Shown here: one piece after another, positions 1 to 64,000 of the stretch
Numbering within the stretch: the first letter of the stretch is position 1
Layout: every line of letters begins with the position of its first letter
Notes under the pieces: model-generated
The model's database searches: none
What the model was told of the DNA's origin: nothing
The model's input: only the letters and a program-made list of their open reading frames with translations
NCBI GenBank assembly: GCA_947453205.1
Contig: CANGFT010000012.1
Coordinates: 1-64,000, forward strand
Length of the DNA stretch: 64,000 bases
Source of the DNA: Beijerinckiaceae bacterium
Lineage (GTDB): Bacteria; Pseudomonadota; Alphaproteobacteria; Rhizobiales; Beijerinckiaceae
Reading direction: 5' to 3'
Translations under genes and position numbers: made by a program

Positions 1-186
1 TCCAACGCCCAAGGGTCTCTCGGCCTCCCATCCGCCACCGCGCCGGCGACTATACCAGATGCGCGCGTGGTCAAGTTACAAGGGTCGGCCGCGTCAGCGG
101 ACGGGGTGGGGGTCTGCGCATGATGAGCGGGAGCGCTTTAGGTTAAGGCGCTAACGATTAAAGGCCTCACGACCCCCACTCTCTAA

Positions 187-209
187 TCTCTCCCCACAAG
201 GGGGAGAGA
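187..209. repeat. Short intergenic palindrome (9-bp stem)
   Basis: A perfect 9-bp inverted repeat (TCTCTCCCC, 5-nt loop, GGGGAGAGA) lies 25 bp past the stop of the minus-strand CAP gene. It may act as its transcript end, but there is no long T run. Pyrimidine-rich palindromes of this form are common between genes in Rhizobiales. The rest of positions 1-233 shows no gene I can support. Confidence 0.55.
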
Positions 210-233
210 AGCTGCAAGCATTCCGCCTTTAAA

Positions 234-746
234 TCAATCACTCATCACCAGCGCCCAGAACACCTTATATTTCGTCCCCGGCGCATAGGCGCTGGCGATG
301 CCCATGCGGCGCATTTTGCCGTTGAGGAGGTTGGCGTTGTGGGGAGGCGAGTTGCGCCAGCCGGAGATGGCGTCGGCGAGCGTATGATAGCCTGCCGAAA
401 TATTCTCGACCGCCGTCGAATGCTGCAGCCCCGCCCCATCAAGCCGCGCCTGCAAGGAGCCGCGCACCTCATGGCTCATGGAATTGGCGGCGGCCATGGC
501 GTCGGCCTGCTCCTGCGCCTTGGCGAGGAGAATGGGATCGAGCGAGACCGCCGACAGGCTGTTGTTGCGTCGGTAGATCGAAATCAGATCACGCGCCGCC
601 GCCACGTCGAGCTTCGCCTCGCGCGAGGCCATGGACTGATAGAAGCTCGGCTGTCCCTGCGGAATCTCCAGCGGCTTTTGCGAGGCGCAGGCGGAGAGGC
701 TGAGGATGGCGGCGATGGCGAGGAGGCGTGACAGTTGAGTGCGCAT
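234..746 (-). CDS. CAP/SCP-domain lipoprotein
   Basis: 170 aa, predicted lipoprotein exported to the cell envelope. The N-terminus has a positively charged start, a hydrophobic stretch and a lipobox LSAC with Cys20 as the lipidated residue. The rest is a CAP (SCP/PR-1) domain. Residues matching the family's cavity are His92 (in a M-S-H-E context), Glu114 (E-N-I) and His136 in the C-terminal P-P-H-N-A-N-L-L motif. Bacterial CAP proteins have varied or unknown roles, so no substrate is proposed. It lies 35 bp downstream of the MscS gene on the same strand and may be co-transcribed with it. Confidence 0.85.
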   Translation of the reverse strand: MRTQLSRLLAIAAILSLSACASQKPLEIPQGQPSFYQSMASREAKLDVAAARDLISIYRRNNSLSAVSLDPILLAKAQEQADAMAAANSMSHEVRGSLQARLDGAGLQHSTAVENISAGYHTLADAISGWRNSPPHNANLLNGKMRRMGIASAYAPGTKYKVFWALVMSD

Positions 747-781
747 GGTCTCGTTTCAGTGTCGGTGATTTAAAGGAGGGC

Positions 782-3178
782 TCAGGTCTTCGCGCGCTCG
801 AGAGCGGCTTCGAGCCGGTCAAGCCCGGCGATGGTGACGATGGGCGGGGCGCCGGGCGGGGAGAGGGCGAAGCCCGCCTCCTTGAAGCGGCGGAAGATCT
901 CGAAATGAAGATCGCTTTTCACCCGGCCCGAGGTCTCGACATCCCCGACGAAGCACATCAGCTCGAACTTCAACATGCCCTCGCCCATGGCGGTGAAGAG
1001 CACATTGGGCGCAGGCGTCGTCAACACCGTGTCATGGGCCCTTGCGCAGGCGAGCAGAACCTCGCGCACGGCTTCGGGATCGGCGTTCATGTGAACGGCG
1101 ATGGGGATCTTGATGCGCCCGGTCTTGTCGTTGCGCACCCAGTTCTTGACGACGCCGGTGACAAGGTTTGAATTCGGCACGATCATCGTGGCGCGGTCGA
1201 AGGTTTCGATCTCGGTGGAGCGCACATTGATGCGCCGGACATAGCCCTGCTCCTCTCCCATCACCACCCAGTCGCCGACGCGGATGGCGCGCTCCCAGAG
1301 CAGGATCAGCCCCGAGACGAAATTGTTGACGATGGACTGCAGGCCAAAGCCGATGCCGACCGACAGGGCGCCCGCGACGATGGCGAGCTTGTCGAAGCTC
1401 AGGCCCATATAGCCAAGGCCCACCGCCGCCGAGACGACGAAGCCGATATAGCCGACGCTGGTGCGGATGGAGTTGCGCAGGCCCGCATCAAGCTGGGTGC
1501 GCGGCAGCAGCGTCGATTCCAGCCAGTGCTGGAAGCCGCGCGTCAGCGCGAAGCCGATGGCGAACAGCAGGACCGAGACGATCATGCCCGAGAGCGAGAT
1601 CGTCACATCCCCCACGCGGAAGCCGAAGAAGGCCGCGCGGATGCTGCCGAACATATCGTCGGATTCGACGCCCCAGGGCGCCAGCGCCAGCATGGCGGCG
1701 GCGACGATGAGGCCAAGCTGGGCCGCGCCGGCGAAAAGGACCGAGAACTGGTCGAGGGATTCCTTGCGCAGGCCAAGGCTCGACATGAGCGCGCGGCCGA
1801 CGCGTGCGTGCGGCTGGAAGCCCAGCGCGATCGCCTCGCTGGAGAGCTGCAACAACATGTAAAGCGCGCAGCCGATGAAGCTGATCCAGACGACCTGCTC
1901 CACGAGGAAAGCTTCGAAGGAGACATAGCCGATCAGCCCCGCCGCGATGATGGCCACGACCGCCGCCCAGATGGCGAGGCGCATGGGGCCGTACCAGTCG
2001 CGCTCGGGGGTCAGCTTCGGCCCGAGGCAGGCCTCGTCGTCGTCAGGCGCCCTGGCGATCCCCTTCAGGCCCATGGCGAGCATGCCCGCCACCACCAGGC
2101 CCGACAGGCCGCGCAGCGCGACGGAGAGCGCAAGGCTCCCGCCGATGACATCGACCACGGCTTCCGCCACTTTCGCGGCCGAGACGAAGAGCGCCACGGA
2201 CATGGCCAGCCGCGCCAGCCTTTCAACGGTGCGCTCGCCCAGATCCAGCATGCGCCAGTTGGGCAGGCCCGGCGCGAGCAGGCCATGGACGACGCCCGCC
2301 GTGATGGCCACCCGCGCCACGGCGTCGGACAGGCTCACGACGAAGGGATCGAGCCGCAGGTTGAAAAGGCCAAGGCCCCGCCACAGGCCCACCATCAGCG
2401 CCATGGCGATCATAGGGATGGCGGCGGCCGCAACGGTCACCCCGATGGCGCCTGCCGCCTTCTGGAAGAGGGTGACCTCATCGCGCCGGGGGTCGCGATG
2501 GGTCAGGCGCCGCTGCAGGCGGGCGATGTTGAGATAGCCGAAGGCGATGGCGCCCATGCCCGCGACGAGGCCCAGCAGCGGCCAGAATTGCAGACGGTTC
2601 GCGGCGGCGCTCGCCCAGGCGCTGGCGATGGAGCCCAGCGCCGCAAGGTCATAGGGCGCGTCGCGCCAGATCGCGGTCCAGAGCGCGGGGCTGAGCAGGC
2701 TGTAGCTGCGCGCCAGCAAGGCGCGGGCGAAGAGGTCGCGCCGCAGGGAGAGGATCGCGCCGGAGGCCTGATCCACCCGCACCGACAGCAACTTCGCCCG
2801 TTTGACGACGGCGTCCGCCTCCTCGAACTGCTTTTGCAGGGTCTCGCGCTCGGCGGCGACGGCAGGCGCCTCGGGCGGCGCCTTGTCGGCCGGTTTGGGG
2901 CCAAGCTGCTCGAGCTGCTCGCGCGCGGCGTCCTGCTTCGGGGTCAGCTCCTCCAGCGCGGCCTTGAGGGTGGCGTTGAGGGGCTCAAGACTGGCGCGCA
3001 GCTCCAGCAGCGTGGCGTCGCTGAGGTTGGGGCGGGCGAGGGTCTGCTCGATCTGCTCGATGGTCGCGCGCACGCTGTCGAGCTTCTGCGCCGAAGGGTT
3101 CGGCGCCTGTGCGGTGGCGAGGGTCGCGCCGAGGACGAGCGCGAGGGCGCAAAGGATCGAACGGAAGATGCGAATCAA
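782..3178 (-). CDS. Large MscS-family mechanosensitive channel with DUF3772 N-terminal region
   Basis: 798 aa inner-membrane protein. Order: signal peptide (about 1-23), a periplasmic alpha-helical region rich in Glu/Leu/Ala (about 25-140, DUF3772 type), about ten predicted membrane helices (170-600), then the MscS core from about 600. The core includes the pore-lining helix with its G-A-L-S-V-G-I-G-F-G-L-Q pattern, followed by the beta domain (W-E-R-A-I-R-V-G-D) and a C-terminal cytoplasmic domain. Such channels open on hypo-osmotic membrane tension and release solutes. It is much longer than E. coli MscS (286 aa) and resembles the MscK/YbdG-like large forms common in Rhizobiales. The ATG start is followed directly by a clear signal sequence. 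Confidence 0.9.
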   Translation of the reverse strand: MIRIFRSILCALALVLGATLATAQAPNPSAQKLDSVRATIEQIEQTLARPNLSDATLLELRASLEPLNATLKAALEELTPKQDAAREQLEQLGPKPADKAPPEAPAVAAERETLQKQFEEADAVVKRAKLLSVRVDQASGAILSLRRDLFARALLARSYSLLSPALWTAIWRDAPYDLAALGSIASAWASAAANRLQFWPLLGLVAGMGAIAFGYLNIARLQRRLTHRDPRRDEVTLFQKAAGAIGVTVAAAAIPMIAMALMVGLWRGLGLFNLRLDPFVVSLSDAVARVAITAGVVHGLLAPGLPNWRMLDLGERTVERLARLAMSVALFVSAAKVAEAVVDVIGGSLALSVALRGLSGLVVAGMLAMGLKGIARAPDDDEACLGPKLTPERDWYGPMRLAIWAAVVAIIAAGLIGYVSFEAFLVEQVVWISFIGCALYMLLQLSSEAIALGFQPHARVGRALMSSLGLRKESLDQFSVLFAGAAQLGLIVAAAMLALAPWGVESDDMFGSIRAAFFGFRVGDVTISLSGMIVSVLLFAIGFALTRGFQHWLESTLLPRTQLDAGLRNSIRTSVGYIGFVVSAAVGLGYMGLSFDKLAIVAGALSVGIGFGLQSIVNNFVSGLILLWERAIRVGDWVVMGEEQGYVRRINVRSTEIETFDRATMIVPNSNLVTGVVKNWVRNDKTGRIKIPIAVHMNADPEAVREVLLACARAHDTVLTTPAPNVLFTAMGEGMLKFELMCFVGDVETSGRVKSDLHFEIFRRFKEAGFALSPPGAPPIVTIAGLDRLEAALERAKT

Positions 3179-3253
3179 AGGCTGACGCTCCAGAATCAGT
3201 CAGCTCATAATAGCCGAGTTGGGCCGTTTCGCGTCCTGAGCGTGGCAGGACGG

Positions 3254-4291
3254 TCAGGCGTCGTCATAGGCGTGGGCGCCGCCCCGGAAATCCTCGACGC
3301 TCCAGCCTGTCGTGGTGCGGGCCGCATAGGTCGGCCCGATCGGCGATTTGCCGTAGCCGCCGGGAATGTCGAGCACATAGGCGGGCTGGCAGAGGCCCGA
3401 GACCCGGCCGAGCAGGGCCCGCACCAGCGCCTGTCCCCTTTCGATGCCGACCCGCAGATGCGACGTGCCCGGCGCGAGGTCGGGATGGTGGAGGTAATAG
3501 GGCTTGATGCGCGTCTCCACGAAGGCCCGCATCAGGTCGGCCAGAACCTCCGGGTCGTCATTGACCCCCGCCAGCAGCACGCTCTGGCTCACCATCACGA
3601 TTCCCTGATCGATCAGGCGCGTGCAGGCCGCCCGCGCCGCGGGGGTGAGTTCGCGGGGATGGTTGGCGTGGAGCGCCACATAGACGGCGCGGGGAAATCG
3701 CTTGAGGGCCTCGACCATAGGCGCGGTGATGCGCGCGGGATCGACGGCGGGGACGCGGCTGTGCAGGCGCACCACCTTGACATGGGGAATCCCGGCCAGC
3801 GCCGCCATGACCTCGCCAAGACGCCGGGCGGAGAGCGCCAGCGGGTCGCCCCCGGTGAGGATCACCTCCCAGATGGCGCCGTCGGCGCGGATATAGGCGA
3901 GGGCGGCCTCCAGCGCCTCCCCGCTCAACATGCCCGCCCCGCCCGGCCCCACGGTCTCCCTGCGGAAGCAGAAGCGGCAGTAGACCGGGCAGGCGTGCAG
4001 CAATTTCAACAGGACGCGGTCGGGATAGCGGTGCACAATCCCCTCGACCGGGGAATGGGCGCCATCGCCGATGGGGTCGGAACGCTCCTGCGGAGTCATG
4101 CGCAATTCAGCCTCGTCCGGCACGAACTGACGGGCTATGGGGTCGGCGGGATCGGCGGGGTCGATCAGGGCGGCGATTTCCGGGGTGAGGGCCACCGCAT
4201 AGCGCGCGGCGACCTCATCCAGCGCAGCGACGGCCTGCGCTGGAATCAAACCCGCTGCGGCCAGATCCGCGGGGCTGCGCAGGGCGCTCAA
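3254..4291 (-). CDS. epmB: EF-P beta-lysylation protein EpmB (radical-SAM lysine 2,3-aminomutase family)
   Basis: 345 aa. A radical SAM enzyme that converts (S)-alpha-lysine to (R)-beta-lysine for modification of elongation factor P. The 4Fe-4S motif CxxxCxxC is visible as C-P-V-Y-C-R-F-C, followed by F-R-R-E. G-G-D-P-L-A (SAM-binding GGDPL) and PLP-site sequence around the later Lys are also present. The length fits EpmB (about 340 aa) rather than the longer catabolic lysine 2,3-aminomutases (about 415-470 aa). Its ATG overlaps the stop of epmA by 4 bp (ATGA), so translation is probably coupled. Adjacency to epmA and efp settles the assignment. Confidence 0.93.
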   Translation of the reverse strand: MSALRSPADLAAAGLIPAQAVAALDEVAARYAVALTPEIAALIDPADPADPIARQFVPDEAELRMTPQERSDPIGDGAHSPVEGIVHRYPDRVLLKLLHACPVYCRFCFRRETVGPGGAGMLSGEALEAALAYIRADGAIWEVILTGGDPLALSARRLGEVMAALAGIPHVKVVRLHSRVPAVDPARITAPMVEALKRFPRAVYVALHANHPRELTPAARAACTRLIDQGIVMVSQSVLLAGVNDDPEVLADLMRAFVETRIKPYYLHHPDLAPGTSHLRVGIERGQALVRALLGRVSGLCQPAYVLDIPGGYGKSPIGPTYAARTTTGWSVEDFRGGAHAYDDA

Positions 4292-5376
4292 GATTCGATC
4301 TCCGCCACGGGGGTCCAGATGACCTGCTCGATCCGCGAGGCTCCGACCGCCAGCATGGCGAGCCGGTCGACGCCCAGCGCAATGCCGCAGGCCTGGGGCA
4401 TCAGGGCGAGGGCGGAGAGGAAATCCTCGTCGATGGGGTGACGCTCGCCCGGCCCATAGATTCGCGCGCGCTCGTCCATCTCGATCTCGAAACGGCGGCG
4501 CTGCTCGTCGGGGTCGGTGAGCTCCCCGAAGGCGTTGGCGAGCTCCACCCCGCAGGCGTAGAGCTCGAAGCGCTCGGCGACGCGCGGATCATGGGCGCAG
4601 GGCCGCGCCAAAGCCGCCTCGCAGGCGGGATATTCGACGAGAGCGGTCGGGCGCCCCAGCCCCAGCCGGGGCTCGATGAAGGCGACCAGCAATTTGGAGA
4701 AGAGATCCGACCAGCCATCGTCCGGCGCAGGCGCGACCCCTGCCCGCGCCGCCTGCGCGGCCAGCGCCGCGCGGTCGGGACGCCCCTGGGCGTCCAGCGT
4801 CGCCAGAAGGTCGATCCCGGCGAATCGCTCAAAGGCCTGCGCCACGGTGAGGCGCTCGATCTCGGCGAAAGGGTCAGCCTCCTTGCCCCGAAAGCGCAGA
4901 GTTGTGGTCCCCGCCGCGCGGGCGGCTTCAGCCAGAATCCGGCCGCAGTCCGCGATCAGAACCTCATAGGGCTCCCCCACCCGGTACCATTCGAGCATGG
5001 TGAATTCGGGATGGTGCAGCGCCCCGCGCTCGCCGTTGCGGAAGACATGGGCGAAGGTGAAGATCCGCTCCTCCCCGGCCGCCAGCAGCTTCTTGCAGGC
5101 GAATTCGGGCGACGTATGAAGGTAAAGCGGGCGCGTCTCCCCTGCGGGACCAGTCAGATTCGTGGCGAAGGCGCCGATATGGGCCTCATTGCCGGGCGAG
5201 GTCTGAAGCGCCGCCGTGTCCACCTCCATGAAGTCCCGCGCCCCGAAATCCGCCCGCCAGGCGCCGATCATGCGCGCCCGCGCCCGCAGGAAGGGCCGCC
5301 GGTCCGCATGGACATGGGGCGTCCACCAGGGGCTTGGCCGGGACTCAGGGGTGGGGGGAGTTGTCATTCGAGCCAT
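4288..5376 (-). CDS. epmA: EF-P--lysine lysyltransferase EpmA (PoxA/GenX, LysRS-like)
   Basis: 362 aa. A class II lysyl-tRNA-synthetase catalytic domain without the N-terminal anticodon-binding OB domain. It attaches beta-lysine to Lys34 of EF-P. Class II motif 2 is seen as F-R-N-G-E-R-G...H-H-P-E-F-T-M-L-E-W-Y, and motif 3 as G-I-A-L-G-V-D-R-L. The length matches the family (about 325-360 aa). It is divergent from efp with a short shared upstream region and overlaps epmB by 4 bp. A second ATG three codons in could be the start, and the N-terminal dozen residues are Pro-rich and uninformative. Confidence 0.93.
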   Translation of the reverse strand: MARMTTPPTPESRPSPWWTPHVHADRRPFLRARARMIGAWRADFGARDFMEVDTAALQTSPGNEAHIGAFATNLTGPAGETRPLYLHTSPEFACKKLLAAGEERIFTFAHVFRNGERGALHHPEFTMLEWYRVGEPYEVLIADCGRILAEAARAAGTTTLRFRGKEADPFAEIERLTVAQAFERFAGIDLLATLDAQGRPDRAALAAQAARAGVAPAPDDGWSDLFSKLLVAFIEPRLGLGRPTALVEYPACEAALARPCAHDPRVAERFELYACGVELANAFGELTDPDEQRRRFEIEMDERARIYGPGERHPIDEDFLSALALMPQACGIALGVDRLAMLAVGASRIEQVIWTPVAEIES

Positions 5377-5487
5377 GCTTTGCGATAGGGATGGCGCTTC
5401 GCCGCGAGAATTATGCTAAACGCCGCCCTGAATAGGCTGCGCCGGGTCCGTCATCAACCCAAGCCAGCTGCAACCAAGGAAACCACC

Positions 5488-6057
5488 GTGAGAGTCATCG
5501 CCAGTTCCGTCCGCAAGGGCAACATCATCGAGCACGAGGATGGCCAGCTCTACGCCGTGCTCTCCGCCGAGAGCTTCCATCCGGGCAAGGGCACGCCCAC
5601 GACCCAGATCGACATGCGCCGCCTGTCGGACGGCGTGAAGACCAGCGTGCGCTACAAGACGACCGAACAGGTCGAGCGCGCCTTCGTCGAGGACACCGAG
5701 TTCAGCTTTCTCTACACGGATGGCGACGGCAATCACTTCATGAACGCCGAGACCTATGACCAGCTCAACGTGCCCGACGACGTGATCGGCTCGCAGAAGG
5801 TCTTCCTGCAGGAAGGCATGAAGGTCATTCTCAGCATCTTCAACGGCGTCGCCGTCGGCGTGCAGCTGCCCGCGCGCGTCACGCTCGAAATCGTCGAGAC
5901 CGAGCCGGCCATGAAGGGCCAGACGGCCTCCTCCTCCTTCAAGCCCGCCAAACTGTCGAATGGCGCGCGCACCATGGTGCCGCCCCACATTCAGGTCGGC
6001 ACGCGCGTCGTCGTCCAGACGGAAGACGGCTCCTATGTGGAGCGCGCCAAGGACTGA
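5488..6057 (+). CDS. efp: Elongation factor P
   Basis: 189 aa from a GTG start. EF-P rescues ribosomes stalled at polyproline. The three beta-barrel domains are full length, and the modification loop H-P-G-K-G-T-P places Lys at residue 34, exactly the EpmA target. The C-terminal signature (...V-P-P-H-I..., ending in ...S-Y-V-E-R-A-K-D) is intact. The open frame extends upstream to an ATG at 5413. I chose GTG 5488 because an AAGGA lies 7 nt ahead and the protein then begins like other EF-Ps. A GC-rich hairpin without a T run (6069-6093) separates it from the convergent dehydrogenase gene. The three-gene efp/epmA/epmB set is complete for beta-lysyl modification. Confidence 0.97.
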
Positions 6058-6077
6058 GGCTGATCGGCGCGCCGCCC

Positions 6078-7073
6078 TTAAAGGGAGCGGCGCCCGTCGG
6101 CGATGACGCAGCCCTCAGGCGGCTGCGTCCCATCGAGCACCGCAACCACCGCTCTGGCGATGATCATATTGGTGCGCGCGAGGCCCTGGCGGGTCGAGGC
6201 GGCGGAATGGGGCGTGGCCACCACATTGGGCAGGGCGAGCAACTCCTGCGCGATGGGTTTGAGGGCAGGATCTGACTCGCCCTCGAAGACATCGAGGCCC
6301 GCGCCGCCGAGATGGCCGCTGCGCAGGGTCTCAAGCAAGGCCCGATCATCCACCAGCCCGCCCCGGGCGGTGTTGATGAGGATGGCGCCGGGCTTCATGG
6401 CGGCGAGCTCCGCCGCGCCGATCAGGCGCCGCGTCGCAGGCGTCAGGGGCGCGTGGATGCTGACATAGTCGCTCTCGCGCAGCAGGGCCGCAAGATCCGT
6501 GAAGGCGACGCCCGCTGTTTCACCCCATGCAAGGTCCGGCCTCGGCGTGACCGCCAATAGTTTCGACTCGAAACCTCTGAGCCTTTGCGCCAGCGCCCGG
6601 CCCGAGCGGCCCATGCCGATGATCCCCACGGTCATGCGATAGAGGTCCGTGCTGACGCGGATCGACCAGTCCCCCGAAAGCATGGCGTTTTGCTGCTCGC
6701 GCATGCGCCGCCCGACCGCCAGCATGAGCCCGACGGCGGCGTCGGCCACCGAGGCGTCGTTGCCGCCGGTGGCGATGGCGGCGACGCGGCCAGCCTCGGC
6801 GATGGCGTTGGTGTCGAGTCGCTCATATCCGACGCCCCGCCGCGCGAAGACCCGGCAAGCGGGCAAGGCGGCGACGAGATCGCGCGTCACATGGGGCGCG
6901 GGCCCGATGATCCAGCCATCGGCCCCGGCGAGCAGGGCGGGCCATTCCTCCGGCGTGAACTGCGCCTCTGGCTTTTCCGGCAGCACGGGCTCGCAGCCAT
7001 GGGCCCGCAGATAGTCCAGCGCCGCCGCATCGAAATTCGGCGGGGTGACGACGACCCGGCGCAGGGCGGCCAT
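6078..7073 (-). CDS. D-2-hydroxyacid dehydrogenase (phosphoglycerate-dehydrogenase-like)
   Basis: 331 aa cytosolic NAD-dependent dehydrogenase. Features: Rossmann motif G-M-G-R-S-G-R-A, the catalytic Arg in I-N-T-A-R-G-G-L-V, and the catalytic His in A-T-P-H-S-A-A. It lacks the C-terminal ACT regulatory domain of long SerA enzymes, so it is either a short 3-phosphoglycerate dehydrogenase or a general 2-hydroxyacid/2-ketoacid reductase. Its start is one base downstream of the gpmI stop, so the two are surely co-transcribed. gpmI makes or uses 3-phosphoglycerate, which is consistent with a serA-like role but does not prove it. Confidence 0.85.
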   Translation of the reverse strand: MAALRRVVVTPPNFDAAALDYLRAHGCEPVLPEKPEAQFTPEEWPALLAGADGWIIGPAPHVTRDLVAALPACRVFARRGVGYERLDTNAIAEAGRVAAIATGGNDASVADAAVGLMLAVGRRMREQQNAMLSGDWSIRVSTDLYRMTVGIIGMGRSGRALAQRLRGFESKLLAVTPRPDLAWGETAGVAFTDLAALLRESDYVSIHAPLTPATRRLIGAAELAAMKPGAILINTARGGLVDDRALLETLRSGHLGGAGLDVFEGESDPALKPIAQELLALPNVVATPHSAASTRQGLARTNMIIARAVVAVLDGTQPPEGCVIADGRRSL

Positions 7074-7074
7074 G

Positions 7075-8595
7075 TCAGGGCCGCAGCAGCGAGGCGCCGG
7101 TCATCTCGCGCGGCTTGGGCAGACCGATCATGTCGAGCATGGTGGGGGCGAGATCGGCGAGGCGCCCATGGGCGAGGGAGCCAGCTTCAGCGCCCATGGC
7201 GATCACGGGCACGGGATTGGTCGTGTGGGCGGTGTGCGGTCCGCCGGTCTCGGGGTCGCGCATCATCTCGCAATTGCCGTGGTCGGCGGTGACGAGCAGG
7301 GCGCCGCCCGCGCGCTTGAGAGCGTCCACGATGCGCCCGAGCCCGGCGTCCACCGTCTCGACCGCCTTGATCGCAGCGGAGAGGTCGCCGGTGTGGCCGA
7401 CCATGTCGGGATTGGCGAAGTTGAGGACGATCATGTCGTATTTGCCGGAATCAATGGCCTCGACCGCCTTCTGCGTCAGTTCGGGCGCGGACATTTCGGG
7501 CTGCAGGTCATAGGTCGCCACCTTGGGCGAGGGGACCATGGTGCGGTCCTCGCCCTTGTAGGGGGTCTCCTCGCCGCCGTTGAGGAAATAGGTGACGTGG
7601 GGATATTTCTCGGTCTCGGCCATGCGCAGCTGGGTGCGGCCAGCATCCGCCACCACCTTGCCCAGCACATTGTCGAGGCTCTGGGGCGCAAAGAGCGTCG
7701 CCATGAAGCGGTCGAGATCGGTGCTGTATTGGGTGAGGCCCGCGGCGGCGGCGAAATGCACGGTCCTGCTGCGCTCGAATCCCCTGAAATCAGGGTCCAG
7801 CATGGCCCCCAGCAATTCGCGCACCCGGTCGGCGCGGAAGTTGAAGCAGAGCACGCCATCGCCGTCCTGCATGCCCTGATAATCGCCGACCACCGCAGGC
7901 TCGATGAATTCGTCGCTCTTGTCATGGGCGTAGGCGTCGGCGACCACCGCGAGGGGATCCGAAAAACGCGGCGCCTTTGCGCTCACAAGAAGGTCATAGG
8001 CGCGCGACACCCGCTCCCAGCGGTTGTCGCGGTCCATGGCGTAGTAGCGCCCGCAGACCGTGGCCACGGTGACCGAGGGCGGCAGGGCGGCGAGGAGCCG
8101 TTTCAGATCTTCGTCGCTGGAGCGGGGCGGCGTGTCGCGCCCATCGGTGAAGGCGTGGAGATAGGTGCGCACGCCCGCCGCAGCCACATAAGACGCCAGC
8201 GCCGCCGCATGGTCCTGATGGGAATGGACGCCGCCCGGCGATACAAGGCCCAGAAGATGGCAGGCGCCGCCGGACTGGCGCAGCTTCTCGATGAAGGCGT
8301 TGAGCGCGGGAATCTGCGCGATGCCGGCGCCCTCCAGCGCATCAGAGACGCGCGGCAGATCCTGCATCACCACCCGGCCCGCGCCGATGTTGAGATGGCC
8401 GACCTCCGAATTGCCCATCTGCCCCGTGGGCAGGCCGACGTCCTTGCCGGAGGTGTCGAGAAAGGCGTGCGGGCAGGTCGCCCAGAGCGCGTCGAAGGTG
8501 GGCGTCTTCGCCTGCTTGACCGCATTGTCCGCGACCTCCTCGCGCCAGCCCCAACCATCGAGAACGACAAGCATGACCGGACGATGTTTCTGCAT
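7075..8595 (-). CDS. gpmI: 2,3-bisphosphoglycerate-independent phosphoglycerate mutase
   Basis: 506 aa cytosolic glycolytic/gluconeogenic enzyme interconverting 3- and 2-phosphoglycerate through a phosphoserine intermediate. Visible marks: N-terminal metal site L-V-V-L-D-G-W-G, the catalytic Ser in G-N-S-E-V-G-H-L-N-I-G-A-G-R, the D-G-R-D-T-P-P motif, and the C-terminal metal site T-A-D-H-G-N-C-E. Length matches the family (about 510 aa). It is the first gene of a two-gene minus-strand operon. The upstream gap to 8770 includes an AT-rich patch near 8696-8710 that may hold its promoter. Confidence 0.96.
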   Translation of the reverse strand: MQKHRPVMLVVLDGWGWREEVADNAVKQAKTPTFDALWATCPHAFLDTSGKDVGLPTGQMGNSEVGHLNIGAGRVVMQDLPRVSDALEGAGIAQIPALNAFIEKLRQSGGACHLLGLVSPGGVHSHQDHAAALASYVAAAGVRTYLHAFTDGRDTPPRSSDEDLKRLLAALPPSVTVATVCGRYYAMDRDNRWERVSRAYDLLVSAKAPRFSDPLAVVADAYAHDKSDEFIEPAVVGDYQGMQDGDGVLCFNFRADRVRELLGAMLDPDFRGFERSRTVHFAAAAGLTQYSTDLDRFMATLFAPQSLDNVLGKVVADAGRTQLRMAETEKYPHVTYFLNGGEETPYKGEDRTMVPSPKVATYDLQPEMSAPELTQKAVEAIDSGKYDMIVLNFANPDMVGHTGDLSAAIKAVETVDAGLGRIVDALKRAGGALLVTADHGNCEMMRDPETGGPHTAHTTNPVPVIAMGAEAGSLAHGRLADLAPTMLDMIGLPKPREMTGASLLRP

Positions 8596-8769
8596 GGGGA
8601 AATCCTCTGGCGGCGGGACGCGGGCGGGTTCTACCGGGGAACGGGGGCTGGTTCAACAGATAGGGCGGATGGCTAGACACCAAAGCGAAGCTAATGTATT
8701 TTAAAAAACGCAGTTGAGAGGTCCGCCGAAGCGGATCGCTGGGGTCTTTACCTCACTCGGCTGCCTTTT

Positions 8770-9873
8770 TTATTGCCCCACCATCCACGCCACATGCTCG
8801 GCGATCGCAAGCGAAGACGTCAGACCCGGCGATTCGATGCCGAAGAGGTTCACCAGCCCCTCCACGCCATGGTCGCGCGGGCCCTCGATCATGAAATCCT
8901 GCCCCGGCGCGCCCGGCGGGACGATCTTGGGGCGGATTCCCGAATAGGCGGGCTGCAGGGCGTCGTCGGGCAGGCCCGGCCAATAGCGGCGGATGGCGGC
9001 GTAGAAGCTGTCGCCCCGGCGGGGGTCGACCTCGTAGTCGATCTCCTCCACCCATTCCACGTCCGGGCCGAAACGGGCCTGACCGCCGAGGTCGAGGGTG
9101 AGATGGGTGCCAAGGCCCCCCGGCACGGGCACGGGATAGATCAGCCGCGAGAAGGGCTGGCGCCCCGCCAGGGTGAAATAATTGCCCTTGGCCCACCAGG
9201 TTCCGGGAATGCGCGCAGCGGGGAAGCCTTCAAGGCGCCGGGCCAGCGCTGGCGCGCCAAGGCCTGCGGCGTTGATGAAGAGCCTGGCGCGCAGCTTCAT
9301 CGGCTCGGCGCCGCCTGTCTCGATCTCGATCCCCTGCGCCGTCACACGCCCGCCCACGACCGGCGTATGGCAGGCGAGCATGGCGCCATGGTCCTCGGCC
9401 TCGCCCAGCAGGCTCAGCATGAAGGCGTGGCTGTCGATGATGCCCGTCGAGGGCGAGAGCAAGGCGCCCGTGCAATGGACCGCAGGCTCGAGCGCGCGCG
9501 CCTCAGCCGCGCTCAAAAGCTCCATGTCGTCGACGCCATTTCGCGCGGCGCGGGCGCGGATGCCGCCAAGCTTCTCAAGCTCGTCCGCATCGGTCGCGAC
9601 GATCAGCTTGCCGCAGCGCCGATGCGGCAGCCCGCGCGTCTCAAGATAATCATAAAGCGCCCTGCGCCCCGCGACGCAGAAGCGCGCCATGAGGCTTCCA
9701 TGGGGATAATAGATCCCCGCGTGGATCACCTCGCTGTTGCGGGCGGAGGTCTCAGTGCCGAAGCTCTCGGCCTTTTCGAGGATGACGACCTCGCGTCCAC
9801 TCATCGCAAGGGCGCGCGCAATGGCGAGGCCGACGACGCCCGCGCCTGCGACGATGCAATCGACCTCTTCCAA
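8770..9873 (-). CDS. FAD-dependent L-2-hydroxyacid oxidase (LhgO/YgaF-like)
   Basis: 367 aa, DAO-fold flavoprotein. An FAD-binding Rossmann motif opens the protein ([11 protein letters not shown]), followed by the family pattern [15 protein letters not shown] typical of L-2-hydroxyglutarate oxidases. Near the C-terminus is another FAD contact ([13 protein letters not shown]). The expected reaction is oxidation of an L-2-hydroxy acid to the 2-keto acid, passing electrons to the quinone pool; L-2-hydroxyglutarate is the best guess. It lies 13 bp downstream of the pirin gene on the same strand, so an operon is likely. Confidence 0.82.
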
Positions 9874-9886
9874 TGGCGTCTCCGCT

Positions 9887-10753
9887 TCAGAGCGAACCCA
9901 TCTTCCCCGCGCGATAGTCGGCGATGGCCTGACGGATCTCGTCCTGCGTGTTCATGACGAAGGGACCATAGGCCGCCACGGGCTCGTCGATGGGCTCGCC
10001 GCCCAGCAGAAGCAGGATGGCGTCGTCGAGCGCCTCGACCTCGATCTCTTCGCCCGCATGGCTGAACATGACGAGGCGGGACGCCGCGATCTCGCGCTCG
10101 CCATTGAGCCGCACGCGGCCCTGCAGGACCGGCAGCAGCGCCGTGTCGCCCTCGCCAAGGGTGAGGGTGGTCTTGTCGCCGGCCTTCAGGCGCATGTCCC
10201 AGACCTGCACCGGCGTGAAGGTGCTGGCGGGGCCGCGCTGACCTGCGAATTCGCCGGCGATCACGCGCACGACGCCGCCGCCGACGCTGACTTCGGGAAT
10301 GCTCTTTCCTGGAATGTCCTGATACCGGGGCGTCGCGGATTTATCGCGGCTCGGCAGATTGACCCAGAGCTGGGACATGGAGACCACGCCGCCGCGCCTC
10401 GCCGCCGCCCGCGAATGAAACTCCTCATGCACGATGCCCGAGCCCGCCGTCATCCATTGCACCTCGCCCGGCCCGATGCAGCCGATGGCGCCGGTGGAGT
10501 CGCGATGCTCGACCTCGCCGTCATAGACGATGGTGACGGTCTCGAAGCCCTTGTGGGGATGGGGCCCGACGCCGGGCGGCGTGTCGGAGGGAGGGAACCG
10601 CGCAGGCGCCGCGTAATCAAGCATCAGGAAGGGGCTGATCTCCCGCTGGAAGGCGAGATCGGCGAAGAGCGGGCGCACGAAAAAACCATCCCCCACCCAG
10701 TGAGGCTGAGGCGATTCAATGACGCGGGTGATGGTCTTTTTCTGCGAGGACAT
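9887..10753 (-). CDS. Pirin family protein
   Basis: 288 aa bicupin protein. The N-terminal cupin carries the pirin metal site in [10 protein letters not shown] and the later His/Glu ([15 protein letters not shown]). Bacterial pirins include quercetin-2,3-dioxygenase-like enzymes and regulators that bind metabolic enzymes, and the sequence does not decide between these. It sits between the LhgO-like oxidase and the FAH-family hydrolase, all on the minus strand, in an organic-acid catabolic neighbourhood. Confidence 0.87.
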
Positions 10754-10807
10754 GGGCGCACCTTATGACAGAAACGGGCGGTCACGCCCTCGCAGATAGT
10801 GATTGGA

Positions 10808-11668
10808 TCAGGCTTCGTCCACGATGGGGTTGCGCAGCAGGCCGACCTTTTCGATCTCGACCTCCACCACATCGCCCTTCTTCATCCAGAGCTGGGGCTT
10901 GCGGCCATGGCCGACGCCGGCCGGCGTGCCCATGACGAGGAGATCGCCGGGCTCAAGCGTGATGCCCTTGGTGATGTAGACGAGCGTGTCGACCACATTG
11001 AAGGACATGTTCTTCGTATTGTCGGTCTGCACGGCCTGGCCGTTCAGGCGGCATTCGATCTTGAGGCCCGCGGCGCCGGGGGGCAGCTCATCCGAGCTGA
11101 CGAAGGCCGGGCCGAAGCTGCCGGACTTGTCGAAATTCTTGCCCATGGTCCACTGGATCGTGTGGCGCTGGAAATCGCGGATCGAGCCATCGTTGAAGAC
11201 CGAATAGCCCGCGACGCAATCAAGGGCGTTTTCAGCGGTCAGATGACGCGCGCTCTTGCCGATGATCGCGACAAGCTCAGCCTCATAGTCGAACTGAATG
11301 GAGGTCGTAGGGCGCACGAGGCCCGCGTCGGCGGGCACGAGCGAGGTCATGGCGCGCATGAAGAGGGTGGGATAGTCCGGCCGCTGGAACGGACCTTCGT
11401 TCACATGCTCGATATAATTGAGGCCAAGGCAGATGATCTTGCCGGGGGTCTCGACGGGCATGCGAAGGGTGACGGCGGACAGCTTCAGATGATGGGCCGC
11501 CGTGGCGCGGGCGCCGATGGCGGCGAGCGCGGAGAGGCCGGGGCCGCGCAGCACGGCGCCAAGCTCGCGCGGGGCGCTGGCGTCAACGGCGCAAAGGTCG
11601 ATGACGGCCTCGCCCTGCAAAATGCCAAGGCCCGGTCCGTCCACACGGTCGAAAGCGACGATTCTCAT
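10808..11668 (-). CDS. Fumarylacetoacetate hydrolase (FAH) family protein
   Basis: 286 aa. The C-terminal FAH fold (from about residue 70) is preceded by a short N-terminal domain. Metal ligands are visible in D-Y-E-A-E-L-V and in the G-L-N-Y-I-E-H region. The family includes acylpyruvases, 2-hydroxyhepta-2,4-diene-1,7-dioate isomerases, oxaloacetate decarboxylases and related C-C hydrolases acting on 2-keto acids. The length fits the FAHD1/HpaG-like forms, not true fumarylacetoacetase (a separate fahA is at 25426). Context between pirin and a Rieske dioxygenase suggests a lower aromatic-pathway step. Confidence 0.87.
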   Translation of the reverse strand: MRIVAFDRVDGPGLGILQGEAVIDLCAVDASAPRELGAVLRGPGLSALAAIGARATAAHHLKLSAVTLRMPVETPGKIICLGLNYIEHVNEGPFQRPDYPTLFMRAMTSLVPADAGLVRPTTSIQFDYEAELVAIIGKSARHLTAENALDCVAGYSVFNDGSIRDFQRHTIQWTMGKNFDKSGSFGPAFVSSDELPPGAAGLKIECRLNGQAVQTDNTKNMSFNVVDTLVYITKGITLEPGDLLVMGTPAGVGHGRKPQLWMKKGDVVEVEIEKVGLLRNPIVDEA

Positions 11669-11733
11669 TTGGGTTCCCTCACTTGGATGGAGTGAGGAAT
11701 AAACGGCGGGCGCGCAGGGTCAAGCCTTTCGCT

Positions 11734-13020
11734 TCATTCCGCCGCCGCCTTCGCCGCGCCCGGGTCGAAATCGCGCCAATCCGTGGACTTCGGCACCACA
11801 CGCTCCCATGAGGCCAGCTTCAGGCGCTCCGGCTCCGAAAGGCCAAGGGCCGGGGGCGTCTTGCCGGTGGCGATGAACTCGCGCAGGGCCTTCACCATCA
11901 CGCGGCGGAACTCGACGATCGCGAGATCGCTGGCGCCCAGCTTTTCATGGCTGCGGTCGGCGATGGCGCCCATGCTCTCCTGCATGGCGATGTCCTGATT
12001 GGGAAAGCCGCGGATGCCCGTGAAGCTGCCAAGCCGCATGGCCGAACGGTCCTGCCCGAAATTCACCGCGGCGTTGTGGATCTTGCGATAGGTCGGGTCG
12101 AGGTCGATGCCGAGCTGAGCGCCCGTGAACTTGCGCCAGGACTCCTGATCGACCCCCTCGCCCACATCGGTCCAGGCGGTGAGGTAGATGATGTTATGCG
12201 TATCATCCACCGGCACGCTCATCTGATGGACATTGTAGACGTTGTTGGGGGGGATCAGCACATTGAAGGGCGCGACGAAGAGGGTGACGCGGATATAGTC
12301 GCTGACGGCGGCGTTCTGGATGGGACGGCGGATCGCCGCGTAGCGGAAGCCGTAGTCGGTCTCCTGCGCCTGCAGGCGCGGCGACTTGTCCGTGCTGGGC
12401 CGCTGCCAGGCGGTGCCGGTCGCAGTGGAGCTGTTGACGCGGGCGGCGGGCATGTCGGTCGAATGAAGGCTCGAGGAATGGGCGGAGTCGATGGCGCCTT
12501 CGAGGCCCTGCGCCCAGTTGCAGTCGATCACGACCTTGAGATGGGCGATGCGCGTCGCGTCGGTGGGGGCGAAGATCGGACGCTGGAAGTCCGGCATATG
12601 CTCGGCAGGGCCCATATAGGTCCAGATGACCCCGCCGCATTCGCGCACGGGATAGGCGCGGTGCTTCACCTTCTCGCAGAGCGTGCTGCCCGCAGGCTCC
12701 GACGACATTTCGAGGCAATTGCCGTCAACATCGAATTTCCAGCCGTGATAGAGGCAGCGCAAGCCGCCTTCCTCATTGCGCCCGAAGAAAAGCGAGGCCT
12801 TCCGGTGCGGGCATTTTTCGGCGACGAGGCCGACCCGCCCGTCAGAATCGCGGAAGGCGACCAGGTTTTCGCCCAGCAGCCGCACACGCACCGGATCGCA
12901 GTCGGGCTCAGGGACTTCCTCGGCGAGGCAGGCCGGGAGCCAATAGCGGCGCATCATCTGGCCCATGGGCGCATCGCCCTCGACGCGGCAGAGCAGATCG
13001 TTTTCCTCAGGGGTGAGCAT
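11734..13020 (-). CDS. Rieske ring-hydroxylating oxygenase alpha subunit (phthalate 4,5-dioxygenase-like)
   Basis: 428 aa. The N-terminal Rieske [2Fe-2S] site is seen as C-P-H-R-K-A-S...C-L-Y-H-G-W-K. The mononuclear iron site follows as D-S-A-H-S-S-S-L-H around residue 178. Length and opening sequence resemble the phthalate 4,5-dioxygenase (Pht3/OphA2) and phenoxybenzoate dioxygenase group, which work with a single FMN/2Fe-2S reductase. No reductase gene is in the window. A gene resembling 4,5-dihydroxyphthalate decarboxylase (20167-21072) supports a phthalate-like substrate, but that remains inference. A terminator separates it from the upstream solute-binding protein gene. Confidence 0.85.
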   Translation of the reverse strand: MLTPEENDLLCRVEGDAPMGQMMRRYWLPACLAEEVPEPDCDPVRVRLLGENLVAFRDSDGRVGLVAEKCPHRKASLFFGRNEEGGLRCLYHGWKFDVDGNCLEMSSEPAGSTLCEKVKHRAYPVRECGGVIWTYMGPAEHMPDFQRPIFAPTDATRIAHLKVVIDCNWAQGLEGAIDSAHSSSLHSTDMPAARVNSSTATGTAWQRPSTDKSPRLQAQETDYGFRYAAIRRPIQNAAVSDYIRVTLFVAPFNVLIPPNNVYNVHQMSVPVDDTHNIIYLTAWTDVGEGVDQESWRKFTGAQLGIDLDPTYRKIHNAAVNFGQDRSAMRLGSFTGIRGFPNQDIAMQESMGAIADRSHEKLGASDLAIVEFRRVMVKALREFIATGKTPPALGLSEPERLKLASWERVVPKSTDWRDFDPGAAKAAAE

Positions 13021-13100
13021 GGCGTTCTCCCGCGATGACTTAGGTATCTAAAGTGATTTTATCGCTCGCGCCGATGGAAGTCGAGTGCGGCCCTCAAACG

Positions 13101-13123
13101 AAAAAACCCGGCCGGAGCCGGGC
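13101..13123 (-). terminator. Rho-independent terminator after the solute-binding protein gene
   Basis: On the minus strand a GC stem (CCCGGC, 4-nt loop, GCCGGG) is followed by six Ts. It begins about 25 bp past the stop at 13149 and ends before the Rieske gene start at 13020, so the solute-binding protein is probably a single-gene transcript. Confidence 0.75.
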
Positions 13124-13148
13124 TTTCCAGTCGCAAGGGCGAGGCCGT

Positions 13149-14189
13149 TCAGCGGCAGCCCTCGAGCTTGCTGTTGGCGTTCTCGATCGTGAAGGGGCCA
13201 AGCTTGGCGTGGGCCGCGTCCACATATTGATTGTTCACGAGCTGGTCGACGCTCAGCTCCTTCGTCGCCAGGCCCTCCTTGATGTAATATTTCTGCATGT
13301 CCAGCAGCACGGGAATGTTCATGCGGCCGTTGACGTTGCGGGCGGGCCAGGGCGTGTTGGCGATGATTTCAGGACGCTCTTCGAGGCCCGTGCGCACGAT
13401 GATGTCGATCACTTCCTGCCGGTTCTTGCCGCCGTGATAGGCCTGGCAATATTCACGCACGCCGCGCGAATAGGCGAGGTAGTAGCGCTCCATCAGATCC
13501 TTGTTCTTCGCCGCCCATTCGGTGTTCACCATGTTGACGGCTATGGTGAGGGGCTTGGGATCGGCGTAGTCATCGGGGTCGGCGAAGACCTTGGCGATGC
13601 CACGGTCCACATATTGGGTGGCCCAGGGCTGGATCACCAGCGCGGCGTCGATGGCCTTGTTGGTCAGGGCGACGCCCATGTTCACAAAGGACAGAACCTT
13701 GATGTCCACGTCCTTGATGCCGACGTTGTCCTTGCCGAGGATCTTGGCGACCTCATAGGTCGTGACGGCGCCCGGCCCATTGGAGGCGATGACCTTGCCC
13801 TTGAGGTCGCCGGGGGTCTTGATCGTTTCTGCGAGATCGGGACGGATCAGCAATTTATGGCTGAGGGGCGTCGACACGCGGTCGGAGACGATGGTGATCG
13901 GCAGGCCGCGCTCGATGGCGTTGAAATAGCCCACGGAGATGCCGCCTTCGATGATCTGCAGCTGGCCCTGCGCCAGCAGCGCCATCACATTGGCGGAGGA
14001 GTCGAGCTCCTCGATGGCGACCTTCACGCCAGCTTCCTTGAAATAGCCCTTCTCGATGGCGATCATCGTGGCGGCCGTGGCGAGCGCCTTGGCGATGCCG
14101 ACCTTCACGGTGACTTCCTGCGCGGCGAGATTCGTGGCGGCGCAGGCGAGGGCGATGAGGCCCGCTCCGGCTGATTTCAAAAGCGACAT
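13149..14189 (-). CDS. ABC transporter periplasmic substrate-binding protein (NitT/TauT, SsuA-like)
   Basis: 346 aa from the ATG at 14189. The open frame runs further upstream, but only from 14189 does the protein begin with a signal peptide (M-S-L-L-K-S-A-G-A-G, cleavage near A-A-Q), with a GGGGAAAG-like ribosome site ahead. The mature protein is a two-lobed type II binding protein of the sulfonate/nitrate/taurine/hydroxymethylpyrimidine family. It captures its ligand in the periplasm for an ABC importer. No permease or ATPase adjoins it and it has its own terminator. The orphan ATPase-permease pair at 37427-39057 is of the matching class and lacks a binding protein, so they may pair. The substrate is unknown. 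Confidence 0.88.
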   Translation of the reverse strand: MSLLKSAGAGLIALACAATNLAAQEVTVKVGIAKALATAATMIAIEKGYFKEAGVKVAIEELDSSANVMALLAQGQLQIIEGGISVGYFNAIERGLPITIVSDRVSTPLSHKLLIRPDLAETIKTPGDLKGKVIASNGPGAVTTYEVAKILGKDNVGIKDVDIKVLSFVNMGVALTNKAIDAALVIQPWATQYVDRGIAKVFADPDDYADPKPLTIAVNMVNTEWAAKNKDLMERYYLAYSRGVREYCQAYHGGKNRQEVIDIIVRTGLEERPEIIANTPWPARNVNGRMNIPVLLDMQKYYIKEGLATKELSVDQLVNNQYVDAAHAKLGPFTIENANSKLEGCR

Positions 14190-14271
14190 GGATCTTTCCC
14201 CATAGGCGCCGTTCTGGCGCGGTGCATGAATAACGACGCGGTCCGACGCGCACAAGACTCGGCGCCGGGCC

Positions 14272-15822
14272 TTACGAAGATGTGAGGATGTAGCGGCCTT
14301 CCGCGTCGCGCGTGTAGCCCACCGATTTGCGCAGACGGTCGAGCTCCCTGACGATCTCGCGCCCATCGCGGCTGCCCACCGCCGTCATGAGCTGCTCGAA
14401 GACCTTCGGCCCATCGCGCAGCGCCGCCTCCACCGATGGAAAGCGCTGGCCCTGATAGGTGGGCGCCGAAGGCACGCTGGCGTCGAGCCGGTTGGCCGAG
14501 CCGAAGGGCCAGGTGCAGTCAAAGCCCGCCTTCGAACCCTGATGAGAGCCGTTGAGCGAAGGGTCGAGCGGCATGGCGCGCAGGCCGTTCATGATGAGGA
14601 AGTCGCGATCGGCCTGGAAGCGGGTGGCGAGCGCCCAGTCCATCTGTTCGTCATTGGTGATGTCGATGTCGGGATCGACCACGAAGGCGTGCTTCACATT
14701 GGCGAGGGAGCCGAGCGCGGCGGCGATGGCGTTGCGCGCCTCACCGGGCACGCGCTGGCGGATGGCGATGCGGATGTTGAGAAGGCCGCCGCTGGAGGCC
14801 GCCGCATAGACCGCCACCGGCTCGCGCACCGCCGTCTCGAGCGCGCGCCAGACCGTGATCTCCGCCCGCAAGGCGGCGAGCTGCGCCGTGTCGGTGCGCG
14901 CCAGCGCCAGGCCGCTGATGCTCATGGTCTGGAACAGGGCGTCGCGGCGCTTTGTGATGGCCGTGAGATGGAAGACGGGGTTGCGCTTGAGGGCGCCGTA
15001 ATAGCCCAGAAACTCGCCATAGGGGCCCTCGGGCTCCACATGGCCGCGTTCATCGAGATAGCCTTCCAGCACCATTTCGGCGTCGGCGGGAACCATGATG
15101 TCGTTGGTGAAGCATTTGACCACCGGCAGCGCTGAATCGCGCAGCGAGGCGACGACGCCGATCTCATCCACAGGCAGGCGCATCATGGCCGCCACATAAT
15201 CGACGGGATGGGCGCCCACCACGAAGCTGACCGGCAGACGCTTGCCCTCGCGGGCGCAGGCCTCATAGATCGCCTTGAGGTCGCTGGGCGCCACGAGATC
15301 GGCGCCCGCCTCCTTCGGCCCACGCAGCATCAGGCGCCGGATGCCCACATTCGACAGGCCCGTGCGAGGATCCACCACATAGTCGATGGAGGAGGAGATG
15401 TAGGGGGCGCCGTCCATGCCGTGCTGGAGATGAACGGGCAGGCTCGTCAGATCCGCCTCATCGCCCGTGAGCACGACCTGCTGGCAGGGCGCCTCCGATT
15501 GGGAGACCTCAACGACGCGGGGCGGGTTGCGCAGACGCCGGAGAACCTCATTCATGACCTGCGCGGGCGCGACGCCGAATGCTCTGGCGATGCGCTCGCG
15601 GCTGCCGCAGACGCTGGCGACAAGCTCCTGCCCTTCGGGGCCGACATCCCTGAACAGAATGGCCTTGGGGTCGCCATCAACGATGCTGGCGATGTCCGCG
15701 AGATCGGTCTTGCCCTCGCGGATCTCGACTTCCTCGGCGGGCAGGCTCTCGATGAACCGACGCAGGCGGAAACGGTCGAAATCAGGGGCGCTGGCGTCCG
15801 TGCTCGTCTCGTTCTGTCCCAT
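14272..15822 (-). CDS. UbiD family (prFMN-dependent) decarboxylase
   Basis: 516 aa. UbiD enzymes reversibly decarboxylate aromatic or unsaturated acids using prenylated FMN. The C-terminal part of the family core is visible in E-G-P-Y-G-E-F-L-G-Y-Y-G, which carries one of the catalytic Glu residues, and in the L-N-I-R-I-A-I strand. Length is normal (about 490-520 aa). The family ranges from UbiD itself to vanillate, protocatechuate, phenylphosphate and phthaloyl-CoA decarboxylases. The location in an aromatic acid region, and not with ubi genes, suggests a catabolic role. No UbiX/PAD flavin prenyltransferase is in the window. It is divergent from the molybdenum hydroxylase gene. Confidence 0.85.
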   Translation of the reverse strand: MGQNETSTDASAPDFDRFRLRRFIESLPAEEVEIREGKTDLADIASIVDGDPKAILFRDVGPEGQELVASVCGSRERIARAFGVAPAQVMNEVLRRLRNPPRVVEVSQSEAPCQQVVLTGDEADLTSLPVHLQHGMDGAPYISSSIDYVVDPRTGLSNVGIRRLMLRGPKEAGADLVAPSDLKAIYEACAREGKRLPVSFVVGAHPVDYVAAMMRLPVDEIGVVASLRDSALPVVKCFTNDIMVPADAEMVLEGYLDERGHVEPEGPYGEFLGYYGALKRNPVFHLTAITKRRDALFQTMSISGLALARTDTAQLAALRAEITVWRALETAVREPVAVYAAASSGGLLNIRIAIRQRVPGEARNAIAAALGSLANVKHAFVVDPDIDITNDEQMDWALATRFQADRDFLIMNGLRAMPLDPSLNGSHQGSKAGFDCTWPFGSANRLDASVPSAPTYQGQRFPSVEAALRDGPKVFEQLMTAVGSRDGREIVRELDRLRKSVGYTRDAEGRYILTSS

Positions 15823-15931
15823 AGCCGTTTCCAGTCGCCATTCAATGTTATAGAACCAACCGGCTCGTCCATGGCCGTCGGAAAGGCGCTTATACAGTCG
15901 GCGAGCCCATGTGCAAACGGGGAGACGCCAG

Positions 15932-18310
15932 GTGGCGAGCGCGGATAAAAACAGCAGGGTGAACGACGGGCCATGGATCGGACGGCCCCTGCCACGATTC
16001 GAGGATCTGCGCCTGTTGCGCGGCGCGGGCCGCTATACCGACGACATTTCCCTGCCGGGCCAGGTTCACGCCGTCTTCGTGCGTTCGCCGCACGCCCACG
16101 CAGCCATCGCCTCCATCGACGCCAGCGCGGCGCTCGCCATGCCCGGCGTTCTCGCCGTGCTGACAGGCGACGATTATCTCGCCGCCGGTTTTGCGGGCTT
16201 TGCCCAGGGCGCCGTCTCGGCCGACGCTGTCGAATGGAAGCGCGGCGCCTTCATGGCGAGCCTTGGCCATATGGTCCATGACAAGCTGCATCTGCCCTTC
16301 GCCATCGGCAGGGCGCGTTTTCCCGGCGAGCCCGTCGCCATGGTGGTGGCGCAGACGCGCGAGCTTGCGCGCGACGCGGCCGAAGCGGTGCATGTGGCCT
16401 ATGATGTTCTGCCCGCCGTGGTCGACGGGCTCGAAGCGCTGGCGCCGGGCGCGCCGCAACTGTGGGACGATGTGCCCGGCAATCTCGCCCTTGACGCGGA
16501 TGTGAACGACCGCAGCGGCGTCGCCGAGGCCTTCGCCAGCGCGGCCCATATTGTCGAGCAGAGCTTCCGCAGCCAGCGCACCGTGACCGCGCAGATGGAG
16601 CCGCGTTCGGCGCTTGGCGAATATGACGCGGCGACCGACAAATATGTTCTGACCTCCGGCTGCCAGGGCGCCCATCGCATGAGGACGGGGATCTGCGCGG
16701 CGATGAAGCTTGCGCCTGATCGTCTGCGCGTGATCGTGCCCGACACCGGCGGGGGCTTTGGCACGCGCACCAACAGCTACGCCGAACAACTCGGCGTGCT
16801 CTGGGCGGCGAAAGTCGTGGGCCGTCCGGTGAAATGGACCGGCGACCGCAGCGAATGTTTCCTCACGGATTATCAGGGCCGCGACAGCGTCACCCATGCG
16901 CGGCTCGCCTTCGACGCGAATGGGCGGATCCTCGCCTATGACGTGGAGATCGTCAGCAACATCGGCGCCCATATGGTCACCTATACGCCGCTGCATAATG
17001 GCTGGCGGGTGGGCACCACGGTCTATGACATCCCCAGGGCCGGGGTGCGCCTGCTCGGGGCCATGAGCAACACCGTTCCCATCGCCCCCTATCGCGGCGC
17101 GGGACGGCCCGAGGCGACGCTGGTGCTGGAGCGCCTCCTCGACATGGCGGCGGCGGACATGGGGATCGACCGTGTGGAGCTGCGTCGCCGCAACATGATC
17201 CCCCGCTCGGCCCTGCCGTACCGGACGGCCTCGGGCCTGACCTATGACAGCGGCGATTTCCTGGGCAATCTGGACAAGGCGCTGGAGCTTGGGGACTGGC
17301 AGGGTTTCGAGGCCCGCCGCAAGGACGCCCTGTCACGCGGCAAGATCGCAGGCCTTGGCCTTGCGAACTACATCGAAACGCCCGTCGGCGCGCCCCATGA
17401 GCGCGTGGAGATCGCCATTCGCCCCGAGGGGCATGTGGAGCTTGTGGTCGGCACGCAGTCCACGGGTCAGGGCCATGAGACGAGCTTTGCGCAGGTGGTC
17501 GCCGACCTCGTGGGCGTGACGCCCTGGGATGTGAAGCTCATCTATGGCGACACGGCGCTGGTGGAGTCCGGCGGCGGCACCCATTCGGATCGCTCCATGC
17601 GCCTCGCCGGCGCCCTCATGTCCGAGGCGAGCGACGCGGTGATCGCCCAGGGCAAGCTCATCGCCGCCGCGCTGATGGAGGCTCCCCCCTCCGAGGTCGC
17701 TTTCGAGGATGGCTTCTTCCAATGCGCGCGCAACAACCAGCGCTTCGATATTTTCGACCTCGCCCGGGCGGCGGCCACGAATGAATCCCTGCCGGAAGAG
17801 CTGCGCGCGCCGCTTGCGGCGAAAAAGACCCTCAATGGACGCATCCCGGCCCATCCCACGGGCTGCGCCGTCTGCGAGGTCGAGATCGACCCCGAGACCG
17901 GCGAGGTCGAGATGACCCGCTACGCGACGATCGACGATGCGGGCCAGCCCGTGAACCCACTGATCCTGCACGGGCAGGTCTATGGCGGCGTCGTGCAGGG
18001 CGCGGGGCCGGCGCTGGGCGAAGGCGTCGCTTATGACCGCGATTCCGGGCAGGTGCTGACCGGCAGCTTCATGGATTACGCCATGCCGCGCGCCTCCCAG
18101 TTCCCCACCTTCCTGGTCGGCATGACCGAGGACTCCACACGCGGCAATCCCCTGCGCATCAAGGGCGGCGGCGAGGGCGGCACGACGCCGGCCTCCGCGG
18201 TGGTGATGAACGCGGTGCTCCATGCGCTGGCGCCTTTGGGCGTGCGCCATCTCGACATGCCCGCAAGCGCCGAGCGCGTCTGGGCGGCGATCCATAAGCA
18301 GAAGGCCTGA
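15932..18310 (+). CDS. Xanthine dehydrogenase family molybdenum-binding large subunit (CoxL form II-like), orphan
   Basis: 792 aa. Molybdopterin-cytosine-dinucleotide hydroxylase large chain. Features: an aldehyde oxidase a/b hammerhead N-terminus, G-G-G-F-G-T-R near 270, the loop A-P-Y-R-G-A-G-R (form II type, not the AYXCSFR loop of true CO dehydrogenase), and the catalytic Glu in G-G-G-E-G-G-T-T. These enzymes hydroxylate aldehydes or N-heterocycles with water. They normally need FAD (CoxM) and 2Fe-2S (CoxS) subunits, which are absent nearby. I chose GTG 15932, which has GGGGAGA 6-7 nt ahead; an in-frame GTG at 15911 is the alternative. Confidence 0.87.
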   Translation: MASADKNSRVNDGPWIGRPLPRFEDLRLLRGAGRYTDDISLPGQVHAVFVRSPHAHAAIASIDASAALAMPGVLAVLTGDDYLAAGFAGFAQGAVSADAVEWKRGAFMASLGHMVHDKLHLPFAIGRARFPGEPVAMVVAQTRELARDAAEAVHVAYDVLPAVVDGLEALAPGAPQLWDDVPGNLALDADVNDRSGVAEAFASAAHIVEQSFRSQRTVTAQMEPRSALGEYDAATDKYVLTSGCQGAHRMRTGICAAMKLAPDRLRVIVPDTGGGFGTRTNSYAEQLGVLWAAKVVGRPVKWTGDRSECFLTDYQGRDSVTHARLAFDANGRILAYDVEIVSNIGAHMVTYTPLHNGWRVGTTVYDIPRAGVRLLGAMSNTVPIAPYRGAGRPEATLVLERLLDMAAADMGIDRVELRRRNMIPRSALPYRTASGLTYDSGDFLGNLDKALELGDWQGFEARRKDALSRGKIAGLGLANYIETPVGAPHERVEIAIRPEGHVELVVGTQSTGQGHETSFAQVVADLVGVTPWDVKLIYGDTALVESGGGTHSDRSMRLAGALMSEASDAVIAQGKLIAAALMEAPPSEVAFEDGFFQCARNNQRFDIFDLARAAATNESLPEELRAPLAAKKTLNGRIPAHPTGCAVCEVEIDPETGEVEMTRYATIDDAGQPVNPLILHGQVYGGVVQGAGPALGEGVAYDRDSGQVLTGSFMDYAMPRASQFPTFLVGMTEDSTRGNPLRIKGGGEGGTTPASAVVMNAVLHALAPLGVRHLDMPASAERVWAAIHKQKA

Positions 18311-18380
18311 AGGGCGGCGATTGCCGGACCTTGAGCGCCATGGTAGCGAAACTTCACTTATCCAACGCGGGTTTGAACAC

Positions 18381-19547
18381 ATGAAGCGCAGCACGAACCG
18401 CATCCTCACCACCCATGTCGGCAGCCTCATCCGGCCCGAGCCCCTGCGCGCCTTCATCCGCGCCCGCCAGACGCGCCAGCCCTATGACGAAGCCGCCTAC
18501 AAGGCCTGCCTCGCCGCCAGCGTGAAGGAGGTCCTCGCCCAGCAGAAGGCGAGCGGCGTCGATGTGCCCAGCGACGGCGAGTTCGGCAAGTCGATCAGCT
18601 GGTCGCAATATGCGCTCACTCGCCTCAGCGGTTTCGAGCGCCGCCCATTCAATGGCGTGAACCCTTTCGCGACCGGCGCCGACCGCACCCGTTTCGCAGC
18701 CTTCTACGCCGAGATGGATTCGCGCGATCCGCCGAACACCAACGCCGAATCGGTCTGCACCGGGCCGATCACCTATACGGGCCAGGCCGAGCTGCAGCTC
18801 GACATCGACAATTTCAAGGCCGCGCTCGCGGGCATGGACTTCACCGACGCCTTCCTGCCGGTGGCCGCCATCTCCAGCGTGATCCCCGACCGCAAGAACG
18901 AATTCTATAAAACCGACGAGGACTGCACCCTCGCCCTCGCCGAGGCCATCCGCACGGAATACAAGGCGATCACGGACGCAGGGATCGTGGTGCAGCTCGA
19001 CGACGCGCGCGCCGCCGTCACCTATGACCGCATGGTGCCGCCCAAGAGCTTCCATGATTACATGGCCTGGCTCGAGCGCATGGTCGAGATCATCAACCAT
19101 TCGCTGGAAGGCGTGCCGCAGGATATGGTGCGCTACCATGTGTGCTGGGGCAGCTGGCCGGGCCCGCACACCACCGACATTCCCCTGCGCGAAATCGTCC
19201 ACCAGATCCTCAAGATCAAGGCGGGCGCCTTTGTGATCGAGGGCGCGAACCCGCGTCACGAACACGAGTGGAAGGTCTGGAAGGACGTGAAGCTGCCGAA
19301 GGATTCGGTGCTCATCCCCGGCGTCATCAGCCACGCGACCAATGTGGTGGAGCATCCCGAACTCGTCGCCGAGCGCATCATCCGCTACGCGGAGCTCGTG
19401 GGGCGCGAGAATGTGATCGCGGGCACCGACTGCGGCTTCGCCCAGGGACCGCTGCTGCAGCGCGTGCACGAGTCCATCGTCTGGGCGAAGTTCGACGCGC
19501 TGCGCGATGGCGCGGCGCTGGCGACGAAAGCGCTTTGGGGCAAGTAA
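18381..19547 (+). CDS. Cobalamin-independent methionine synthase-like (MetE C-terminal domain) protein
   Basis: 388 aa, a single TIM-barrel corresponding to the catalytic half of MetE. The zinc-site pattern is present: H and C in Y-H-V-C-W-G, the Glu in F-V-I-E-G-A-N, and the distal Cys in G-T-D-C-G-F. Stand-alone versions of this fold include archaeal methionine synthases and epoxyalkane:coenzyme M transferases, so the likely chemistry is Zn-activated thiol alkylation, but the substrates are unknown. The ATG at 18381 follows the molybdenum hydroxylase by about 70 bp on the same strand. The open frame extends upstream, but the conserved start H-V-G-S-L-I-R-P lies just after this ATG. Confidence 0.85.
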   Translation: MKRSTNRILTTHVGSLIRPEPLRAFIRARQTRQPYDEAAYKACLAASVKEVLAQQKASGVDVPSDGEFGKSISWSQYALTRLSGFERRPFNGVNPFATGADRTRFAAFYAEMDSRDPPNTNAESVCTGPITYTGQAELQLDIDNFKAALAGMDFTDAFLPVAAISSVIPDRKNEFYKTDEDCTLALAEAIRTEYKAITDAGIVVQLDDARAAVTYDRMVPPKSFHDYMAWLERMVEIINHSLEGVPQDMVRYHVCWGSWPGPHTTDIPLREIVHQILKIKAGAFVIEGANPRHEHEWKVWKDVKLPKDSVLIPGVISHATNVVEHPELVAERIIRYAELVGRENVIAGTDCGFAQGPLLQRVHESIVWAKFDALRDGAALATKALWGK

Positions 19548-19554
19548 GCCGTGG

Positions 19555-19600
19555 CGCATGCAGGCTGGACTCATGGCCCAGCCTGCTGCGTTTCTCTATT
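19555..19600 (+). terminator. Hairpin terminator between convergent genes
   Basis: A 9-bp perfect stem (GCAGGCTGG / CCAGCCTGC, 9-nt loop) is extended by a further CGCA/TGCG pairing and followed by a T-rich run (TTTCTCTATT). It lies just past the stop of the MetE-like gene and before the end of the convergent cupin gene. Confidence 0.6.
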
Positions 19601-20159
19601 CAGACAACTTCCAAGCCGGCGGCTCATCGGCGTCGATCAGCACGAAGGCGATGCGGCAGACCTTGTCGGTGTTGTTGACCCAGGCATGGTTGGTGCCCTG
19701 CTGGACCATGATGTCGCCCGCCTTCATATGCACTTCGGAATCATCGAGCAGCATGTCGATCTCGCCTTCCAGAACGAAGGCGTAATCGACGCTTTTGGTG
19801 CGATGGGTGAAGGCGTGACGAGCGGGCTTGCCGCCGTGGTCATGATGGATGCCCATCTCCTTCAGCATGGCCTCGTTGCTGACGCCCGAGGTGTCGCCTG
19901 CGGGCGGGAAGTCCACCACACGCAGGATCGACCCCCTGGGCGGCGGCGCGACCGGGGATTCCCGGTCGGCGCGGTCGGCGTTGCTGGCGATGTCGACGGG
20001 CGCTTCCTCGGTCACCCACAGCAGGGTCGAGACGATGCCGGTGGCGGCGCGCAGACGCTGGTTCGGCGCTGCGCCGTCGATGACGACGACCGCCTTGCCG
20101 GCCTCATCATGGCCGGTGACGATGCGCCGGACGGGCTTTGGCGTGATCTGCGCGCTCAT
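19596..20159 (-). CDS. Cupin domain protein
   Basis: 187 aa. One conserved cupin barrel lies in the C-terminal two thirds, with the metal-site pattern H-H-D-H...H-R-T-K-S-V-D-Y in motif 1 and a second His in Q-G-T-N-H-A-W-V of motif 2. Small cupins of this type occur with aromatic catabolic genes as dioxygenase-like, isomerase or stabilising proteins; function here is not known. It is the last gene of the five-gene minus-strand group starting at 23980 and is 7 bp from the preceding gene, so co-transcription is likely. Confidence 0.83.
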   Translation of the reverse strand: MSAQITPKPVRRIVTGHDEAGKAVVVIDGAAPNQRLRAATGIVSTLLWVTEEAPVDIASNADRADRESPVAPPPRGSILRVVDFPPAGDTSGVSNEAMLKEMGIHHDHGGKPARHAFTHRTKSVDYAFVLEGEIDMLLDDSEVHMKAGDIMVQQGTNHAWVNNTDKVCRIAFVLIDADEPPAWKLSE

Positions 20160-20166
20160 GGCGACC

Positions 20167-21072
20167 TCACTTCATGTCGCGGGTGGCGTCGGTGATGAGC
20201 TCATCGACGCTCATCATGCGCGGCAGCAGCTTCTGCTCATAGGCGTACTGGATGACGAGTTCGAGATTCCTGCGGTTGGCGTCCCAGCCGAAGGGATAGA
20301 GGTCGATGCCATCCGCAGGCGCGGGCATGGCGGCCTTGGTCTCCTTCAGCATGCGCCAGATCTCGTCCATCACATCCTTGCGCTTGGCGACTTCAGCCGA
20401 GACCGCAAAGAGATGGTTGACGGTGACGGCGCCGGTGCGGGCGTGCCAGTCGAGCGCGGCCTGCCTGGCGTTGGGGATCAGCGTCTTGGCGCGTGGCTCG
20501 TTGGGGATCTCGCCGCCGACGATGATGGCGTCGAAGGCGCCTTCGAACATCAGCTCCTCCATGGTCTTGCCATTAGGGTCGAAGCGCTCGAGGAAGGTGG
20601 GCTCCTTGTATTCGGCGACATGGGGATCTTCGTAGGTGGACCAGGTCACCTTCTCGATGTCGACGCCATATTCATGGGCGAGCAGGCCGCGCACCCAAAC
20701 GCCGGTGGTCTGGGTATAGGCGCGCACGCCCACGCGCTTGCCCTCAAGCTGCTTGGGGGTCATGTCGCCCTTTGTGCAGTTGTAGGATATGCAGTTGTGC
20801 TGAAAGCGGCCGACCATGACGGCGGGCAGGAGCACCAGCGGCTTGCCCCAGGCGATGGCCTGCAGAAAGGTCACGATGGCGAGCTCGCCCGCATCGAACT
20901 TGCCCTCGCGCACCATGGGCTTGAAGCTCTGGTTCGCGGTCTTCGTTCCGGCGAAATTGAAGGTGACGAGGTCGGAATGGATGGCGCCGGACTTCAGCGC
21001 CTTGCTGATCGGATAATCAGCCAGATTGGTGGTCAGGGTCACCGGGCCGGTGGCGGGCATTTGCTTGAACAT
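20167..21072 (-). CDS. 4,5-dihydroxyphthalate decarboxylase-like protein (periplasmic-binding-protein fold, no signal peptide)
   Basis: 301 aa. The sequence has the type II binding-protein fold seen in 4,5-dihydroxyphthalate decarboxylase (Pht5) and in ABC solute-binding proteins. It begins directly with a beta strand (M-F-K-Q-M-P-A...V-T-L-T-T-N-L-A-D-Y-P) and has no export signal, which favours a cytosolic enzyme over a transporter part. ATG 21072 was chosen because GGAGAG lies 5 nt ahead; an upstream in-frame ATG lacks support. It sits between an aldolase gene and a cupin gene in the LigJ operon. If it acts like Pht5, the product protocatechuate would feed towards LigJ. Confidence 0.7.
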   Translation of the reverse strand: MFKQMPATGPVTLTTNLADYPISKALKSGAIHSDLVTFNFAGTKTANQSFKPMVREGKFDAGELAIVTFLQAIAWGKPLVLLPAVMVGRFQHNCISYNCTKGDMTPKQLEGKRVGVRAYTQTTGVWVRGLLAHEYGVDIEKVTWSTYEDPHVAEYKEPTFLERFDPNGKTMEELMFEGAFDAIIVGGEIPNEPRAKTLIPNARQAALDWHARTGAVTVNHLFAVSAEVAKRKDVMDEIWRMLKETKAAMPAPADGIDLYPFGWDANRRNLELVIQYAYEQKLLPRMMSVDELITDATRDMK

Positions 21073-21165
21073 GGGTCTCTCCGCAGGGCTGGCGGAGGGC
21101 TTCCCGATCCGCACAAGCCGGACTTGAGGATGAAGGGGGCGACGGCGCCGCCCCCGATCGTTGGC

Positions 21166-22023
21166 TTAGCGGCCCACGAGGGCGCGGGACTTTTCAAGCG
21201 TGTTGAAGCTGCGCGGCGCCGAGCACATCAGGAAGCGATAGCCCTCGTCCACGATGCGCTGGCCGTTGGAGACCTCCACATGGGGATGGCCGACGACCAC
21301 ATTGCATTCCTTGCAGATGGCGACGATCTCGGCCATGGCCTCAAGCACGGCGGGGTGCTCGACCTGACGGGGATAGCCCAGCTCCTGCGAGAGATCGCCC
21401 TCGCCGATGACGACGGCGCCGATGCCCGGCACGTTCTTCAGCATGTCCCGCAGGTTCTTGATGCCCGTCGTGTCCTCGATCTGGATCACGCAGAGGATTT
21501 CGCCATGGGGCGCCAGCGGCCAGACGTCGGCGCGCTCGTAATACTCCTGCTGGGTGATTCCCCAGTAGCGGGTCGCCTGCATGGGCCCGTCGCCGCGGAT
21601 GCCCTGGGGCTCGTAGAGCGGCTTGTCCTTGAGGCGGGCGTAGCGGCAGGCGGCGACCGCGTTATAGGCCTCCTCGACCGTGGAGATATGCGGCCACATG
21701 ATGCCGTAGCAGCCAAGATCCAGCGCCTGCTTGGCGAGGAACTGGTTCATCTCCACGCCATTGGCGGGAATGCGCGCCATGGGCGTGACGGAGGGAGCGG
21801 GCGAGCCGTTCTTGAGGATCTGGCCGCGGTTGAGCAGATATTGCAGGCTGTCGCGCAGGGCGCGGATGTCCCAGCCATTGTGCTCGCCCTCGAAGACGAC
21901 GCCGTCATATTTCGATTGCTGGAGCTCGACCGCCACGGTCGGCTCGCAGGGGGCGAAAAGCGAAAAACAATGCTGCCCGGCTTCGAGCGCGCGGATCATG
22001 CCATTCAGGCGCGGAAGAGACAT
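21166..22023 (-). CDS. HpcH/HpaI family aldolase
   Basis: 285 aa class II, metal-dependent pyruvate-type aldolase. The TIM-barrel metal ligands are seen as Glu in V-I-Q-I-E-D-T and Asp in G-E-G-D-L-S. Family members cleave 4-hydroxy-2-keto acids to pyruvate (or oxaloacetate) plus an aldehyde or keto acid. It lies 64 bp downstream of ligJ. The LigJ product, 4-carboxy-4-hydroxy-2-oxoadipate, needs an aldolase, so this is the obvious candidate, although the classical LigK/GalC enzyme is of the RraA fold. ATG 22023 has GGGAGG 5 nt ahead. Confidence 0.87.
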   Translation of the reverse strand: MSLPRLNGMIRALEAGQHCFSLFAPCEPTVAVELQQSKYDGVVFEGEHNGWDIRALRDSLQYLLNRGQILKNGSPAPSVTPMARIPANGVEMNQFLAKQALDLGCYGIMWPHISTVEEAYNAVAACRYARLKDKPLYEPQGIRGDGPMQATRYWGITQQEYYERADVWPLAPHGEILCVIQIEDTTGIKNLRDMLKNVPGIGAVVIGEGDLSQELGYPRQVEHPAVLEAMAEIVAICKECNVVVGHPHVEVSNGQRIVDEGYRFLMCSAPRSFNTLEKSRALVGR

Positions 22024-22087
22024 GGAACCTCCCATTTGAAAGGAAAGCCGCGCGCCCCTTCGGGAGCGCGCGGTGTGAATGTGAACC

Positions 22088-23125
22088 TTAGAAGGTCTTG
22101 GGCAGGTGACCGCGCTGGGTCAGCAGCTTGTCGAGACGCGGATAGACGCGGCGCGCGTTGCCCTCGAAGATCTTGTAGCGGGCTTCCTCGCTCAGGGTGG
22201 TGACCTGGTCGATGTAGCGCTTGGTGTCGTCGTAATCGAAGCCGGTTTCGGGATCCATGCCCTGCACCGCGCCCACCATCTCCGAAGCGAAGAGGATGTT
22301 GTCGATCGGAATGACGCGGGTCAGCAGCTCGATGCCCGGCAGATGATAGACGCAGGTGTCGAAATAGACGTTCTTCATGAGATATTCGACAAGCGGCGGC
22401 TTCTTCATGTTGAGGCACAGGCCACGATAGCGGCCCCAGTGATAGGGAACCGCGCCGCCGCCATGGGGGATCACGAACTTCAGCGTCGGGAAATCCTTGA
22501 AGAGGTTGCCCTGGATGAGCTGCATGAAAGCCGTCGTGTCGGCGTTGATGTAGTGGGCGCCCGTGGCGTGGAAGTTCGGGTTGCAGGACGAGGAGACGTG
22601 GATCATGGCCGGGACTTCCAGCTCGACCATCTTCTCGTAGATCGGATACCACATGCGGTCCGTGAGGGGCGCTTCGGTCCAGTAGCCGCCGGTCGGATCG
22701 GGGTTCAGGTTGACGCCGACGAAGCCAAGCTCGTTCACCATGCGCTCGAGCTCACGGACGCTGTTCTTGGGGGACACGCCGGGGAATTGCGGCAGCTGGC
22801 CCACGCCCACGAAATTGTTGGGCAGCAGGGTGCAGATGCGGTGGATCATGTCGTTGCTCAGGCGCGTCCATTCCTGGGACACGGCCTCGTTGCCGATGTG
22901 ATGAGCCATGCCGGAGGCGCGGGGCGAGAAGACCGTGAGGTCGCTGCCGCGGTCCTTCTGGAAGGTGAGCTGCTTCTGGACGCTGGCGATGAGCTGCTCG
23001 TCGGAGATGCCAAGGTCGGGCGAGGGCTTGCGAGCCGGATCCGCCAGAGCGGCGAGCTGCTTGTCGCGGAAGGTGTGCATCGCGGCCGGTTCGGTGGTGT
23101 AGTGGCCGTGGATGTCGATGATCAT
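22088..23125 (-). CDS. ligJ: 4-oxalomesaconate hydratase (LigJ, amidohydrolase superfamily)
   Basis: 345 aa. It matches the LigJ type, with the N-terminal metal motif I-D-I-H-G-H-Y-T-T (His6, His8) and length equal to Sphingobium LigJ (about 341 aa). LigJ hydrates 4-oxalomesaconate to 4-carboxy-4-hydroxy-2-oxoadipate in the protocatechuate 4,5-cleavage and gallate pathways, in the cytosol. The related ACMSD decarboxylases share the fold but differ at the N-terminus. The 4,5-ring-cleavage dioxygenase, CHMS dehydrogenase and PDC hydrolase are not in the window. The gene lies between an SDR gene and an aldolase gene in an operon. Confidence 0.85.
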   Translation of the reverse strand: MIIDIHGHYTTEPAAMHTFRDKQLAALADPARKPSPDLGISDEQLIASVQKQLTFQKDRGSDLTVFSPRASGMAHHIGNEAVSQEWTRLSNDMIHRICTLLPNNFVGVGQLPQFPGVSPKNSVRELERMVNELGFVGVNLNPDPTGGYWTEAPLTDRMWYPIYEKMVELEVPAMIHVSSSCNPNFHATGAHYINADTTAFMQLIQGNLFKDFPTLKFVIPHGGGAVPYHWGRYRGLCLNMKKPPLVEYLMKNVYFDTCVYHLPGIELLTRVIPIDNILFASEMVGAVQGMDPETGFDYDDTKRYIDQVTTLSEEARYKIFEGNARRVYPRLDKLLTQRGHLPKTF

Positions 23126-23197
23126 GGACGCCTCTTTCTGTCTGTGATGGTTTGGCTGATAGGTTGGCGGAAACGGGTCTGGCGGAGCTTTCGGAGC

Positions 23198-23980
23198 CTA
23201 TACTATCCCTTCGTATGATCCGCCGTCGAGTTGCAGATTCTGGCCGGTCATGAATCCGGTCTGGACCGAGCAGAGAAAGGCGCAGGTGTCGCCGAACTCC
23301 TCCGGAAGGCCGAACCTTTTGGCGGGCAGGGAGTCGGCGATCCACTGGCGCGCCTCGTCATAGGTGATCCCGCGCGCCTGCATGATGCGCTCGGCCATGA
23401 ATTTCTGCCGGTCGGTGTCGATGCGCTCGGGCAGCATGTTGTTGATGGTCACATTGTCCGCCGCCACATCCCGCGACAGGGATTTGGACAGGCCCATGAG
23501 GCCGAGCCGGGCGGAGGTCGACAGGCCCATGTCTGAGAATTTCGGGCTCTTGGTCATTGCCGAGGTGATGTTGACGATGCGCCCGAACTTGCGCGCCCGC
23601 ATGCCCGGCAGGACCGCGCGGATCAGCAGCACGGGGGCGAGCATGTTGGCCTCGAGGGCGGCGATCCACTGGTCATGGTCCCAGTCCCCGAACTTGCCGG
23701 GGGGCGGGCCTGCATTGTTGGTGACGAGGATGTCGCAGACGGGGGCGGCCGCGACGAGCCTTTCCCGGCCCTCGGGCGTGTTGATGTCGGCGCGGACGGG
23801 GGTCACGGAGGCGCCGGTCAGGTCGCGGATCTCTTGCGCTGCGGCGGAAAGACGCGCTTCGTCGAGACCATTGATGACGACCGAGACGCCCTCGCGGGCG
23901 AGCGCGGTGGCGCAGGCCTTGCCGAGGCCCCGCGACGACGCGCAGATGATGGCCGTCCGGCCCTTGATCCCGAGATCCAT
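23198..23980 (-). CDS. SDR-family oxidoreductase with altered catalytic residues
   Basis: 260 aa Rossmann-fold protein. The nucleotide motif is a variant, A-S-S-R-G-L-G, and the N-N-A-G motif is present. The usual catalytic YxxxK is replaced: alignment of [13 protein letters not shown] with the usual Y-S-A-S-K-A-A-L-I-G-L-T-K puts Ser at Tyr and Arg at Lys. The family is often annotated as 3-oxoacyl-ACP reductase. It is the first gene of the LigJ operon, and its upstream region is shared with the divergent hmgA. Its activity may be unusual or non-reductive. Confidence 0.85.
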
Positions 23981-24115
23981 GTCTCCTCCCGTTCAGCCAC
24001 TTGTCTAGTCACGCCGTGGCCTCGTGGCAAGCGCCGGAGGCTTGCCAGCGGCGCTTCCTCGTGGTGTCTGTCCGCCGAACGCCATGCGAGGCGCGATCAG
24101 GGAGGGAGGCCGCCG

Positions 24116-25414
24116 ATGACGCTCGACTATATGTCCGGCTTTGGGAATGATTTCGAGACGCAGAGCCTGCCCGGCGCCCTGCCCGTGGGCCGCAACTCCC
24201 CCCAGAAATGCCCCTATGGGCTCTATGCCGAGCAACTCAGCGGCTCGCCCTTCACCGCGCCTCGCGACTCCAACCAGCGCTCCTGGCTCTACCGCATCCG
24301 CCCCTCCGTCCTGCACAGCGGACGCTTCGTGAAGGCCGAGCAGGGCCTTTGGCGCACGGCGCCCTGCACGGAGCATCAGATGCCGCCGGGCCAGCTGCGC
24401 TGGGGGCCGACGCCCATTCCCGATGAGCCGCTGACCCTGGTGCAGGGCGTGCGCACCATGACCACGGCAGGAGATGCGGGCGCGCAGGCCGGGCTCGGCG
24501 CCCATGTCTATGTCGTCACCGCCAGCATGGTCGATGAATATCTATGCAACGCCGATGGCGAGATGCTTTTCGCGCCGCAGGAAGGCGCGCTGCGCTTCGT
24601 CACGGAGCTTGGCGTCATCGAGGCCGCGCCCGGCGAGATCGTCGTCATCCCCCGCGGCATGAAGATGCGCGTCGAACTGGTCGCCGGGCCTGCGCGCGGC
24701 TATATCTGTGAGAATTATGGCGGGGCCTTCCGTCTGCCGGAGCGCGGACCCATCGGCGCCAACTGCCTCGCCAACTCCCGCGATTTCCTGACCCCCGTCG
24801 CCCGCTATGAGGACAAGGAGACGCCCTCGACCCTCTACCTGCGCAGTCAGGGCGTGCTGTGGAAGACGCAGCTTTCCGCCTCGCCGCTCGATGTGGTGGC
24901 CTGGCATGGCAATTACGCGCCCTATAAATACGACCTGCGGCGCTTCTCCCCGGTCGGCGCGATCTTGTTCGACCACCCCGACCCCTCGATCTTCACGGTG
25001 CTGACGGCGCCCTCGGACACGCCGGGCATGGCGAACATCGATTTCGTGATCTTCCCCGAGCGTTGGCTCACCATGGAGAACACGTTCCGTCCGCCCTGGT
25101 ACCACGTCAACATCATGTCGGAGTTCATGGGGCTGTTGTACGGCCAGTATGACGCCAAGCCCCATGGCTTCAAGCCGGGCGGCGTCAGCCTGCATAATTC
25201 CATGCTGCCCCATGGGCCGGACATGGACGCCTTCGAACACGCCAGCAATGTGAAGCTGGAGCCGGTGAAGCTCGCCAACACCATGGCCTTCATGTTCGAA
25301 TCGCGCTTCCCCCAGCGCGTGACCGAATATGCGGCGACCTCGCCCATCCTGCAGGCTGATTATCCCGATTGCTGGAGCGGCCTGAAGAAACACTTCGACC
25401 CAACCCGTCCGTGA
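24116..25414 (+). CDS. hmgA: Homogentisate 1,2-dioxygenase
   Basis: 432 aa. It opens with the family start ([11 protein letters not shown]) and keeps the C-terminal iron-binding region ([14 protein letters not shown], then H-G-P-D at the catalytic end). It cleaves homogentisate to maleylacetoacetate with O2 in tyrosine/phenylalanine breakdown. The frame is open far upstream, but ATG 24116 follows a strong GGGAGGGAGG and gives the normal length. fahA follows after 11 bp. The maleylacetoacetate isomerase and 4-hydroxyphenylpyruvate dioxygenase genes are not in the window. Confidence 0.97.
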
Positions 25415-25425
25415 GACAGAGCCCC

Positions 25426-26703
25426 ATGTCCAATCCCAACGATCCCAGCCTGCGCTCCTTCATCGACGTCGCCCCGACCAGCGATTTTCCGATCCAGAAC
25501 CTGCCCTATGGCGTCTTCTCGACGGCGGGCGCGGCAAGGCGCGTGGGCGTCGCCATCGGCGACTTCATCCTCGACCTCGCGGAGATTGCGCGGGCGGGAC
25601 TGCTGCCGGAGACGCCCGTCGGGATTTTCGAGGCGGCGGCGCTCAACCCCTTCATGGCCCTTGGGCCGGTGGTCTGGACCGCCGCCCGCCGCCGCATCAG
25701 CGCCCTGTTGCAGGCCGACGCGCCGCGCCTGCGCGATGACGCAGGCCTGCGGGCGCGCGCGCTCGTCCCGATGGCGCAGGCGAGCCTGCATCTGCCCTTC
25801 GCGGTCTCCGCCTTCAGCGATTTCTATTCCTCCCTGCAGCACGCCTCCAACGCGGGCATGATCCTGCGCGGCCCCAACGCCGCCCTCATGCCGAACTGGC
25901 GGCACATGCCCATCGGCTACAACAGCCGCGCCAGCACCGTTGTGGTGAGCGGAACGCCCGTGCGCCGTCCGCTCGGCCAGCTCAAGACCGGCGAGGCCCC
26001 CCCGGTCATGGGCCCCTGCGCCAAGCTCGATTTCGAACTTGAGATGGGTTTCGTGATCGGCCAGCCCTCGACCATGGGCGAGATGCTCGATCAGGACGCA
26101 GCCGAGCGCATGATCTTCGGCTTCGTGCTGCTCAACGACTGGAGCGCGCGCGACATTCAGGCCTTTGAATACCAGCCCCTCGGGCCGTTCCTCGCCAAGG
26201 CCTTCGCCACGACGATCTCGCCCTGGGTGGTCACGCGGGAGGCGCTGGAGCCCTTCCGCACGGCCACCCCGGCGCAGGAGCCGGCCCCCTTGCCCTATCT
26301 GCGCCAGACCGGCCTGCAGAACTATGACGTGCATCTTGAGGTCGACTTGCAGACCGCGAAAATGAGCGCGCCCGTCACCATCAGCCACAGCAATTTCAAA
26401 TATATGTATTGGTCGAGCCTGCAGCAGCTCATGCACCACGCCTCCACCGGCTGCGCCATGAGCGTGGGCGATCTGCTGGGCTCGGGCACGATCAGCGGCG
26501 ACGACAAGACCGAGCGCGGCAGCCTGCTGGAGCTTTCCTGGAACGGGACCGAACCGCTGGCCCTTGGCGATGGCGAGACCCGCAAGTTCCTGGAAGACGG
26601 CGACCGCCTGACCTTCCGGGGCTGGGCGCAGGGCGAGGGCTATCGGGTGGGCTTCGGCGAGGCGGCGGGCCTCATCCTGCCAGCGCCGCCCGCGCCTGTG
26701 TGA
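25426..26703 (+). CDS. fahA: Fumarylacetoacetase
   Basis: 425 aa, the full two-domain FAH enzyme. It has an N-terminal SH3-like domain (about 20-120) and a C-terminal catalytic domain with metal ligands in the F-S-D-F-Y-S region and in L-D-F-E-L-E-M, and N-D-W-S-A-R-D-I-Q. It hydrolyses fumarylacetoacetate to fumarate and acetoacetate, the last step of homogentisate catabolism. It is 11 bp after hmgA, so they form an operon. ATG 25426 gives the conserved N-terminus; the ribosome site is weak. Confidence 0.96.
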   Translation: MSNPNDPSLRSFIDVAPTSDFPIQNLPYGVFSTAGAARRVGVAIGDFILDLAEIARAGLLPETPVGIFEAAALNPFMALGPVVWTAARRRISALLQADAPRLRDDAGLRARALVPMAQASLHLPFAVSAFSDFYSSLQHASNAGMILRGPNAALMPNWRHMPIGYNSRASTVVVSGTPVRRPLGQLKTGEAPPVMGPCAKLDFELEMGFVIGQPSTMGEMLDQDAAERMIFGFVLLNDWSARDIQAFEYQPLGPFLAKAFATTISPWVVTREALEPFRTATPAQEPAPLPYLRQTGLQNYDVHLEVDLQTAKMSAPVTISHSNFKYMYWSSLQQLMHHASTGCAMSVGDLLGSGTISGDDKTERGSLLELSWNGTEPLALGDGETRKFLEDGDRLTFRGWAQGEGYRVGFGEAAGLILPAPPAPV

Positions 26704-26976
26704 TTGAGAGCCGGGAATAGGACCTTGATCGCCGACGCGTCAGCACCCGCGCTGGCGAGGGAACTCCCCATTGCGGGGAACATCTTCCGATATATGCGGC
26801 CAATGCGCTCTCGACCCGGCGTTCGCAGATGAGAGCGTCATCCCATCCAATGGCCTGCAGGCATTGGCTGATATGGAGCGATCTGGACAGTCTCATTTCC
26901 ACTGTGCAGATTGTTATGATACTTTTGAAAAAACGCGTCGCGCCCACAAATGGCAGGGCATTTCGGGAGGGGAATC

Positions 26977-28242
26977 ATGAAAAAAGCTTCGTTTTTATGC
27001 GCAACAAGCCTGATCGCCATGTTGGGCGCCCCTGCGCTGGCGCAATCACCCTCCGGAAACGTCCAGCGGGCCGGCCTGCCGGATGGTCCCGGCAAGGATC
27101 TTGTCCAGGGCATTTGCTCGGGTTGCCATCAGGTGCGCGAGATCGAGCGCAGCCTTGGCTACACGCGGGAGGGCTGGAACGAGCTCACCTCGTCCATGGT
27201 CGACATGACTGCGGCGCCCGACCAGCACAAGGAAGTCCTTGATTATCTGGCCCAGCATTTCCCGCCTGCGGCCAAGCGCCCGGCGAAGATCATTCCCGGA
27301 CCTTACCAGATCGACACGAAGGCCTGGAAGACCATCAAGCTCGGCCAACGGGCGCGCGATCCGGTGGAAGGTCTTGACGGGATGATCTGGTATGTCGGCC
27401 AATGGGGCAATGTGATCGGCCGCATCGATCCCCGGACGGACAAGGTTCAGGAATGGGATCTGCCCCAGGGAACCTTCCCGCATTCGGTGATCATCGACAA
27501 GGCCGGTGGCGTATGGTTCCTCGGCAATGGCAATGGCACCATTGGCAGATTCGATCCGGCCACCGGCAAGAGCACGGTCTTCAAGATGCCCCTGCCAGAG
27601 GCCAAAGACCCCCATACCGGCGAGTTCGACAAGGACGGCCTGTTCTGGTTCAGCCTTCAGCAATCCGACATGATCGGGCGTTTCGATCCGGCCACGAATG
27701 ACGTCAAACTCGTGAAGACGAAGAAAAACGCCAAACCCTACGGCATCAAGTTCACCAGTGACGGAACGCCATGGGTCGCCTGCAACGGAGCGCCTTGCCT
27801 TTACAAGATAGATCGCAAGACGATGGAGCTGACCGAAATCAAGCTCCCGCTTCCCGGCACCACAGTGCGCCGCCTCGACATCGCCGAGGACGGGCGTGTC
27901 TGGTACGTCAATTCGGGCAAGGGGCGCCTTGGCGTGTTTGATCCCGAGACCGGCAAACTCACGGAATGGGACTCGCCCAGCGGCCCGGATTCTCATCCCT
28001 ATGGGATCAATGTGATGGAAGGCGTCATCTGGTACAACGAGTCTGGCGTGAGGCCCGACGTCCTCGTGCGTTTCGATCCGAAGACGGAGACGTTCCAGAG
28101 CTTCCCCATCGCCTCGGGCAATATTTACGCTGGCATCCATCGCAATGGGCATGTGACGCGGGATGGCCAGAGCCTTCTGATTCACCAGAGCGCCACCAAC
28201 TATATCATGAAAGTCACGCCAAAGCCGGTCGCCGTCCGTTAA
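26977..28242 (+). CDS. Periplasmic c-type cytochrome fused to a Vgb-like beta-propeller
   Basis: 421 aa. Order: signal peptide (1-22, cut after A-L-A), a small cytochrome c domain with a single haem site C-S-G-C-H (Cys47-His51), then from about 105 a seven-bladed propeller made of repeats with the pattern D-P-x-T-x-K...W-F/Y. The propeller repeats resemble virginiamycin B lyase (Vgb)/SMP-30-like proteins. The haem suggests electron transfer, so a periplasmic dehydrogenase partner or sensor role is more likely than antibiotic lyase activity. It stands alone, preceded by 273 bp with no gene (a TATGAT -10-like box lies at 26915-26920) and followed by a terminator. Confidence 0.87.
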   Translation: MKKASFLCATSLIAMLGAPALAQSPSGNVQRAGLPDGPGKDLVQGICSGCHQVREIERSLGYTREGWNELTSSMVDMTAAPDQHKEVLDYLAQHFPPAAKRPAKIIPGPYQIDTKAWKTIKLGQRARDPVEGLDGMIWYVGQWGNVIGRIDPRTDKVQEWDLPQGTFPHSVIIDKAGGVWFLGNGNGTIGRFDPATGKSTVFKMPLPEAKDPHTGEFDKDGLFWFSLQQSDMIGRFDPATNDVKLVKTKKNAKPYGIKFTSDGTPWVACNGAPCLYKIDRKTMELTEIKLPLPGTTVRRLDIAEDGRVWYVNSGKGRLGVFDPETGKLTEWDSPSGPDSHPYGINVMEGVIWYNESGVRPDVLVRFDPKTETFQSFPIASGNIYAGIHRNGHVTRDGQSLLIHQSATNYIMKVTPKPVAVR

Positions 28243-28274
28243 GGCAGGACTGACTGACGCAGCGCCCCTGAACG

Positions 28275-28308
28275 AACGCCGCAGGAAATCTGCGGCGTTT
28301 CTGTTTTC
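28275..28308 (+). terminator. Rho-independent terminator
   Basis: A 10-bp perfect stem (AACGCCGCAG, 5-nt loop GAAAT, CTGCGGCGTT) is followed by TCTGTTTT. It lies 33 bp after the stop of the cytochrome/propeller gene. Confidence 0.85.
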
Positions 28309-28388
28309 AGGGGATGTTCAGAAGCGGCGCCTCCTTACGCCTGCGCTGGCGGGCGCGGAGAGGTTCGCGGACATCGCCCGTAGACGCT

Positions 28389-30371
28389 CTATTTCATCAT
28401 CGTCTGCGGCAGCCATAGCGCGATCGCCGGGAAGATCACCAGAAGAATCAGCTTGATGAAGTCTGCATAAACAAAAGGCAGAACGCCGCGATAGACCACC
28501 CCCAAAGGAACGTCGCCGCCTGTGATGCTCTTGAGCACGAACAGATGAATGCCGAAAGGTGGCGTGATCAGGCCTACTTCGAGCACGATGAGATTGATGA
28601 TGCCCCACCAAACCAGATCATATCCCATGGCGAGAATGATCGGCGTGACAATGGGTATGGTGACGAACATCACGGTGTTGGAGTCCATGAGCGCGCCGAG
28701 GAACAGATAGACGATCAGGATCACGCTCAAGACGACAATAGGAGGCATGGCGAGGCTTTTGACGCTCTCGGTCAATTGTTGCGGCAAGCCTGTCACGCCC
28801 ATGGCGAAAGTGAATAACAAAACGCCGGTGATGATGAGATAGATGAGAGCGGTGGTCGCCGTGGTTTCACCCATCACGCGAAGCAGGCTCTCGCGTGTGA
28901 TCTTTCCGCGCAACAAGGCGGCGACAAAGGCCCCGCCGACGCCCACGGCGGCGGCCTCGGTTTCAGTGCAGATTCCCGTGTAGATCGAGCCGACGACGAC
29001 GATCAGGAGGGCGAGCGTCGACCATGCCTTACGAAAAGCGCTGAGGATCTCGCCCCAATTGGCGGAGCGGGTTTCGGCAGGGACGGACGAAGGAACAACC
29101 CGCACATAAATCGCTATGGCGGCAAGATAAAGCCCAATGCCCAGAAAAGCAGGGATGAAAGCGGCAATGAACAATTGGCCGATGGAGGCCTCGGTCAACA
29201 AGGCATAGAAGACCAGAGGGATTGAAGGAGGCACCAGCGCCCCCAGCGTGCCGCCGGCTGCGACCGTGCCCGCCGCCAATCCTGGAGAATAGCCGCGCCG
29301 CACCATTTCAGGCATGGCCACGCGTCCGATGGTTGTGACGGTCGCCAGAGAGGAGCCCGTGAGCGCGCCAAAGCCCGCACAGCCCCCGATCGTCGCAAGC
29401 GCCAGGCCGCCACGACGGCGCGAAAGAAGGGTATGCGCGAGTTCATAAATGTCGCTCGACATGCCCGCAACGACAGCGAAGCTGCCCATCATCAGGAACA
29501 TGGGCAACACGGCCACGGAATAATTGGTGAGGAACCCGATGGACTCATTGCCCAGCACGCTAAGGGCGGGGCCTGGGCCCATGTAGAAGAGGGCTGTGAC
29601 CAGTCCCAGCAGCCCCATCACCACGGCAAGGGGGATGTAGAGGATCAAAAGCGCCCAGAGCAGCAAGAGCACGCCAACGCCGAAAGCCGTTTTGTTGGCT
29701 TGCGCCCATGCGGTCATGGCGGGGAGGCCAGCCATGAAAAGCCAGATCGCCAGGGCTGCGACGGCGAGCACCATCAAGCCTGCCCAAAACACTTTGACGG
29801 CGGGCGCCCCGGACTTGGCGCCGACTTTCTGATCTGGCTCCGCTTCGGCGTCCATGGACCAACCCGCCAGGCCCGCCTCGCCGTCAAGCGCGGAACGGAC
29901 GCTCAGGAAGAAGATGACGATTTGAGCCAGGGCCGTCACCACGAAGAAGGCGGCGATGGCGAAGATGAAGGGGGCCGTCGGCAGTTTCAGATAGACTGTT
30001 TCAGCCGCACGGGCGTTCAATTTGATGGCGTAAACAGTGACCTGCCAAGCCATGAGGCCATAGAAGATCAGCAGACAGGTGTGCGCTGCGACCTTGAGCC
30101 AGCCGATCTTGCGCTTCGACAGGACGCTATGGAGCAGTTCGATGGTCAGGTTGACGCGCTGCATCGCCCCAGCCGGGAAGGTCGCCGCAACCGCAACGCC
30201 CGTTCCCATGCCAACGATTTCATTAAGCCCCACGATGGACGTGGCGAACAGCCAACGCAGGATCACATCCGTCACCGTGGCGAAGACCAGCGCCAGCATT
30301 GCTAGCACGCCGAGAAATGCGGCGTTGCGGGTCATCCGGGTGAACCATGCCGCGATATGATCGATGTTCAC
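28389..30371 (-). CDS. TRAP transporter fused permease (DctQ-DctM)
   Basis: 660 aa inner-membrane protein. Residues 1-170 form a DctQ-like small subunit with four helices. A hydrophilic linker follows around 172-195 (E-A-E-P-D-Q-K-V-G-A), then a connecting helix and a DctM-like large subunit of about 12 helices (230-660). The latter has the G-G-C-A-G-F-G-A-L-T-G-S-S and P-P-S-I-P-L-V patterns of the family. The complex imports a carboxylate using the Na+ or H+ gradient. The binding protein gene lies 43 bp upstream in the same operon. The substrate cannot be told from sequence. Confidence 0.93.
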   Translation of the reverse strand: MNIDHIAAWFTRMTRNAAFLGVLAMLALVFATVTDVILRWLFATSIVGLNEIVGMGTGVAVAATFPAGAMQRVNLTIELLHSVLSKRKIGWLKVAAHTCLLIFYGLMAWQVTVYAIKLNARAAETVYLKLPTAPFIFAIAAFFVVTALAQIVIFFLSVRSALDGEAGLAGWSMDAEAEPDQKVGAKSGAPAVKVFWAGLMVLAVAALAIWLFMAGLPAMTAWAQANKTAFGVGVLLLLWALLILYIPLAVVMGLLGLVTALFYMGPGPALSVLGNESIGFLTNYSVAVLPMFLMMGSFAVVAGMSSDIYELAHTLLSRRRGGLALATIGGCAGFGALTGSSLATVTTIGRVAMPEMVRRGYSPGLAAGTVAAGGTLGALVPPSIPLVFYALLTEASIGQLFIAAFIPAFLGIGLYLAAIAIYVRVVPSSVPAETRSANWGEILSAFRKAWSTLALLIVVVGSIYTGICTETEAAAVGVGGAFVAALLRGKITRESLLRVMGETTATTALIYLIITGVLLFTFAMGVTGLPQQLTESVKSLAMPPIVVLSVILIVYLFLGALMDSNTVMFVTIPIVTPIILAMGYDLVWWGIINLIVLEVGLITPPFGIHLFVLKSITGGDVPLGVVYRGVLPFVYADFIKLILLVIFPAIALWLPQTMMK

Positions 30372-30414
30372 GTCATCATCCCGTCAAAACTGTTTCCTGG
30401 CGATGAGGCGAAGA

Positions 30415-31401
30415 TTATTTGTTGCGGACCGCCTGCACTTCGGAACGGAAGGCCTCCAGCACCTTGACGCCATTCGGCGCTCCTTCAGCCCATTTCTGAG
30501 ATATGGGCGCAAGAGCGGCCTGCCATTTTTTCTCTTCATCAGGAGACAGCGTAACGAGGCGCTCCTTCACCAGATCATATCCATATTGCCACTGGCCCTG
30601 AGTGACCTCTCCCAGCTTTTGCGCCAGCGCAAGGCCTGAATGTTTGTCGATGGCCGCACGCGCCTGCGCGGGAAGCTTGTCATAAGTCTGCTTGTTCATG
30701 ATCATGGCCGCCGCATCCGCCCCAAGCGGCACATCCACATGCGTCCTGGCGATTTCGTTCAGCTTGAATGTGAACATGCCCGTGAATGGCATGACAGCGC
30801 CATCCACAGTGCCGCGGCTCAGGGCCTGATATGTTTCGTCTGGCCGAAGCGAGACAGGGGTGGCGCCCAGAGCGACGACGACGCTCCCAAGAATGGCGTT
30901 TCCAACCGCATATTTATTGCCCTTGAGATCCGCCAGTTGGTTCACGGGCTTCATGGAATGAATGGAGGCGTTCGGGAAGGCGACGGTGCCCAGCACTTTC
31001 ACCTGTTTGAATTCCTCGGCGGTGACGCCTTTTGCGAAGAGGTTCCACAGGCCGACCGCCGCTTCATTGGAGTTGCGGGTTTCAAAGGGCAGGGAGGCGA
31101 CATCCTGTTGCTTGAACCGGCCCCCGGTCAGGCCGGTCAAGATGAAGGTTATGTCCGAGACGCCGTCGATCATGCGATCGTAAGCGACGCTCCAGTTTCC
31201 GAGTTGTCCTCCGTAGGACATTTCTATCTTCAGGGCGCCGCCGGAGTCGGCCATCACGGCGGCGGCCCAGGGTTCGAAGACGCCTTTATGAAGATAGGAG
31301 GGGGGCGGCGCAGGTGAGTTGAACTTCAGAACCGTTTGGGCGGCGGCTGGCGCGGCGGCTGAAACAAGAAAAAATGCAGCAAGCAGGCTTCTTTTCGTCA
31401 T
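30415..31401 (-). CDS. TRAP transporter solute-binding protein (DctP family)
   Basis: 328 aa periplasmic protein. The start at ATG 31401 has GGAGGG just ahead and gives a clear signal peptide (M-T-K-R-S-L-L-A-A-F-F, cut after A-A-A-Q). An upstream in-frame start at 31437 would bury the signal. The mature part has the DctP/YiaO fold with the pattern G-G-Q-L-G near 60 and P-N-A-S near 150. The conserved carboxylate-binding Arg cannot be assigned with certainty here. It is followed by the fused permease gene. A TATGAT box occurs upstream near 31454-31459 on this strand without a good -35 box. Confidence 0.9.
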   Translation of the reverse strand: MTKRSLLAAFFLVSAAAPAAAQTVLKFNSPAPPPSYLHKGVFEPWAAAVMADSGGALKIEMSYGGQLGNWSVAYDRMIDGVSDITFILTGLTGGRFKQQDVASLPFETRNSNEAAVGLWNLFAKGVTAEEFKQVKVLGTVAFPNASIHSMKPVNQLADLKGNKYAVGNAILGSVVVALGATPVSLRPDETYQALSRGTVDGAVMPFTGMFTFKLNEIARTHVDVPLGADAAAMIMNKQTYDKLPAQARAAIDKHSGLALAQKLGEVTQGQWQYGYDLVKERLVTLSPDEEKKWQAALAPISQKWAEGAPNGVKVLEAFRSEVQAVRNK

Positions 31402-31594
31402 TTGTCCCTCCCCTTCGTCGGTTTCTGCGACCAACAAACTTTTGGGGAGATCATATCATGAGAGGCCGCCTCCCTGTCCAGCGGCAAGATCATGGAAGGC
31501 GACCGTGGTCAGGATGGCGGCGGCGCGCCATCGTCCGGCTCCCTCCTGAACTTGCCGCAACCGATGAGTCTGGTCTTTCGCCAACTCGTCAAGT

Positions 31595-31867
31595 TGTCCG
31601 GTGTTCCTAGCGCGTGATCTGTCCGGTTTTAACTTAAGCCGGGGAGGTTTCCGGGATGAGGCGTTCGGAGGTTCTGCTGGGAGCCTGCGAACATGATGGA
31701 CCGGCCTTTTCTGGGACGAGGAAGGAACGGCGTCGCGCTTAGGGGGCCTTCGCAAGACCGTCGCCCGTTCTGTTCGCTCGACAGGGATATGGAGGGTTGA
31801 CGACGAATCCTGTACGTTCACAGGAACGATCTGCACGGGCTCAAACAGGCTCAACGAACACCGGACA
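31595..31867. mobile_element. 273-bp element bounded by 12-bp perfect inverted repeats (possible IS remnant or MITE)
   Basis: The ends are TGTCCGGTGTTC (31595-31606) and its exact reverse complement GAACACCGGACA (31856-31867). A further TGTCCGGT occurs at 31620-31627. Inside, a short frame from 31656 (M-R-R-S-E-V-L) stops early and is somewhat like the start of IS66-type OrfA proteins, but this is weak. No complete transposase gene and no clear target duplication is visible. The whole gene-free stretch 31402-31939 holds this element and the TRAP promoter region. Confidence 0.45.
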
Positions 31868-31939
31868 CATCATATCAATAGGGATATTGGAACAGCTCCA
31901 TGGGAATTGATCCGATTGCCATCTGCACAACCCATGACC

Positions 31940-32662
31940 CTAACGATAATCCCTGAACTTTGGGGCGATCGGAGCTTTGATCAGACGATCTCGGAACTCA
32001 TACAACAACGGATGCAATATCTCCCCGAGAATTTCGGCCCAACGCAAGGGGTAAGATGACGAGGATCCATCAGGCAAAACCAAATCTGTTTGATCCAGGG
32101 GAAATTTACCGGGGTTGTCTTTCAATAGTTCAAACTTTTGATCCAGCAAATCATGCAATTGTTCATACCATTTTGTCGTAAGTTGGGTCTTTGGCTTGAA
32201 TATGAAGGAGCACAAACCAATCAATTCTTGATGGGCCGCGCGGATCTGATCCCCGAATTCACCGTGAACATGCGGAATGCCATGTGGCAATTCCGTGTAG
32301 CCTAAAGCCAGCGAGTCTTCCGACTGCTCCAATTGCGCGAAAAATGGCTCCCAACGAGCAGTGGTCTGCTTGATGTCAGAGTAGCCTCCCCCGAAATGAT
32401 GCATGAGGTAGCACCGCAAATAATCGGACTTATGGGTAGATGACAAATATGGATAGGCGGGGTGCATCGGACTCCCCTGAACGACCCATTCGTTCAAGGT
32501 TTCCTGTGTGACGAAGGCGACCGGGCGTCCCGTATTATTGAAGATCGACCACAAGGCCTTCAGCCTGTTCTCGGATAAAATTTCCGAGCCAGTCCACAAA
32601 CAAAAGACAGTGCGGCTGGTCAAGCCATTCCAATCCGGATTCATCACGCCCGAGCCCCGCAT
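31940..32662 (-). CDS. GT32-like glycosyltransferase (capsular polysaccharide synthesis type)
   Basis: 240 aa, no signal or membrane helix. Early residues have the W-T-G pattern seen in sugar-transfer proteins of the OCH1/GT32 group. The core motif K-S-D-Y-L-R-C-Y-L-M-H-H-F-G-G-G-Y-S-D corresponds to the family's K-x-D-x-x-R...G-G-x-Y-x-D, although the second Asp of the DxD is Lys (S-D-I-K). It may act on a surface glycan. The ATG at 32662 has a TGAGG about 7 nt ahead. Base composition is visibly more AT-rich than its neighbours. The gene lies 9 bp downstream of a second glycosyltransferase gene, suggesting joint acquisition. Confidence 0.75.
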   Translation of the reverse strand: MRGSGVMNPDWNGLTSRTVFCLWTGSEILSENRLKALWSIFNNTGRPVAFVTQETLNEWVVQGSPMHPAYPYLSSTHKSDYLRCYLMHHFGGGYSDIKQTTARWEPFFAQLEQSEDSLALGYTELPHGIPHVHGEFGDQIRAAHQELIGLCSFIFKPKTQLTTKWYEQLHDLLDQKFELLKDNPGKFPLDQTDLVLPDGSSSSYPLRWAEILGEILHPLLYEFRDRLIKAPIAPKFRDYR

Positions 32663-32671
32663 TCTAAAACC

Positions 32672-33913
32672 TCACAGCAAATGAGCGTCCAGCACAAGGC
32701 CGGCGCTTCTCAACAGAGCAGCCCTCTTTTCCTGCAGATCGGCATCCACGGGATGACGCCGATAGACATATAAATAGTCGAGAACCGCATTGAAGTCTTT
32801 TGCCGCCGAAGTGCTGCCCCGGCGATCAGAGGTTGCGTCATCCACCTCATGCACCATTGACCCCAGTATGGGAACATGGACCGGCATCTGCCGCTCAACC
32901 ATGAACAACAGGAAATCCCAGTCTTCGTAGGCGCGCATGTGATGGTCAAACAACAAATCCTGCAAGAGGACCCGCGGGGTGGCGAAACATGATAGATGCA
33001 CTTGATTCTTGATGAACACGCCTTTGTTGAGCAACCCGCTTGTATCAAGAAACGTCTCGCTCAGGCGCTCAGCGCCGTTGGGCGTGCGTGTTTCCTTGAC
33101 CACAGTGCAGTTGAAGAAGACAGACTGACCTTTGTTCAAGGGCGCACAGTCCTGCAGCGACGCCAACAACTCGGGGTGCCAGGCGTCGTCATCATCGAGG
33201 AACAGCACATTACGACCCTTGGCTAACTGCAAACCCACGTTACGGCTCGCAGATGGCCCTGCAGAACCAGAACGGCGAATGAATGTATCTGTCGGCCTGA
33301 GCCACTGATGACACACGCTTTCGGTGGCGATGTCCGCACAATCCGAAACAACAAGAATCTCGTGCCGATCGGAGAGTGTTTGCTGCTGAATGGACGCCAG
33401 CGCTCTTGATAAAAGTGGGGCGCGGCGATGAGTCGGGATGATGATCGAGAATAAAGGAGGCGGGCTGCCGTGCCCGCCCTTTTCTATCTTGCTGGCGCCC
33501 GCCCCCGTCTCACGCGAAAACAACCCCAAGAGCTGGATGACGCGGGGCTCCTCAGGCGCAATCTGCTGCGCACGCAACGCAAAACTGAAGGCCGTCTCCG
33601 GGTCACCCTTTTGCATCCAACGAACGCTGGTGTTGATTAGAGCGTCAGTGTAATCAGGAGAGCAATCCAGCGCCAATCTCAGTAAATCGAGAGCTACATC
33701 ATCATTGAGCATCAGCGAAAAATTGTTCAATGCGATATGATTTCTTGAATCCGCCACTAAAACGCGTTGATACGCTTCAGCTGCCTTTTCAAGCCGCCCC
33801 GCCTGATGATGCAGAATGGCTTCTGCGAGGACGCGATCTATCTCTTGCTTTCTTATAGTCGCAGCAAATTCATCGCCGGAGTCGCGCGCGAATTCCTGTT
33901 CAGATGCCGACAT
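32672..33913 (-). CDS. Family 2 glycosyltransferase with N-terminal TPR repeats
   Basis: 413 aa. Residues about 20-150 form TPR-like helical repeats (A-E-A-I-L-H-H-Q-A-G-R-L-E-K-A-A-E-A-Y). From about 165 a GT-A fold begins with F-S-I-I-I-P-T-H-R-R, followed by the nucleotide-sugar site L-D-D-D-D-A-W-H near 255. It transfers a sugar from a nucleotide donor; acceptor unknown. TPR-linked GT2 proteins occur in surface polysaccharide and flagellin glycosylation loci. It shares the AT-richer composition of the next gene and probably an operon with it. Nothing is seen in the 113 bp before the next gene. Confidence 0.87.
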   Translation of the reverse strand: MSASEQEFARDSGDEFAATIRKQEIDRVLAEAILHHQAGRLEKAAEAYQRVLVADSRNHIALNNFSLMLNDDVALDLLRLALDCSPDYTDALINTSVRWMQKGDPETAFSFALRAQQIAPEEPRVIQLLGLFSRETGAGASKIEKGGHGSPPPLFSIIIPTHRRAPLLSRALASIQQQTLSDRHEILVVSDCADIATESVCHQWLRPTDTFIRRSGSAGPSASRNVGLQLAKGRNVLFLDDDDAWHPELLASLQDCAPLNKGQSVFFNCTVVKETRTPNGAERLSETFLDTSGLLNKGVFIKNQVHLSCFATPRVLLQDLLFDHHMRAYEDWDFLLFMVERQMPVHVPILGSMVHEVDDATSDRRGSTSAAKDFNAVLDYLYVYRRHPVDADLQEKRAALLRSAGLVLDAHLL

Positions 33914-34026
33914 CAGCTTTACTCCATGAGGGTTTAACCTTTGCCAGAGCGTTAAAATTTTGCAAGCCTGCTGAAAGGCTCAGCACTGCGGCCCCATCTG
34001 GATCTTGTGGATGGCCGCCGGTCTGC

Positions 34027-34812
34027 TCAAATGCCCTGAAAATCAGGCCTACGCTTCTCCATGAAGGCGCGTCTGCCTTCCACATAATCCGCGCTCGCCA
34101 GACAGGCTTGCGACAGGGCCTTGCACAGGGCCTCATCGGGCGGGCGCGTGGGATCGGCGTATTCGTCGACCATCTTCTTGGAGGCGAGGGTCGACAACGG
34201 CGCATTTTGCGCGATGGTCGCGATATAGGCCTCCACATCCCTGTCGAAGCTCTTCACAGGCGCCGTCTGATGCACCAGCCCCATGGCCAGCGCCTCTTGC
34301 GCGCTGTAGCGCCGACCGGTGATGAGGATCTCCTTCAGCCGCGCCGCGCCCACGATCTGGATGAGCCATGAAATGAAGTCGGGCCGATAGGCGATGCCAA
34401 GCCTTGCGGCGGGCACGCTGAAGACCGCGTCCTGCGTGGCGAAGCGCAGATCGCAGGCGGCGGCGAGGCCCATTCCCGCACCGAAGCAGAAGCCATTGAT
34501 GCGCGCAAGCGTGGGCTTGGGAAAGTTGCGCACCCGCATATAGAGGCCGGTCGAGATGGCCTCGTAACGGGCGATGGCCTCGGGCTGGGAGCGCAAGGCC
34601 TCGAATTCCGAAATATCAGCCCCCGAGACAAAGGTCGCGCCCGCGCCCCGCACGACCAGCAGCCGCACCCGTTCGTCCTGCGCCAGCGCATCGATGAGGT
34701 CAGACGCCTGCTGGGACATGGCGAGGTTGATGGCGTTCATCCGCGCGGGATTGTCGAAGACAAGCTCCGCAACCCCATCCCGCACCTCGCCCGTGACCTT
34801 GGCGCCGCTCAC
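34027..34812 (-). CDS. Enoyl-CoA hydratase/isomerase family protein lacking the usual catalytic glutamates
   Basis: 261 aa crotonase-fold protein. The oxyanion-hole parts are present (S-G-A-D-I-S-E; G-F-C-F-G-A-G-M-G-L). The two catalytic Glu residues of true enoyl-CoA hydratase (G-G-G-x-E-L and G-A-G-G-T) are not found; these positions read G-A-G-M-G-L and R-P-D-F-I-S-W. It may be an isomerase, lyase or thioesterase of the superfamily. The GTG start at 34812 overlaps the DUF1330 stop (GTGA) and has GGAAGG 6 nt ahead, so the two are translationally coupled. Confidence 0.82.
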   Translation of the reverse strand: MSGAKVTGEVRDGVAELVFDNPARMNAINLAMSQQASDLIDALAQDERVRLLVVRGAGATFVSGADISEFEALRSQPEAIARYEAISTGLYMRVRNFPKPTLARINGFCFGAGMGLAAACDLRFATQDAVFSVPAARLGIAYRPDFISWLIQIVGAARLKEILITGRRYSAQEALAMGLVHQTAPVKSFDRDVEAYIATIAQNAPLSTLASKKMVDEYADPTRPPDEALCKALSQACLASADYVEGRRAFMEKRRPDFQGI

Positions 34813-35099
34813 GCCACGCCTTCCATGATGATGATCTGCCCGGTCGAGGCCTGTTTGCGGAAGACCGAAGCCGCCTGATATTCCGGGCAATTGTAGCAGT
34901 CGAGCGCCGCCTGGTAGGATGGAAACTCGATCACGATGTTGCGCGAGGCGACCTCGCATTCAGGCGCGGTGTATTGGCCGCCACGGGCCAGAAACTTCGC
35001 CCCGAACCGCGCGAAAGGTTCGGCGGCGCCCGCCAGATAGGTCTTGTAGACCTCCATGTCCTGAACATCGTTATGCGCGATCCAATAGCCCTTTGGCAT
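34809..35099 (-). CDS. DUF1330 family protein
   Basis: 96 aa, a small ferredoxin-like alpha/beta-barrel (dimeric barrel) protein. The typical opening K-G-Y-W-I-A and the signature R-N-I-V-I-E-F-P-S-Y-Q-A-A-L-D-C-Y-N-C-P-E-Y are visible. The function of DUF1330 is not established. ATG 35099 is preceded by GGAGGGGG. It forms a two-gene unit with the crotonase-family gene, whose start overlaps its stop, so it may act on the same pathway. Confidence 0.88.
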   Translation of the reverse strand: MPKGYWIAHNDVQDMEVYKTYLAGAAEPFARFGAKFLARGGQYTAPECEVASRNIVIEFPSYQAALDCYNCPEYQAASVFRKQASTGQIIIMEGVA

Positions 35100-35194
35100 A
35101 GCCCCCTCCGGTTTGAGCCGATGAGGGCATTGTAACGGCACATGCCCCGGGCATCACCCCCCAATCGTGCGATGATGCGCCGGGGCGCATCAGG

Positions 35195-35296
35195 CTAACC
35201 GCCCACAGCGGCGGCGATCACGAAGGCGATGAAGGCGCCAACGAGGCACATGATCAAAATGATGCTTTCTTTCCCTCGTTTTGGCTCGTTTTCCAT
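35195..35296 (-). CDS. Possible 33-aa single-span membrane protein
   Basis: A short frame, ATG 35296 to TAG 35195, with a GGGGG ribosome-site-like run 5 nt before the start. The peptide has a charged N-terminus (M-E-N-E-P-K-R-G-K-E) followed by about 20 uninterrupted hydrophobic residues ending in A-A-A-V-G-G. This has the composition of a small membrane protein. No homologue is recognised. The 297 bp upstream to the antiporter start is AT-rich and holds no other gene I can support. Confidence 0.4.
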   Translation of the reverse strand: MENEPKRGKESIILIMCLVGAFIAFVIAAAVGG

Positions 35297-35593
35297 CGCA
35301 GCCCCCAGGTTGAGTGAAATTCGACGCTTCACACTGCGCCCTGACGCAGCCCCCAGCCTTGATGCAACGCAATCAAATCCAGAGATGCTCGATACGAATA
35401 TAGTGACGTATTATTGTGCTTCAACCCAATATAGCAAAAAATTCTAACGGATTATCCATCATGATCTGACATTATTTTTATTTGACGTCCTGTATTATAA
35501 ATGTATCTCGTTGCGAGGGACGTCCAATGGTCTTGTTTGTATTGGATCACGCTCTAATTTACCCGAAAGGAACCTTCTCAAGAGGAGCTCAAT

Positions 35594-37426
35594 TTGGCCG
35601 GCACCGCTTTGGCGCTTGAAGACACCAAGGAAGTACTGCTGTTCCTGGCCACGGCAGGCGTCGCGGTGCCTTTGTTCCGGCGCCTCAAGGTGAGCCCGGT
35701 GATCGGCTTTCTTGGCGCGGGCGTGCTGCTGGGGCCCCATGTGCTGGGTCGCCTCCCCGATGATTCGTGGCTTGGCGTGCTCCAGCTCGAAAATACCGGG
35801 CGGATCGCGCAGATCGCCGAATTCGGCGTGGTTTTCCTTCTCTTCATGATCGGCCTCGAACTGTCCTATGAGCGTCTCGCGCGCCTGCGCAGGCTCGTGT
35901 TCGGGCTTGGCGCGGGGCAGGTCGCCCTCAGCGCCGTGCTCATCGGCGAGATCGCGGCCATGATCTTTGGCCTGCCGCGCGGCGCGGCGCTGGTGGTGGG
36001 CGGCGCGCTCGCCCTCTCATCCACCGCCATCGTCATTCCCGTCCTGGCCGAGCGGCGGCGCCTGTCGACCACTGCGGGGCGCGCCGCCTTCTCGGTGCTG
36101 CTGTTCCAGGACCTCATGGTCGCGCCCCTGCTCTTCACGGTCTCGATGGCCGGAAGCCAGGGCGGTGCGGCGTCAGGGACCGCAGAGATTTTCTGGGCCT
36201 TCGCGCCCGCCATCGCCGCGCTTGGCGTTCTGGTGCTTGGGGGGCGGCTTTTGCTGCGTCCTCTGTTCCATCAGGTGGCGCTCGCGCGCTCGACGGAATT
36301 CTTCATGGCGGCCTGCCTCTTCGTCGTCATCGGCGCAGGCGTGGCCAGCGCCATGAATGGCCTTTCCATGGCTTTGGGCGCCTTCATCGCGGGCCTGCTG
36401 CTGGGCGAGACAGAGTATCGCCGCGAGATCGAGGTGACCCTGGAGCCCTTCAAAGGGCTTTTGCTCGGCCTTTTCTTCGTCTCCATCGGGGCCGAGCTCG
36501 ACCTTTCACAGGTGGCGCGCGCGCCGGGGCTGGTGATCGGCATCGCGGCGGGGCTGATCGTGCTCAAGGCGGCGGTCCTGTTCGCCCTTGCGCGCGTGGC
36601 GGGCCTGCCTTCGCCGGCTGCGCGCGAATTGTCCCTGCTGCTGGGGCCCGGGGGCGAGTTCGCCTTTGTGATGATCTCCGCAGCCATAGCCCAGCGCCTT
36701 TTGCCCGAGGATGTGGGCGCGACCCTGATCCTCGCCGTCACCCTGTCCATGGCGACGATTCCGCTGCTCGCCATGGTGGGCGCGGTGCGGCGCGCTCCCG
36801 ACGCCTCCGGGCTCGACCCCGAACTCGCCGCCGCGCCGCCGCCCGAACGTCCCAAGGGCCGCGTGATTCTCGTTGGCTACGGACGGGTGGGGCGGCTCGT
36901 GGGTGAGATGCTGGCCCGTCACAAGCTCGACTTCATCGCCGTGGATGGCGACCCGAAGCTCGTCTCCCGCGAGCGTCGCGAGACACGCACCCTTTATTGG
37001 GGCGACGCCACCAAGCCCGACTTTCTCAGGGCCTGCGGGCTTGAGGACGCCAGAGCCATCATCGTGACCATCGACAGGGCGCAGCAGACCGAGCGCGTCG
37101 TTGAAATCGCACGCAAGGCGCGGCCCGACATCACCATCGTCGCGCGCGCCCGGGACGCCCATCACGCCACCAGGCTCTATGAGCTCGGCGCCACCGACGC
37201 AATCCCCGAGACCATCGAGGCGAGCCTGCAATTATCCGAGGCTGCGCTGGTCGACATCGGCGTGCCCATGGGCCTCGTCATCGCCTCCATCCATGAAAAG
37301 CGCGATGAGTTCCGCAAGCTGCTGCAACCAGCCGCAGAGGAGCACGAGCGCCGCGCTATAAAGATGTCGACGCGCCTGAAGGACATGAGCCGACCTCGCG
37401 ACGCTGACGCGCAGGAGCCGGGCTAG
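35594..37426 (+). CDS. CPA2-family cation:proton antiporter with RCK/TrkA-N domain (KefB/KefC-like)
   Basis: 610 aa. Residues 1-400 contain about 12 membrane helices of the Na+/H+ exchanger fold, with the polar F-L-L-F-M-I-G-L-E-L pattern and A-L-S-S-T-A-I-V. From about 418 a cytosolic RCK domain follows, with the dinucleotide motif V-G-Y-G-R-V-G-R-L and acidic D-G-D-P. The protein exports K+ (or Na+) in exchange for H+, gated by NAD(H) or glutathione adducts in Kef proteins. No KefF/KefG partner is adjacent. The start is TTG 35594, chosen for AGAGGAG 6-7 nt ahead. Upstream, GACGTCC occurs twice (35483-35489 and 35519-35525). Confidence 0.9.
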   Translation: MAGTALALEDTKEVLLFLATAGVAVPLFRRLKVSPVIGFLGAGVLLGPHVLGRLPDDSWLGVLQLENTGRIAQIAEFGVVFLLFMIGLELSYERLARLRRLVFGLGAGQVALSAVLIGEIAAMIFGLPRGAALVVGGALALSSTAIVIPVLAERRRLSTTAGRAAFSVLLFQDLMVAPLLFTVSMAGSQGGAASGTAEIFWAFAPAIAALGVLVLGGRLLLRPLFHQVALARSTEFFMAACLFVVIGAGVASAMNGLSMALGAFIAGLLLGETEYRREIEVTLEPFKGLLLGLFFVSIGAELDLSQVARAPGLVIGIAAGLIVLKAAVLFALARVAGLPSPAARELSLLLGPGGEFAFVMISAAIAQRLLPEDVGATLILAVTLSMATIPLLAMVGAVRRAPDASGLDPELAAAPPPERPKGRVILVGYGRVGRLVGEMLARHKLDFIAVDGDPKLVSRERRETRTLYWGDATKPDFLRACGLEDARAIIVTIDRAQQTERVVEIARKARPDITIVARARDAHHATRLYELGATDAIPETIEASLQLSEAALVDIGVPMGLVIASIHEKRDEFRKLLQPAAEEHERRAIKMSTRLKDMSRPRDADAQEPG

Positions 37427-38209
37427 TCAGGCCTGCATGGAGGCGACGACCTCCTGCTCGATCAGGGTCCAGATCTCATCGACGATCCGAAGGAACTCCG
37501 GGCTGCGCTTGAGGGAAAGGGCGCGCGGGCGCTCGAAGGGGATGGCGATGTCCGCCGCCACCCGGCCGGGGCGCGAGGAGAAGACCAGGACACGGTCGGC
37601 GAGATAAACCGCCTCGTCGATCTGGTGGGTGATGAACAGCACAGTCTTGCGCTTCTGCGCCCAGATCTTGAGAAGCTCGCGCTGCATGATCTCGCGGGTC
37701 TGCGCATCGAGCGCGGCGAAGGGCTCGTCCATCAACAGAACATCCGGGTCGATGGCGAGCGCCCGCGCAAGGTTCACGCGCTGGCGCATGCCGCCCGAGA
37801 GTTCGCTGGGGTAATGGTTGGCGAAGCCGGTGAGGCCGACGAGCTGCAGCAGGCTCTCGGCCAGCGGATGGGAGACGGCAGGCTTCACGCCGCGCACTTC
37901 AAGCCCGAAGACCACATTGTCGAGCACGGTGCGCCAGGGCAGGAGCGAATCGTGCTGGAAGACGAAGCCGCGATCCCCGCCCGGCCCCTCGACCGTCTGG
38001 CCGTCGATGCGCACCTCGCCTTCTTCAACCGGAATCAGGCCGCCGATGGCGCGGATGAAAGTCGTCTTGCCGCAGCCGCTCGCGCCGACGATGCAGACGA
38101 ATTCGTTGGTCTGGATGTCGAGCGAAATGGCGTCTAGCACCTTGCGGGGCTCGCCGTCGCGGGTGAGGAAATATTTCGAGAGATTGGAGACCCTGAGTTT
38201 CGCGCTCAT
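37427..38209 (-). CDS. ABC transporter ATP-binding protein (NitT/TauT type)
   Basis: 260 aa ATPase. Walker A is G-A-S-G-C-G-K-T-T, the signature is L-S-G-G-M-R-Q-R-V, Walker B is L-L-M-D-E-P-F-A-A-L-D, and the H-loop is F-I-T-H-Q. It powers import with the permease encoded immediately upstream, whose stop overlaps this start by 1 bp. It is the last gene of a four-gene minus-strand operon (CoA transferase, TPP enzyme, permease, ATPase). No binding protein gene is in this operon. It ends directly against the convergent antiporter gene. Confidence 0.94.
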   Translation of the reverse strand: MSAKLRVSNLSKYFLTRDGEPRKVLDAISLDIQTNEFVCIVGASGCGKTTFIRAIGGLIPVEEGEVRIDGQTVEGPGGDRGFVFQHDSLLPWRTVLDNVVFGLEVRGVKPAVSHPLAESLLQLVGLTGFANHYPSELSGGMRQRVNLARALAIDPDVLLMDEPFAALDAQTREIMQRELLKIWAQKRKTVLFITHQIDEAVYLADRVLVFSSRPGRVAADIAIPFERPRALSLKRSPEFLRIVDEIWTLIEQEVVASMQA

Positions 38210-39057
38210 CAGTGGGTCTCCTGCACGCTCTTGCGCCAGGGGGCGAGGCGTTGCTCCAGATATTTCAGCCCCTCCATGAGCACGACGCCCATGAGCGAGA
38301 AGATCAGCACGCCCAGAAACACCGTGGCCGTATCGAAGCTGAGGCCCGCCGAAGTTATGAGATAGCCGACGCCCGCGCGCGAGGCGAAGAGTTCGCCCAC
38401 GACCACGCCCGTCAGCGCGCGGCCGATGCCAAGCCGCAGGCCCACGATGACGAAAGGCAGGGCGGCGGGCATCAGGATCTTGGTGAAGATCTGCCGGGGC
38501 GTGCAGTTGAAGGCCTTGGCGACCTCCAGCAGATGGGGATCAGCCGAGCGGATGCCCACAAATGCGTTGAGCAGGATCGGAAAGACCGCGATGACGAAGA
38601 CGATGGCGACCTTGGAGGCGAGGCCGATGCCGAAGATCAGCAGGAAGAAGGGCATCAGCGCGACGAGCGGGCTGGAATAGAAGAAGGACACCCAGGGGTC
38701 GAGAATGTCCTGGGTGCGTCTGCTTGTGGCCATGAGAAAGCCAAGGGCGACGCCGACCACCGCCGAGAGCAGGAAACCCAGCGCAAATTCAAGCGCGCTG
38801 ACGCCGAAATGGCGCATCAGTTCGCCGCTGAGCAAAAGCTTCCATCCGACCGCCAGCACTTTCGACAGGGGCGAGAAAAGAATGGGATTGGTGACGAGGA
38901 ACTGGCCGACGAACTCCCACAGAGCAAGGCCGCCGATCACCGAGTAGATGGCGCGGCGGCGCGAGATCCAGGCGATCTGGGCAGGGGTCGGCGCATGGGT
39001 GAGCCGCGCGGGCAGGACAGGCGAAGCGACAGGCGTGTCTGCGGTGATCTGCGTCAT
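38209..39057 (-). CDS. ABC transporter permease (NitT/TauT, SsuC/TauC type)
   Basis: 282 aa inner-membrane protein with about six helices. The cytoplasmic EAA-like loop that contacts the ATPase is seen as A-K-A-F-N-C-T-P-R-Q-I-F-T-K-I-L-M-P-A-A-L-P. Family substrates include sulfonates, taurine, nitrate, pyrimidine precursors and aromatic acids such as phthalate. It is 15 bp downstream of the TPP-enzyme gene, which hints that the imported compound is processed by the TPP enzyme and CoA transferase. Confidence 0.92.
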   Translation of the reverse strand: MTQITADTPVASPVLPARLTHAPTPAQIAWISRRRAIYSVIGGLALWEFVGQFLVTNPILFSPLSKVLAVGWKLLLSGELMRHFGVSALEFALGFLLSAVVGVALGFLMATSRRTQDILDPWVSFFYSSPLVALMPFFLLIFGIGLASKVAIVFVIAVFPILLNAFVGIRSADPHLLEVAKAFNCTPRQIFTKILMPAALPFVIVGLRLGIGRALTGVVVGELFASRAGVGYLITSAGLSFDTATVFLGVLIFSLMGVVLMEGLKYLEQRLAPWRKSVQETH

Positions 39058-39072
39058 CCCTTGCTCCCTGTT

Positions 39073-40743
39073 CTAGCCCTTGGCCTGCGAGGCTGTGCGC
39101 AGGGCGGTGATGGTGGTGAGCGGCGTGATCGCCTCCGGGTCGATCTTCACATGAATGATGGAGGGTTTTCCAGAGGCGGCCGCGCGCTCGAAGGCGGGGG
39201 CGAACTCATCGGTCCGCGTCACCGTCTCGCCATGGCCGCCGAAGGCGAGGGCATAGGCTGCGAAGTCCGGATTGCGCAAAGCCGTCGCCGAGACCCGGCC
39301 CGGATAATGACGCTCCTGATGCATGCGGATCGTGCCATACATGCCGTTGTCGACGATCACGACGATGATCGGCAGGTCATATTGCACGGCGGTGGCGAAT
39401 TCCTGCCCATTCATCAAAAAGCAGCCGTCGCCTGCGAAGCACACCACCATGCGCTCGGGAAAGACCCTCTTGGCGCCGACCGCCGCAGGCAGGCCATAGC
39501 CCATCGAGCCCGACACCGGGGCGATCTGCGTGGCGAATTTGCGAAAGCGCATGAAGCGCCCGACCCAGATGGCGTAATTGCCCGCGCCATTGGCGATGAC
39601 CGCGTCATGGGGCAGACGTTCGCGCAGCCACAGGGCGATCTCGCCAAGCTGCACATCGCCGGGCATCTGCGGCGCAGTGTCGGTCCAGTCATGGAACTGG
39701 GCGTTGGCCTCGCGGGTGTGCGCGCTCCAGCCGATCACATTCGGCGGCTGCAGGCTTTCAAGCGCGGCGGCGAAGGCGGGCGGGGTGGCGTTGATCCCAA
39801 GGCGCGGATGATAGACGCGGCCGAGCTCTTCGGCGTCCGCATGCACATGCACAAGGCTCTGGCGGGGGGTGGGGATCGCGAAGAGCTTGTAGCTTTGCGA
39901 GGGAATCTCGGCCATGCGCCCGCCGACCACCAGCACGAGATCCGCCGCCTCGATGCGCGCGCGAAGCTTTGGATTGGGGCCGATGGCGAGTTCGCCCGCA
40001 TAGTTCGGGTGATCGCCGGGAAAAAGCATGGCGCGGCGCGAGGAGGTCACGATAGGCAGGTCGAAACGCTCGGCGAAACGCACCAGCGAGCTGACGGCCT
40101 TCTCGCTCCAGCCGCCGCCGCCCAGGATGACGATGGGGTTCTGCGCGGCCCAGAGCAGCTTCTGCAATTCGGCCATCTGCGTCTGGCCGGGCCAGGTCTG
40201 CACGGGCTCGACACGGGCGGCGTCGCTCACGCTGGCGCGCTCCACCAGCATATCCTCGGGCAGCGCGATGACCACGGGTCCGGGGCGGCCCTGCGTCGCC
40301 ACATGGAAGGCGCGCGAGACGATCTCGGGAATGCGCGCGGGATCGTCGATCTCCACCACCCATTTGGCGAAGGAGCCGAAGACCGCGCGGTAATCCATCT
40401 CCTGAAAGGCGCCGCGGCCCTGGGCGGAACGCTGGACCTGCCCGACGAACATGATGAGGGGCGTCGAATCATGTTCGGCGATGTGGATGCCCGGCGACGC
40501 GTTGGTGGCGCCGGGGGCGCGCGTCACGAAGACGACGCCCGGCTTGCCCGTCAGCTTCGCGCTGGCGTCGGCCATCATGGCGGCGCCGCCTTCCTGACGG
40601 CAGACCGTGACATTGATCTCGGCGTCATGGAAGGCGTCGAGCACGGCGAGATAGGATTCGCCGGGCACGCAGAACACATGGCGCACATCCTGCGCCTGCA
40701 GCTGGTCCACGAGAATTTGCGCGCCGGTGCGGCTGTTCTCCAT
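39073..40743 (-). CDS. Thiamine-diphosphate-dependent enzyme (acetolactate synthase-like)
   Basis: 556 aa. Three domains of the POX/ALS family: N-terminal pyrimidine-binding domain with catalytic Glu (C-R-Q-E-G-G-A-A), central domain (about 190-320), and C-terminal diphosphate-binding domain with the metal motif G-D-G-C-F...N-G-M-Y-G. The family covers acetolactate synthase, glyoxylate carboligase, oxalyl-CoA and 2-hydroxyacyl-CoA lyases and benzoylformate decarboxylase. No ALS small subunit is nearby. Its ATG overlaps the stop of the CoA transferase gene. With a CaiB-type transferase next door, an acyl-CoA substrate (oxalyl- or 2-hydroxyacyl-CoA) is possible but unproven. Confidence 0.87.
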   Translation of the reverse strand: MENSRTGAQILVDQLQAQDVRHVFCVPGESYLAVLDAFHDAEINVTVCRQEGGAAMMADASAKLTGKPGVVFVTRAPGATNASPGIHIAEHDSTPLIMFVGQVQRSAQGRGAFQEMDYRAVFGSFAKWVVEIDDPARIPEIVSRAFHVATQGRPGPVVIALPEDMLVERASVSDAARVEPVQTWPGQTQMAELQKLLWAAQNPIVILGGGGWSEKAVSSLVRFAERFDLPIVTSSRRAMLFPGDHPNYAGELAIGPNPKLRARIEAADLVLVVGGRMAEIPSQSYKLFAIPTPRQSLVHVHADAEELGRVYHPRLGINATPPAFAAALESLQPPNVIGWSAHTREANAQFHDWTDTAPQMPGDVQLGEIALWLRERLPHDAVIANGAGNYAIWVGRFMRFRKFATQIAPVSGSMGYGLPAAVGAKRVFPERMVVCFAGDGCFLMNGQEFATAVQYDLPIIVVIVDNGMYGTIRMHQERHYPGRVSATALRNPDFAAYALAFGGHGETVTRTDEFAPAFERAAASGKPSIIHVKIDPEAITPLTTITALRTASQAKG

Positions 40744-41972
40744 CACTTGAGGCCTCCCCAATTCGGATCGTTCAAAATGTCATGGGTGTGCTGGCCGAGC
40801 GCAGGCGCCGGCAGAGGGCTCACCACGGGCGCGCCATCCATCACGATGGCGCCGCGCAGGCCCGGCGTCGTTCCGGCTTTGGCGCGGGGATTGTCGAGAT
40901 CAAGACGCATGCCGCGCCATTCGACCTGCGGATCCCTGAAGACGTCGCCGACGCTGTTGATCGGTCCGGCTGGCACGCCAAGCTCGTCGAGCACGGGCAG
41001 CAGCTGCGCGCGGGTGAACCTGCGCGTGCGCTCATGCAGCAGGGCGGTCAGGGCGACGCGGTTGCGCACCCGGTCCTTGCTCACGGCGTAATCGGGGTGG
41101 ACTCCAAGCTCGGGCGCGCCCAAGGCCTCGCAGAGCTTGCGATATTGTCCGTCATTGCCGGCGGCGATGATGATGTCGCCATCGGCCACGGGAAAGACGT
41201 CATAGGGCACGATGTTGGGATGGCTGTTGCCGAGGCGCCGCGGCTCGTTCCCGGTGACGAAATAGTTCAGGGCCTGATAGCCGAGCACCGCGATCTGCGC
41301 GTCGAGCAGGGCGCAGTCGATATAGGCGCCCTCGCCCGTCTCGTGCCGACGCAGCAAGGCCGCCTGAATGGCGTTGGCGGCGTAGAGGCCGGTGTAGATG
41401 TCAGCGATGGCCATGCCCGATTTCGTCGGCGGGCCGTCCGGCTGCCCGGTGAGATGCATGGCGCCGCCCATGCCCTGCACCAGAAAGTCATAGCCCGCGC
41501 GCTGGGCGTAGGGTCCGTCCTGTCCGAAGCCGGTGATGGAGCAATAGATCAGGTGCGGATTGAGTTTGCGCAGGGAGGCGTGGTCGAGGCCATATTTGGC
41601 GAGGCCGCCCACCTTGAAATTCTCGATCACGACATCGGCGTTCATGGCGAGCCGCTCGATCAGGGCGCGCCCTTCGGGCGTTTCGAAATCGGCCTCGATG
41701 CAGCGTTTGCCACGATTGCAGGCGTGGTAATAGGCGGCGCCCAGATTTTCGCCATCATGCCCCTCGAGGAAGGGCGGGCCCCACTGGCGCGTGTCGTCGC
41801 CCGCCCCGCGACGCTCCACCTTGACGACATCCGCGCCAAGATCGGCGAGCAGCTGCCCGCACCAGGGGCCCGCGAGAATGCGGGCGAGCTCCAGCACGCG
41901 GTAGCTGGCGAGAGGTTTGGGCGAGGTGGACAGTTTGCTTCTCCCTGCGGCGCGGCTGCGACGGCCCGCCAC
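40743..41972 (-). CDS. CaiB/BaiF (family III) CoA transferase
   Basis: About 409 aa. Family III CoA transferase, moving CoA between carboxylic acids. Typical sequence starts at V-L-E-L-A-R-I-L-A-G-P-W-C-G and continues D-V-V-K-V-E-R, with the catalytic Asp in the G-M-A-I-A-D-I-Y-T-G segment. The start is unsure. The frame stays open to ATG 42020, GTG 41972 is a reasonable start, and a CTG at 41933 has the best-placed GGGAGA and would give the family's usual 396 aa. It is the first gene of the operon that continues with the TPP enzyme and ABC transporter genes, and is divergent from the MFS gene. Confidence 0.87.
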   Translation of the reverse strand: MAGRRSRAAGRSKLSTSPKPLASYRVLELARILAGPWCGQLLADLGADVVKVERRGAGDDTRQWGPPFLEGHDGENLGAAYYHACNRGKRCIEADFETPEGRALIERLAMNADVVIENFKVGGLAKYGLDHASLRKLNPHLIYCSITGFGQDGPYAQRAGYDFLVQGMGGAMHLTGQPDGPPTKSGMAIADIYTGLYAANAIQAALLRRHETGEGAYIDCALLDAQIAVLGYQALNYFVTGNEPRRLGNSHPNIVPYDVFPVADGDIIIAAGNDGQYRKLCEALGAPELGVHPDYAVSKDRVRNRVALTALLHERTRRFTRAQLLPVLDELGVPAGPINSVGDVFRDPQVEWRGMRLDLDNPRAKAGTTPGLRGAIVMDGAPVVSPLPAPALGQHTHDILNDPNWGGLK

Positions 41973-42065
41973 GGGTACAAGGCCGGGGCGCGGCGGGCAA
42001 GAGGCCCGCCTTGGCCGCAACCGCTTGCGCGCCTATAGAAGCGCGTCGCATCGCAGGATTCCCCC

Positions 42066-43199
42066 TTGTCCCAACCGCGCCAGTTCCGGCTGCTCACGCT
42101 GCATTTCGGGCTCTATCAATTCTCGTGCGCCATGGCGGGAGGGTTCGCGGGGGCCTATCTGCTGCGGCAGGGCTTCAGCCTTGCGCAGACGCTGGCTTCT
42201 TTCGCGGCGCTTCTGGCTGTGCGCTTCGTGCTGCGGTGCCTGACGCTCGTCGCGGTGCGCCGCATCGGGGTGCGCGGGGCCATGGCGGCGGGGGCGGCGA
42301 TCCTCGCCACGCAATTCTGGCCGCTCGCCCATGCGGGCGATCCGCGCTGGCTGGCGGTCTGGCTCTTCATCGTGGCGCTGGGCGAATCCTTCTATTGGCC
42401 CTGCTACCACTCGGCCATGGCCGTCATCGGCCTTGAGGAGACGCGCGGGCGCGAACTCGCCCTGCGCAACGCCATCAGCGCGGCGGTGGGCGTGGCGGCG
42501 CCTCTGCTCGGCGGCTTCCTGCTGCAACGCTACGGCCCGGCGGTCGACTTCACCCTCGCCGCCGCCATCACCCTCGCCGCCATCCCGCCGCTGCTCATGA
42601 TGCGCCCCATTGAGGCCGGCGCCATCCCGCGCCTGCGGCAGGCGCTGGGCGCCATCGACCGACGCAGCCTCGCCGCCTTCGCCTCCGATGGTTTTCTGAG
42701 CGGCGGCCTCGTGCTCGCCTGGCCCATGGCGCTCTTCGTCACCCTGGGGTCGGAATATCAAAGCCTCGGCGTCGCCAACGCCCTTGCGGGTCTGGTCGGC
42801 GCGGCGGTCGGGCTTGTGGCGGGGCGGGTGATCGACGCCGGGCGGCGCGACAGGGCGCTCGTCTGGTCGTCATGGGCGCTGGTGGCGAGCTTCGCCTTTC
42901 GGGCGAGCGCGAGCTGGGCTCCCATGGCCGCAGAGGTCGCCAACGCGACGGGGGCGGCGGTGATCGGCGTCTATACGACCGTGCTGATGAGCCTGATCTA
43001 CGACCGCGCCAAGAGCTCGGGCGCAGCCTATCGCTTTCACTTCGCCATGGAGGGCGGCTGGGACGCAGGCGCGGCGCTGGGCTGCCTTGCGGCGGCTGCG
43101 GCGGCCCAGGCCACGGACGTGCCCTCGCTGGCGACGCTGCCCTCGGCGCTGGGCGTCTGGACCATGTATCTGTGCGTCAGGGGACGCAAGGCATCTTAG
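42066..43199 (+). CDS. MFS-type transporter
   Basis: 377 aa membrane protein with about 11-12 helices, mostly Ala/Leu/Gly. A short charged loop between helices 2 and 3 region (V-R-R-I-G-V-R-G) is consistent with the major facilitator fold. The substrate is not recognisable. It starts at TTG 42066 with AGGA about 7 nt upstream and is divergent from the CoA transferase gene. It may export or import a related metabolite. The 143 bp after its stop shows nothing clear. Confidence 0.75.
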   Translation: MSQPRQFRLLTLHFGLYQFSCAMAGGFAGAYLLRQGFSLAQTLASFAALLAVRFVLRCLTLVAVRRIGVRGAMAAGAAILATQFWPLAHAGDPRWLAVWLFIVALGESFYWPCYHSAMAVIGLEETRGRELALRNAISAAVGVAAPLLGGFLLQRYGPAVDFTLAAAITLAAIPPLLMMRPIEAGAIPRLRQALGAIDRRSLAAFASDGFLSGGLVLAWPMALFVTLGSEYQSLGVANALAGLVGAAVGLVAGRVIDAGRRDRALVWSSWALVASFAFRASASWAPMAAEVANATGAAVIGVYTTVLMSLIYDRAKSSGAAYRFHFAMEGGWDAGAALGCLAAAAAAQATDVPSLATLPSALGVWTMYLCVRGRKAS

Positions 43200-43342
43200 G
43201 TTCCCGTTGTTTGCGGCGCAGGCCGGTTCTCCCTTTGAGGGCGCGCCCGAAGGGCGATGAAATGACACGACTGAGAGCGTTTCATTCGACGCGCGGATGG
43301 CGGCGATCTGGGATGCGCCATCGCCAAAACAGCGACGAACGG

Positions 43343-44683
43343 TCACAGAAGCTCCAGAAAGGCCTTGGCCGCCTCCCCATGTTCGCGCCTGAGCCTGGGA
43401 AGATCCACGCCAACCGGATGGGCGTCGATCACGCGCCATGCGCCCTTGATCATGACCCTGTCCGCTGAATGGGCGCCGCAAAGCACCAAAGCCGCTAGTG
43501 GGTCGCCCGCGCCGGAGAAGCGCAGTTCATCGAGGGTGAACATGGCGAGATCAGCCTGTTTGCCCAGCGCGATGGAGCCGATGTCATCGCGACCAAGGCA
43601 AGCCGCCGAACCTGCGGTCGCCCAACGCAGGGCGTCGAAATGTGTGACGGTCGCGTCATAGGTGAGGCGGTTGATCATCATGGCGTGGCGCACCCCCTCC
43701 ATGAGATTGGAATTGTCATTGGAGGCAGAGCCGTCAACGCCCAGCCCCACAGGCGACCCTGCGGCTTCCAGCTCCCGTGTCCGACACTGGCCCGAGGCCA
43801 GAACCATGTTCGAGGTCGGGCAATGGCACACGCCCACCCGCGCGCGACCAAGCCGCCGCACCTCATCGTCATTGAAATGGATGCCGTGGGCCAGCCAGAC
43901 CCGGTCATTCATCCAACCCACTTCCTCAAGATAGTCGACCGGACGACACTGGAATTTCTCGCGACAGTAGTCGACCTCATCGCGCGTTTCGGCGAGATGG
44001 GTATGCATTCTGCAATCATGCTTTTCAGCCAACGCCGCGCTCTCCACCATCAGTCGCTTCGTGACGTTGAAGGGCGCGCAGGGCGCGAGCGCCACCTGTG
44101 TCATCGCGCCGGGCGACCGGTCATGATAACGCCCGAGCACACGCTCGCAATCACTGAGAATGGCGTCCACGTCCTGCACGCCGCCCGAGGGCGCGTTCCC
44201 GCCCTCATCCTCGGTCAGATTCAGGGATCCCCGCGTGAGCGTCATGCGCATGCCAAGGGCCGCCGCCTCCTCGGCCTGAATGTCCATGGCGGATTCCAGC
44301 CCCGGAGGGAAAAAATATTGATGATCGGAAACGCAGGTGCAGCCCGACATCAGCAATTCCGTCAGCGCCAGACGGGTCGCCAAGCGGAAATTGTGCGGGT
44401 TCACATTCCGCGACCAGATCGGGAACAAGGCCTGCAGCCAGGGGAACAACTCCTTGTTGATGGCCTGCGGATGGGCGCGGGTCATGGTCTGAAACATGTG
44501 GTGATGGGTGTTGACCAGCCCGGGGATCACGACGTGACGTGAGGCGTCAAAGACCGACTCGACCGGCGCGGACGGACGTCCTCCCGAGGGCACCATCTCC
44601 ACAATCACGCCGTGATCGACGACAACTCCACCTTCGGCGCCTTCGGCCAGAATCGCCAGTGGTGATTTGATCCATTCGCGCAT
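43343..44683 (-). CDS. Amidohydrolase, 8-oxoguanine deaminase / triazine hydrolase type
   Basis: 446 aa, metal-dependent subtype III amidohydrolase (AtzA/TrzN/SsnA/8-oxoguanine deaminase group). Ligands: H-x-H in V-N-T-H-H-H-M-F, a His in H-T-H-L-A-E-T, a His in L-A-H-G-I-H-F, and the catalytic Asp in G-V-D-G-S-A-S-N-D. These enzymes hydrolyse amino or other leaving groups from purine, pyrimidine or s-triazine rings. The N-D context and length favour 8-oxoguanine deaminase-like enzymes. A sigma54-like motif lies upstream (44805-44820). Confidence 0.88.
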   Translation of the reverse strand: MREWIKSPLAILAEGAEGGVVVDHGVIVEMVPSGGRPSAPVESVFDASRHVVIPGLVNTHHHMFQTMTRAHPQAINKELFPWLQALFPIWSRNVNPHNFRLATRLALTELLMSGCTCVSDHQYFFPPGLESAMDIQAEEAAALGMRMTLTRGSLNLTEDEGGNAPSGGVQDVDAILSDCERVLGRYHDRSPGAMTQVALAPCAPFNVTKRLMVESAALAEKHDCRMHTHLAETRDEVDYCREKFQCRPVDYLEEVGWMNDRVWLAHGIHFNDDEVRRLGRARVGVCHCPTSNMVLASGQCRTRELEAAGSPVGLGVDGSASNDNSNLMEGVRHAMMINRLTYDATVTHFDALRWATAGSAACLGRDDIGSIALGKQADLAMFTLDELRFSGAGDPLAALVLCGAHSADRVMIKGAWRVIDAHPVGVDLPRLRREHGEAAKAFLELL

Positions 44684-44991
44684 CGGATTTCCCTTACATC
44701 ATCGTCACCATGGCGAGCGGTCGAGCGTCTCTCCGCCATTGATCCAATTTTATTTCACCTTTTAAAAAAAGGATAGCGAAGCGCGCTCGCGCCTCGACCT
44801 GACAGACAAGACTCATGCCATGCACGAAATCTCCTGATGAGGCGCAAAGCGCGCTCCATTGGAGTGGCGCGCGACGATTTCATCAGATCAACAAGATCCG
44901 TGTTGGACCTTGCGTCCCGCAATTCATGCAGCTCAAAAATTATGCAGCCAAGCGAGGCCTGGCGTCTATTTGATGAACTTCACGCCAGACG
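44684..44991. other. Intergenic region without a gene
   Basis: 308 bp between two minus-strand genes. It holds an A/T-rich stretch at 44747-44775 (TTTTAAAAAAAGG) and the sigma54-like motif at 44805-44820. No credible small gene was found. Confidence 0.6.
44805..44820 (-). promoter_or_regulatory. Sigma54-like promoter motif or shared operator, copy 1
   Basis: On the minus strand it reads TGGCATGAGTCTTGTC, about 120 bp before the 44683 deaminase start. It fits the -24/-12 layout (TGGCAYG-N4-TTG) but has GT, not GC, at -12. The copy at 46379 matches it in 17 of 19 bases over ATGGCATGAGWCTTGTYTG. Confidence 0.4.
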
Positions 44992-45378
44992 TCAGTCAGC
45001 CAGTGGGCTCACATGCGCCGAAGCGATGCGCCAACCCTCAGCCGTGCGGACCCAGACTTGCGACTGCCGGTTCACTTTTCCATCGACGCCGCGAAAGATC
45101 GCATTGGTGGTCCCGAAGTCTCGCCCGAAAGTCGTCACCGCCAGCCGCTCCACAACGCGCGGGGCGCCAGGTTTCCAGGCGCCTGTGCGGAAATTGGCGA
45201 TTTCATCATAGCCAAACAGATGCTCCTTCGGACCAAACCGCAGGGTCAGCGGAGAGTTCCAGAAAAAGCCATTCAGAGCGGCGCTGTCGCCCGCCTCAAT
45301 CGCCTGATTGTAGCGTTGGAACGAATCCGTCACCTCGGCGACGACATCAGGGATATTGGTCGGTTCAGTCATGGCCAT
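44992..45378 (-). CDS. AtzH/HpxZ-like protein (DUF3225, SnoaL fold)
   Basis: 128 aa, NTF2/SnoaL-like fold. It begins I-P-D-V-V-A-E-V-T-D-S-F-Q-R-Y-N-Q-A-I and carries the family strand L-T-L-R-F-G-P-K-E-H-L-F-G-Y. AtzH removes carboxylate from 1,3-dicarboxyurea in the cyanuric acid pathway, and HpxZ is a relative in oxalurate use; both work next to AtzE/AtzG-type amidases. Such a pair is present at 48818-50403. Two ATGs (45378, 45372) are possible starts. It lies 4 bp downstream of the 2OG oxygenase gene, so they form an operon. Confidence 0.83.
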   Translation of the reverse strand: MAMTEPTNIPDVVAEVTDSFQRYNQAIEAGDSAALNGFFWNSPLTLRFGPKEHLFGYDEIANFRTGAWKPGAPRVVERLAVTTFGRDFGTTNAIFRGVDGKVNRQSQVWVRTAEGWRIASAHVSPLAD

Positions 45379-45382
45379 CTCG

Positions 45383-46333
45383 TTAAGTTCCGGTCTTCTC
45401 AGGCTGCGTGAAACCATAGGTTTGCGCAAAGCGGGAGGCCAGATAGTCCCCCGCAGTGATTGGCGGGTAGCGCGGGACTTGTCCGGGATCGACGCAACTG
45501 GGAATCGCCTCAACCATCGCGTCAGCATTGGCGTCCAGAAAAAACGCGATGGAATAGCGATCCCGACCCTGCGGATTCGTCACGCGATGGGGCGTCGAGC
45601 GATAGACGTCATTCGTCCACCGCATCAGGCAATCCCCGATGTTGCAGATGAATGCGCCGGGCATGGGCGGCGCGACCATCCAGACGCCGTCGCGTCTTTG
45701 AACCTCGAGGCCGCCCGCGTCGTCCGTGAGCAATAAGGTGAGATTTCCGTAATCTGTATGGGCGCCTGCGCCATAGGCGCCATCGGCGCGCACGGAGGCG
45801 GGGGGATAGTGAAGCAGCCGCAGGGTCGCCATGGGCCGGTCAAGCCGCAAGTCGAAATAATCCTCAGGCAGATCGAGATCCCGCGCGATGGGCCGGTGCA
45901 GATCGGCGCCGAGCCTCAGAAGCCGACCAAAATAATCCGTCATCACTGCATCAAAATCGGGCAATTCCGGACATAACGAGGAACGGGCGGCCTGGGCTGC
46001 GTCGATCCTGATGTTGAAGGCCTCTTTGTCATCGACATTGCGTCCGGGATCAAGGGCCTCGGTGCGCAAGCCGACATAGCCCTGATTTCCGCTGGCGGCC
46101 GATATTTTCAGGGTCTCTTTCCACGGCAGAGGCTGGGCGAAGAAACCCTTCGCCTCACTCATGGCGGCATCGAGCACGCCTTCGGGGACGCCATGATTGC
46201 GGATATAAAAAAATCCCACCTGCCGACAGGCGTAGGACAGCTCATTCGCCAACCGATTGATCGCGGCAGGCTCGCGCCTGGCGAGGCCGTTCAGATCAAT
46301 GACGGGGATTTCGTTCATCTGATGAAGCCGCAT
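45383..46333 (-). CDS. 2-oxoglutarate/Fe(II)-dependent oxygenase (isopenicillin N synthase family)
   Basis: About 316 aa. It opens with I-P-V-I-D-L, a DIOX_N-type domain (Y-A-C-R-Q-V-G-F-F-Y-I-R-N-H-G-V), then a 2OG-FeII_Oxy domain with the iron triad H-T-D and a distal His in S-T-P-H-R-V. The co-substrate-binding Arg is in R-Y-S-I-A-F-F. Bacterial members oxidise small metabolites, including purines, pyrimidines and amino acids. Starts at 46333 or 46318 are both possible; neither has a strong ribosome site. Its partner is the AtzH/HpxZ-like gene, so hydroxylation or N-dealkylation of an N-rich compound is a reasonable guess. Confidence 0.85.
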   Translation of the reverse strand: MRLHQMNEIPVIDLNGLARREPAAINRLANELSYACRQVGFFYIRNHGVPEGVLDAAMSEAKGFFAQPLPWKETLKISAASGNQGYVGLRTEALDPGRNVDDKEAFNIRIDAAQAARSSLCPELPDFDAVMTDYFGRLLRLGADLHRPIARDLDLPEDYFDLRLDRPMATLRLLHYPPASVRADGAYGAGAHTDYGNLTLLLTDDAGGLEVQRRDGVWMVAPPMPGAFICNIGDCLMRWTNDVYRSTPHRVTNPQGRDRYSIAFFLDANADAMVEAIPSCVDPGQVPRYPPITAGDYLASRFAQTYGFTQPEKTGT

Positions 46334-46378
46334 GGTCAAGAGCCAGATGTAAACGATCGCGAGGACTGATGTTGTTTA

Positions 46379-46394
46379 TGGCATGAGACTTGTT
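46379..46394 (+). promoter_or_regulatory. Sigma54-like promoter motif or shared operator, copy 2
   Basis: TGGCATGAGACTTGTT, 56 bp before ATG 46450. It has the -24 GG and TTG of sigma54 promoters but GT at -12. It nearly duplicates the motif before the 44683 amidohydrolase. It could instead be an operator for an unseen regulator. Confidence 0.4.
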
Positions 46395-46449
46395 TGCGGT
46401 CACCAAAGCAGCGCATCAAAATGAAGATATTTTTGAGGAGAAGTCAGTC

Positions 46450-47883
46450 ATGACCATGGCGAGCGGCCTTACGATTCTCCACAGCCGTGCAAGCGATCAG
46501 CCCCAATCAATCGAGATTTCCGGCAAGCTCATTTCGGGGGTTTCGCCTGCGACGACAGCGGCCTCGCCGCGCTTGCTCGCCATGCCCGCGATGGTGAACG
46601 CCCATGACCATGCGCGGCCCTTGTCTCCAACATCCTTTGGGGCTGCCGGAAAGCCTCTGGAGACCTGGATCCTGCGCCTCGCAGCCATCCCCTCCACAGA
46701 CCCCTATCTCATCGCAGCCGCTGCATTGGGGCGCGCGGCTCAATCGGGTTGCGCGTCGATCATGGCGCATGTGACGCGTCTGTATGGCCCCATGCCAGTC
46801 ACCGATGAAGTGGGAGCCTATGCGCGCGCGGCGCGCGACATCGGCGTGCGCGTGACCTTCGCGCTATTCATGCGTGACCGAAATCCGCTGGTTTACGGCG
46901 ATGAACAGGGTGTTCTGGCGAATTTGCCCGTTGAGGCCAGAAATGACATCGAGGCTATTTTTTCCTCGCCCATGCCTAGCGTGCGCGAACAAATCGAGAG
47001 GGTCGAGGCCTTGGCCGCAGCCCACGAAGGGCCGCTCTTCAATGTGCAATATGGCCCAAGTGGCGTTCAATGGTGTTCCGACGCCATGCTGGAGGCCATA
47101 GCGGAATCATCCCAAAGAACCGGGCGGCGCGTGCATATGCATCTTCTGGAGACGCCCTATCAACGCGCATGGGCCGACCGGGCCTATCCTCAGGGGGTGG
47201 TTCGCCACCTGCGAGATGTCGGCCTGTTGTCGCCGCGTCTCGCGCTGGCCCATTGCGTTCATGCGCGGCCGGACGAACTGGATATGATCGCCGAATCTGG
47301 CGCGGTCATCGTCACAAATCCCAGCTCAAATCTCCATTTGCGCTCGGGCGTCGCGCCGATCGCAGAAGCGATGAGGCGCGGCTGCCGTGTGGCGATGGGC
47401 GTGGACGCCTCCGCATTCGATGAAGACGATGATGCTTTGCGCGAAATGCGGCTCGGGCATTTCCTGCATGGGGGATGGGGGTTCGATGAAAATATTTCGC
47501 GCGAGGATTTTCTGGCGGCCATCGTCGCCAATGGCCGCTTCGCCAATGGAGCGCCCGGTTCCGGCGCCCTGACAGCCGGCGAGCCCGCGGACATTCTGAT
47601 GCTGGACCTCGATCGGCTGGATCGCGATGCAATCATGCCGGTGGATCCGCTGGATCTGTTGTTCGCGCGCGCCAATCAATCGCATATCGCCAGGCTCGTC
47701 GTGAGCGGACGCATCGTCGTCGAAGGCGGCAGGCTGGTGGGCCTCGACCTTGACGCAATCCATTCAGAATTGCGCTCCCGACTGCGTGCTGGCATGCCCT
47801 CTCGCGCACGCTTTCTCTCGGCATGGCCGCATCTTGAGCCCGCCGTCGCGGCGTTTTATCGTAATGGCGGTGGGTGCTGCTGA
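46450..47883 (+). CDS. Amidohydrolase, cytosine deaminase / triazine hydrolase superfamily
   Basis: 477 aa. Metal ligands: H-x-H in N-A-H-D-H-A-R-P, His in H-M-H-L-L-E-T, His in L-A-H-C-V-H-A, and Asp in M-G-V-D-A-S-A-F-D. The substrate class is deaminase/dechlorinase-like on N-heterocycles, not further resolvable. It is a paralogue in fold of the 43343 and 56880 genes but clearly distinct in sequence. ATG 46450 has GAGGAG 9 nt ahead; the frame stays open upstream to 46390. It ends 28 bp inside the convergent deacetylase gene. Confidence 0.87.
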   Translation: MTMASGLTILHSRASDQPQSIEISGKLISGVSPATTAASPRLLAMPAMVNAHDHARPLSPTSFGAAGKPLETWILRLAAIPSTDPYLIAAAALGRAAQSGCASIMAHVTRLYGPMPVTDEVGAYARAARDIGVRVTFALFMRDRNPLVYGDEQGVLANLPVEARNDIEAIFSSPMPSVREQIERVEALAAAHEGPLFNVQYGPSGVQWCSDAMLEAIAESSQRTGRRVHMHLLETPYQRAWADRAYPQGVVRHLRDVGLLSPRLALAHCVHARPDELDMIAESGAVIVTNPSSNLHLRSGVAPIAEAMRRGCRVAMGVDASAFDEDDDALREMRLGHFLHGGWGFDENISREDFLAAIVANGRFANGAPGSGALTAGEPADILMLDLDRLDRDAIMPVDPLDLLFARANQSHIARLVVSGRIVVEGGRLVGLDLDAIHSELRSRLRAGMPSRARFLSAWPHLEPAVAAFYRNGGGCC

Positions 47884-48803
47884 TCCGCCGCTGACCCCGG
47901 CGCCACGCCATCGGGCAAGGCGGCCGCATGGCGGGCGATCTCGCCGGTCGTCGTGATCCATATATCGTCTCGTCGCGCCGCGATATGCGCGAGGGCTCGG
48001 CGCAAATGCCGCAAACGATGGGGCTGGCCGACGATATAGGGATGAAGCGCAATGCCCATGACGAGGGGGGCGTCGCGGCTTTGTTCGAGCATTTCCTCGA
48101 ATTGATCGATGATCATGTCGGCGAAGGCCGCTCCCTCCACGCGCCGCGCGATGATGGCGGGAATATCGTTGAGCTCCTGTGGATAGGGAACGCTGAGGAT
48201 CCGTCCCCTGCGGGTGCGGAGCCAAACGGGTTGATCGTCCATGCACCAGTCCAGCAGGTAACGGTAGCCGGCCTCCTGCAACAAACTCGGCGTCTGCCGA
48301 CTTTGCGAGATCCATGGGCCCAGCCACCCCTCGGGCGCCTTGCCTTCATGGCTGGTCAGGATTTTCGTCGCCTCCTCGATCAATGCACGTTCATCAGGCT
48401 CGCTGAGCACGCCCTGTTTCTCGGAATTCGTCCGGCCATGGCCGACGATCTCATCGCCGCGCTCACGGAACGCGCGCAGGAGGTCGGGCGCGAGATCATA
48501 CATGGCTGAATTTGCGAGGACGGAGATCGGCCAGTTCAGTTGCTCGAAGAGGGACAGGAGACGCCAGGCCCCCACGCGGTTGCCCCAATCACGCCAGGCA
48601 TAGTTCAGCACGTCCGGCTGTGGCCCCGATGGCGCGAGTTCAGCGCCGAGGCCTTCGCCAAAGGCGAAATGCTCGAGGTTCAAGGCCACATATACGGCGA
48701 GCCTCTTGCCGTTCGGCCATTCATAGACAGGCCTTCCGCGGATGCCGGAATACTCATAGAGCCCATGGGTGGGGAGGGAGCCGCCAAGCGGTTTGAAAGA
48801 CAT
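47856..48803 (-). CDS. Polysaccharide-deacetylase-fold protein, PuuE-like (allantoinase type)
   Basis: 315 aa, NodB-like barrel. Its layout (N-terminal Y-S-G-I-R-G-R-P-x-Y-x-W-P-N-G, then V-A-L-N-L-E-H, and G-H-G-R-T-N-S) matches the PuuE group, which hydrolyses allantoin and related cyclic ureides without the full metal site of sugar deacetylases. It is the last gene of the operon beginning at 56585 and follows the AtzE-like gene by 14 bp. It is thus a candidate ring-opening step for a cyclic ureide. ATG 48803 has CAGGG about 8-9 nt ahead. Confidence 0.82.
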   Translation of the reverse strand: MSFKPLGGSLPTHGLYEYSGIRGRPVYEWPNGKRLAVYVALNLEHFAFGEGLGAELAPSGPQPDVLNYAWRDWGNRVGAWRLLSLFEQLNWPISVLANSAMYDLAPDLLRAFRERGDEIVGHGRTNSEKQGVLSEPDERALIEEATKILTSHEGKAPEGWLGPWISQSRQTPSLLQEAGYRYLLDWCMDDQPVWLRTRRGRILSVPYPQELNDIPAIIARRVEGAAFADMIIDQFEEMLEQSRDAPLVMGIALHPYIVGQPHRLRHLRRALAHIAARRDDIWITTTGEIARHAAALPDGVAPGSAADQQHPPPLR

Positions 48804-48817
48804 GATTGCGCCCTGAA

Positions 48818-50218
48818 CTATAGCGCGGCTACGGGCGCTTGCGCGACGCCCCTGCGGCAAAGGTCATGCGCGACCCGCAAGGCGACATCCTCCCGCCAGG
48901 GAGCCGAGATGATCTGCACGCCCATGGGCAAGCGCTGCCCATCCATCCCTATGGGCGCGCAGACAACGGGCAGACCAATGAACGAAATCGGTTGGGTGAA
49001 GACGCCGAGATTGGGTCTGATCATCATCTCCACGCCGTCGAGAACCATCGTCTTCGCTCCAATCAACGGCGCGCGGCACGGCGTCGCCGGAGCGATGATG
49101 ACGTCCACCTCCTCAAACAGCTTCACCACGGCGTCATGGAACCAGCGCCGAAACTTCTGGGCCTGCACGACCCAGGCCCCGGGAACCATGGCGCCCGCGA
49201 TCAGGCGGTCGCGCACATCAGGATCGTAATCCATCGCGCGTGTGCGCAGGCGATCCACATGCAGGCTCGCGCCCTCGACCATGGTGATGAGATAGGCGGC
49301 GGCGCGGGCGCGGTGCGCCTCAGGCAATTCCACGACGCGCGCGGCGCCAAGCGCATGGGCCGCCGCGTCCACCGTGTCGAAGACCTCCCTGCCTGCGCCG
49401 CGTGCGAAATAGCCTCCAGCGCGGGCGATGCGCAGTCCCTTCAGGCCCTCGTCCAGGGCAGACGCCGTCGCCTGTGCGGGTCGATTCGCCTGCATGGGAT
49501 CGCGCGCATCCTCGCCCTGCATCGCGTCATAAGCGAGCGCGAGATCAAGCGCCGAGCGGCCCATGGGTCCAAGGTGATCGAAACTCGACACAAAGGGAAA
49601 ACTGCCTGCGCGCGAGAGGCGCCCATAGGTGGGCTTGAGGCCGAAGAGCCCGCAAAAGGATGAGGGGACGCGAATGGAGCCGTTGGTGTCGGACCCCAGA
49701 GTCAGATGGACCAGACCCGCCGCTGCGGCGGCGCCGGAACCACCGGAGGAGCCGCCTGACATATGCGCGGGATCATGCGGGTTGCGTGAAGGGCCATAGT
49801 GGGCGTTTTCGCCGGTGAAGTCATAGGCATATTCGCCCATGTTCAGCGCGCCCATGAGCACCGCGCCCTGCGCTTCAAGACGGCTGATGAGTGTGGCGTC
49901 AGCGCTGGCGGGAGCGTGGTCGCGGTTGATGCGTGAGCCCGCGAGCGTCACCTCGCCTGCGATGTCGTAAAGATTCTTGACTGCGAAGAGCGCCCCCGCC
50001 AGTGGGCCGCAATCCTCGCCTCGCGCGCGCCGCGCATCCAGCGACGCAGCCTGAGCACGCGCGCGCGCCGCTGTGACGCAGGTGAAGGCGCCGAGCGCCG
50101 AATCGTGGGCGGCGATGCGGGCGAGCGAGGCCTCGACCATCTGGATTGCGGTGAAGGCGCCGGCTTTGAAGCCAGCTGCCGCCTCAGCCGCCGTCATCAT
50201 GGGGGAGGCGGCGCTCAT
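48818..50218 (-). CDS. AtzE-like amidase (1-carboxybiuret hydrolase / HpxY type)
   Basis: 466 aa amidase-signature enzyme. The Ser-cisSer-Lys triad is visible: Lys in F-A-V-K-N-L-Y-D, and the two Ser in M-S-G-G-S-S-G-G-S-G-A-A with downstream G-S-D-T-N-G-S-I-R. Length agrees with AtzE (about 457 aa). AtzE with its small partner AtzG hydrolyses 1-carboxybiuret in cyanuric acid breakdown; HpxY acts in oxalurate use. Its start overlaps the stop of the AtzG-like gene by 4 bp. This tight pairing strongly supports an AtzE/AtzG-type complex, although the substrate may differ. Confidence 0.9.
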   Translation of the reverse strand: MSAASPMMTAAEAAAGFKAGAFTAIQMVEASLARIAAHDSALGAFTCVTAARARAQAASLDARRARGEDCGPLAGALFAVKNLYDIAGEVTLAGSRINRDHAPASADATLISRLEAQGAVLMGALNMGEYAYDFTGENAHYGPSRNPHDPAHMSGGSSGGSGAAAAAGLVHLTLGSDTNGSIRVPSSFCGLFGLKPTYGRLSRAGSFPFVSSFDHLGPMGRSALDLALAYDAMQGEDARDPMQANRPAQATASALDEGLKGLRIARAGGYFARGAGREVFDTVDAAAHALGAARVVELPEAHRARAAAYLITMVEGASLHVDRLRTRAMDYDPDVRDRLIAGAMVPGAWVVQAQKFRRWFHDAVVKLFEEVDVIIAPATPCRAPLIGAKTMVLDGVEMMIRPNLGVFTQPISFIGLPVVCAPIGMDGQRLPMGVQIISAPWREDVALRVAHDLCRRGVAQAPVAAL

Positions 50219-50403
50219 GGCGTGAAGACCGGGGCGGGTTCCTGCTCATCGCCGAGCGGAAAATCCATGACAAGCGGGGCCATGCGATAAGCGACGGAGA
50301 GATGCTCGACGACGATCGGCAGGCCGTCCTGCGGAATGGAAAGCTCCAGGGCGGCCGCGGTCGCCTCGACGAGGCGCTCGATGTCTTTGGTCTCGATGGT
50401 CAC
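50215..50403 (-). CDS. AtzG-like small subunit (DUF4089)
   Basis: 62 aa. It has the short helical DUF4089 form ending in the characteristic E-P-A-P-V-F-T-P tail, seen in AtzG and HpxX. AtzG stabilises and completes the AtzE active complex. The GTG start overlaps the stop of the upstream isochorismatase gene (GTGA), and its own stop overlaps the AtzE-like start (ATGA), so three proteins are translationally coupled. Confidence 0.88.
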
Positions 50404-51065
50404 GCCAATGCCTCCTGCAACCGCGCGAAGCTCGTCGCCCAGCCGATGATTCCGCCCTGGGCCACGATCATTTCGATGGCCGCCGTCTTGAACTGTGGAA
50501 AGTAACTCTCGGTCGCGTCGGTTACCAGCAAGCAGTCGAAGCCGCGGTCATTGGCCTCGCGCATGGAGGTTTGCACACAAACCTCGGTGGTCACGCCCGC
50601 GAAGACGAGATGGGTCACCCCTGCGCCCCGCAGCATGTCTTCACATGCGGTTGCGTAAAACATGCCCTTGCCCGGCTTGTCGATGACCATTTCGCCCTCC
50701 AGCGGCGCACATTCCGGCACGATCCCCGCCCCGGCTTCGCCGCGCACCAGCAGCCGCCCCATGGGCCCGACATCGCCAATGCGCAGGGCGCCCTTCCCGC
50801 GCAGGCGCTTCGCGGGCGGGCAGTCCGAGAGGTCGGGCAGGTGGCACTCGCGTGTATGCAGGATCGGCCAGCCCTTGGCGCGAAACAAAGCCAGAAGCGC
50901 CGAGACCGTCGGGATGATGGCCTGCAATTTCGTCACATCGTTGCCCAGGGCCTCGCCAAAACCACCGCATTCCACGAAGTCGCGCTGCATGTCGATGACC
51001 ACGAGCGCGGTCCGACCGGGGTCGAGGGAGAAAGGATAAGGGCGTGCGGCGACTTCGATCATCAC
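50400..51065 (-). CDS. Isochorismatase-family cysteine hydrolase (biuret/ureide amidohydrolase-like)
   Basis: 221 aa. The D-K-C catalytic triad is visible as Asp in V-I-D-M-Q-R-D-F, Lys in I-D-K-P-G-K-G-M, and Cys in T-T-E-V-C-V-Q. The loop H-L-P-D-L-S-D and R-I-G-D-V-G-P recall biuret hydrolase, to which it is a paralogue (the closer BiuH is at 52637). It is likely to hydrolyse an amide or ureide such as biuret, triuret or a carbamoyl compound. The gene is coupled to the ABC ATPase gene upstream (4-bp overlap) and the AtzG-like gene downstream. Confidence 0.88.
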
Positions 51066-52624
51066 GCGTGCCCAGCCATATGCATGCCGATCGTGGCGCG
51101 GTCCGTCTCGCCGATGGGCGCCACATAAGTGATCGCGCCCTCCGACATGACGGCGACGCGATCCGCAAGCTCCAGGATCTCATCGAGATCTTCGGAGATC
51201 AGCAATACAGCGGCGCCGCGATTCCTCTGCTCCATGATCTGGGAGCGGATATCGGCGACGGATGCGAAATCGAGGCCGAAGCAGGGATTGGCCACGATCA
51301 GCACATCCACATCGCCCGATAATTCGCGCGCCAGCACGGCGCGTTGAACATTCCCGCCCGAAAGATCGCCGATGGCGGTGTCGGGCGATTGGGTCTTCAC
51401 GCGATAGGCCGCGATCAGCTCGCGCGCTCTCGCCCGCATGGGCGCCGCCGAAAGCCACCATCCAAAAGATGCGTTCGGCGGCTTGTCGAAGCTGCGAAAG
51501 GCCATGTTCTCGGCCACGCTCATGCGTGGCACCGTGGCGTTTTTGAGCGGCTCCTCCGGTAAACCAAAAATCTTCAGCTTGAAGAAAGCTTCGCGTGTCG
51601 GCTCGAAGGGTTGATTGCGGATGAGAATGCGGCCATCGCTCAGGGGGCGCTGGCCTGACAGAACCTCCATCAACTGCGATTGACCGTTGCCGGAGACGCC
51701 GGCGACGCCGACGATCTCTCCGGCCCTGACTTTCAGATTGACGCAGTTGAGGACGTCTTTGTCCTCCTCACCTTTGGCCATCAGCGCAACCAGCTCCAGA
51801 ACGGTGGCGCCTGTGGATTGCTCGGTGCGCTGGGCGCGGGTGGTGATCTGTGTGTCGCCGATCATCAGGCGCGCCATGTCGCCGGTGGACATATCCTCCA
51901 CCCTGCCGCCGCCCACCATCCGGCCCCTGCGCAGCACCGTCAGATGATCGGCGAAAGCGGTGACCTCACGGAACTTGTGCGTGATCATCACCACCGAAAT
52001 TTCCTTGCGGTCCGTCATGCCGCGCAGCAGGCCGAGGATCTCGTCGGCTTCATTGGGGGTGAGGACAGAGGTTGGTTCGTCGAGAATGAGCAGGCGCTGA
52101 TCCAGATAAAGCAATTTCAGAATTTCCAGCTTCTGCTTCTCGCCCGCCGCCAGCGAAGCGACGGGAACGTCGAGGGGGGCGCGGAAGGGCATGCGGTCGA
52201 GAAAGTCGGCGAGGCGCTGCTTTTCTTTCTTCCAGTCGATGATCGCTGGCGCATCGGCGCGGCTGATGACGAGGTTCTCAGCGCCGGTCAGCGACGGAAC
52301 AAGAGTGAAATGCTGATAGACCATGCCAAGGCCCAAGGCGCGGGCGTCGCGTGGATTGCGGATCTCCACCGCCTCGCCATTCAACCGCAGCGCTCCGGAC
52401 TCCGCGCGGTAAAAGCCCATGATGCATTTCACCAGGGTGGATTTTCCTGCGCCATTTTCACCAAGCAGCGCATGGAACGAGCCCGGCTCAACCGTGAAGG
52501 AGACATCGTCCAGCGCGATCAGCGAACCGAAAGTCTTGGTCATGCGCGAGGCGTCCAGCCCGAGAGCGCGCACCGCTGCGGGCTCGATCAGTGGCTCTGC
52601 CATCATTGCTTTGGGGGCGCCCAT
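51062..52624 (-). CDS. ABC transporter ATP-binding protein, two ATPase domains (nucleoside/sugar type)
   Basis: 520 aa with duplicated ATPase cassettes. First: Walker [10 protein letters not shown], signature-like L-A-A-G-E-K-Q-K, Walker B L-I-L-D-E-P-T-S. Second: degenerate Walker [10 protein letters not shown], signature L-S-G-G-N-V-Q-R-A, Walker [13 protein letters not shown]. This is the pattern of nucleoside/BMP-type importers. It works with the two permeases at 53323 and 54240 and the binding protein at 55476. ATG 52624 has GGAG 7 nt ahead. The biuH gene lies between it and the permease genes, 12 bp away. Confidence 0.93.
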
Positions 52625-52636
52625 GGTGAACTCCGC

Positions 52637-53326
52637 TCAGGGCAAATGTTCGAGGAACAGATCTGACGACGCGACAGCGCCAAAGACGCCGCCTTGCATC
52701 TTGATCATCTTGATCGCGGCCATATGGTTGCCGTGATCGGTGGCGCCGCAGCAGTCCTCCAGCAGCAAACACTCAAAGCCCCGGTCATTGGCTTCACGCA
52801 TGGTGGTGTGGACGCAGACATCGGTTGTTATGCCGGAGAGCACGAGATTGCGAATGCCCCGGCTCCGCAAAACCAATTCAAGATCCGTGGCGCAAAACGA
52901 TCCCTTGCCGGGCTTGTCGATGATGGCCTCCCCGGCCAAAGGCGCGAGCTCTGGAATGATCTCCCACCCCGGTTCGCCCCGCACCAGAATCCGCCCACAA
53001 GGTCCGGGATCGCCAATGCCTGCGCCGATGCGTTGCGAGCGCCAACGCTTGTTCGCGGGCAGATCGCTGAGATCAGGCCGGTGGCCTTCGCGCGTGTGGA
53101 GAATGGGATAGGCTTTGTCACGCAAGGCGGCGAGCACACGCGCTATGGGCTTGATCGGCGCACGGGTGAGAGAAATGTCATATCCCATGGAGTCGACATA
53201 ACCGCCCTTGCCGCAGAAATCTGTCTGCATGTCGATGACGATGAAAGCGGTCGTCTCCGGCGACAGGCTCCCATCAAAAGGCCAGGGATAGGGATCGGCG
53301 GGAATGGTCCTCATGGTGTCGCTCAT
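52637..53326 (-). CDS. biuH: Biuret amidohydrolase BiuH (isochorismatase family)
   Basis: 229 aa. It has the Asp-Lys-Cys triad ([24 protein letters not shown]). Long stretches resemble the rhizobial biuret hydrolase as I remember it, including [17 protein letters not shown] and [13 protein letters not shown]. BiuH hydrolyses biuret to allophanate and ammonia. Its ATG overlaps the stop of the permease gene (ATGA); a second ATG four codons in is possible. Lying within an ABC importer operon, it points to biuret, or a compound yielding it, as the imported nitrogen source. Confidence 0.88.
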
Positions 53327-54243
53327 TTGGTGATCGAGAGTTCGCCAGGCGCTTCGCGGGCGGCCTGTTTGGAGCCGGCCGAGCCGACCATGATGAGCAA
53401 GGTCAGGATATAGGGGGCCGCGTTGAAGAAATAATATCCCTGGGTCACGCCGACAGATTGCAGCGCCGGACCAATGGCGCCCGTCGCGCCAAAAAGAAGG
53501 GCGGCGGCGACGCAGCGCAGCGGGTTCCATCGGGCGAAGATCACGAGCGCCACCGCCATAAGGCCCTGACCGGACGACAGGCCCTGATTCCACGAGCCCG
53601 GATAGTAAAGCGACAGAAATGCGCCCCCTATGCCCGCGAGAAATCCGCCGCCCGCGGTGGCGAGGAAACGAACGAGATCGACGGAAACGCCCATGGCGCG
53701 GGCTGCAGGCGCGCTATCGCCGCTCATGCGGACGAGAAGGCCCCAACGCGTGTTGGCGAAGGCCCACCACATGCAGAAGGCGATGATGACGCCCACGATC
53801 AGAAGCGGATTGATCTGCAAGGCGGTGGCGAGTTTTGCGTCGCCCGTCCATGCGCCAAGCGACAGGGGTTCAAGGCGTGGCGCAGTCGGCTGAATATAGG
53901 CCTTGCCGAAAAAGAAGGCGATGCCGGTGCCGAACAGCATCATGGCGATCCCTATGGCGATGTCGTTGACGCGCGGCAATTTGCAGACGAAGCCATGTAT
54001 GGCCCCCAGCACAGCGCCAGCCCCGCCTGCGGCCAGAACGCCCAGCCATGGCGAGCCCGAATGATAGGATGTGGCGTATGCGACGACCGCCCCAAGAACC
54101 AGCGTTCCCTCAAGCCCCAGATTCACGCGGCCGGATTTCTCGGTGAGACACTCGCCGAGCGCCACAAACATGAAGGGCGTCGAGACGCGCAGGGCGCCGC
54201 CGAGCAGGGCGATCAGGACTGTCGTGATAAGACCGTCATTCAT
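53323..54243 (-). CDS. ABC transporter permease (BMP/nucleoside type, second)
   Basis: 306 aa, about 8-9 membrane helices. The typical opening [25 protein letters not shown] is that of YufQ/RnsD/NupC-like permeases. It overlaps the preceding permease stop by 4 bp and biuH by 4 bp. It forms the membrane channel with the 54240 gene product. Confidence 0.92.
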
Positions 54244-55364
54244 GTGCGGTCCCTTCCCTCGTCAATGCGGAAGAAGGCGAAGCGTCCATAGAGCGTCTCG
54301 GAAACCAGCAGAATGACGAATGTCATGCCTTGCAGCACCAGCACGGTGGCGTCGGGCAGATCCATTCGCCGCTGCACAAGTCCGCCCGAAGCGACGATGC
54401 CCCCGAACATGATGGCCACGACGATGATGGCGATCGGGTTATGTCGTGCAAGGAAGGAGACGAGGATCCCGGTGAAGCCATAGCCTGCGGCTATGGAGGC
54501 GTTGGCGCGTCCCTGGATCGCAGCGACCTCGAAGAAACCCGCAAGGCCCGCACAAGCGCCAGCCAGCATCGAGCAGATGACGATGAGTTTGCCGACCGGC
54601 AGACCTTGCGCCATGGCTGCGCGGGGGTTGCCGCCTGTGACGCGCGCAGCAAAGCCGAACGTCGTCCGCGTCATCAGGATATGCAGCAGGATGGCGATGA
54701 GGATGCCGGCTGCGAATCCCCAATGCACATCCGTGCCGGGGATTTTGCCGACCATGTAAGCGTCGCCAAGCGGCTTGGTGGAGGGCTTGTTTGGATTGGT
54801 GAGATCCCGCAGAGCCCCTTCCACGAAGAAGTTCATCACGGCTATGCCGATATAGGTCAGCAGCAAGGAGGAGATGGTTTCATTGACCCCGCGCGCGTGG
54901 CGCAAAAATCCGGCAAGCCCGATCCAGACGCCGCCCGTAAGCGCGCCGACCAAAGCCATGATCATGAGCGTGGGCATGGGCGATATGCGGTCGAGCATTG
55001 GGATGGCGATGGCAGCGGAGGTGAAGCCTCCGATGACAAGCGCGCCTTCGCCGCCGATCATGACCAGTCCGATGCGCGCTGGAATCGCGACCGCCAGAGC
55101 CGTGAAGATCAGGGGCGCCGCACGCTGCAAGGTGTTCTGAATGGAAAAAGCCGAGCCGAAGCCGCCGCGATGCACGAGCTCGAAGAAGACGAGCGGCGCC
55201 TTGCCGATCGCAAGCAGAAACAGCGAAAAGGCGACGGCGGATATGACCAGCGCAATGACGGGGATCGCGATATATTCGCTGTCGCGACGGAGCCGCTGCA
55301 GAACGCCCCGCCACGGCGAAGGCTCCATCGGATTCTCCCGAGCGACGCTCGAAGTTTCACTCAC
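54240..55364 (-). CDS. ABC transporter permease (BMP/nucleoside type, first)
   Basis: 374 aa, about 9-10 helices after a soluble N-terminus of about 30 residues. The family sequence R-I-G-L-V-M-I-G-G-E-G-A-L-V-I-G-G-F near 100 marks the YufP/RnsC-type permease. The GTG start at 55364 has GGGAGG 6 nt ahead. It is the second gene of the operon, 111 bp after the binding protein gene. Confidence 0.92.
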   Translation of the reverse strand: MSETSSVARENPMEPSPWRGVLQRLRRDSEYIAIPVIALVISAVAFSLFLLAIGKAPLVFFELVHRGGFGSAFSIQNTLQRAAPLIFTALAVAIPARIGLVMIGGEGALVIGGFTSAAIAIPMLDRISPMPTLMIMALVGALTGGVWIGLAGFLRHARGVNETISSLLLTYIGIAVMNFFVEGALRDLTNPNKPSTKPLGDAYMVGKIPGTDVHWGFAAGILIAILLHILMTRTTFGFAARVTGGNPRAAMAQGLPVGKLIVICSMLAGACAGLAGFFEVAAIQGRANASIAAGYGFTGILVSFLARHNPIAIIVVAIMFGGIVASGGLVQRRMDLPDATVLVLQGMTFVILLVSETLYGRFAFFRIDEGRDRT

Positions 55365-55475
55365 TGACGACCTCCCGAGAACGGAAGCGGCGCAAACCGC
55401 TTCCTTTCTCTTTGTTTGCTCAGGCGACCTCGACGCACTTCGCGTCGCCGCGCCTGCAACCCTGTGCGTGACGGA

Positions 55476-56585
55476 TCAGGTGATCGAGCCAATCACGCCT
55501 TCCAGCAGATAGTTCATCTGATCGAGGTAGGGGTCATAGTTGTCATAGGTCTTGTCGATGACGAGGTTGCCCTTGTTGTCCTTGAGGGGCCCGACATAGA
55601 TCGGCTTCTTGGCCTTCAGATCCGCAATGGCGGCGGTGGCGGCCTTGCGGGCCTCCTCGCTGGCGCCGGCGCCGAACGGAGTGTTCATGACCATGTCGGT
55701 GTCATAACCGCCCGCGAGCATGTTGGGCAGGGGCTCGCCCTTGGCGACCTTGTCCGCATAGATCTTGTAGATCGTCTCCCACTTGTATTCGGCGCCGGTG
55801 AGGAAGCCCTTGGGCGCCAAGGGGGCTTGCGAGGCATTATGGCCGCAGCTCTTCACGCCGCGCTTCTCGGCGGTCTCAATGACGACCTTGGGACCGTCCA
55901 CATGGCAGGTGATGACGTCGCAGCCCGCGTCGACCAGCGCATTGGTGGCTTCGGCCTCGCGCACCGGCAAGGACCAGTCGCCGGTGAAGATCACCTGAAC
56001 GACCGCATTCGGATTCACCTTGCGCGCGCCAAGCAGGAAGGAGTTGATGTTGCTCAGCACCGAGGCGATCGGCTTCGCCGCCACAAAACCAAGCTTGTTG
56101 GACTTGGTGGAGAGGCCCGCCGCCACGCCGTTCACATAGTGGGCCTGATTGAGATAGCCAAAATAGCTGCCGAGATTCTTGGGATGCTTGGATCCATCCC
56201 AGAGGGGCGCGGCATGACGGAATTCGACCTTGGGATATTTCTTGGCCAGGTCGATCATGAAGGGCGTGAAGTAACCGAAGGAGGTGCCGAGCACGATGTT
56301 CGCGCCATCGAGGTTCACCATGGATTCCATCGACTTGGAGCAGGCGTCCGTCTCCGGAACATTCTCTTCTTCAACCGCCTTGACGCCCGCGACCGCCTTG
56401 AGGCCCTTGATCGCGACCGCATGGGCCTGGTTCCACCCGAAGTCATCGCGGGGGCCGACATAAACGATGCCAAGCGTCACGCCCGCAGCCAGAGCAGGCG
56501 TGCTGGCGCCGGCCAGAAGACCCGAAGCGCCCATGGCCCCGGCGCCGTGCATGAATTGACGGCGAGAGATTCGGAATTCACTCAT
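55476..56585 (-). CDS. BMP-family substrate-binding protein with Tat signal
   Basis: 369 aa from ATG 56585 (AGGAG 8 nt ahead). The N-terminus I-S-R-R-Q-F-M-H-G followed by a hydrophobic stretch to A-L-A is a twin-arginine signal peptide, so it is probably exported folded. The mature domain is of the Bmp/PnrA type (purine nucleoside binding in several bacteria), starting G-I-V-Y-V-G-P-R-D-D-F-G-W-N. It is the first gene of a nine-gene operon (importer, biuH, second cysteine hydrolase, AtzG, AtzE, PuuE-like). A sigma54 promoter lies 62-77 bp upstream. Confidence 0.92.
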   Translation of the reverse strand: MSEFRISRRQFMHGAGAMGASGLLAGASTPALAAGVTLGIVYVGPRDDFGWNQAHAVAIKGLKAVAGVKAVEEENVPETDACSKSMESMVNLDGANIVLGTSFGYFTPFMIDLAKKYPKVEFRHAAPLWDGSKHPKNLGSYFGYLNQAHYVNGVAAGLSTKSNKLGFVAAKPIASVLSNINSFLLGARKVNPNAVVQVIFTGDWSLPVREAEATNALVDAGCDVITCHVDGPKVVIETAEKRGVKSCGHNASQAPLAPKGFLTGAEYKWETIYKIYADKVAKGEPLPNMLAGGYDTDMVMNTPFGAGASEEARKAATAAIADLKAKKPIYVGPLKDNKGNLVIDKTYDNYDPYLDQMNYLLEGVIGSIT

Positions 56586-56646
56586 CGAAAAGCTCCTGTT
56601 CCACATCGGCCGCGCCCCCGGCGCTTCTTCTGCCGGAATCTGTGAA

Positions 56647-56662
56647 AGCAAGCGGGGCGCCA
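56647..56662 (-). promoter_or_regulatory. Sigma54 (RpoN) promoter of the BMP-transporter/biuret operon
   Basis: On the minus strand TGGCGCCCCGCTTGCT matches the sigma54 consensus (TGGCACG-N4-TTGCW) with the invariant GG at -24 and GC at -12, exactly 10 bases between them. The start of transcription would be near 56636, giving a leader of about 50 nt. It sits in the 294-bp gap between genes. I saw no convincing NtrC enhancer site. Confidence 0.65.
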
Positions 56663-56879
56663 GAACCAGGCTTCAGGCAGGAGTCATGGGAGCGCCTTTG
56701 CAATCGGCTCCATAACGAGCCTTGAAACCGCGCTCCGCGCGCCAAAGCAGGCGAAGAATTGCCCGGCTCGAATTCATACAATTCGGTTAGATGCTTGAAA
56801 TTGCCGCAGCCAGGGAATTGGCGCCTAGAATTTCAGCATAAATGAGTTGAAAACAGGCTCAGTCCGGCGCCTCGTTGTT

Positions 56880-58211
56880 TCAGGGCGCGCCAACCCAGGG
56901 ATCCAGCTCCCGATAATCCGGAGGAGCCGTATCGATCGCACGGCCTTTGACGAGCACGGTGCGATCCGATTGGGGCCTAGCGTTCATTTCGTTGAAGCTG
57001 CGCGCCCGCAGGATGATTAAATCTGCAGCCAGTCCAGCCTCCAGCCGCCCATGGTCGGGCAAACCCATGACCTGCGCGGGCGTGCTGGCGACAAGGCGCA
57101 GCCAATCTGGCTTGCCATGATCGAGTTGGAGAATGCGGACGGATTCGCGATAGACCTCCAGCAGATCGAGATCGCCATAGGCATAAAACGGGTCGCGGGT
57201 ATTGTCGCTCGCCACCGACACCGAGACCCCCGCCGCAGCAAATTCATGCACAGTGGTGACGCCGCGCCAGCGCGGCGTGCGGTTCGCAGCGCGGCCCATG
57301 AGATACATATTGCAGATGGGCAGCGACACGATGCTCAGTCCAGCGTCCGCCACACGTTTGATCGTTTCTTCCCGCTCCGAATCCGGCGCCAGCGCCAGGG
57401 AACAGCAGTGACCCGCGACGACGCGCCCGGCGAACCCCGTCGACTGAACCGCATCTGCAATGGCGCCGAGGGTGCGCGCCTCCCGCTCATCGGTTTCATC
57501 GACATGGAAATCAAGGTCAAGCCCATTGGCGGCGGCAGCCTCGAAGAGACGAGACAGGGCGAGACGGCAGCGGTCATCCACTGATCCCAGAAAGGTCATG
57601 CCCCCGAGGACGCCGCCGTGATGAGCCACGCGGGCGACCAACGCGCGGAACATGGGTTCATCATCCAGCGCATAATCGATTGGAAAAAGGGCGACGGCCT
57701 GAAGATCGATCCGGCCTTTCCACATCTCGCGCAACTCTGCGAAAACAGGCCAGGAGATGGCCGCCTGTTTGCCCAGGGAGTCTATGTGGGTGCGCACAGC
57801 CCTTGTGCCATGGGCATAGGCGCAACGAAGCGCGAAATCCATGCGGGCGCGGACATCATCCGCATTCCAGTTCGCGGCCCGGTCTTCCATCACGCTGATG
57901 CGCGCGCCCCCATGGGTGCCGTCGGGATTGGCGCGGCGCGGCCAGATGTGTCCCTTGTCGAGATGGGTGTGCAGATCGACAAGGCGCGGCAGCACAATGC
58001 CCTGATCGCAATCAACCACCGGGGCTGCGACCCCCAGGGTTCCCGGGGCCGCGATGTCAGCGATCCGCCCGCCGCGTATGAACAGGTCGCAAGCGCCGAG
58101 CCCTTCGCCTGCAGCCGGCAGAGGGCTCGCCGTCGTGAGGCAAAGCGGAACCCGCGCATGGGAGAGCACGAATTCATCGGTCTGGGGAAAAGACAGCATA
58201 TGCGAGGCCAT
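56880..58211 (-). CDS. Cytosine-deaminase-type amidohydrolase
   Basis: 443 aa. Metal ligands: H-x-H in D-L-H-T-H-L-D-K-G-H, His in D-F-H-V-D-E-T-D, His in V-A-G-H-C-C-S-L, and the catalytic Asp in V-A-S-D-N-T-R-D-P-F-Y. The D-E-T-D and D-N-T-R-D-P-F patterns are typical of cytosine deaminase-like enzymes (CodA, AtzC relatives), which deaminate pyrimidine or triazine rings. It lies 73 bp downstream of the Rid gene and is the third gene of the operon starting at 59494. Confidence 0.88.
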   Translation of the reverse strand: MASHMLSFPQTDEFVLSHARVPLCLTTASPLPAAGEGLGACDLFIRGGRIADIAAPGTLGVAAPVVDCDQGIVLPRLVDLHTHLDKGHIWPRRANPDGTHGGARISVMEDRAANWNADDVRARMDFALRCAYAHGTRAVRTHIDSLGKQAAISWPVFAELREMWKGRIDLQAVALFPIDYALDDEPMFRALVARVAHHGGVLGGMTFLGSVDDRCRLALSRLFEAAAANGLDLDFHVDETDEREARTLGAIADAVQSTGFAGRVVAGHCCSLALAPDSEREETIKRVADAGLSIVSLPICNMYLMGRAANRTPRWRGVTTVHEFAAAGVSVSVASDNTRDPFYAYGDLDLLEVYRESVRILQLDHGKPDWLRLVASTPAQVMGLPDHGRLEAGLAADLIILRARSFNEMNARPQSDRTVLVKGRAIDTAPPDYRELDPWVGAP

Positions 58212-58284
58212 TGATGCTCCGTGACGACAGGATTGCTTGCGGCGCCGAGAGCTGCCGAGTCGCTCGACAGCATTCCATCACGCG

Positions 58285-58668
58285 TCATTTCATAGCGGTC
58301 ACCTCGACCTCCACCTTGAACTGCGGCAAGGTGAAACCCGAGACGATGACGAGCGTGGACGCGAAGATTGGCTTGGCGACATAGCGCGCCCGCACAGCGC
58401 CATAAATCGGGAAATAGGCGCGATCCGTCACAAAGCCCGTAAAGCGCACGACGTCATCAAAGCTCATGCCTGCATTGGCAAGGATGGCCTTGATGTTCTC
58501 GAAACACAGAACGGCCTGCGCCTCCACATCCTCAGGGATTTCCCCATTCAGACTGGCGCCCAACTGGCCGGAGGCGAAAAGCATGCGGGAGCCCACAGGC
58601 GCGACCACCCCATGGCTATAGGGCGCCAAAGGCGGGGCGATTTCGGGCGGATTGATGGGGATGCGCAT
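58285..58668 (-). CDS. Rid family protein lacking the catalytic arginine
   Basis: 127 aa, YjgF/RidA fold. RidA deaminases need an Arg (R105 in Salmonella numbering) in P-x-R-S. Here the matching segment reads K-P-I-F-A-S-T-L, with Ala in place of Arg. It is thus likely to be a non-RidA subgroup (Rid4-7 type), whose activity is not established. The start at ATG 58668 has AGAGGAG about 8-9 nt ahead. It lies between an isochorismatase-family gene and a deaminase gene in one operon. Confidence 0.87.
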   Translation of the reverse strand: MRIPINPPEIAPPLAPYSHGVVAPVGSRMLFASGQLGASLNGEIPEDVEAQAVLCFENIKAILANAGMSFDDVVRFTGFVTDRAYFPIYGAVRARYVAKPIFASTLVIVSGFTLPQFKVEVEVTAMK

Positions 58669-58699
58669 TGATGCTGCTCCTCTTGCGTCCTGCGCTCGA

Positions 58700-59494
58700 T
58701 CAGGCGCCCGCCGACGACGGCGCCTCAAATCCGGTGGATGGCGCGACGAAGCCGAAGATTTGCTTGATGTTGTAGAGCGTCGCCTGCCAGCAAAAGTCAG
58801 GCGAGGTGGTGGCGGCGCAATCCTCGATGAGGATTGTGTCGTATCCCAGAAAATTGGCGTCGGCGAGCGTATGCAACACGCATTGATCTGCATTGACGCC
58901 GCCGAACAGCAAGGTCTTCACATCGAGATTGCGCAAAATAGAATCGAGCGGCGTATCCCAGAATCCCGACATCCGATGCTTCAGGACATGAATGTCCGAA
59001 GCCTCCTGATGCAGTTCATCGACGATCTGCGCGGACCAGCTTCCCTCGGTCAAAACAGGTGAGCCCGTCTTCGGCAGGGGGTCGCCGAGACCTGTTCCAC
59101 ATCCCGAACCGTCATAGACATGCAGCAGGGCAGGCGAGAGATTCTTTTTGTCAGGCCTCGCGCCCCAGTTCAACCAGATGACCGGCACGCCGAGGGCGCG
59201 CAGTTGCGGCAAAAAGGTGTTAAGCGGCGCAATGGGCTTGCGCGCCGGGGTTATATCCACGCCGATCGAGGCCAGCCAACCGTCCCCGTGGCAAAAATCA
59301 TTCTGCATGTCGACAACGATCATCGCGGTTCGCGCATAATCAATTTTAATGGGCTTGGGCTGCGCCTGCACCAATACGGGAATGGGGACCCGAACCGGCC
59401 TCACAAGGTCCGCCTGATCCGCGCTGACGCGCCATGAAGCGGGAGATGAAGCGCCGATGGACCTGAGCGCGGATGCAGATGCTGAGGTGTTCAT
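58700..59494 (-). CDS. Isochorismatase-family cysteine hydrolase (third paralogue)
   Basis: 264 aa with an extra N-terminal segment of about 60 residues before the fold. The triad is Asp in V-V-D-M-Q-N-D-F-C, Lys in L-K-H-R-M-S-G-F, and Cys in N-A-D-Q-C-V-L. It resembles ureidoacrylate/N-carbamoyl hydrolases rather than BiuH. It may hydrolyse a ureido or carbamoyl acid formed from a ring. ATG 59494 has GGGAG 5 nt ahead. It is the first gene of its operon, divergent from the cupin gene. Confidence 0.87.
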   Translation of the reverse strand: MNTSASASALRSIGASSPASWRVSADQADLVRPVRVPIPVLVQAQPKPIKIDYARTAMIVVDMQNDFCHGDGWLASIGVDITPARKPIAPLNTFLPQLRALGVPVIWLNWGARPDKKNLSPALLHVYDGSGCGTGLGDPLPKTGSPVLTEGSWSAQIVDELHQEASDIHVLKHRMSGFWDTPLDSILRNLDVKTLLFGGVNADQCVLHTLADANFLGYDTILIEDCAATTSPDFCWQATLYNIKQIFGFVAPSTGFEAPSSAGA

Positions 59495-59547
59495 ATGCGC
59501 TCCCTGCCGTTTGGGGTGACGACACCTTCGGGTTTGCTTGCCTCTTG

Positions 59548-59563
59548 TGGCAAGGGACTTGCT
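59548..59563 (+). promoter_or_regulatory. Sigma54 (RpoN) promoter of the cupin gene
   Basis: TGGCAAGGGACTTGCT fits the sigma54 consensus with GG at -24 and GC at -12, 10 bases apart. Transcription would begin near 59574, about 28 nt before ATG 59602. The site is also part of small inverted repeats (GCAAG/CTTGC), so an operator role is possible. It lies in the short region between divergent genes. Confidence 0.6.
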
Positions 59564-59601
59564 TCTTGCGAGGCCCAAGGCTTCTCAACCGGAGCAATCC
59601 T

Positions 59602-60039
59602 ATGACCCGATCCCCTTTCATCGCGCGCCGCGCCGCTGATTACGAAACATTCCGCATCGCGCCTCAGGACACCAATCGCATGGCGGTGATCGCCGACCCC
59701 ATTCGCGACAAGGTGCCATTCACCGCCATCATCGAAATTTTCGATCCCCACGGAAAGACGCCGCCCAACACCCACCAGGAGGCGTTTGAATTGTTTCATG
59801 TGCTCGCGGGAAGCGGCGTCGCCTACTGCAACGGGGAAAGCTTTGCGATCGCTCGCGGCGATAGTTTCGTCGTGCGGCCAGGCCATGAACATGTGATTGA
59901 AAATCCCAATGACGACCATCTCTATTGCCTGACAGTGATGATGCCTAACGAAGGTTTCGCCGAACTGATTCATGCAGGCGTCAAGCAAGGCCTGGACGCC
60001 CACGACCTCAAGATGATCGCGGGCGACAATCGTTCATGA
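59602..60039 (+). CDS. Single-domain cupin protein
   Basis: 145 aa. Cupin motif 1 is seen as H-Q-E-A-F-E-L-F-H-V-L-x-G-x-G and motif 2 as P-G-H-E-H-V-I-E-N-P, with His residues set to bind a metal. Small cupins may be sugar-binding, oxygenase or isomerase proteins; no substrate is evident. ATG 59602 has GGAG 7 nt ahead and a sigma54 promoter upstream, so it is likely to be induced by nitrogen limitation along with the operon at 56585. It overlaps the convergent creatininase-family gene by 6 bp. Confidence 0.86.
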   Translation: MTRSPFIARRAADYETFRIAPQDTNRMAVIADPIRDKVPFTAIIEIFDPHGKTPPNTHQEAFELFHVLAGSGVAYCNGESFAIARGDSFVVRPGHEHVIENPNDDHLYCLTVMMPNEGFAELIHAGVKQGLDAHDLKMIAGDNRS

Positions 60040-60822
60040 GAGGTCTGAAAGCGGGAATTCCGTCACATCCCGCAACAATTCGATGAACCCAAGCGCCTGA
60101 TGCTCGGCCGTGAGGCGCCCCTTTTCCGCCGTTGAAAGCGTTGCGTCTCCCGCCGCGCCATCCGGGTTGATGTCGCCGGCCATCCAGCCATAGGCGGGCA
60201 TGCCGGTCGTGCGCAGCCGCTTGTAACGCTGCTCCATGTCAATGGCTGTGGAGACGAAGTTCCGGGCCTTGTCCATCCGCACCAGTTCCGGCCGAAAGTG
60301 GAGAATGAGCGAGGTCTCGATGTCGCCGGCATGAATGCCATGCGCATCCTCCACCGGGGTGTACATGCCCGCGGGAACGCCGAACCTGCGCCAGGACGTA
60401 TGAACGCAGAAAAGGCCGCAGCGCACCCTTAATTCGCGCGCGACCACCGCCAACAGATCTGCGTTTCCGCCATGGGAGTTCACAAAGACCAGCTTGCGAA
60501 GACCCGCGCGATGGACGGATTCCCCAAGTTCAACCCACATCGCCAGAGCGCTTTGCGCCGAGAAGGTGAGCGTTCCCGGCGAGCGAATATGCTCGTTTGA
60601 TTTGCCCACGGGCATGATGGGCAGGAAGAGCACATCAAGCGCATCGGGCAGGCGCGCCACCACTTCGCGCACCATGCCTTCGCCAATGAGCGTATCGGTT
60701 GCGACGGGCAGATGAGGGCCATGTTGCTCCTGCGCGGCGATCGGCGCCACGGCAACAGTGCGGTCTGGATCCAGTGTTTCGAAATCCTTGGTGGTCAGGT
60801 CGCCCCAATAACGCCAGCGCAT
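60034..60822 (-). CDS. Creatininase-family amidohydrolase
   Basis: 262 aa. Family metal sites are seen in E-Q-H-G-P-H-L-P-V-A-T-D-T, in N-S-H-G-G-N-A-D, and in H-A-G-D-I-E-T-S (Glu/His/Asp). Creatininase opens the creatinine ring to creatine; relatives act in riboflavin, mycofactocin and other pathways. The context of N-rich compound genes favours a cyclic amide or ureide substrate. It is 13 bp downstream of the FAD oxidase gene and last in a minus-strand operon that enters from beyond the window. Confidence 0.87.
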   Translation of the reverse strand: MRWRYWGDLTTKDFETLDPDRTVAVAPIAAQEQHGPHLPVATDTLIGEGMVREVVARLPDALDVLFLPIMPVGKSNEHIRSPGTLTFSAQSALAMWVELGESVHRAGLRKLVFVNSHGGNADLLAVVARELRVRCGLFCVHTSWRRFGVPAGMYTPVEDAHGIHAGDIETSLILHFRPELVRMDKARNFVSTAIDMEQRYKRLRTTGMPAYGWMAGDINPDGAAGDATLSTAEKGRLTAEHQALGFIELLRDVTEFPLSDLS

Positions 60823-60835
60823 GTGCGATCTTCCT

Positions 60836-62221
60836 TTAAACGGTGTCTGATTTTGGTGTGAATGTGCGCATCTTCCCGGGATTCAGCAAGCCTTGAGGGT
60901 CGACGTCGTGCTTGAAGCCGAGCTGATCGGCGTCGGCGCGCTTGTGACGGCTGCCGTCTTCGAGCGTGATCACATGGGGATTGGCGACAAACACGCCCCG
61001 CGCCTCATAGGCCGCGATCATGTCATTGATGCGGGGCGCGGTTGAGCACCGAATGACCGGCAAGGCGCTGGCGGTCAGCCGGCCTCCAAAGCGGATGAAT
61101 TCGAGGTGCTGCATCTGTTCATCCCCAAACAGAGCGCTTGTTTCACGCACAGATTCCGCAAGACGATCATGAGGGAACAAACACTGGAGATAGGTGACGC
61201 TCCGATCGGTCTTGAGGACATTCAGCGTCGTATGGTTCCAGGCGTATTCATAAATCGGCGCATGCCCGGGCGACTCGTCGAAGTCCTCCTCATGGACGAC
61301 GGCGCCGCGCTCCGCGATCAAGGCCTTGAAATAGGGGATGAAGGGCTTGGCGATCATGCAGAGCAAGACGCTCGCCCCATCGGCCACCTTATCGGCGATC
61401 CCAGCGAAATGGGCCGGAAGCGGCGCCTCGCAGGCGGAGACGAGTTTCTTCACGATGCCATCGGCCAGCGCGATTTCGTGGCCCACTTGAACGGCCGTCG
61501 CATAATCCGTGAAGGAGATGACGAGATCTACCCAGTCCCACTTCGGCGCCAATGGCATGTCAAGGCGCGTGATGATGCCTGTCGTGCCGTAGGCGCGATT
61601 GATCTTTTGCGCTGCGTCGGCGGAGAGGTCGAGCACGCGAGGCTCGCGCTCCAGGGTCACGACACGCGCGCCCAGAATATTGCCAGGCTCCCTCAGGCCG
61701 CCATAGGTGATCGACCCCACCCCGCCAGACCCGCCGGCGACAAAGCCCCCAATGGTCGCCGTGCGCTTTGTGGAGGGATGCATGCGAAGCTCCCAGCCGG
61801 AGGCCGCAAGGCTCGCGTCGATGTCGACCATCCGGGCGCCCGCTTCAACGCGCACCATGCCGGGGGCATGGGAGATGATCTTCGTCATGCCGATCATGTC
61901 GATGACGACCCCGCCCTCCATGGGAACGCATTGACCATAATTGCCGGTTCCCGCGCCGCGCGGGGTGAGCGGAACGCCGTGACGGGCGCAGGCGGCGGCG
62001 ATGCGCACGACATCTTCCTCGTGCCGCGGTGCGACGACCGCATCGGCGACTTTGCCTGCGAGTTGCTCGTTTAGAATCGGGCTATACCAGAAGTAATCCC
62101 GCGATTTGCGGCGAATGGCCACGGGCTCCCCAACAATGGGGACGCCCGAGAGGTCGCCAAGGACGCGCTCGACCGCGCGCAGGCGGGTGGTGGCGACTTC
62201 ATCAGCACTCAGCGTGTTCAT
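60836..62221 (-). CDS. FAD-linked oxidase (GlcD/VAO-type)
   Basis: 461 aa. PCMH-type FAD-binding domain at about 55-235 with V-A-P-R-H-E-E-D-V-V and T-P-R-G-A-G-T-G-N-Y-G-Q, then G-S-G-G-V-G-S-I-T-Y-G-G. A C-terminal cap (about 245-455) ends in L-L-N-P-G-K-M-R-T-F. Such enzymes oxidise 2-hydroxy acids or alcohol/amine substrates, passing electrons to O2 or a cytochrome. Its start overlaps the Rieske gene stop by 4 bp, so the two may act on one substrate. Confidence 0.85.
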   Translation of the reverse strand: MNTLSADEVATTRLRAVERVLGDLSGVPIVGEPVAIRRKSRDYFWYSPILNEQLAGKVADAVVAPRHEEDVVRIAAACARHGVPLTPRGAGTGNYGQCVPMEGGVVIDMIGMTKIISHAPGMVRVEAGARMVDIDASLAASGWELRMHPSTKRTATIGGFVAGGSGGVGSITYGGLREPGNILGARVVTLEREPRVLDLSADAAQKINRAYGTTGIITRLDMPLAPKWDWVDLVISFTDYATAVQVGHEIALADGIVKKLVSACEAPLPAHFAGIADKVADGASVLLCMIAKPFIPYFKALIAERGAVVHEEDFDESPGHAPIYEYAWNHTTLNVLKTDRSVTYLQCLFPHDRLAESVRETSALFGDEQMQHLEFIRFGGRLTASALPVIRCSTAPRINDMIAAYEARGVFVANPHVITLEDGSRHKRADADQLGFKHDVDPQGLLNPGKMRTFTPKSDTV

Positions 62222-63231
62222 CGTGCGACCTCTGTCTCACCGTGGCTTTGCAGCAATTCAAACAATCTGCGGCGCATGATCATGCCAGGGCGATCAGAAG
62301 GCATGTGCATCTCCAGCTTCCGGCTCATGTCCACGATCGCGTCAGGATCCGTCGATTCCAGCGCATCCCTGTCTTCGGCGATGATCGCAGCGTCCCAGTC
62401 GATCAGTTCCTGGGTGGAGCAATCCGCCTCGCTGTCGTTGCGATAGAGGATTTGCACGACCTGGATCGATCCATCGTCAATGGGCGTCGCGCAATTGAAG
62501 ATGATATGTCGAATCCCCGAGGGATATTCCATGTCAAGACGACGGCAGAAGGGCATGAACCATTTGTTGCGCATATGCCTCGTCGTGACAGCGCTCGTCG
62601 TGCCGGTGATCCGCGCCGCATGGGGCGGATTGACAACCTCGACGATGGTCTCCGCCTCGAAGCCGTAATCCGTTTCGACGATTTCATATTTCTCGGGCTT
62701 CGGCCGGTTCACGTCGCCGAACGTGCCTTTATGGACAAAGGCGAAATGCGCATTGTCGAAGGAATTCTCCATCAGACGCAGGGAGGAGGTGTTCCATTTG
62801 TCGTAGAACTGGTGGATCTGGCGATAGCCGGGCATGACCGCCTCCGGCACATCGGGAATGTCGCTCAAGGGATCATCAAGAGCCACCCAGACATAACCGT
62901 AACGCTCTTTCGCCCGGAAAGCTCTCGTCCGTCCCTCGGGCAACGGCTGCTCTGGTGGAAATTGCGGAATGGCCGCCAGCTTGCCCGATGAATCATAGGA
63001 CCAGCCGTGATAGGCGCAGATGATATGGCCATCCCGCACCCACCCTTTCGAGAGCTTCGCCGTGCGATGGCAGCAGCGGTCGGCAAGCGCCGCAGGGGCG
63101 CCGTCAGGCCCGAGAAACAGCACGATGTTTTCACCCAGAAGGGTGAAGGGCTGCGGTCCGTCGCGAAGGGATTCGATGGGCCTTGTCGCGTACCAGAATC
63201 TGCGAAGAACCGCCTGACGAGTGTTGAGCAT
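62218..63231 (-). CDS. Rieske non-haem iron oxygenase (vanillate demethylase / N-demethylase type)
   Basis: 337 aa. The Rieske site is C-C-H-R-T...C-A-Y-H-G-W near residues 51-72. The catalytic iron site is D-N-A-H-F-A-F-V-H near 160. Length resembles one-component oxygenase subunits of the vanillate O-demethylase and caffeine N-demethylase (NdmA/B) group, which need a separate reductase; none is seen here. With the FAD oxidase and creatininase neighbours, N-dealkylation of an N-rich ring is plausible. Confidence 0.85.
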   Translation of the reverse strand: MLNTRQAVLRRFWYATRPIESLRDGPQPFTLLGENIVLFLGPDGAPAALADRCCHRTAKLSKGWVRDGHIICAYHGWSYDSSGKLAAIPQFPPEQPLPEGRTRAFRAKERYGYVWVALDDPLSDIPDVPEAVMPGYRQIHQFYDKWNTSSLRLMENSFDNAHFAFVHKGTFGDVNRPKPEKYEIVETDYGFEAETIVEVVNPPHAARITGTTSAVTTRHMRNKWFMPFCRRLDMEYPSGIRHIIFNCATPIDDGSIQVVQILYRNDSEADCSTQELIDWDAAIIAEDRDALESTDPDAIVDMSRKLEMHMPSDRPGMIMRRRLFELLQSHGETEVAR

Positions 63232-63251
63232 GATGTCCTCTTTGACGGGGT

Positions 63252-64000
63252 TCAGGCCTCGCGCGCGACTTCACTCTCGTGCCAGCCGCCAAGCGCAAGC
63301 TTTGAAAGCCAGGCCATGAGAAGGAAAAGCGACACACCGGCGAATGCGATCAGAAACAAGGCTGCAAACATCCGGGGAATATCGAGCTGAAAGCCGGATT
63401 GGAGGATTTCATAAGCGAGCCCTGAGCCGCGCCCGCCTGTGCCTGCGACGAATTCAGCGACCACCGCGCCGATCAGCGCAAGACCGCTGGATATGCGCAA
63501 GCCCGCAAAGAAAAAGGGGAGCGCGCTCGGGATCCTCAATCGCAGCAGGGTGGCGGTGCGGCCCGCGCGGTTCATGCGGAACAGATTCGCCAGCCCCTGA
63601 TCGACGCTGCGCAAACCGATGGTCGTGTTGGAGATCATCGGAAAAAGCGCGACCAGCGTGGCGCAGACGGTCAACGCGGCCTGTGTGTTCTTGACAAGAA
63701 TGATGATGAGCGGCGCCACAGCCACCACCGGCGTCACCTGCAGCAGGACCGCATAGGGAAACAGGCTGATCTCAAGAAACCGGCTCTGCACGAAGAGAAA
63801 AGCGATGAGGGTTCCCAGCACCACCGCGCAGAGGAAAGCCTGAAAGGTGATGCGCATCGTGACCCAAAGGGCGCCGAGCAGCGTCGGCGCGTCATTCATG
63901 AGAGAACGAGCGATGTCCGAGGGTTTGGGAAACAGGAAGACGGGCACCTGCCAGTGGCGACAGGCAAGCTCCCAACCGCCAATAAGAAAGGCTCCAACGA
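63252..64000 (-). CDS. ABC transporter permease (NitT/TauT type), 5' end outside the window
   Basis: About 249 codons are visible. The frame continues open to the window edge: before the internal GTG at 63947 it reads W-E-L-A-C-R-H-W-Q, typical of the first helix region of these permeases, so the gene is partial. It shows about five helices and the loop ahead of the ATPase contact (L-F-R-M-N-R-A-G-R-T-A-T-L-L-R-L-R-I-P-S-A-L-P). It imports an organic N or S compound with partners beyond the window. The Rieske gene follows after 20 bp. Confidence 0.9.
   Translation of the reverse strand, partial: VGAFLIGGWELACRHWQVPVFLFPKPSDIARSLMNDAPTLLGALWVTMRITFQAFLCAVVLGTLIAFLFVQSRFLEISLFPYAVLLQVTPVVAVAPLIIILVKNTQAALTVCATLVALFPMISNTTIGLRSVDQGLANLFRMNRAGRTATLLRLRIPSALPFFFAGLRISSGLALIGAVVAEFVAGTGGRGSGLAYEILQSGFQLDIPRMFAALFLIAFAGVSLFLLMAWLSKLALGGWHESEVAREA

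Follow-up and report, generated by a model that had tools for sequence, protein, structure and literature searches.

Known triuret and biuret systems

Bacterial triuret breakdown has been described as a TrtA-BiuH-AtzF pathway in Herbaspirillum and Rhizobium (PMC7948467), and nitrifiers carry clusters of the form bmpA-nupABC-biuH-trtA (PMC12625717). In the atzDGEHF operon of Pseudomonas sp. ADP, AtzG, AtzE and AtzH make up a branch that starts from 1-carboxybiuret (PMC6219798). Here we compare with these systems the window, a 64,000-nucleotide stretch of a Beijerinckiaceae contig, whose last 20 kb a sequence-only reading had described as one nitrogen-scavenging locus built on biuret and ureide hydrolases.

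Profile searches of the window found all the families named in that reading as intact frames, and the proposal that biuret and ureide hydrolases serve to scavenge nitrogen is supported. On the sequence evidence, however, the stretch is two conserved units rather than one locus: a triuret/biuret operon, unit A (about 45.0-56.6 kb), and parts of a second conserved cluster, unit C, which has its own importer and is made up of the region at 56.9-65.9 kb together with an 8-oxoguanine-deaminase-like gene at 43.3-44.7 kb. In this genome unit A lies between the two parts of unit C. G+C is slightly lower from 44 kb onward (about 0.60-0.645), no tRNA genes were found in the window, and a PADLOC run on two proteins gave no match.

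Unit A consists of a BMP-type importer, BiuH, AtzG/AtzE, AtzH and a TrtA-like second BiuH-like protein. As in the published triuret systems, TrtA-like and BiuH-like proteins are encoded beside a BMP-type importer and an allophanate hydrolase is present in the genome. The arrangement of importer, BiuH and TrtA is already in print (PMC7948467, PMC12625717), and the earlier description of the gene set as unrecognised holds only in part. Unlike those systems, AtzF is on another contig, AtzG, AtzE and AtzH sit inside the operon, and 2OG-Fe(II) oxygenase, PuuE-like and deaminase genes have been added; relatives of the 5FCL-like, formamidase, GntR and AtzD genes were found neither in the window nor in its flank. 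Unlike the atzDGEHF operon, no AtzD was found, BiuH is present, AtzH stands apart from AtzE, and carboxybiuret would come from TrtA.

Genes of the probable triuret/biuret operon

All genes below are on the minus strand unless stated. The protein encoded at 50400-51062, one of the three isochorismatase-fold hydrolases counted earlier, looks like the triuret hydrolase TrtA, a likeness overlooked at the time (as were a RidA gene and a cupin gene in unit C). It scores 310 bits against solved TrtA (6XIX), versus 200-212 bits against solved BiuH chains, and its 253 bits against the BiuH model fall below the cut-off of 370. It keeps 12 of the 13 published residues and has Met at the place of Ala134 in solved TrtA, where A134S was reported as not deleterious (PMC7948467). 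The hydrolase already read as BiuH is confirmed at 52637-53326 (NF050097, 418 bits, cut-off 370; 6AZO, 422 bits).

The AtzG/AtzE pair is also confirmed, with a 1-carboxybiuret hydrolase-type amidase at 48818-50218 (NF006631, 699 bits, cut-off 461; 487 bits to solved AtzE, 6C62) and an AtzG-like small subunit at 50215-50403 (PF13318, 54.7 bits, cut-off 24). The NTF2-fold protein at 44992-45378, previously called AtzH/HpxZ-like, matches PF11533 at 127.6 bits and the AtzH structure 6BJT at 119 bits. In an alignment to 6BJT, with numbering that we fitted, Tyr22, Arg46, Arg63 and Arg73 are kept and Arg66 is replaced by Ala; Arg66 variants are absent from the five impaired ones named in the AtzH paper. 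AtzE- and AtzH-type proteins also occur among the oxalurate hpx genes. We rejected membership of the oxalurate pathway, as the HpxZ model was matched at 126.1 bits, under its cut-off of 135. A further difference from the hpx genes is the presence of TrtA and BiuH.

The ABC importer of unit A has an ATPase at 51062-52624 (PF00005, two stretches), permeases at 53323-54243 and 54240-55364 (both PF02653) and a BMP/PnrA-like substrate-binding protein at 55476-56585 (PF02608, 126 bits). Between the PuuE-like gene (47856) and the first permease (55364), both included, eight genes either overlap or leave gaps of no more than 14 bp, and the binding-protein gene is set off from that permease by 111 bp.

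At the other end, the 2OG-Fe(II) oxygenase (45383-46333; PF03171, PF14226), of a type recurrent in triuret operons, has intact HxD...H and RxS motifs. An amidohydrolase on the plus strand (46450-47883; PF01979, 124.6 bits; start uncertain, with an open frame from 46390) is divergent, scoring under the cut-off of every one of the 24 NCBIfam models that it matched. The PuuE-like deacetylase (47856-48803) is present as a polysaccharide-deacetylase-family protein (PF01522, 26 bits) with a weak match to TIGR03212, its 130 bits falling short of the 424.6 set for a PuuE allantoinase.

Genes of unit C

The amidohydrolase gene at 43343-44683, which adjoins unit A and is of the unit C type, passes the NCBIfam equivalog cut-off for 8-oxoguanine deaminase (NF006055, 619.7 bits, cut-off 532), with 8-oxoguanine as a candidate substrate, since AtzB and N2,N2-dimethylguanine hydrolases fall in the same similarity cluster (PMC13054789); among solved relatives it matches 3HPA at 340 bits and 7WW2 at 327 bits. 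The third of the three amidohydrolases reported earlier, all of them confirmed as superfamily members, is cytosine-deaminase-like (56880-58211; NF005759, 604 bits, cut-off 403). In coordinate order it is followed by a RidA-family protein (58285-58668; PF01042) and the third isochorismatase-fold hydrolase (58700-59494; PF00857; 110 bits to BiuH, cut-off 370). These resemble the RutB-fold hydrolase and RidA-type protein of the Rut pyrimidine pathway, but both lie far below the cut-offs (RutB, 141 bits versus 378; RutC, 35.5 versus 169), and membership of that pathway was rejected. A cupin gene on the plus strand (59602-60039; PF07883, 48.9 bits) recurs next to the third isochorismatase.

The creatininase-family hydrolase (60034-60822; PF02633, 231 bits) is as had been read, and the three oxidative enzymes are completed by an FAD_binding_4 oxidoreductase (60836-62221; PF01565, 103 bits) and a Rieske oxygenase (62218-63231; PF00355, PF19112). 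The best solved-structure matches of the latter are SxtDIOX (138 bits), SxtT (128 bits) and NdmA, a methylxanthine demethylase (126 bits). An N-alkylated substrate, one of the kinds proposed earlier for the whole locus, is, on these matches, possible for unit C and no firmer than that. The second importer, also of ABC type, has a permease cut by the window end (63252-64000); its ATPase and NMT1/THI5-like binding protein lie beyond, up to a contig position of about 65.9 kb. Overall, unit C looks to be a separate conserved cluster with a nucleobase-like compound as its target.

Triuret loci in other genomes

From 572 confirmed TrtA relatives we surveyed the loci of the best 80, with identity cut-offs of our own setting. 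Importer genes are present as ATPase (77), permeases (69 and 68) and binding protein (67), and catabolic genes as BiuH (66), AtzH (51), AtzF (41), AtzE (29) and AtzD (14), along with the 2OG oxygenase (21) and a relative of the 8-oxoguanine deaminase (9). Because unit-A genes recur together across these 80 loci, their grouping is more than chance. A 5-formyltetrahydrofolate-cyclo-ligase-like (5FCL) gene is common after TrtA (35 of the 80) and scores 30 bits against its namesake family (cut-off 84.9); it is a candidate only for the TrtB decarboxylase, for which AtzE, AtzG and AtzH may stand in.

Of 397 genomes of the order, 27 have a match to the 2OG oxygenase (28 matches in all), and 20 of the 28 lie no more than 10 kb from a listed TrtA match; TrtA is matched in 26 of those 27 genomes, versus 119 of the 397 overall. 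The matches, mostly beside TrtA, spread over 20 of the 142 genera sampled. Relatives also occur outside triuret operons (L178, L179, L151). In other Alphaproteobacteria, relatives of the oxygenase and the deaminase lie side by side immediately upstream of triuret genes, with gaps of 9-13 bp between the two in five loci (L014, L023, L029, L071, L147). In L023 the oxygenase gene follows the deaminase gene at 10 bp, and L071 is from Hoeflea alexandrii. Of 131 deaminase matches, only 8 are found no more than 10 kb from TrtA, and a single clade is rejected for the 18 deaminases that carry a near-triuret label (p-AU 0.0003). As the deaminase tree needs at least two changes, the relatives would, most simply, have joined triuret operons at least twice.

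The window differs in order: its deaminase and 2OG genes are at the far end, after AtzE and not before the importer, with AtzH between them and a deaminase-AtzH gap of 308 bp or more. In the tree, its deaminase is nearest to that of locus L007 and then to unit-C types.

The linkage of oxygenase and deaminase to triuret genes looks new. No description of either gene in triuret operons was found in the literature searched, with supplements and most subscription papers outside the search; the main text of the TrtA paper has no word beginning "dioxygenase" or "oxygenase" (PMC7948467), and "8-oxoguanine" does not occur in PMC12625717.

Proposed pathway and origin of its substrate

We propose that unit A is probably a triuret/biuret mineralisation operon set within a nucleobase-type unit C, its natural feed likely being oxidised-purine debris. 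Sequence tests support the gene identities, their close spacing in the window and the conserved order; the reactions are read from characterised relatives, and a purine origin and any part played by the oxygenase are inferred. TrtA would convert triuret to 1-carboxybiuret and ammonia, AtzE/AtzG would turn 1-carboxybiuret into 1,3-dicarboxyurea, and AtzH would yield allophanate from it. In an alternative branch, 1-carboxybiuret would decarboxylate by itself to biuret, which BiuH would convert to allophanate. AtzF would then release the last ammonia from allophanate.

AtzD and AtzF had been reported as absent from the stretch, which is correct for both, and a genome-wide search had been suggested. 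Since AtzF is encoded on contig C13 (585 and 191 bits, the former over the cut-off of 511), outside unit A, the pathway can finish outside the operon. AtzD gave no match in this genome, nor in the control genomes, and the family is matched in 66 of the 397 genomes of the order; cyanuric acid as main substrate is disfavoured for this genome.

What might supply the triuret? Urate oxidation can yield triuret and cyanuric acid (PMC7948467). Because relatives of the 8-oxoguanine deaminase and the 2OG family directly precede triuret genes in several genera, we suggest that unit A may be a sink for oxidised-purine debris, from which triuret and biuret may arise in nature. Urate breakdown through triuret alone was set aside: with a PuuD-type uricase, OHCU decarboxylase and xanthine dehydrogenase encoded in the same genome, urate has an ordinary route. 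The recurrence of the deaminase and the oxygenase puts the purine-origin idea on a genetic basis and singles out two candidate enzymes; if true, it would give triazine-degrading amidohydrolases a natural job.

A bolder version, which we regard as a long shot, is that the oxygenase of triuret operons acts on purines or urate and, with the 8-oxoguanine-type deaminase, makes triuret from purines in the cell. A structure model of the oxygenase (pLDDT 82) best matches an ancestral ethylene-forming enzyme and thymine-7-hydroxylase, which does not fix its substrate. Triuret biosynthesis was called unelucidated in 2020; were this version true, it would provide an enzymatic route to triuret and a natural origin of triuret and cyanuric acid catabolism predating man-made triazines.

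Alternative explanations

It is quite possible, if not our preference, that the two units are merely adjacent. The deaminase at 43.3 kb would then serve unit C only, and the N-alkylated or cyclic compound that unit C degrades would be an unrelated one. Matches to the third isochorismatase number 27, in 25 of the 397 genomes, and the window's own is the only one with a listed TrtA match no further than 10 kb away (the next, in G215, is at 15.2 kb). Of 20 selected deaminase loci, 8 carry a full unit C with no unit A in the stretch; for three of these the genome has no listed TrtA match (G217, G116, G254). Against mere adjacency, the deaminase relatives would, on the simplest count, have joined triuret operons at least twice, a 2OG relative lies inside a unit-C plasmid cluster (L179), and both units are found together in the window, L005 (a close relative) and L011.

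We think it unlikely that the compounds degraded come from urea condensation or are aminotriazines (biuret, triuret, ammelide and melamine from fertiliser, fire or industry), with the deaminase-like protein stripping amino groups from triazines. Triuret is an impurity of urea fertiliser (PMC7948467), as is biuret (PMC7700744); AtzD lies within the same loci in 14 of the best 80, as counted above; and 7WW2, which the deaminase matches, is also named an AtzB-type triazine enzyme. However, as no AtzD was found in this genome, there would be no onward route for cyanuric acid. AtzD is also in none of the seven same-strand chains with the deaminase (L148 has both, on opposite strands), and the 2OG oxygenase, whose matches are spread among genera and mostly beside TrtA, would be left without a role.

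Breakdown of methylated purines, with the Rieske and 2OG enzymes removing N-methyl groups and the deaminase acting as an N2,N2-dimethylguanine-type hydrolase, seems to us still less probable: the NdmA match and the common similarity cluster of 8-oxoguanine deaminase, close to AtzB, with N2,N2-dimethylguanine hydrolases (PMC13054789) speak for it, but the top two Rieske matches are not demethylases, TrtA and BiuH would not be needed, and the deaminase motif APCAPFN, compared by eye with the Cys-Gln-Asn-Asn residues of those hydrolases, keeps the Cys and one Asn (the fourth residue was not placed) and has Ala at the position of Gln214.

A probable triuret/biuret operon joined to a second cluster

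At 43.3-64.0 kb the window carries a variant of a known triuret/biuret operon, joined to a second cluster. The window covers the first 64,000 bases of its contig, which is 80,815 bases long, in a genome of 4.2 Mb and 109 contigs. Every family that the sequence-only reading had named at 43.3-64.0 kb was found there with its frame intact, and the interpretation is supported in part: the proposed role in nitrogen scavenging is supported, the single locus is not, as it divides into a triuret/biuret operon (unit A, ~45.0-56.6 kb) and a second cluster of nucleobase type (unit C, 43343-44683 and 56.9-65.9 kb). The listed genes at 43.3-64.0 kb lie on the minus strand, save a divergent amidohydrolase (46.4-47.9 kb) and a cupin (59.6-60.0 kb).

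The isochorismatase-fold protein at 52637-53326 reaches 418 bits on the BiuH model and 422 bits to 6AZO, and by these matches is BiuH itself. The TrtA-like identity of a second one, at 50400-51062, had been missed: against the BiuH model it reaches 253 bits, below the cut-off of 370, but among solved structures it is closest to TrtA, the triuret hydrolase (6XIX), at 310 bits versus 200-212 for the solved BiuH chains. The TrtA paper names 13 residues with roles in catalysis, binding or discrimination; the window protein has 12 of them, with Ala134 replaced by Met. Aligned to each other over 230 columns, the two window proteins are identical at 114 positions.

Unit A contains a run of eight genes, bounded by the first permease (55364) and the PuuE-like gene (47856), that overlap or are separated by at most 14 bp, and the binding-protein gene lies 111 bp upstream of this run. 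AtzE scores 487 bits to solved AtzE, AtzG matches PF13318, and the AtzH-like protein retains Tyr22, Arg46, Arg63 and Arg73, not Arg66. What route might these enzymes serve? From the published enzymology (PMC7948467; PMC6219798), the expected step is from triuret to 1-carboxybiuret, which the TrtA-like protein would catalyse; on the same basis, 1-carboxybiuret may then pass to allophanate via AtzE/AtzG and then AtzH, or may decarboxylate spontaneously, after which BiuH would yield allophanate.

AtzD and AtzF had been reported as missing from the stretch, and this is borne out: at E 1e-5, the AtzD, GntR, 5FCL-like (5-formyltetrahydrofolate-cyclo-ligase-like), LysR, formamidase and second cupin references have no match in the window or flank, and the AtzF reference has the AtzE gene as its sole match. 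The genome-wide check that the same reading had suggested places AtzF on contig C13 and finds no AtzD, a single result per family in a 109-contig assembly, which does not prove absence. The AtzD search is nevertheless able to find AtzD, as 66 of the 397 genomes sampled from the order give a match.

Conservation of the operon core

A GTDB contig scan with TrtA gave at least 572 confirmed relatives, the best 80 of which were examined. Loci were labelled by best BLAST match to window/flank proteins and to seven reference proteins from recurrent clusters, at identity cut-offs set by us, and the counts are lower bounds, several loci being cut by contig ends. Among these 80, the importer is the most frequent element (ATPase 77, permeases 69 and 68, binding protein 67), along with BiuH (66), AtzH (51), AtzF (41), AtzE (29), AtzG (15) and AtzD (14). 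Also present are the 5FCL-like gene (35), a GntR regulator (28), formamidase (18), the 2OG-Fe(II) oxygenase (2OG; 21), the deaminase (9), the divergent amidohydrolase (5), PuuE-like and creatininase genes (3 each), and RidA, the third isochorismatase, the cytosine-deaminase-like gene and the cupin (2 each). Given this recurrence, the unit-A core is a known kind of operon, described in reports on Herbaspirillum and Rhizobium (PMC7948467) and on nitrifiers (PMC12625717).

The 5FCL-like gene, which scores 30 bits against a family cut-off of 84.9, lies downstream of TrtA in L049-L052 and other loci and is a candidate TrtB, the carboxybiuret decarboxylase. A formamidase-type gene lies inside the triuret operons of L014, L023, L145, L150 and L157. 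Relatives of the divergent amidohydrolase stand beside acetamidase/formamidase and ABC importer genes on Skermanella and Azospirillum plasmids (L180, L181), the L180 relative also beside a ring-opening amidohydrolase and an allantoinase.

The deaminase-2OG pair

Most deserving of follow-up is the deaminase-2OG pair that recurs ahead of the triuret genes. In an even sample of 397 genomes from the order, the 2OG protein (45383-46333) has 28 matches at E 1e-85 or better, in 27 genomes; for 20 of them the listed TrtA match is no more than 10 kb away, and the linked number rises to at least 22 once the listed BiuH matches are counted too. A TrtA match occurs in 26 of the 27 genomes versus 119 of 397 overall (hypergeometric 6e-14, uncorrected for relatedness); TrtA matches with 55-58% identity may include other family members. 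The six matches left unlinked by these lists (G216, G282, G120, G307, G183 and one of two in G237) include that of G183, whose stretch L147 carries importer and BiuH genes, and that of G282, ~4 kb from AtzD. In contrast, the third isochorismatase (58700-59494) has 27 matches in 25 genomes, and the window's own, at 8.3 kb, is the sole one to fall within 10 kb of a TrtA match in the list.

Gene order was surveyed in the 80 TrtA loci and in 18 stretches that we chose for 2OG or deaminase, giving 28 cases over our cut-offs in which 2OG and the binding protein share a strand, one species being counted twice (L073 and L156 carry an identical protein). In 24 of them the 2OG gene precedes the binding protein by 5-485 bp, rough gaps as frames start at the first start codon, and it is downstream in L005, L007, L011 and L025, as in the window. 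The iron-binding HxD...H motif and the RxS motif are both invariant across 16 aligned rows, the window's included. The AlphaFold model (pLDDT 82, pTM 0.84), whose best matches are an ancestral ethylene-forming enzyme and thymine-7-hydroxylase, would allow a nucleobase substrate.

The deaminase (43343) scores above the 8-oxoguanine deaminase cut-off. Its substrate is not readable from the family name, because a published similarity network clusters 8-oxoguanine deaminase with AtzB and N2,N2-dimethylguanine hydrolases (PMC13054789). At E 1e-130 there are 131 matches in 114 of 397 genomes, eight of them within 10 kb of TrtA; thus most relatives lie outside triuret operons. In L014, L023, L029, L071 and L147 only 9-13 bp separate the deaminase stop from the 2OG frame, after which come the importer, BiuH and, L147 excepted, TrtA; in L147 the labelled genes stop at the ATPase and the genome's TrtA match is on another contig. 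In L140-L144 the deaminase is divergent from TrtA and adjoins a second importer.

Of 40 deaminases placed in a tree, 18 carry the near-triuret label (L148 by AtzE, AtzH and AtzD instead of TrtA) and 22 do not; the set includes 20 comparison loci of our choosing, with L151 as the other row outside, and the fragment L008 was excluded. At least two label changes are needed, and monophyly of the 18 is rejected (p-AU 0.0003). The window deaminase pairs with L007, among unit-C types.

Unit C and the oxidised-purine reading

The 20 chosen loci carry creatininase-like (12), RidA (10), NMT1/THI5-type binding-protein (10), cytosine-deaminase-like (9) and FAD (8) genes, and eight have the full set of six required unit-C genes. 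A Paroceanicella plasmid row holds RidA, importer, cytosine deaminase, FAD, two NAD(P)H oxidoreductase, 2OG oxygenase and creatininase genes, and L124 and L125 join the third isochorismatase to cupin, FAD, Rieske and importer genes. Since unit-C genes travel together elsewhere, unit A in the window has the deaminase on one side and the remaining unit-C genes on the other. The unit-C Rieske protein matches SxtDIOX, SxtT and NdmA. Several oxidised-purine compounds would be substrates of enzymes in the window and sister operons; however, the genome's own PuuD-type uricase and OHCU decarboxylase (contig C2) and xanthine dehydrogenase (C16) speak against a simple version of this reading.

Past the window end (L004 3156-8649; contig C12, ~66.2-71.6 kb) lie a second FAD_binding_4 paralogue, a CoxL-type molybdenum subunit and a ~363-residue frame with no Pfam or NCBIfam match. 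At 11734-23125, a LigXa-type Rieske oxygenase, a molybdopterin dehydrogenase large subunit, an HpcH/HpaI aldolase and an Amidohydro_2 protein look like an aromatic catabolic cluster. A TRAP transporter (DctM/DctQ fusion and DctP) occupies 28389-31437, where G+C is lower (~0.58-0.60).
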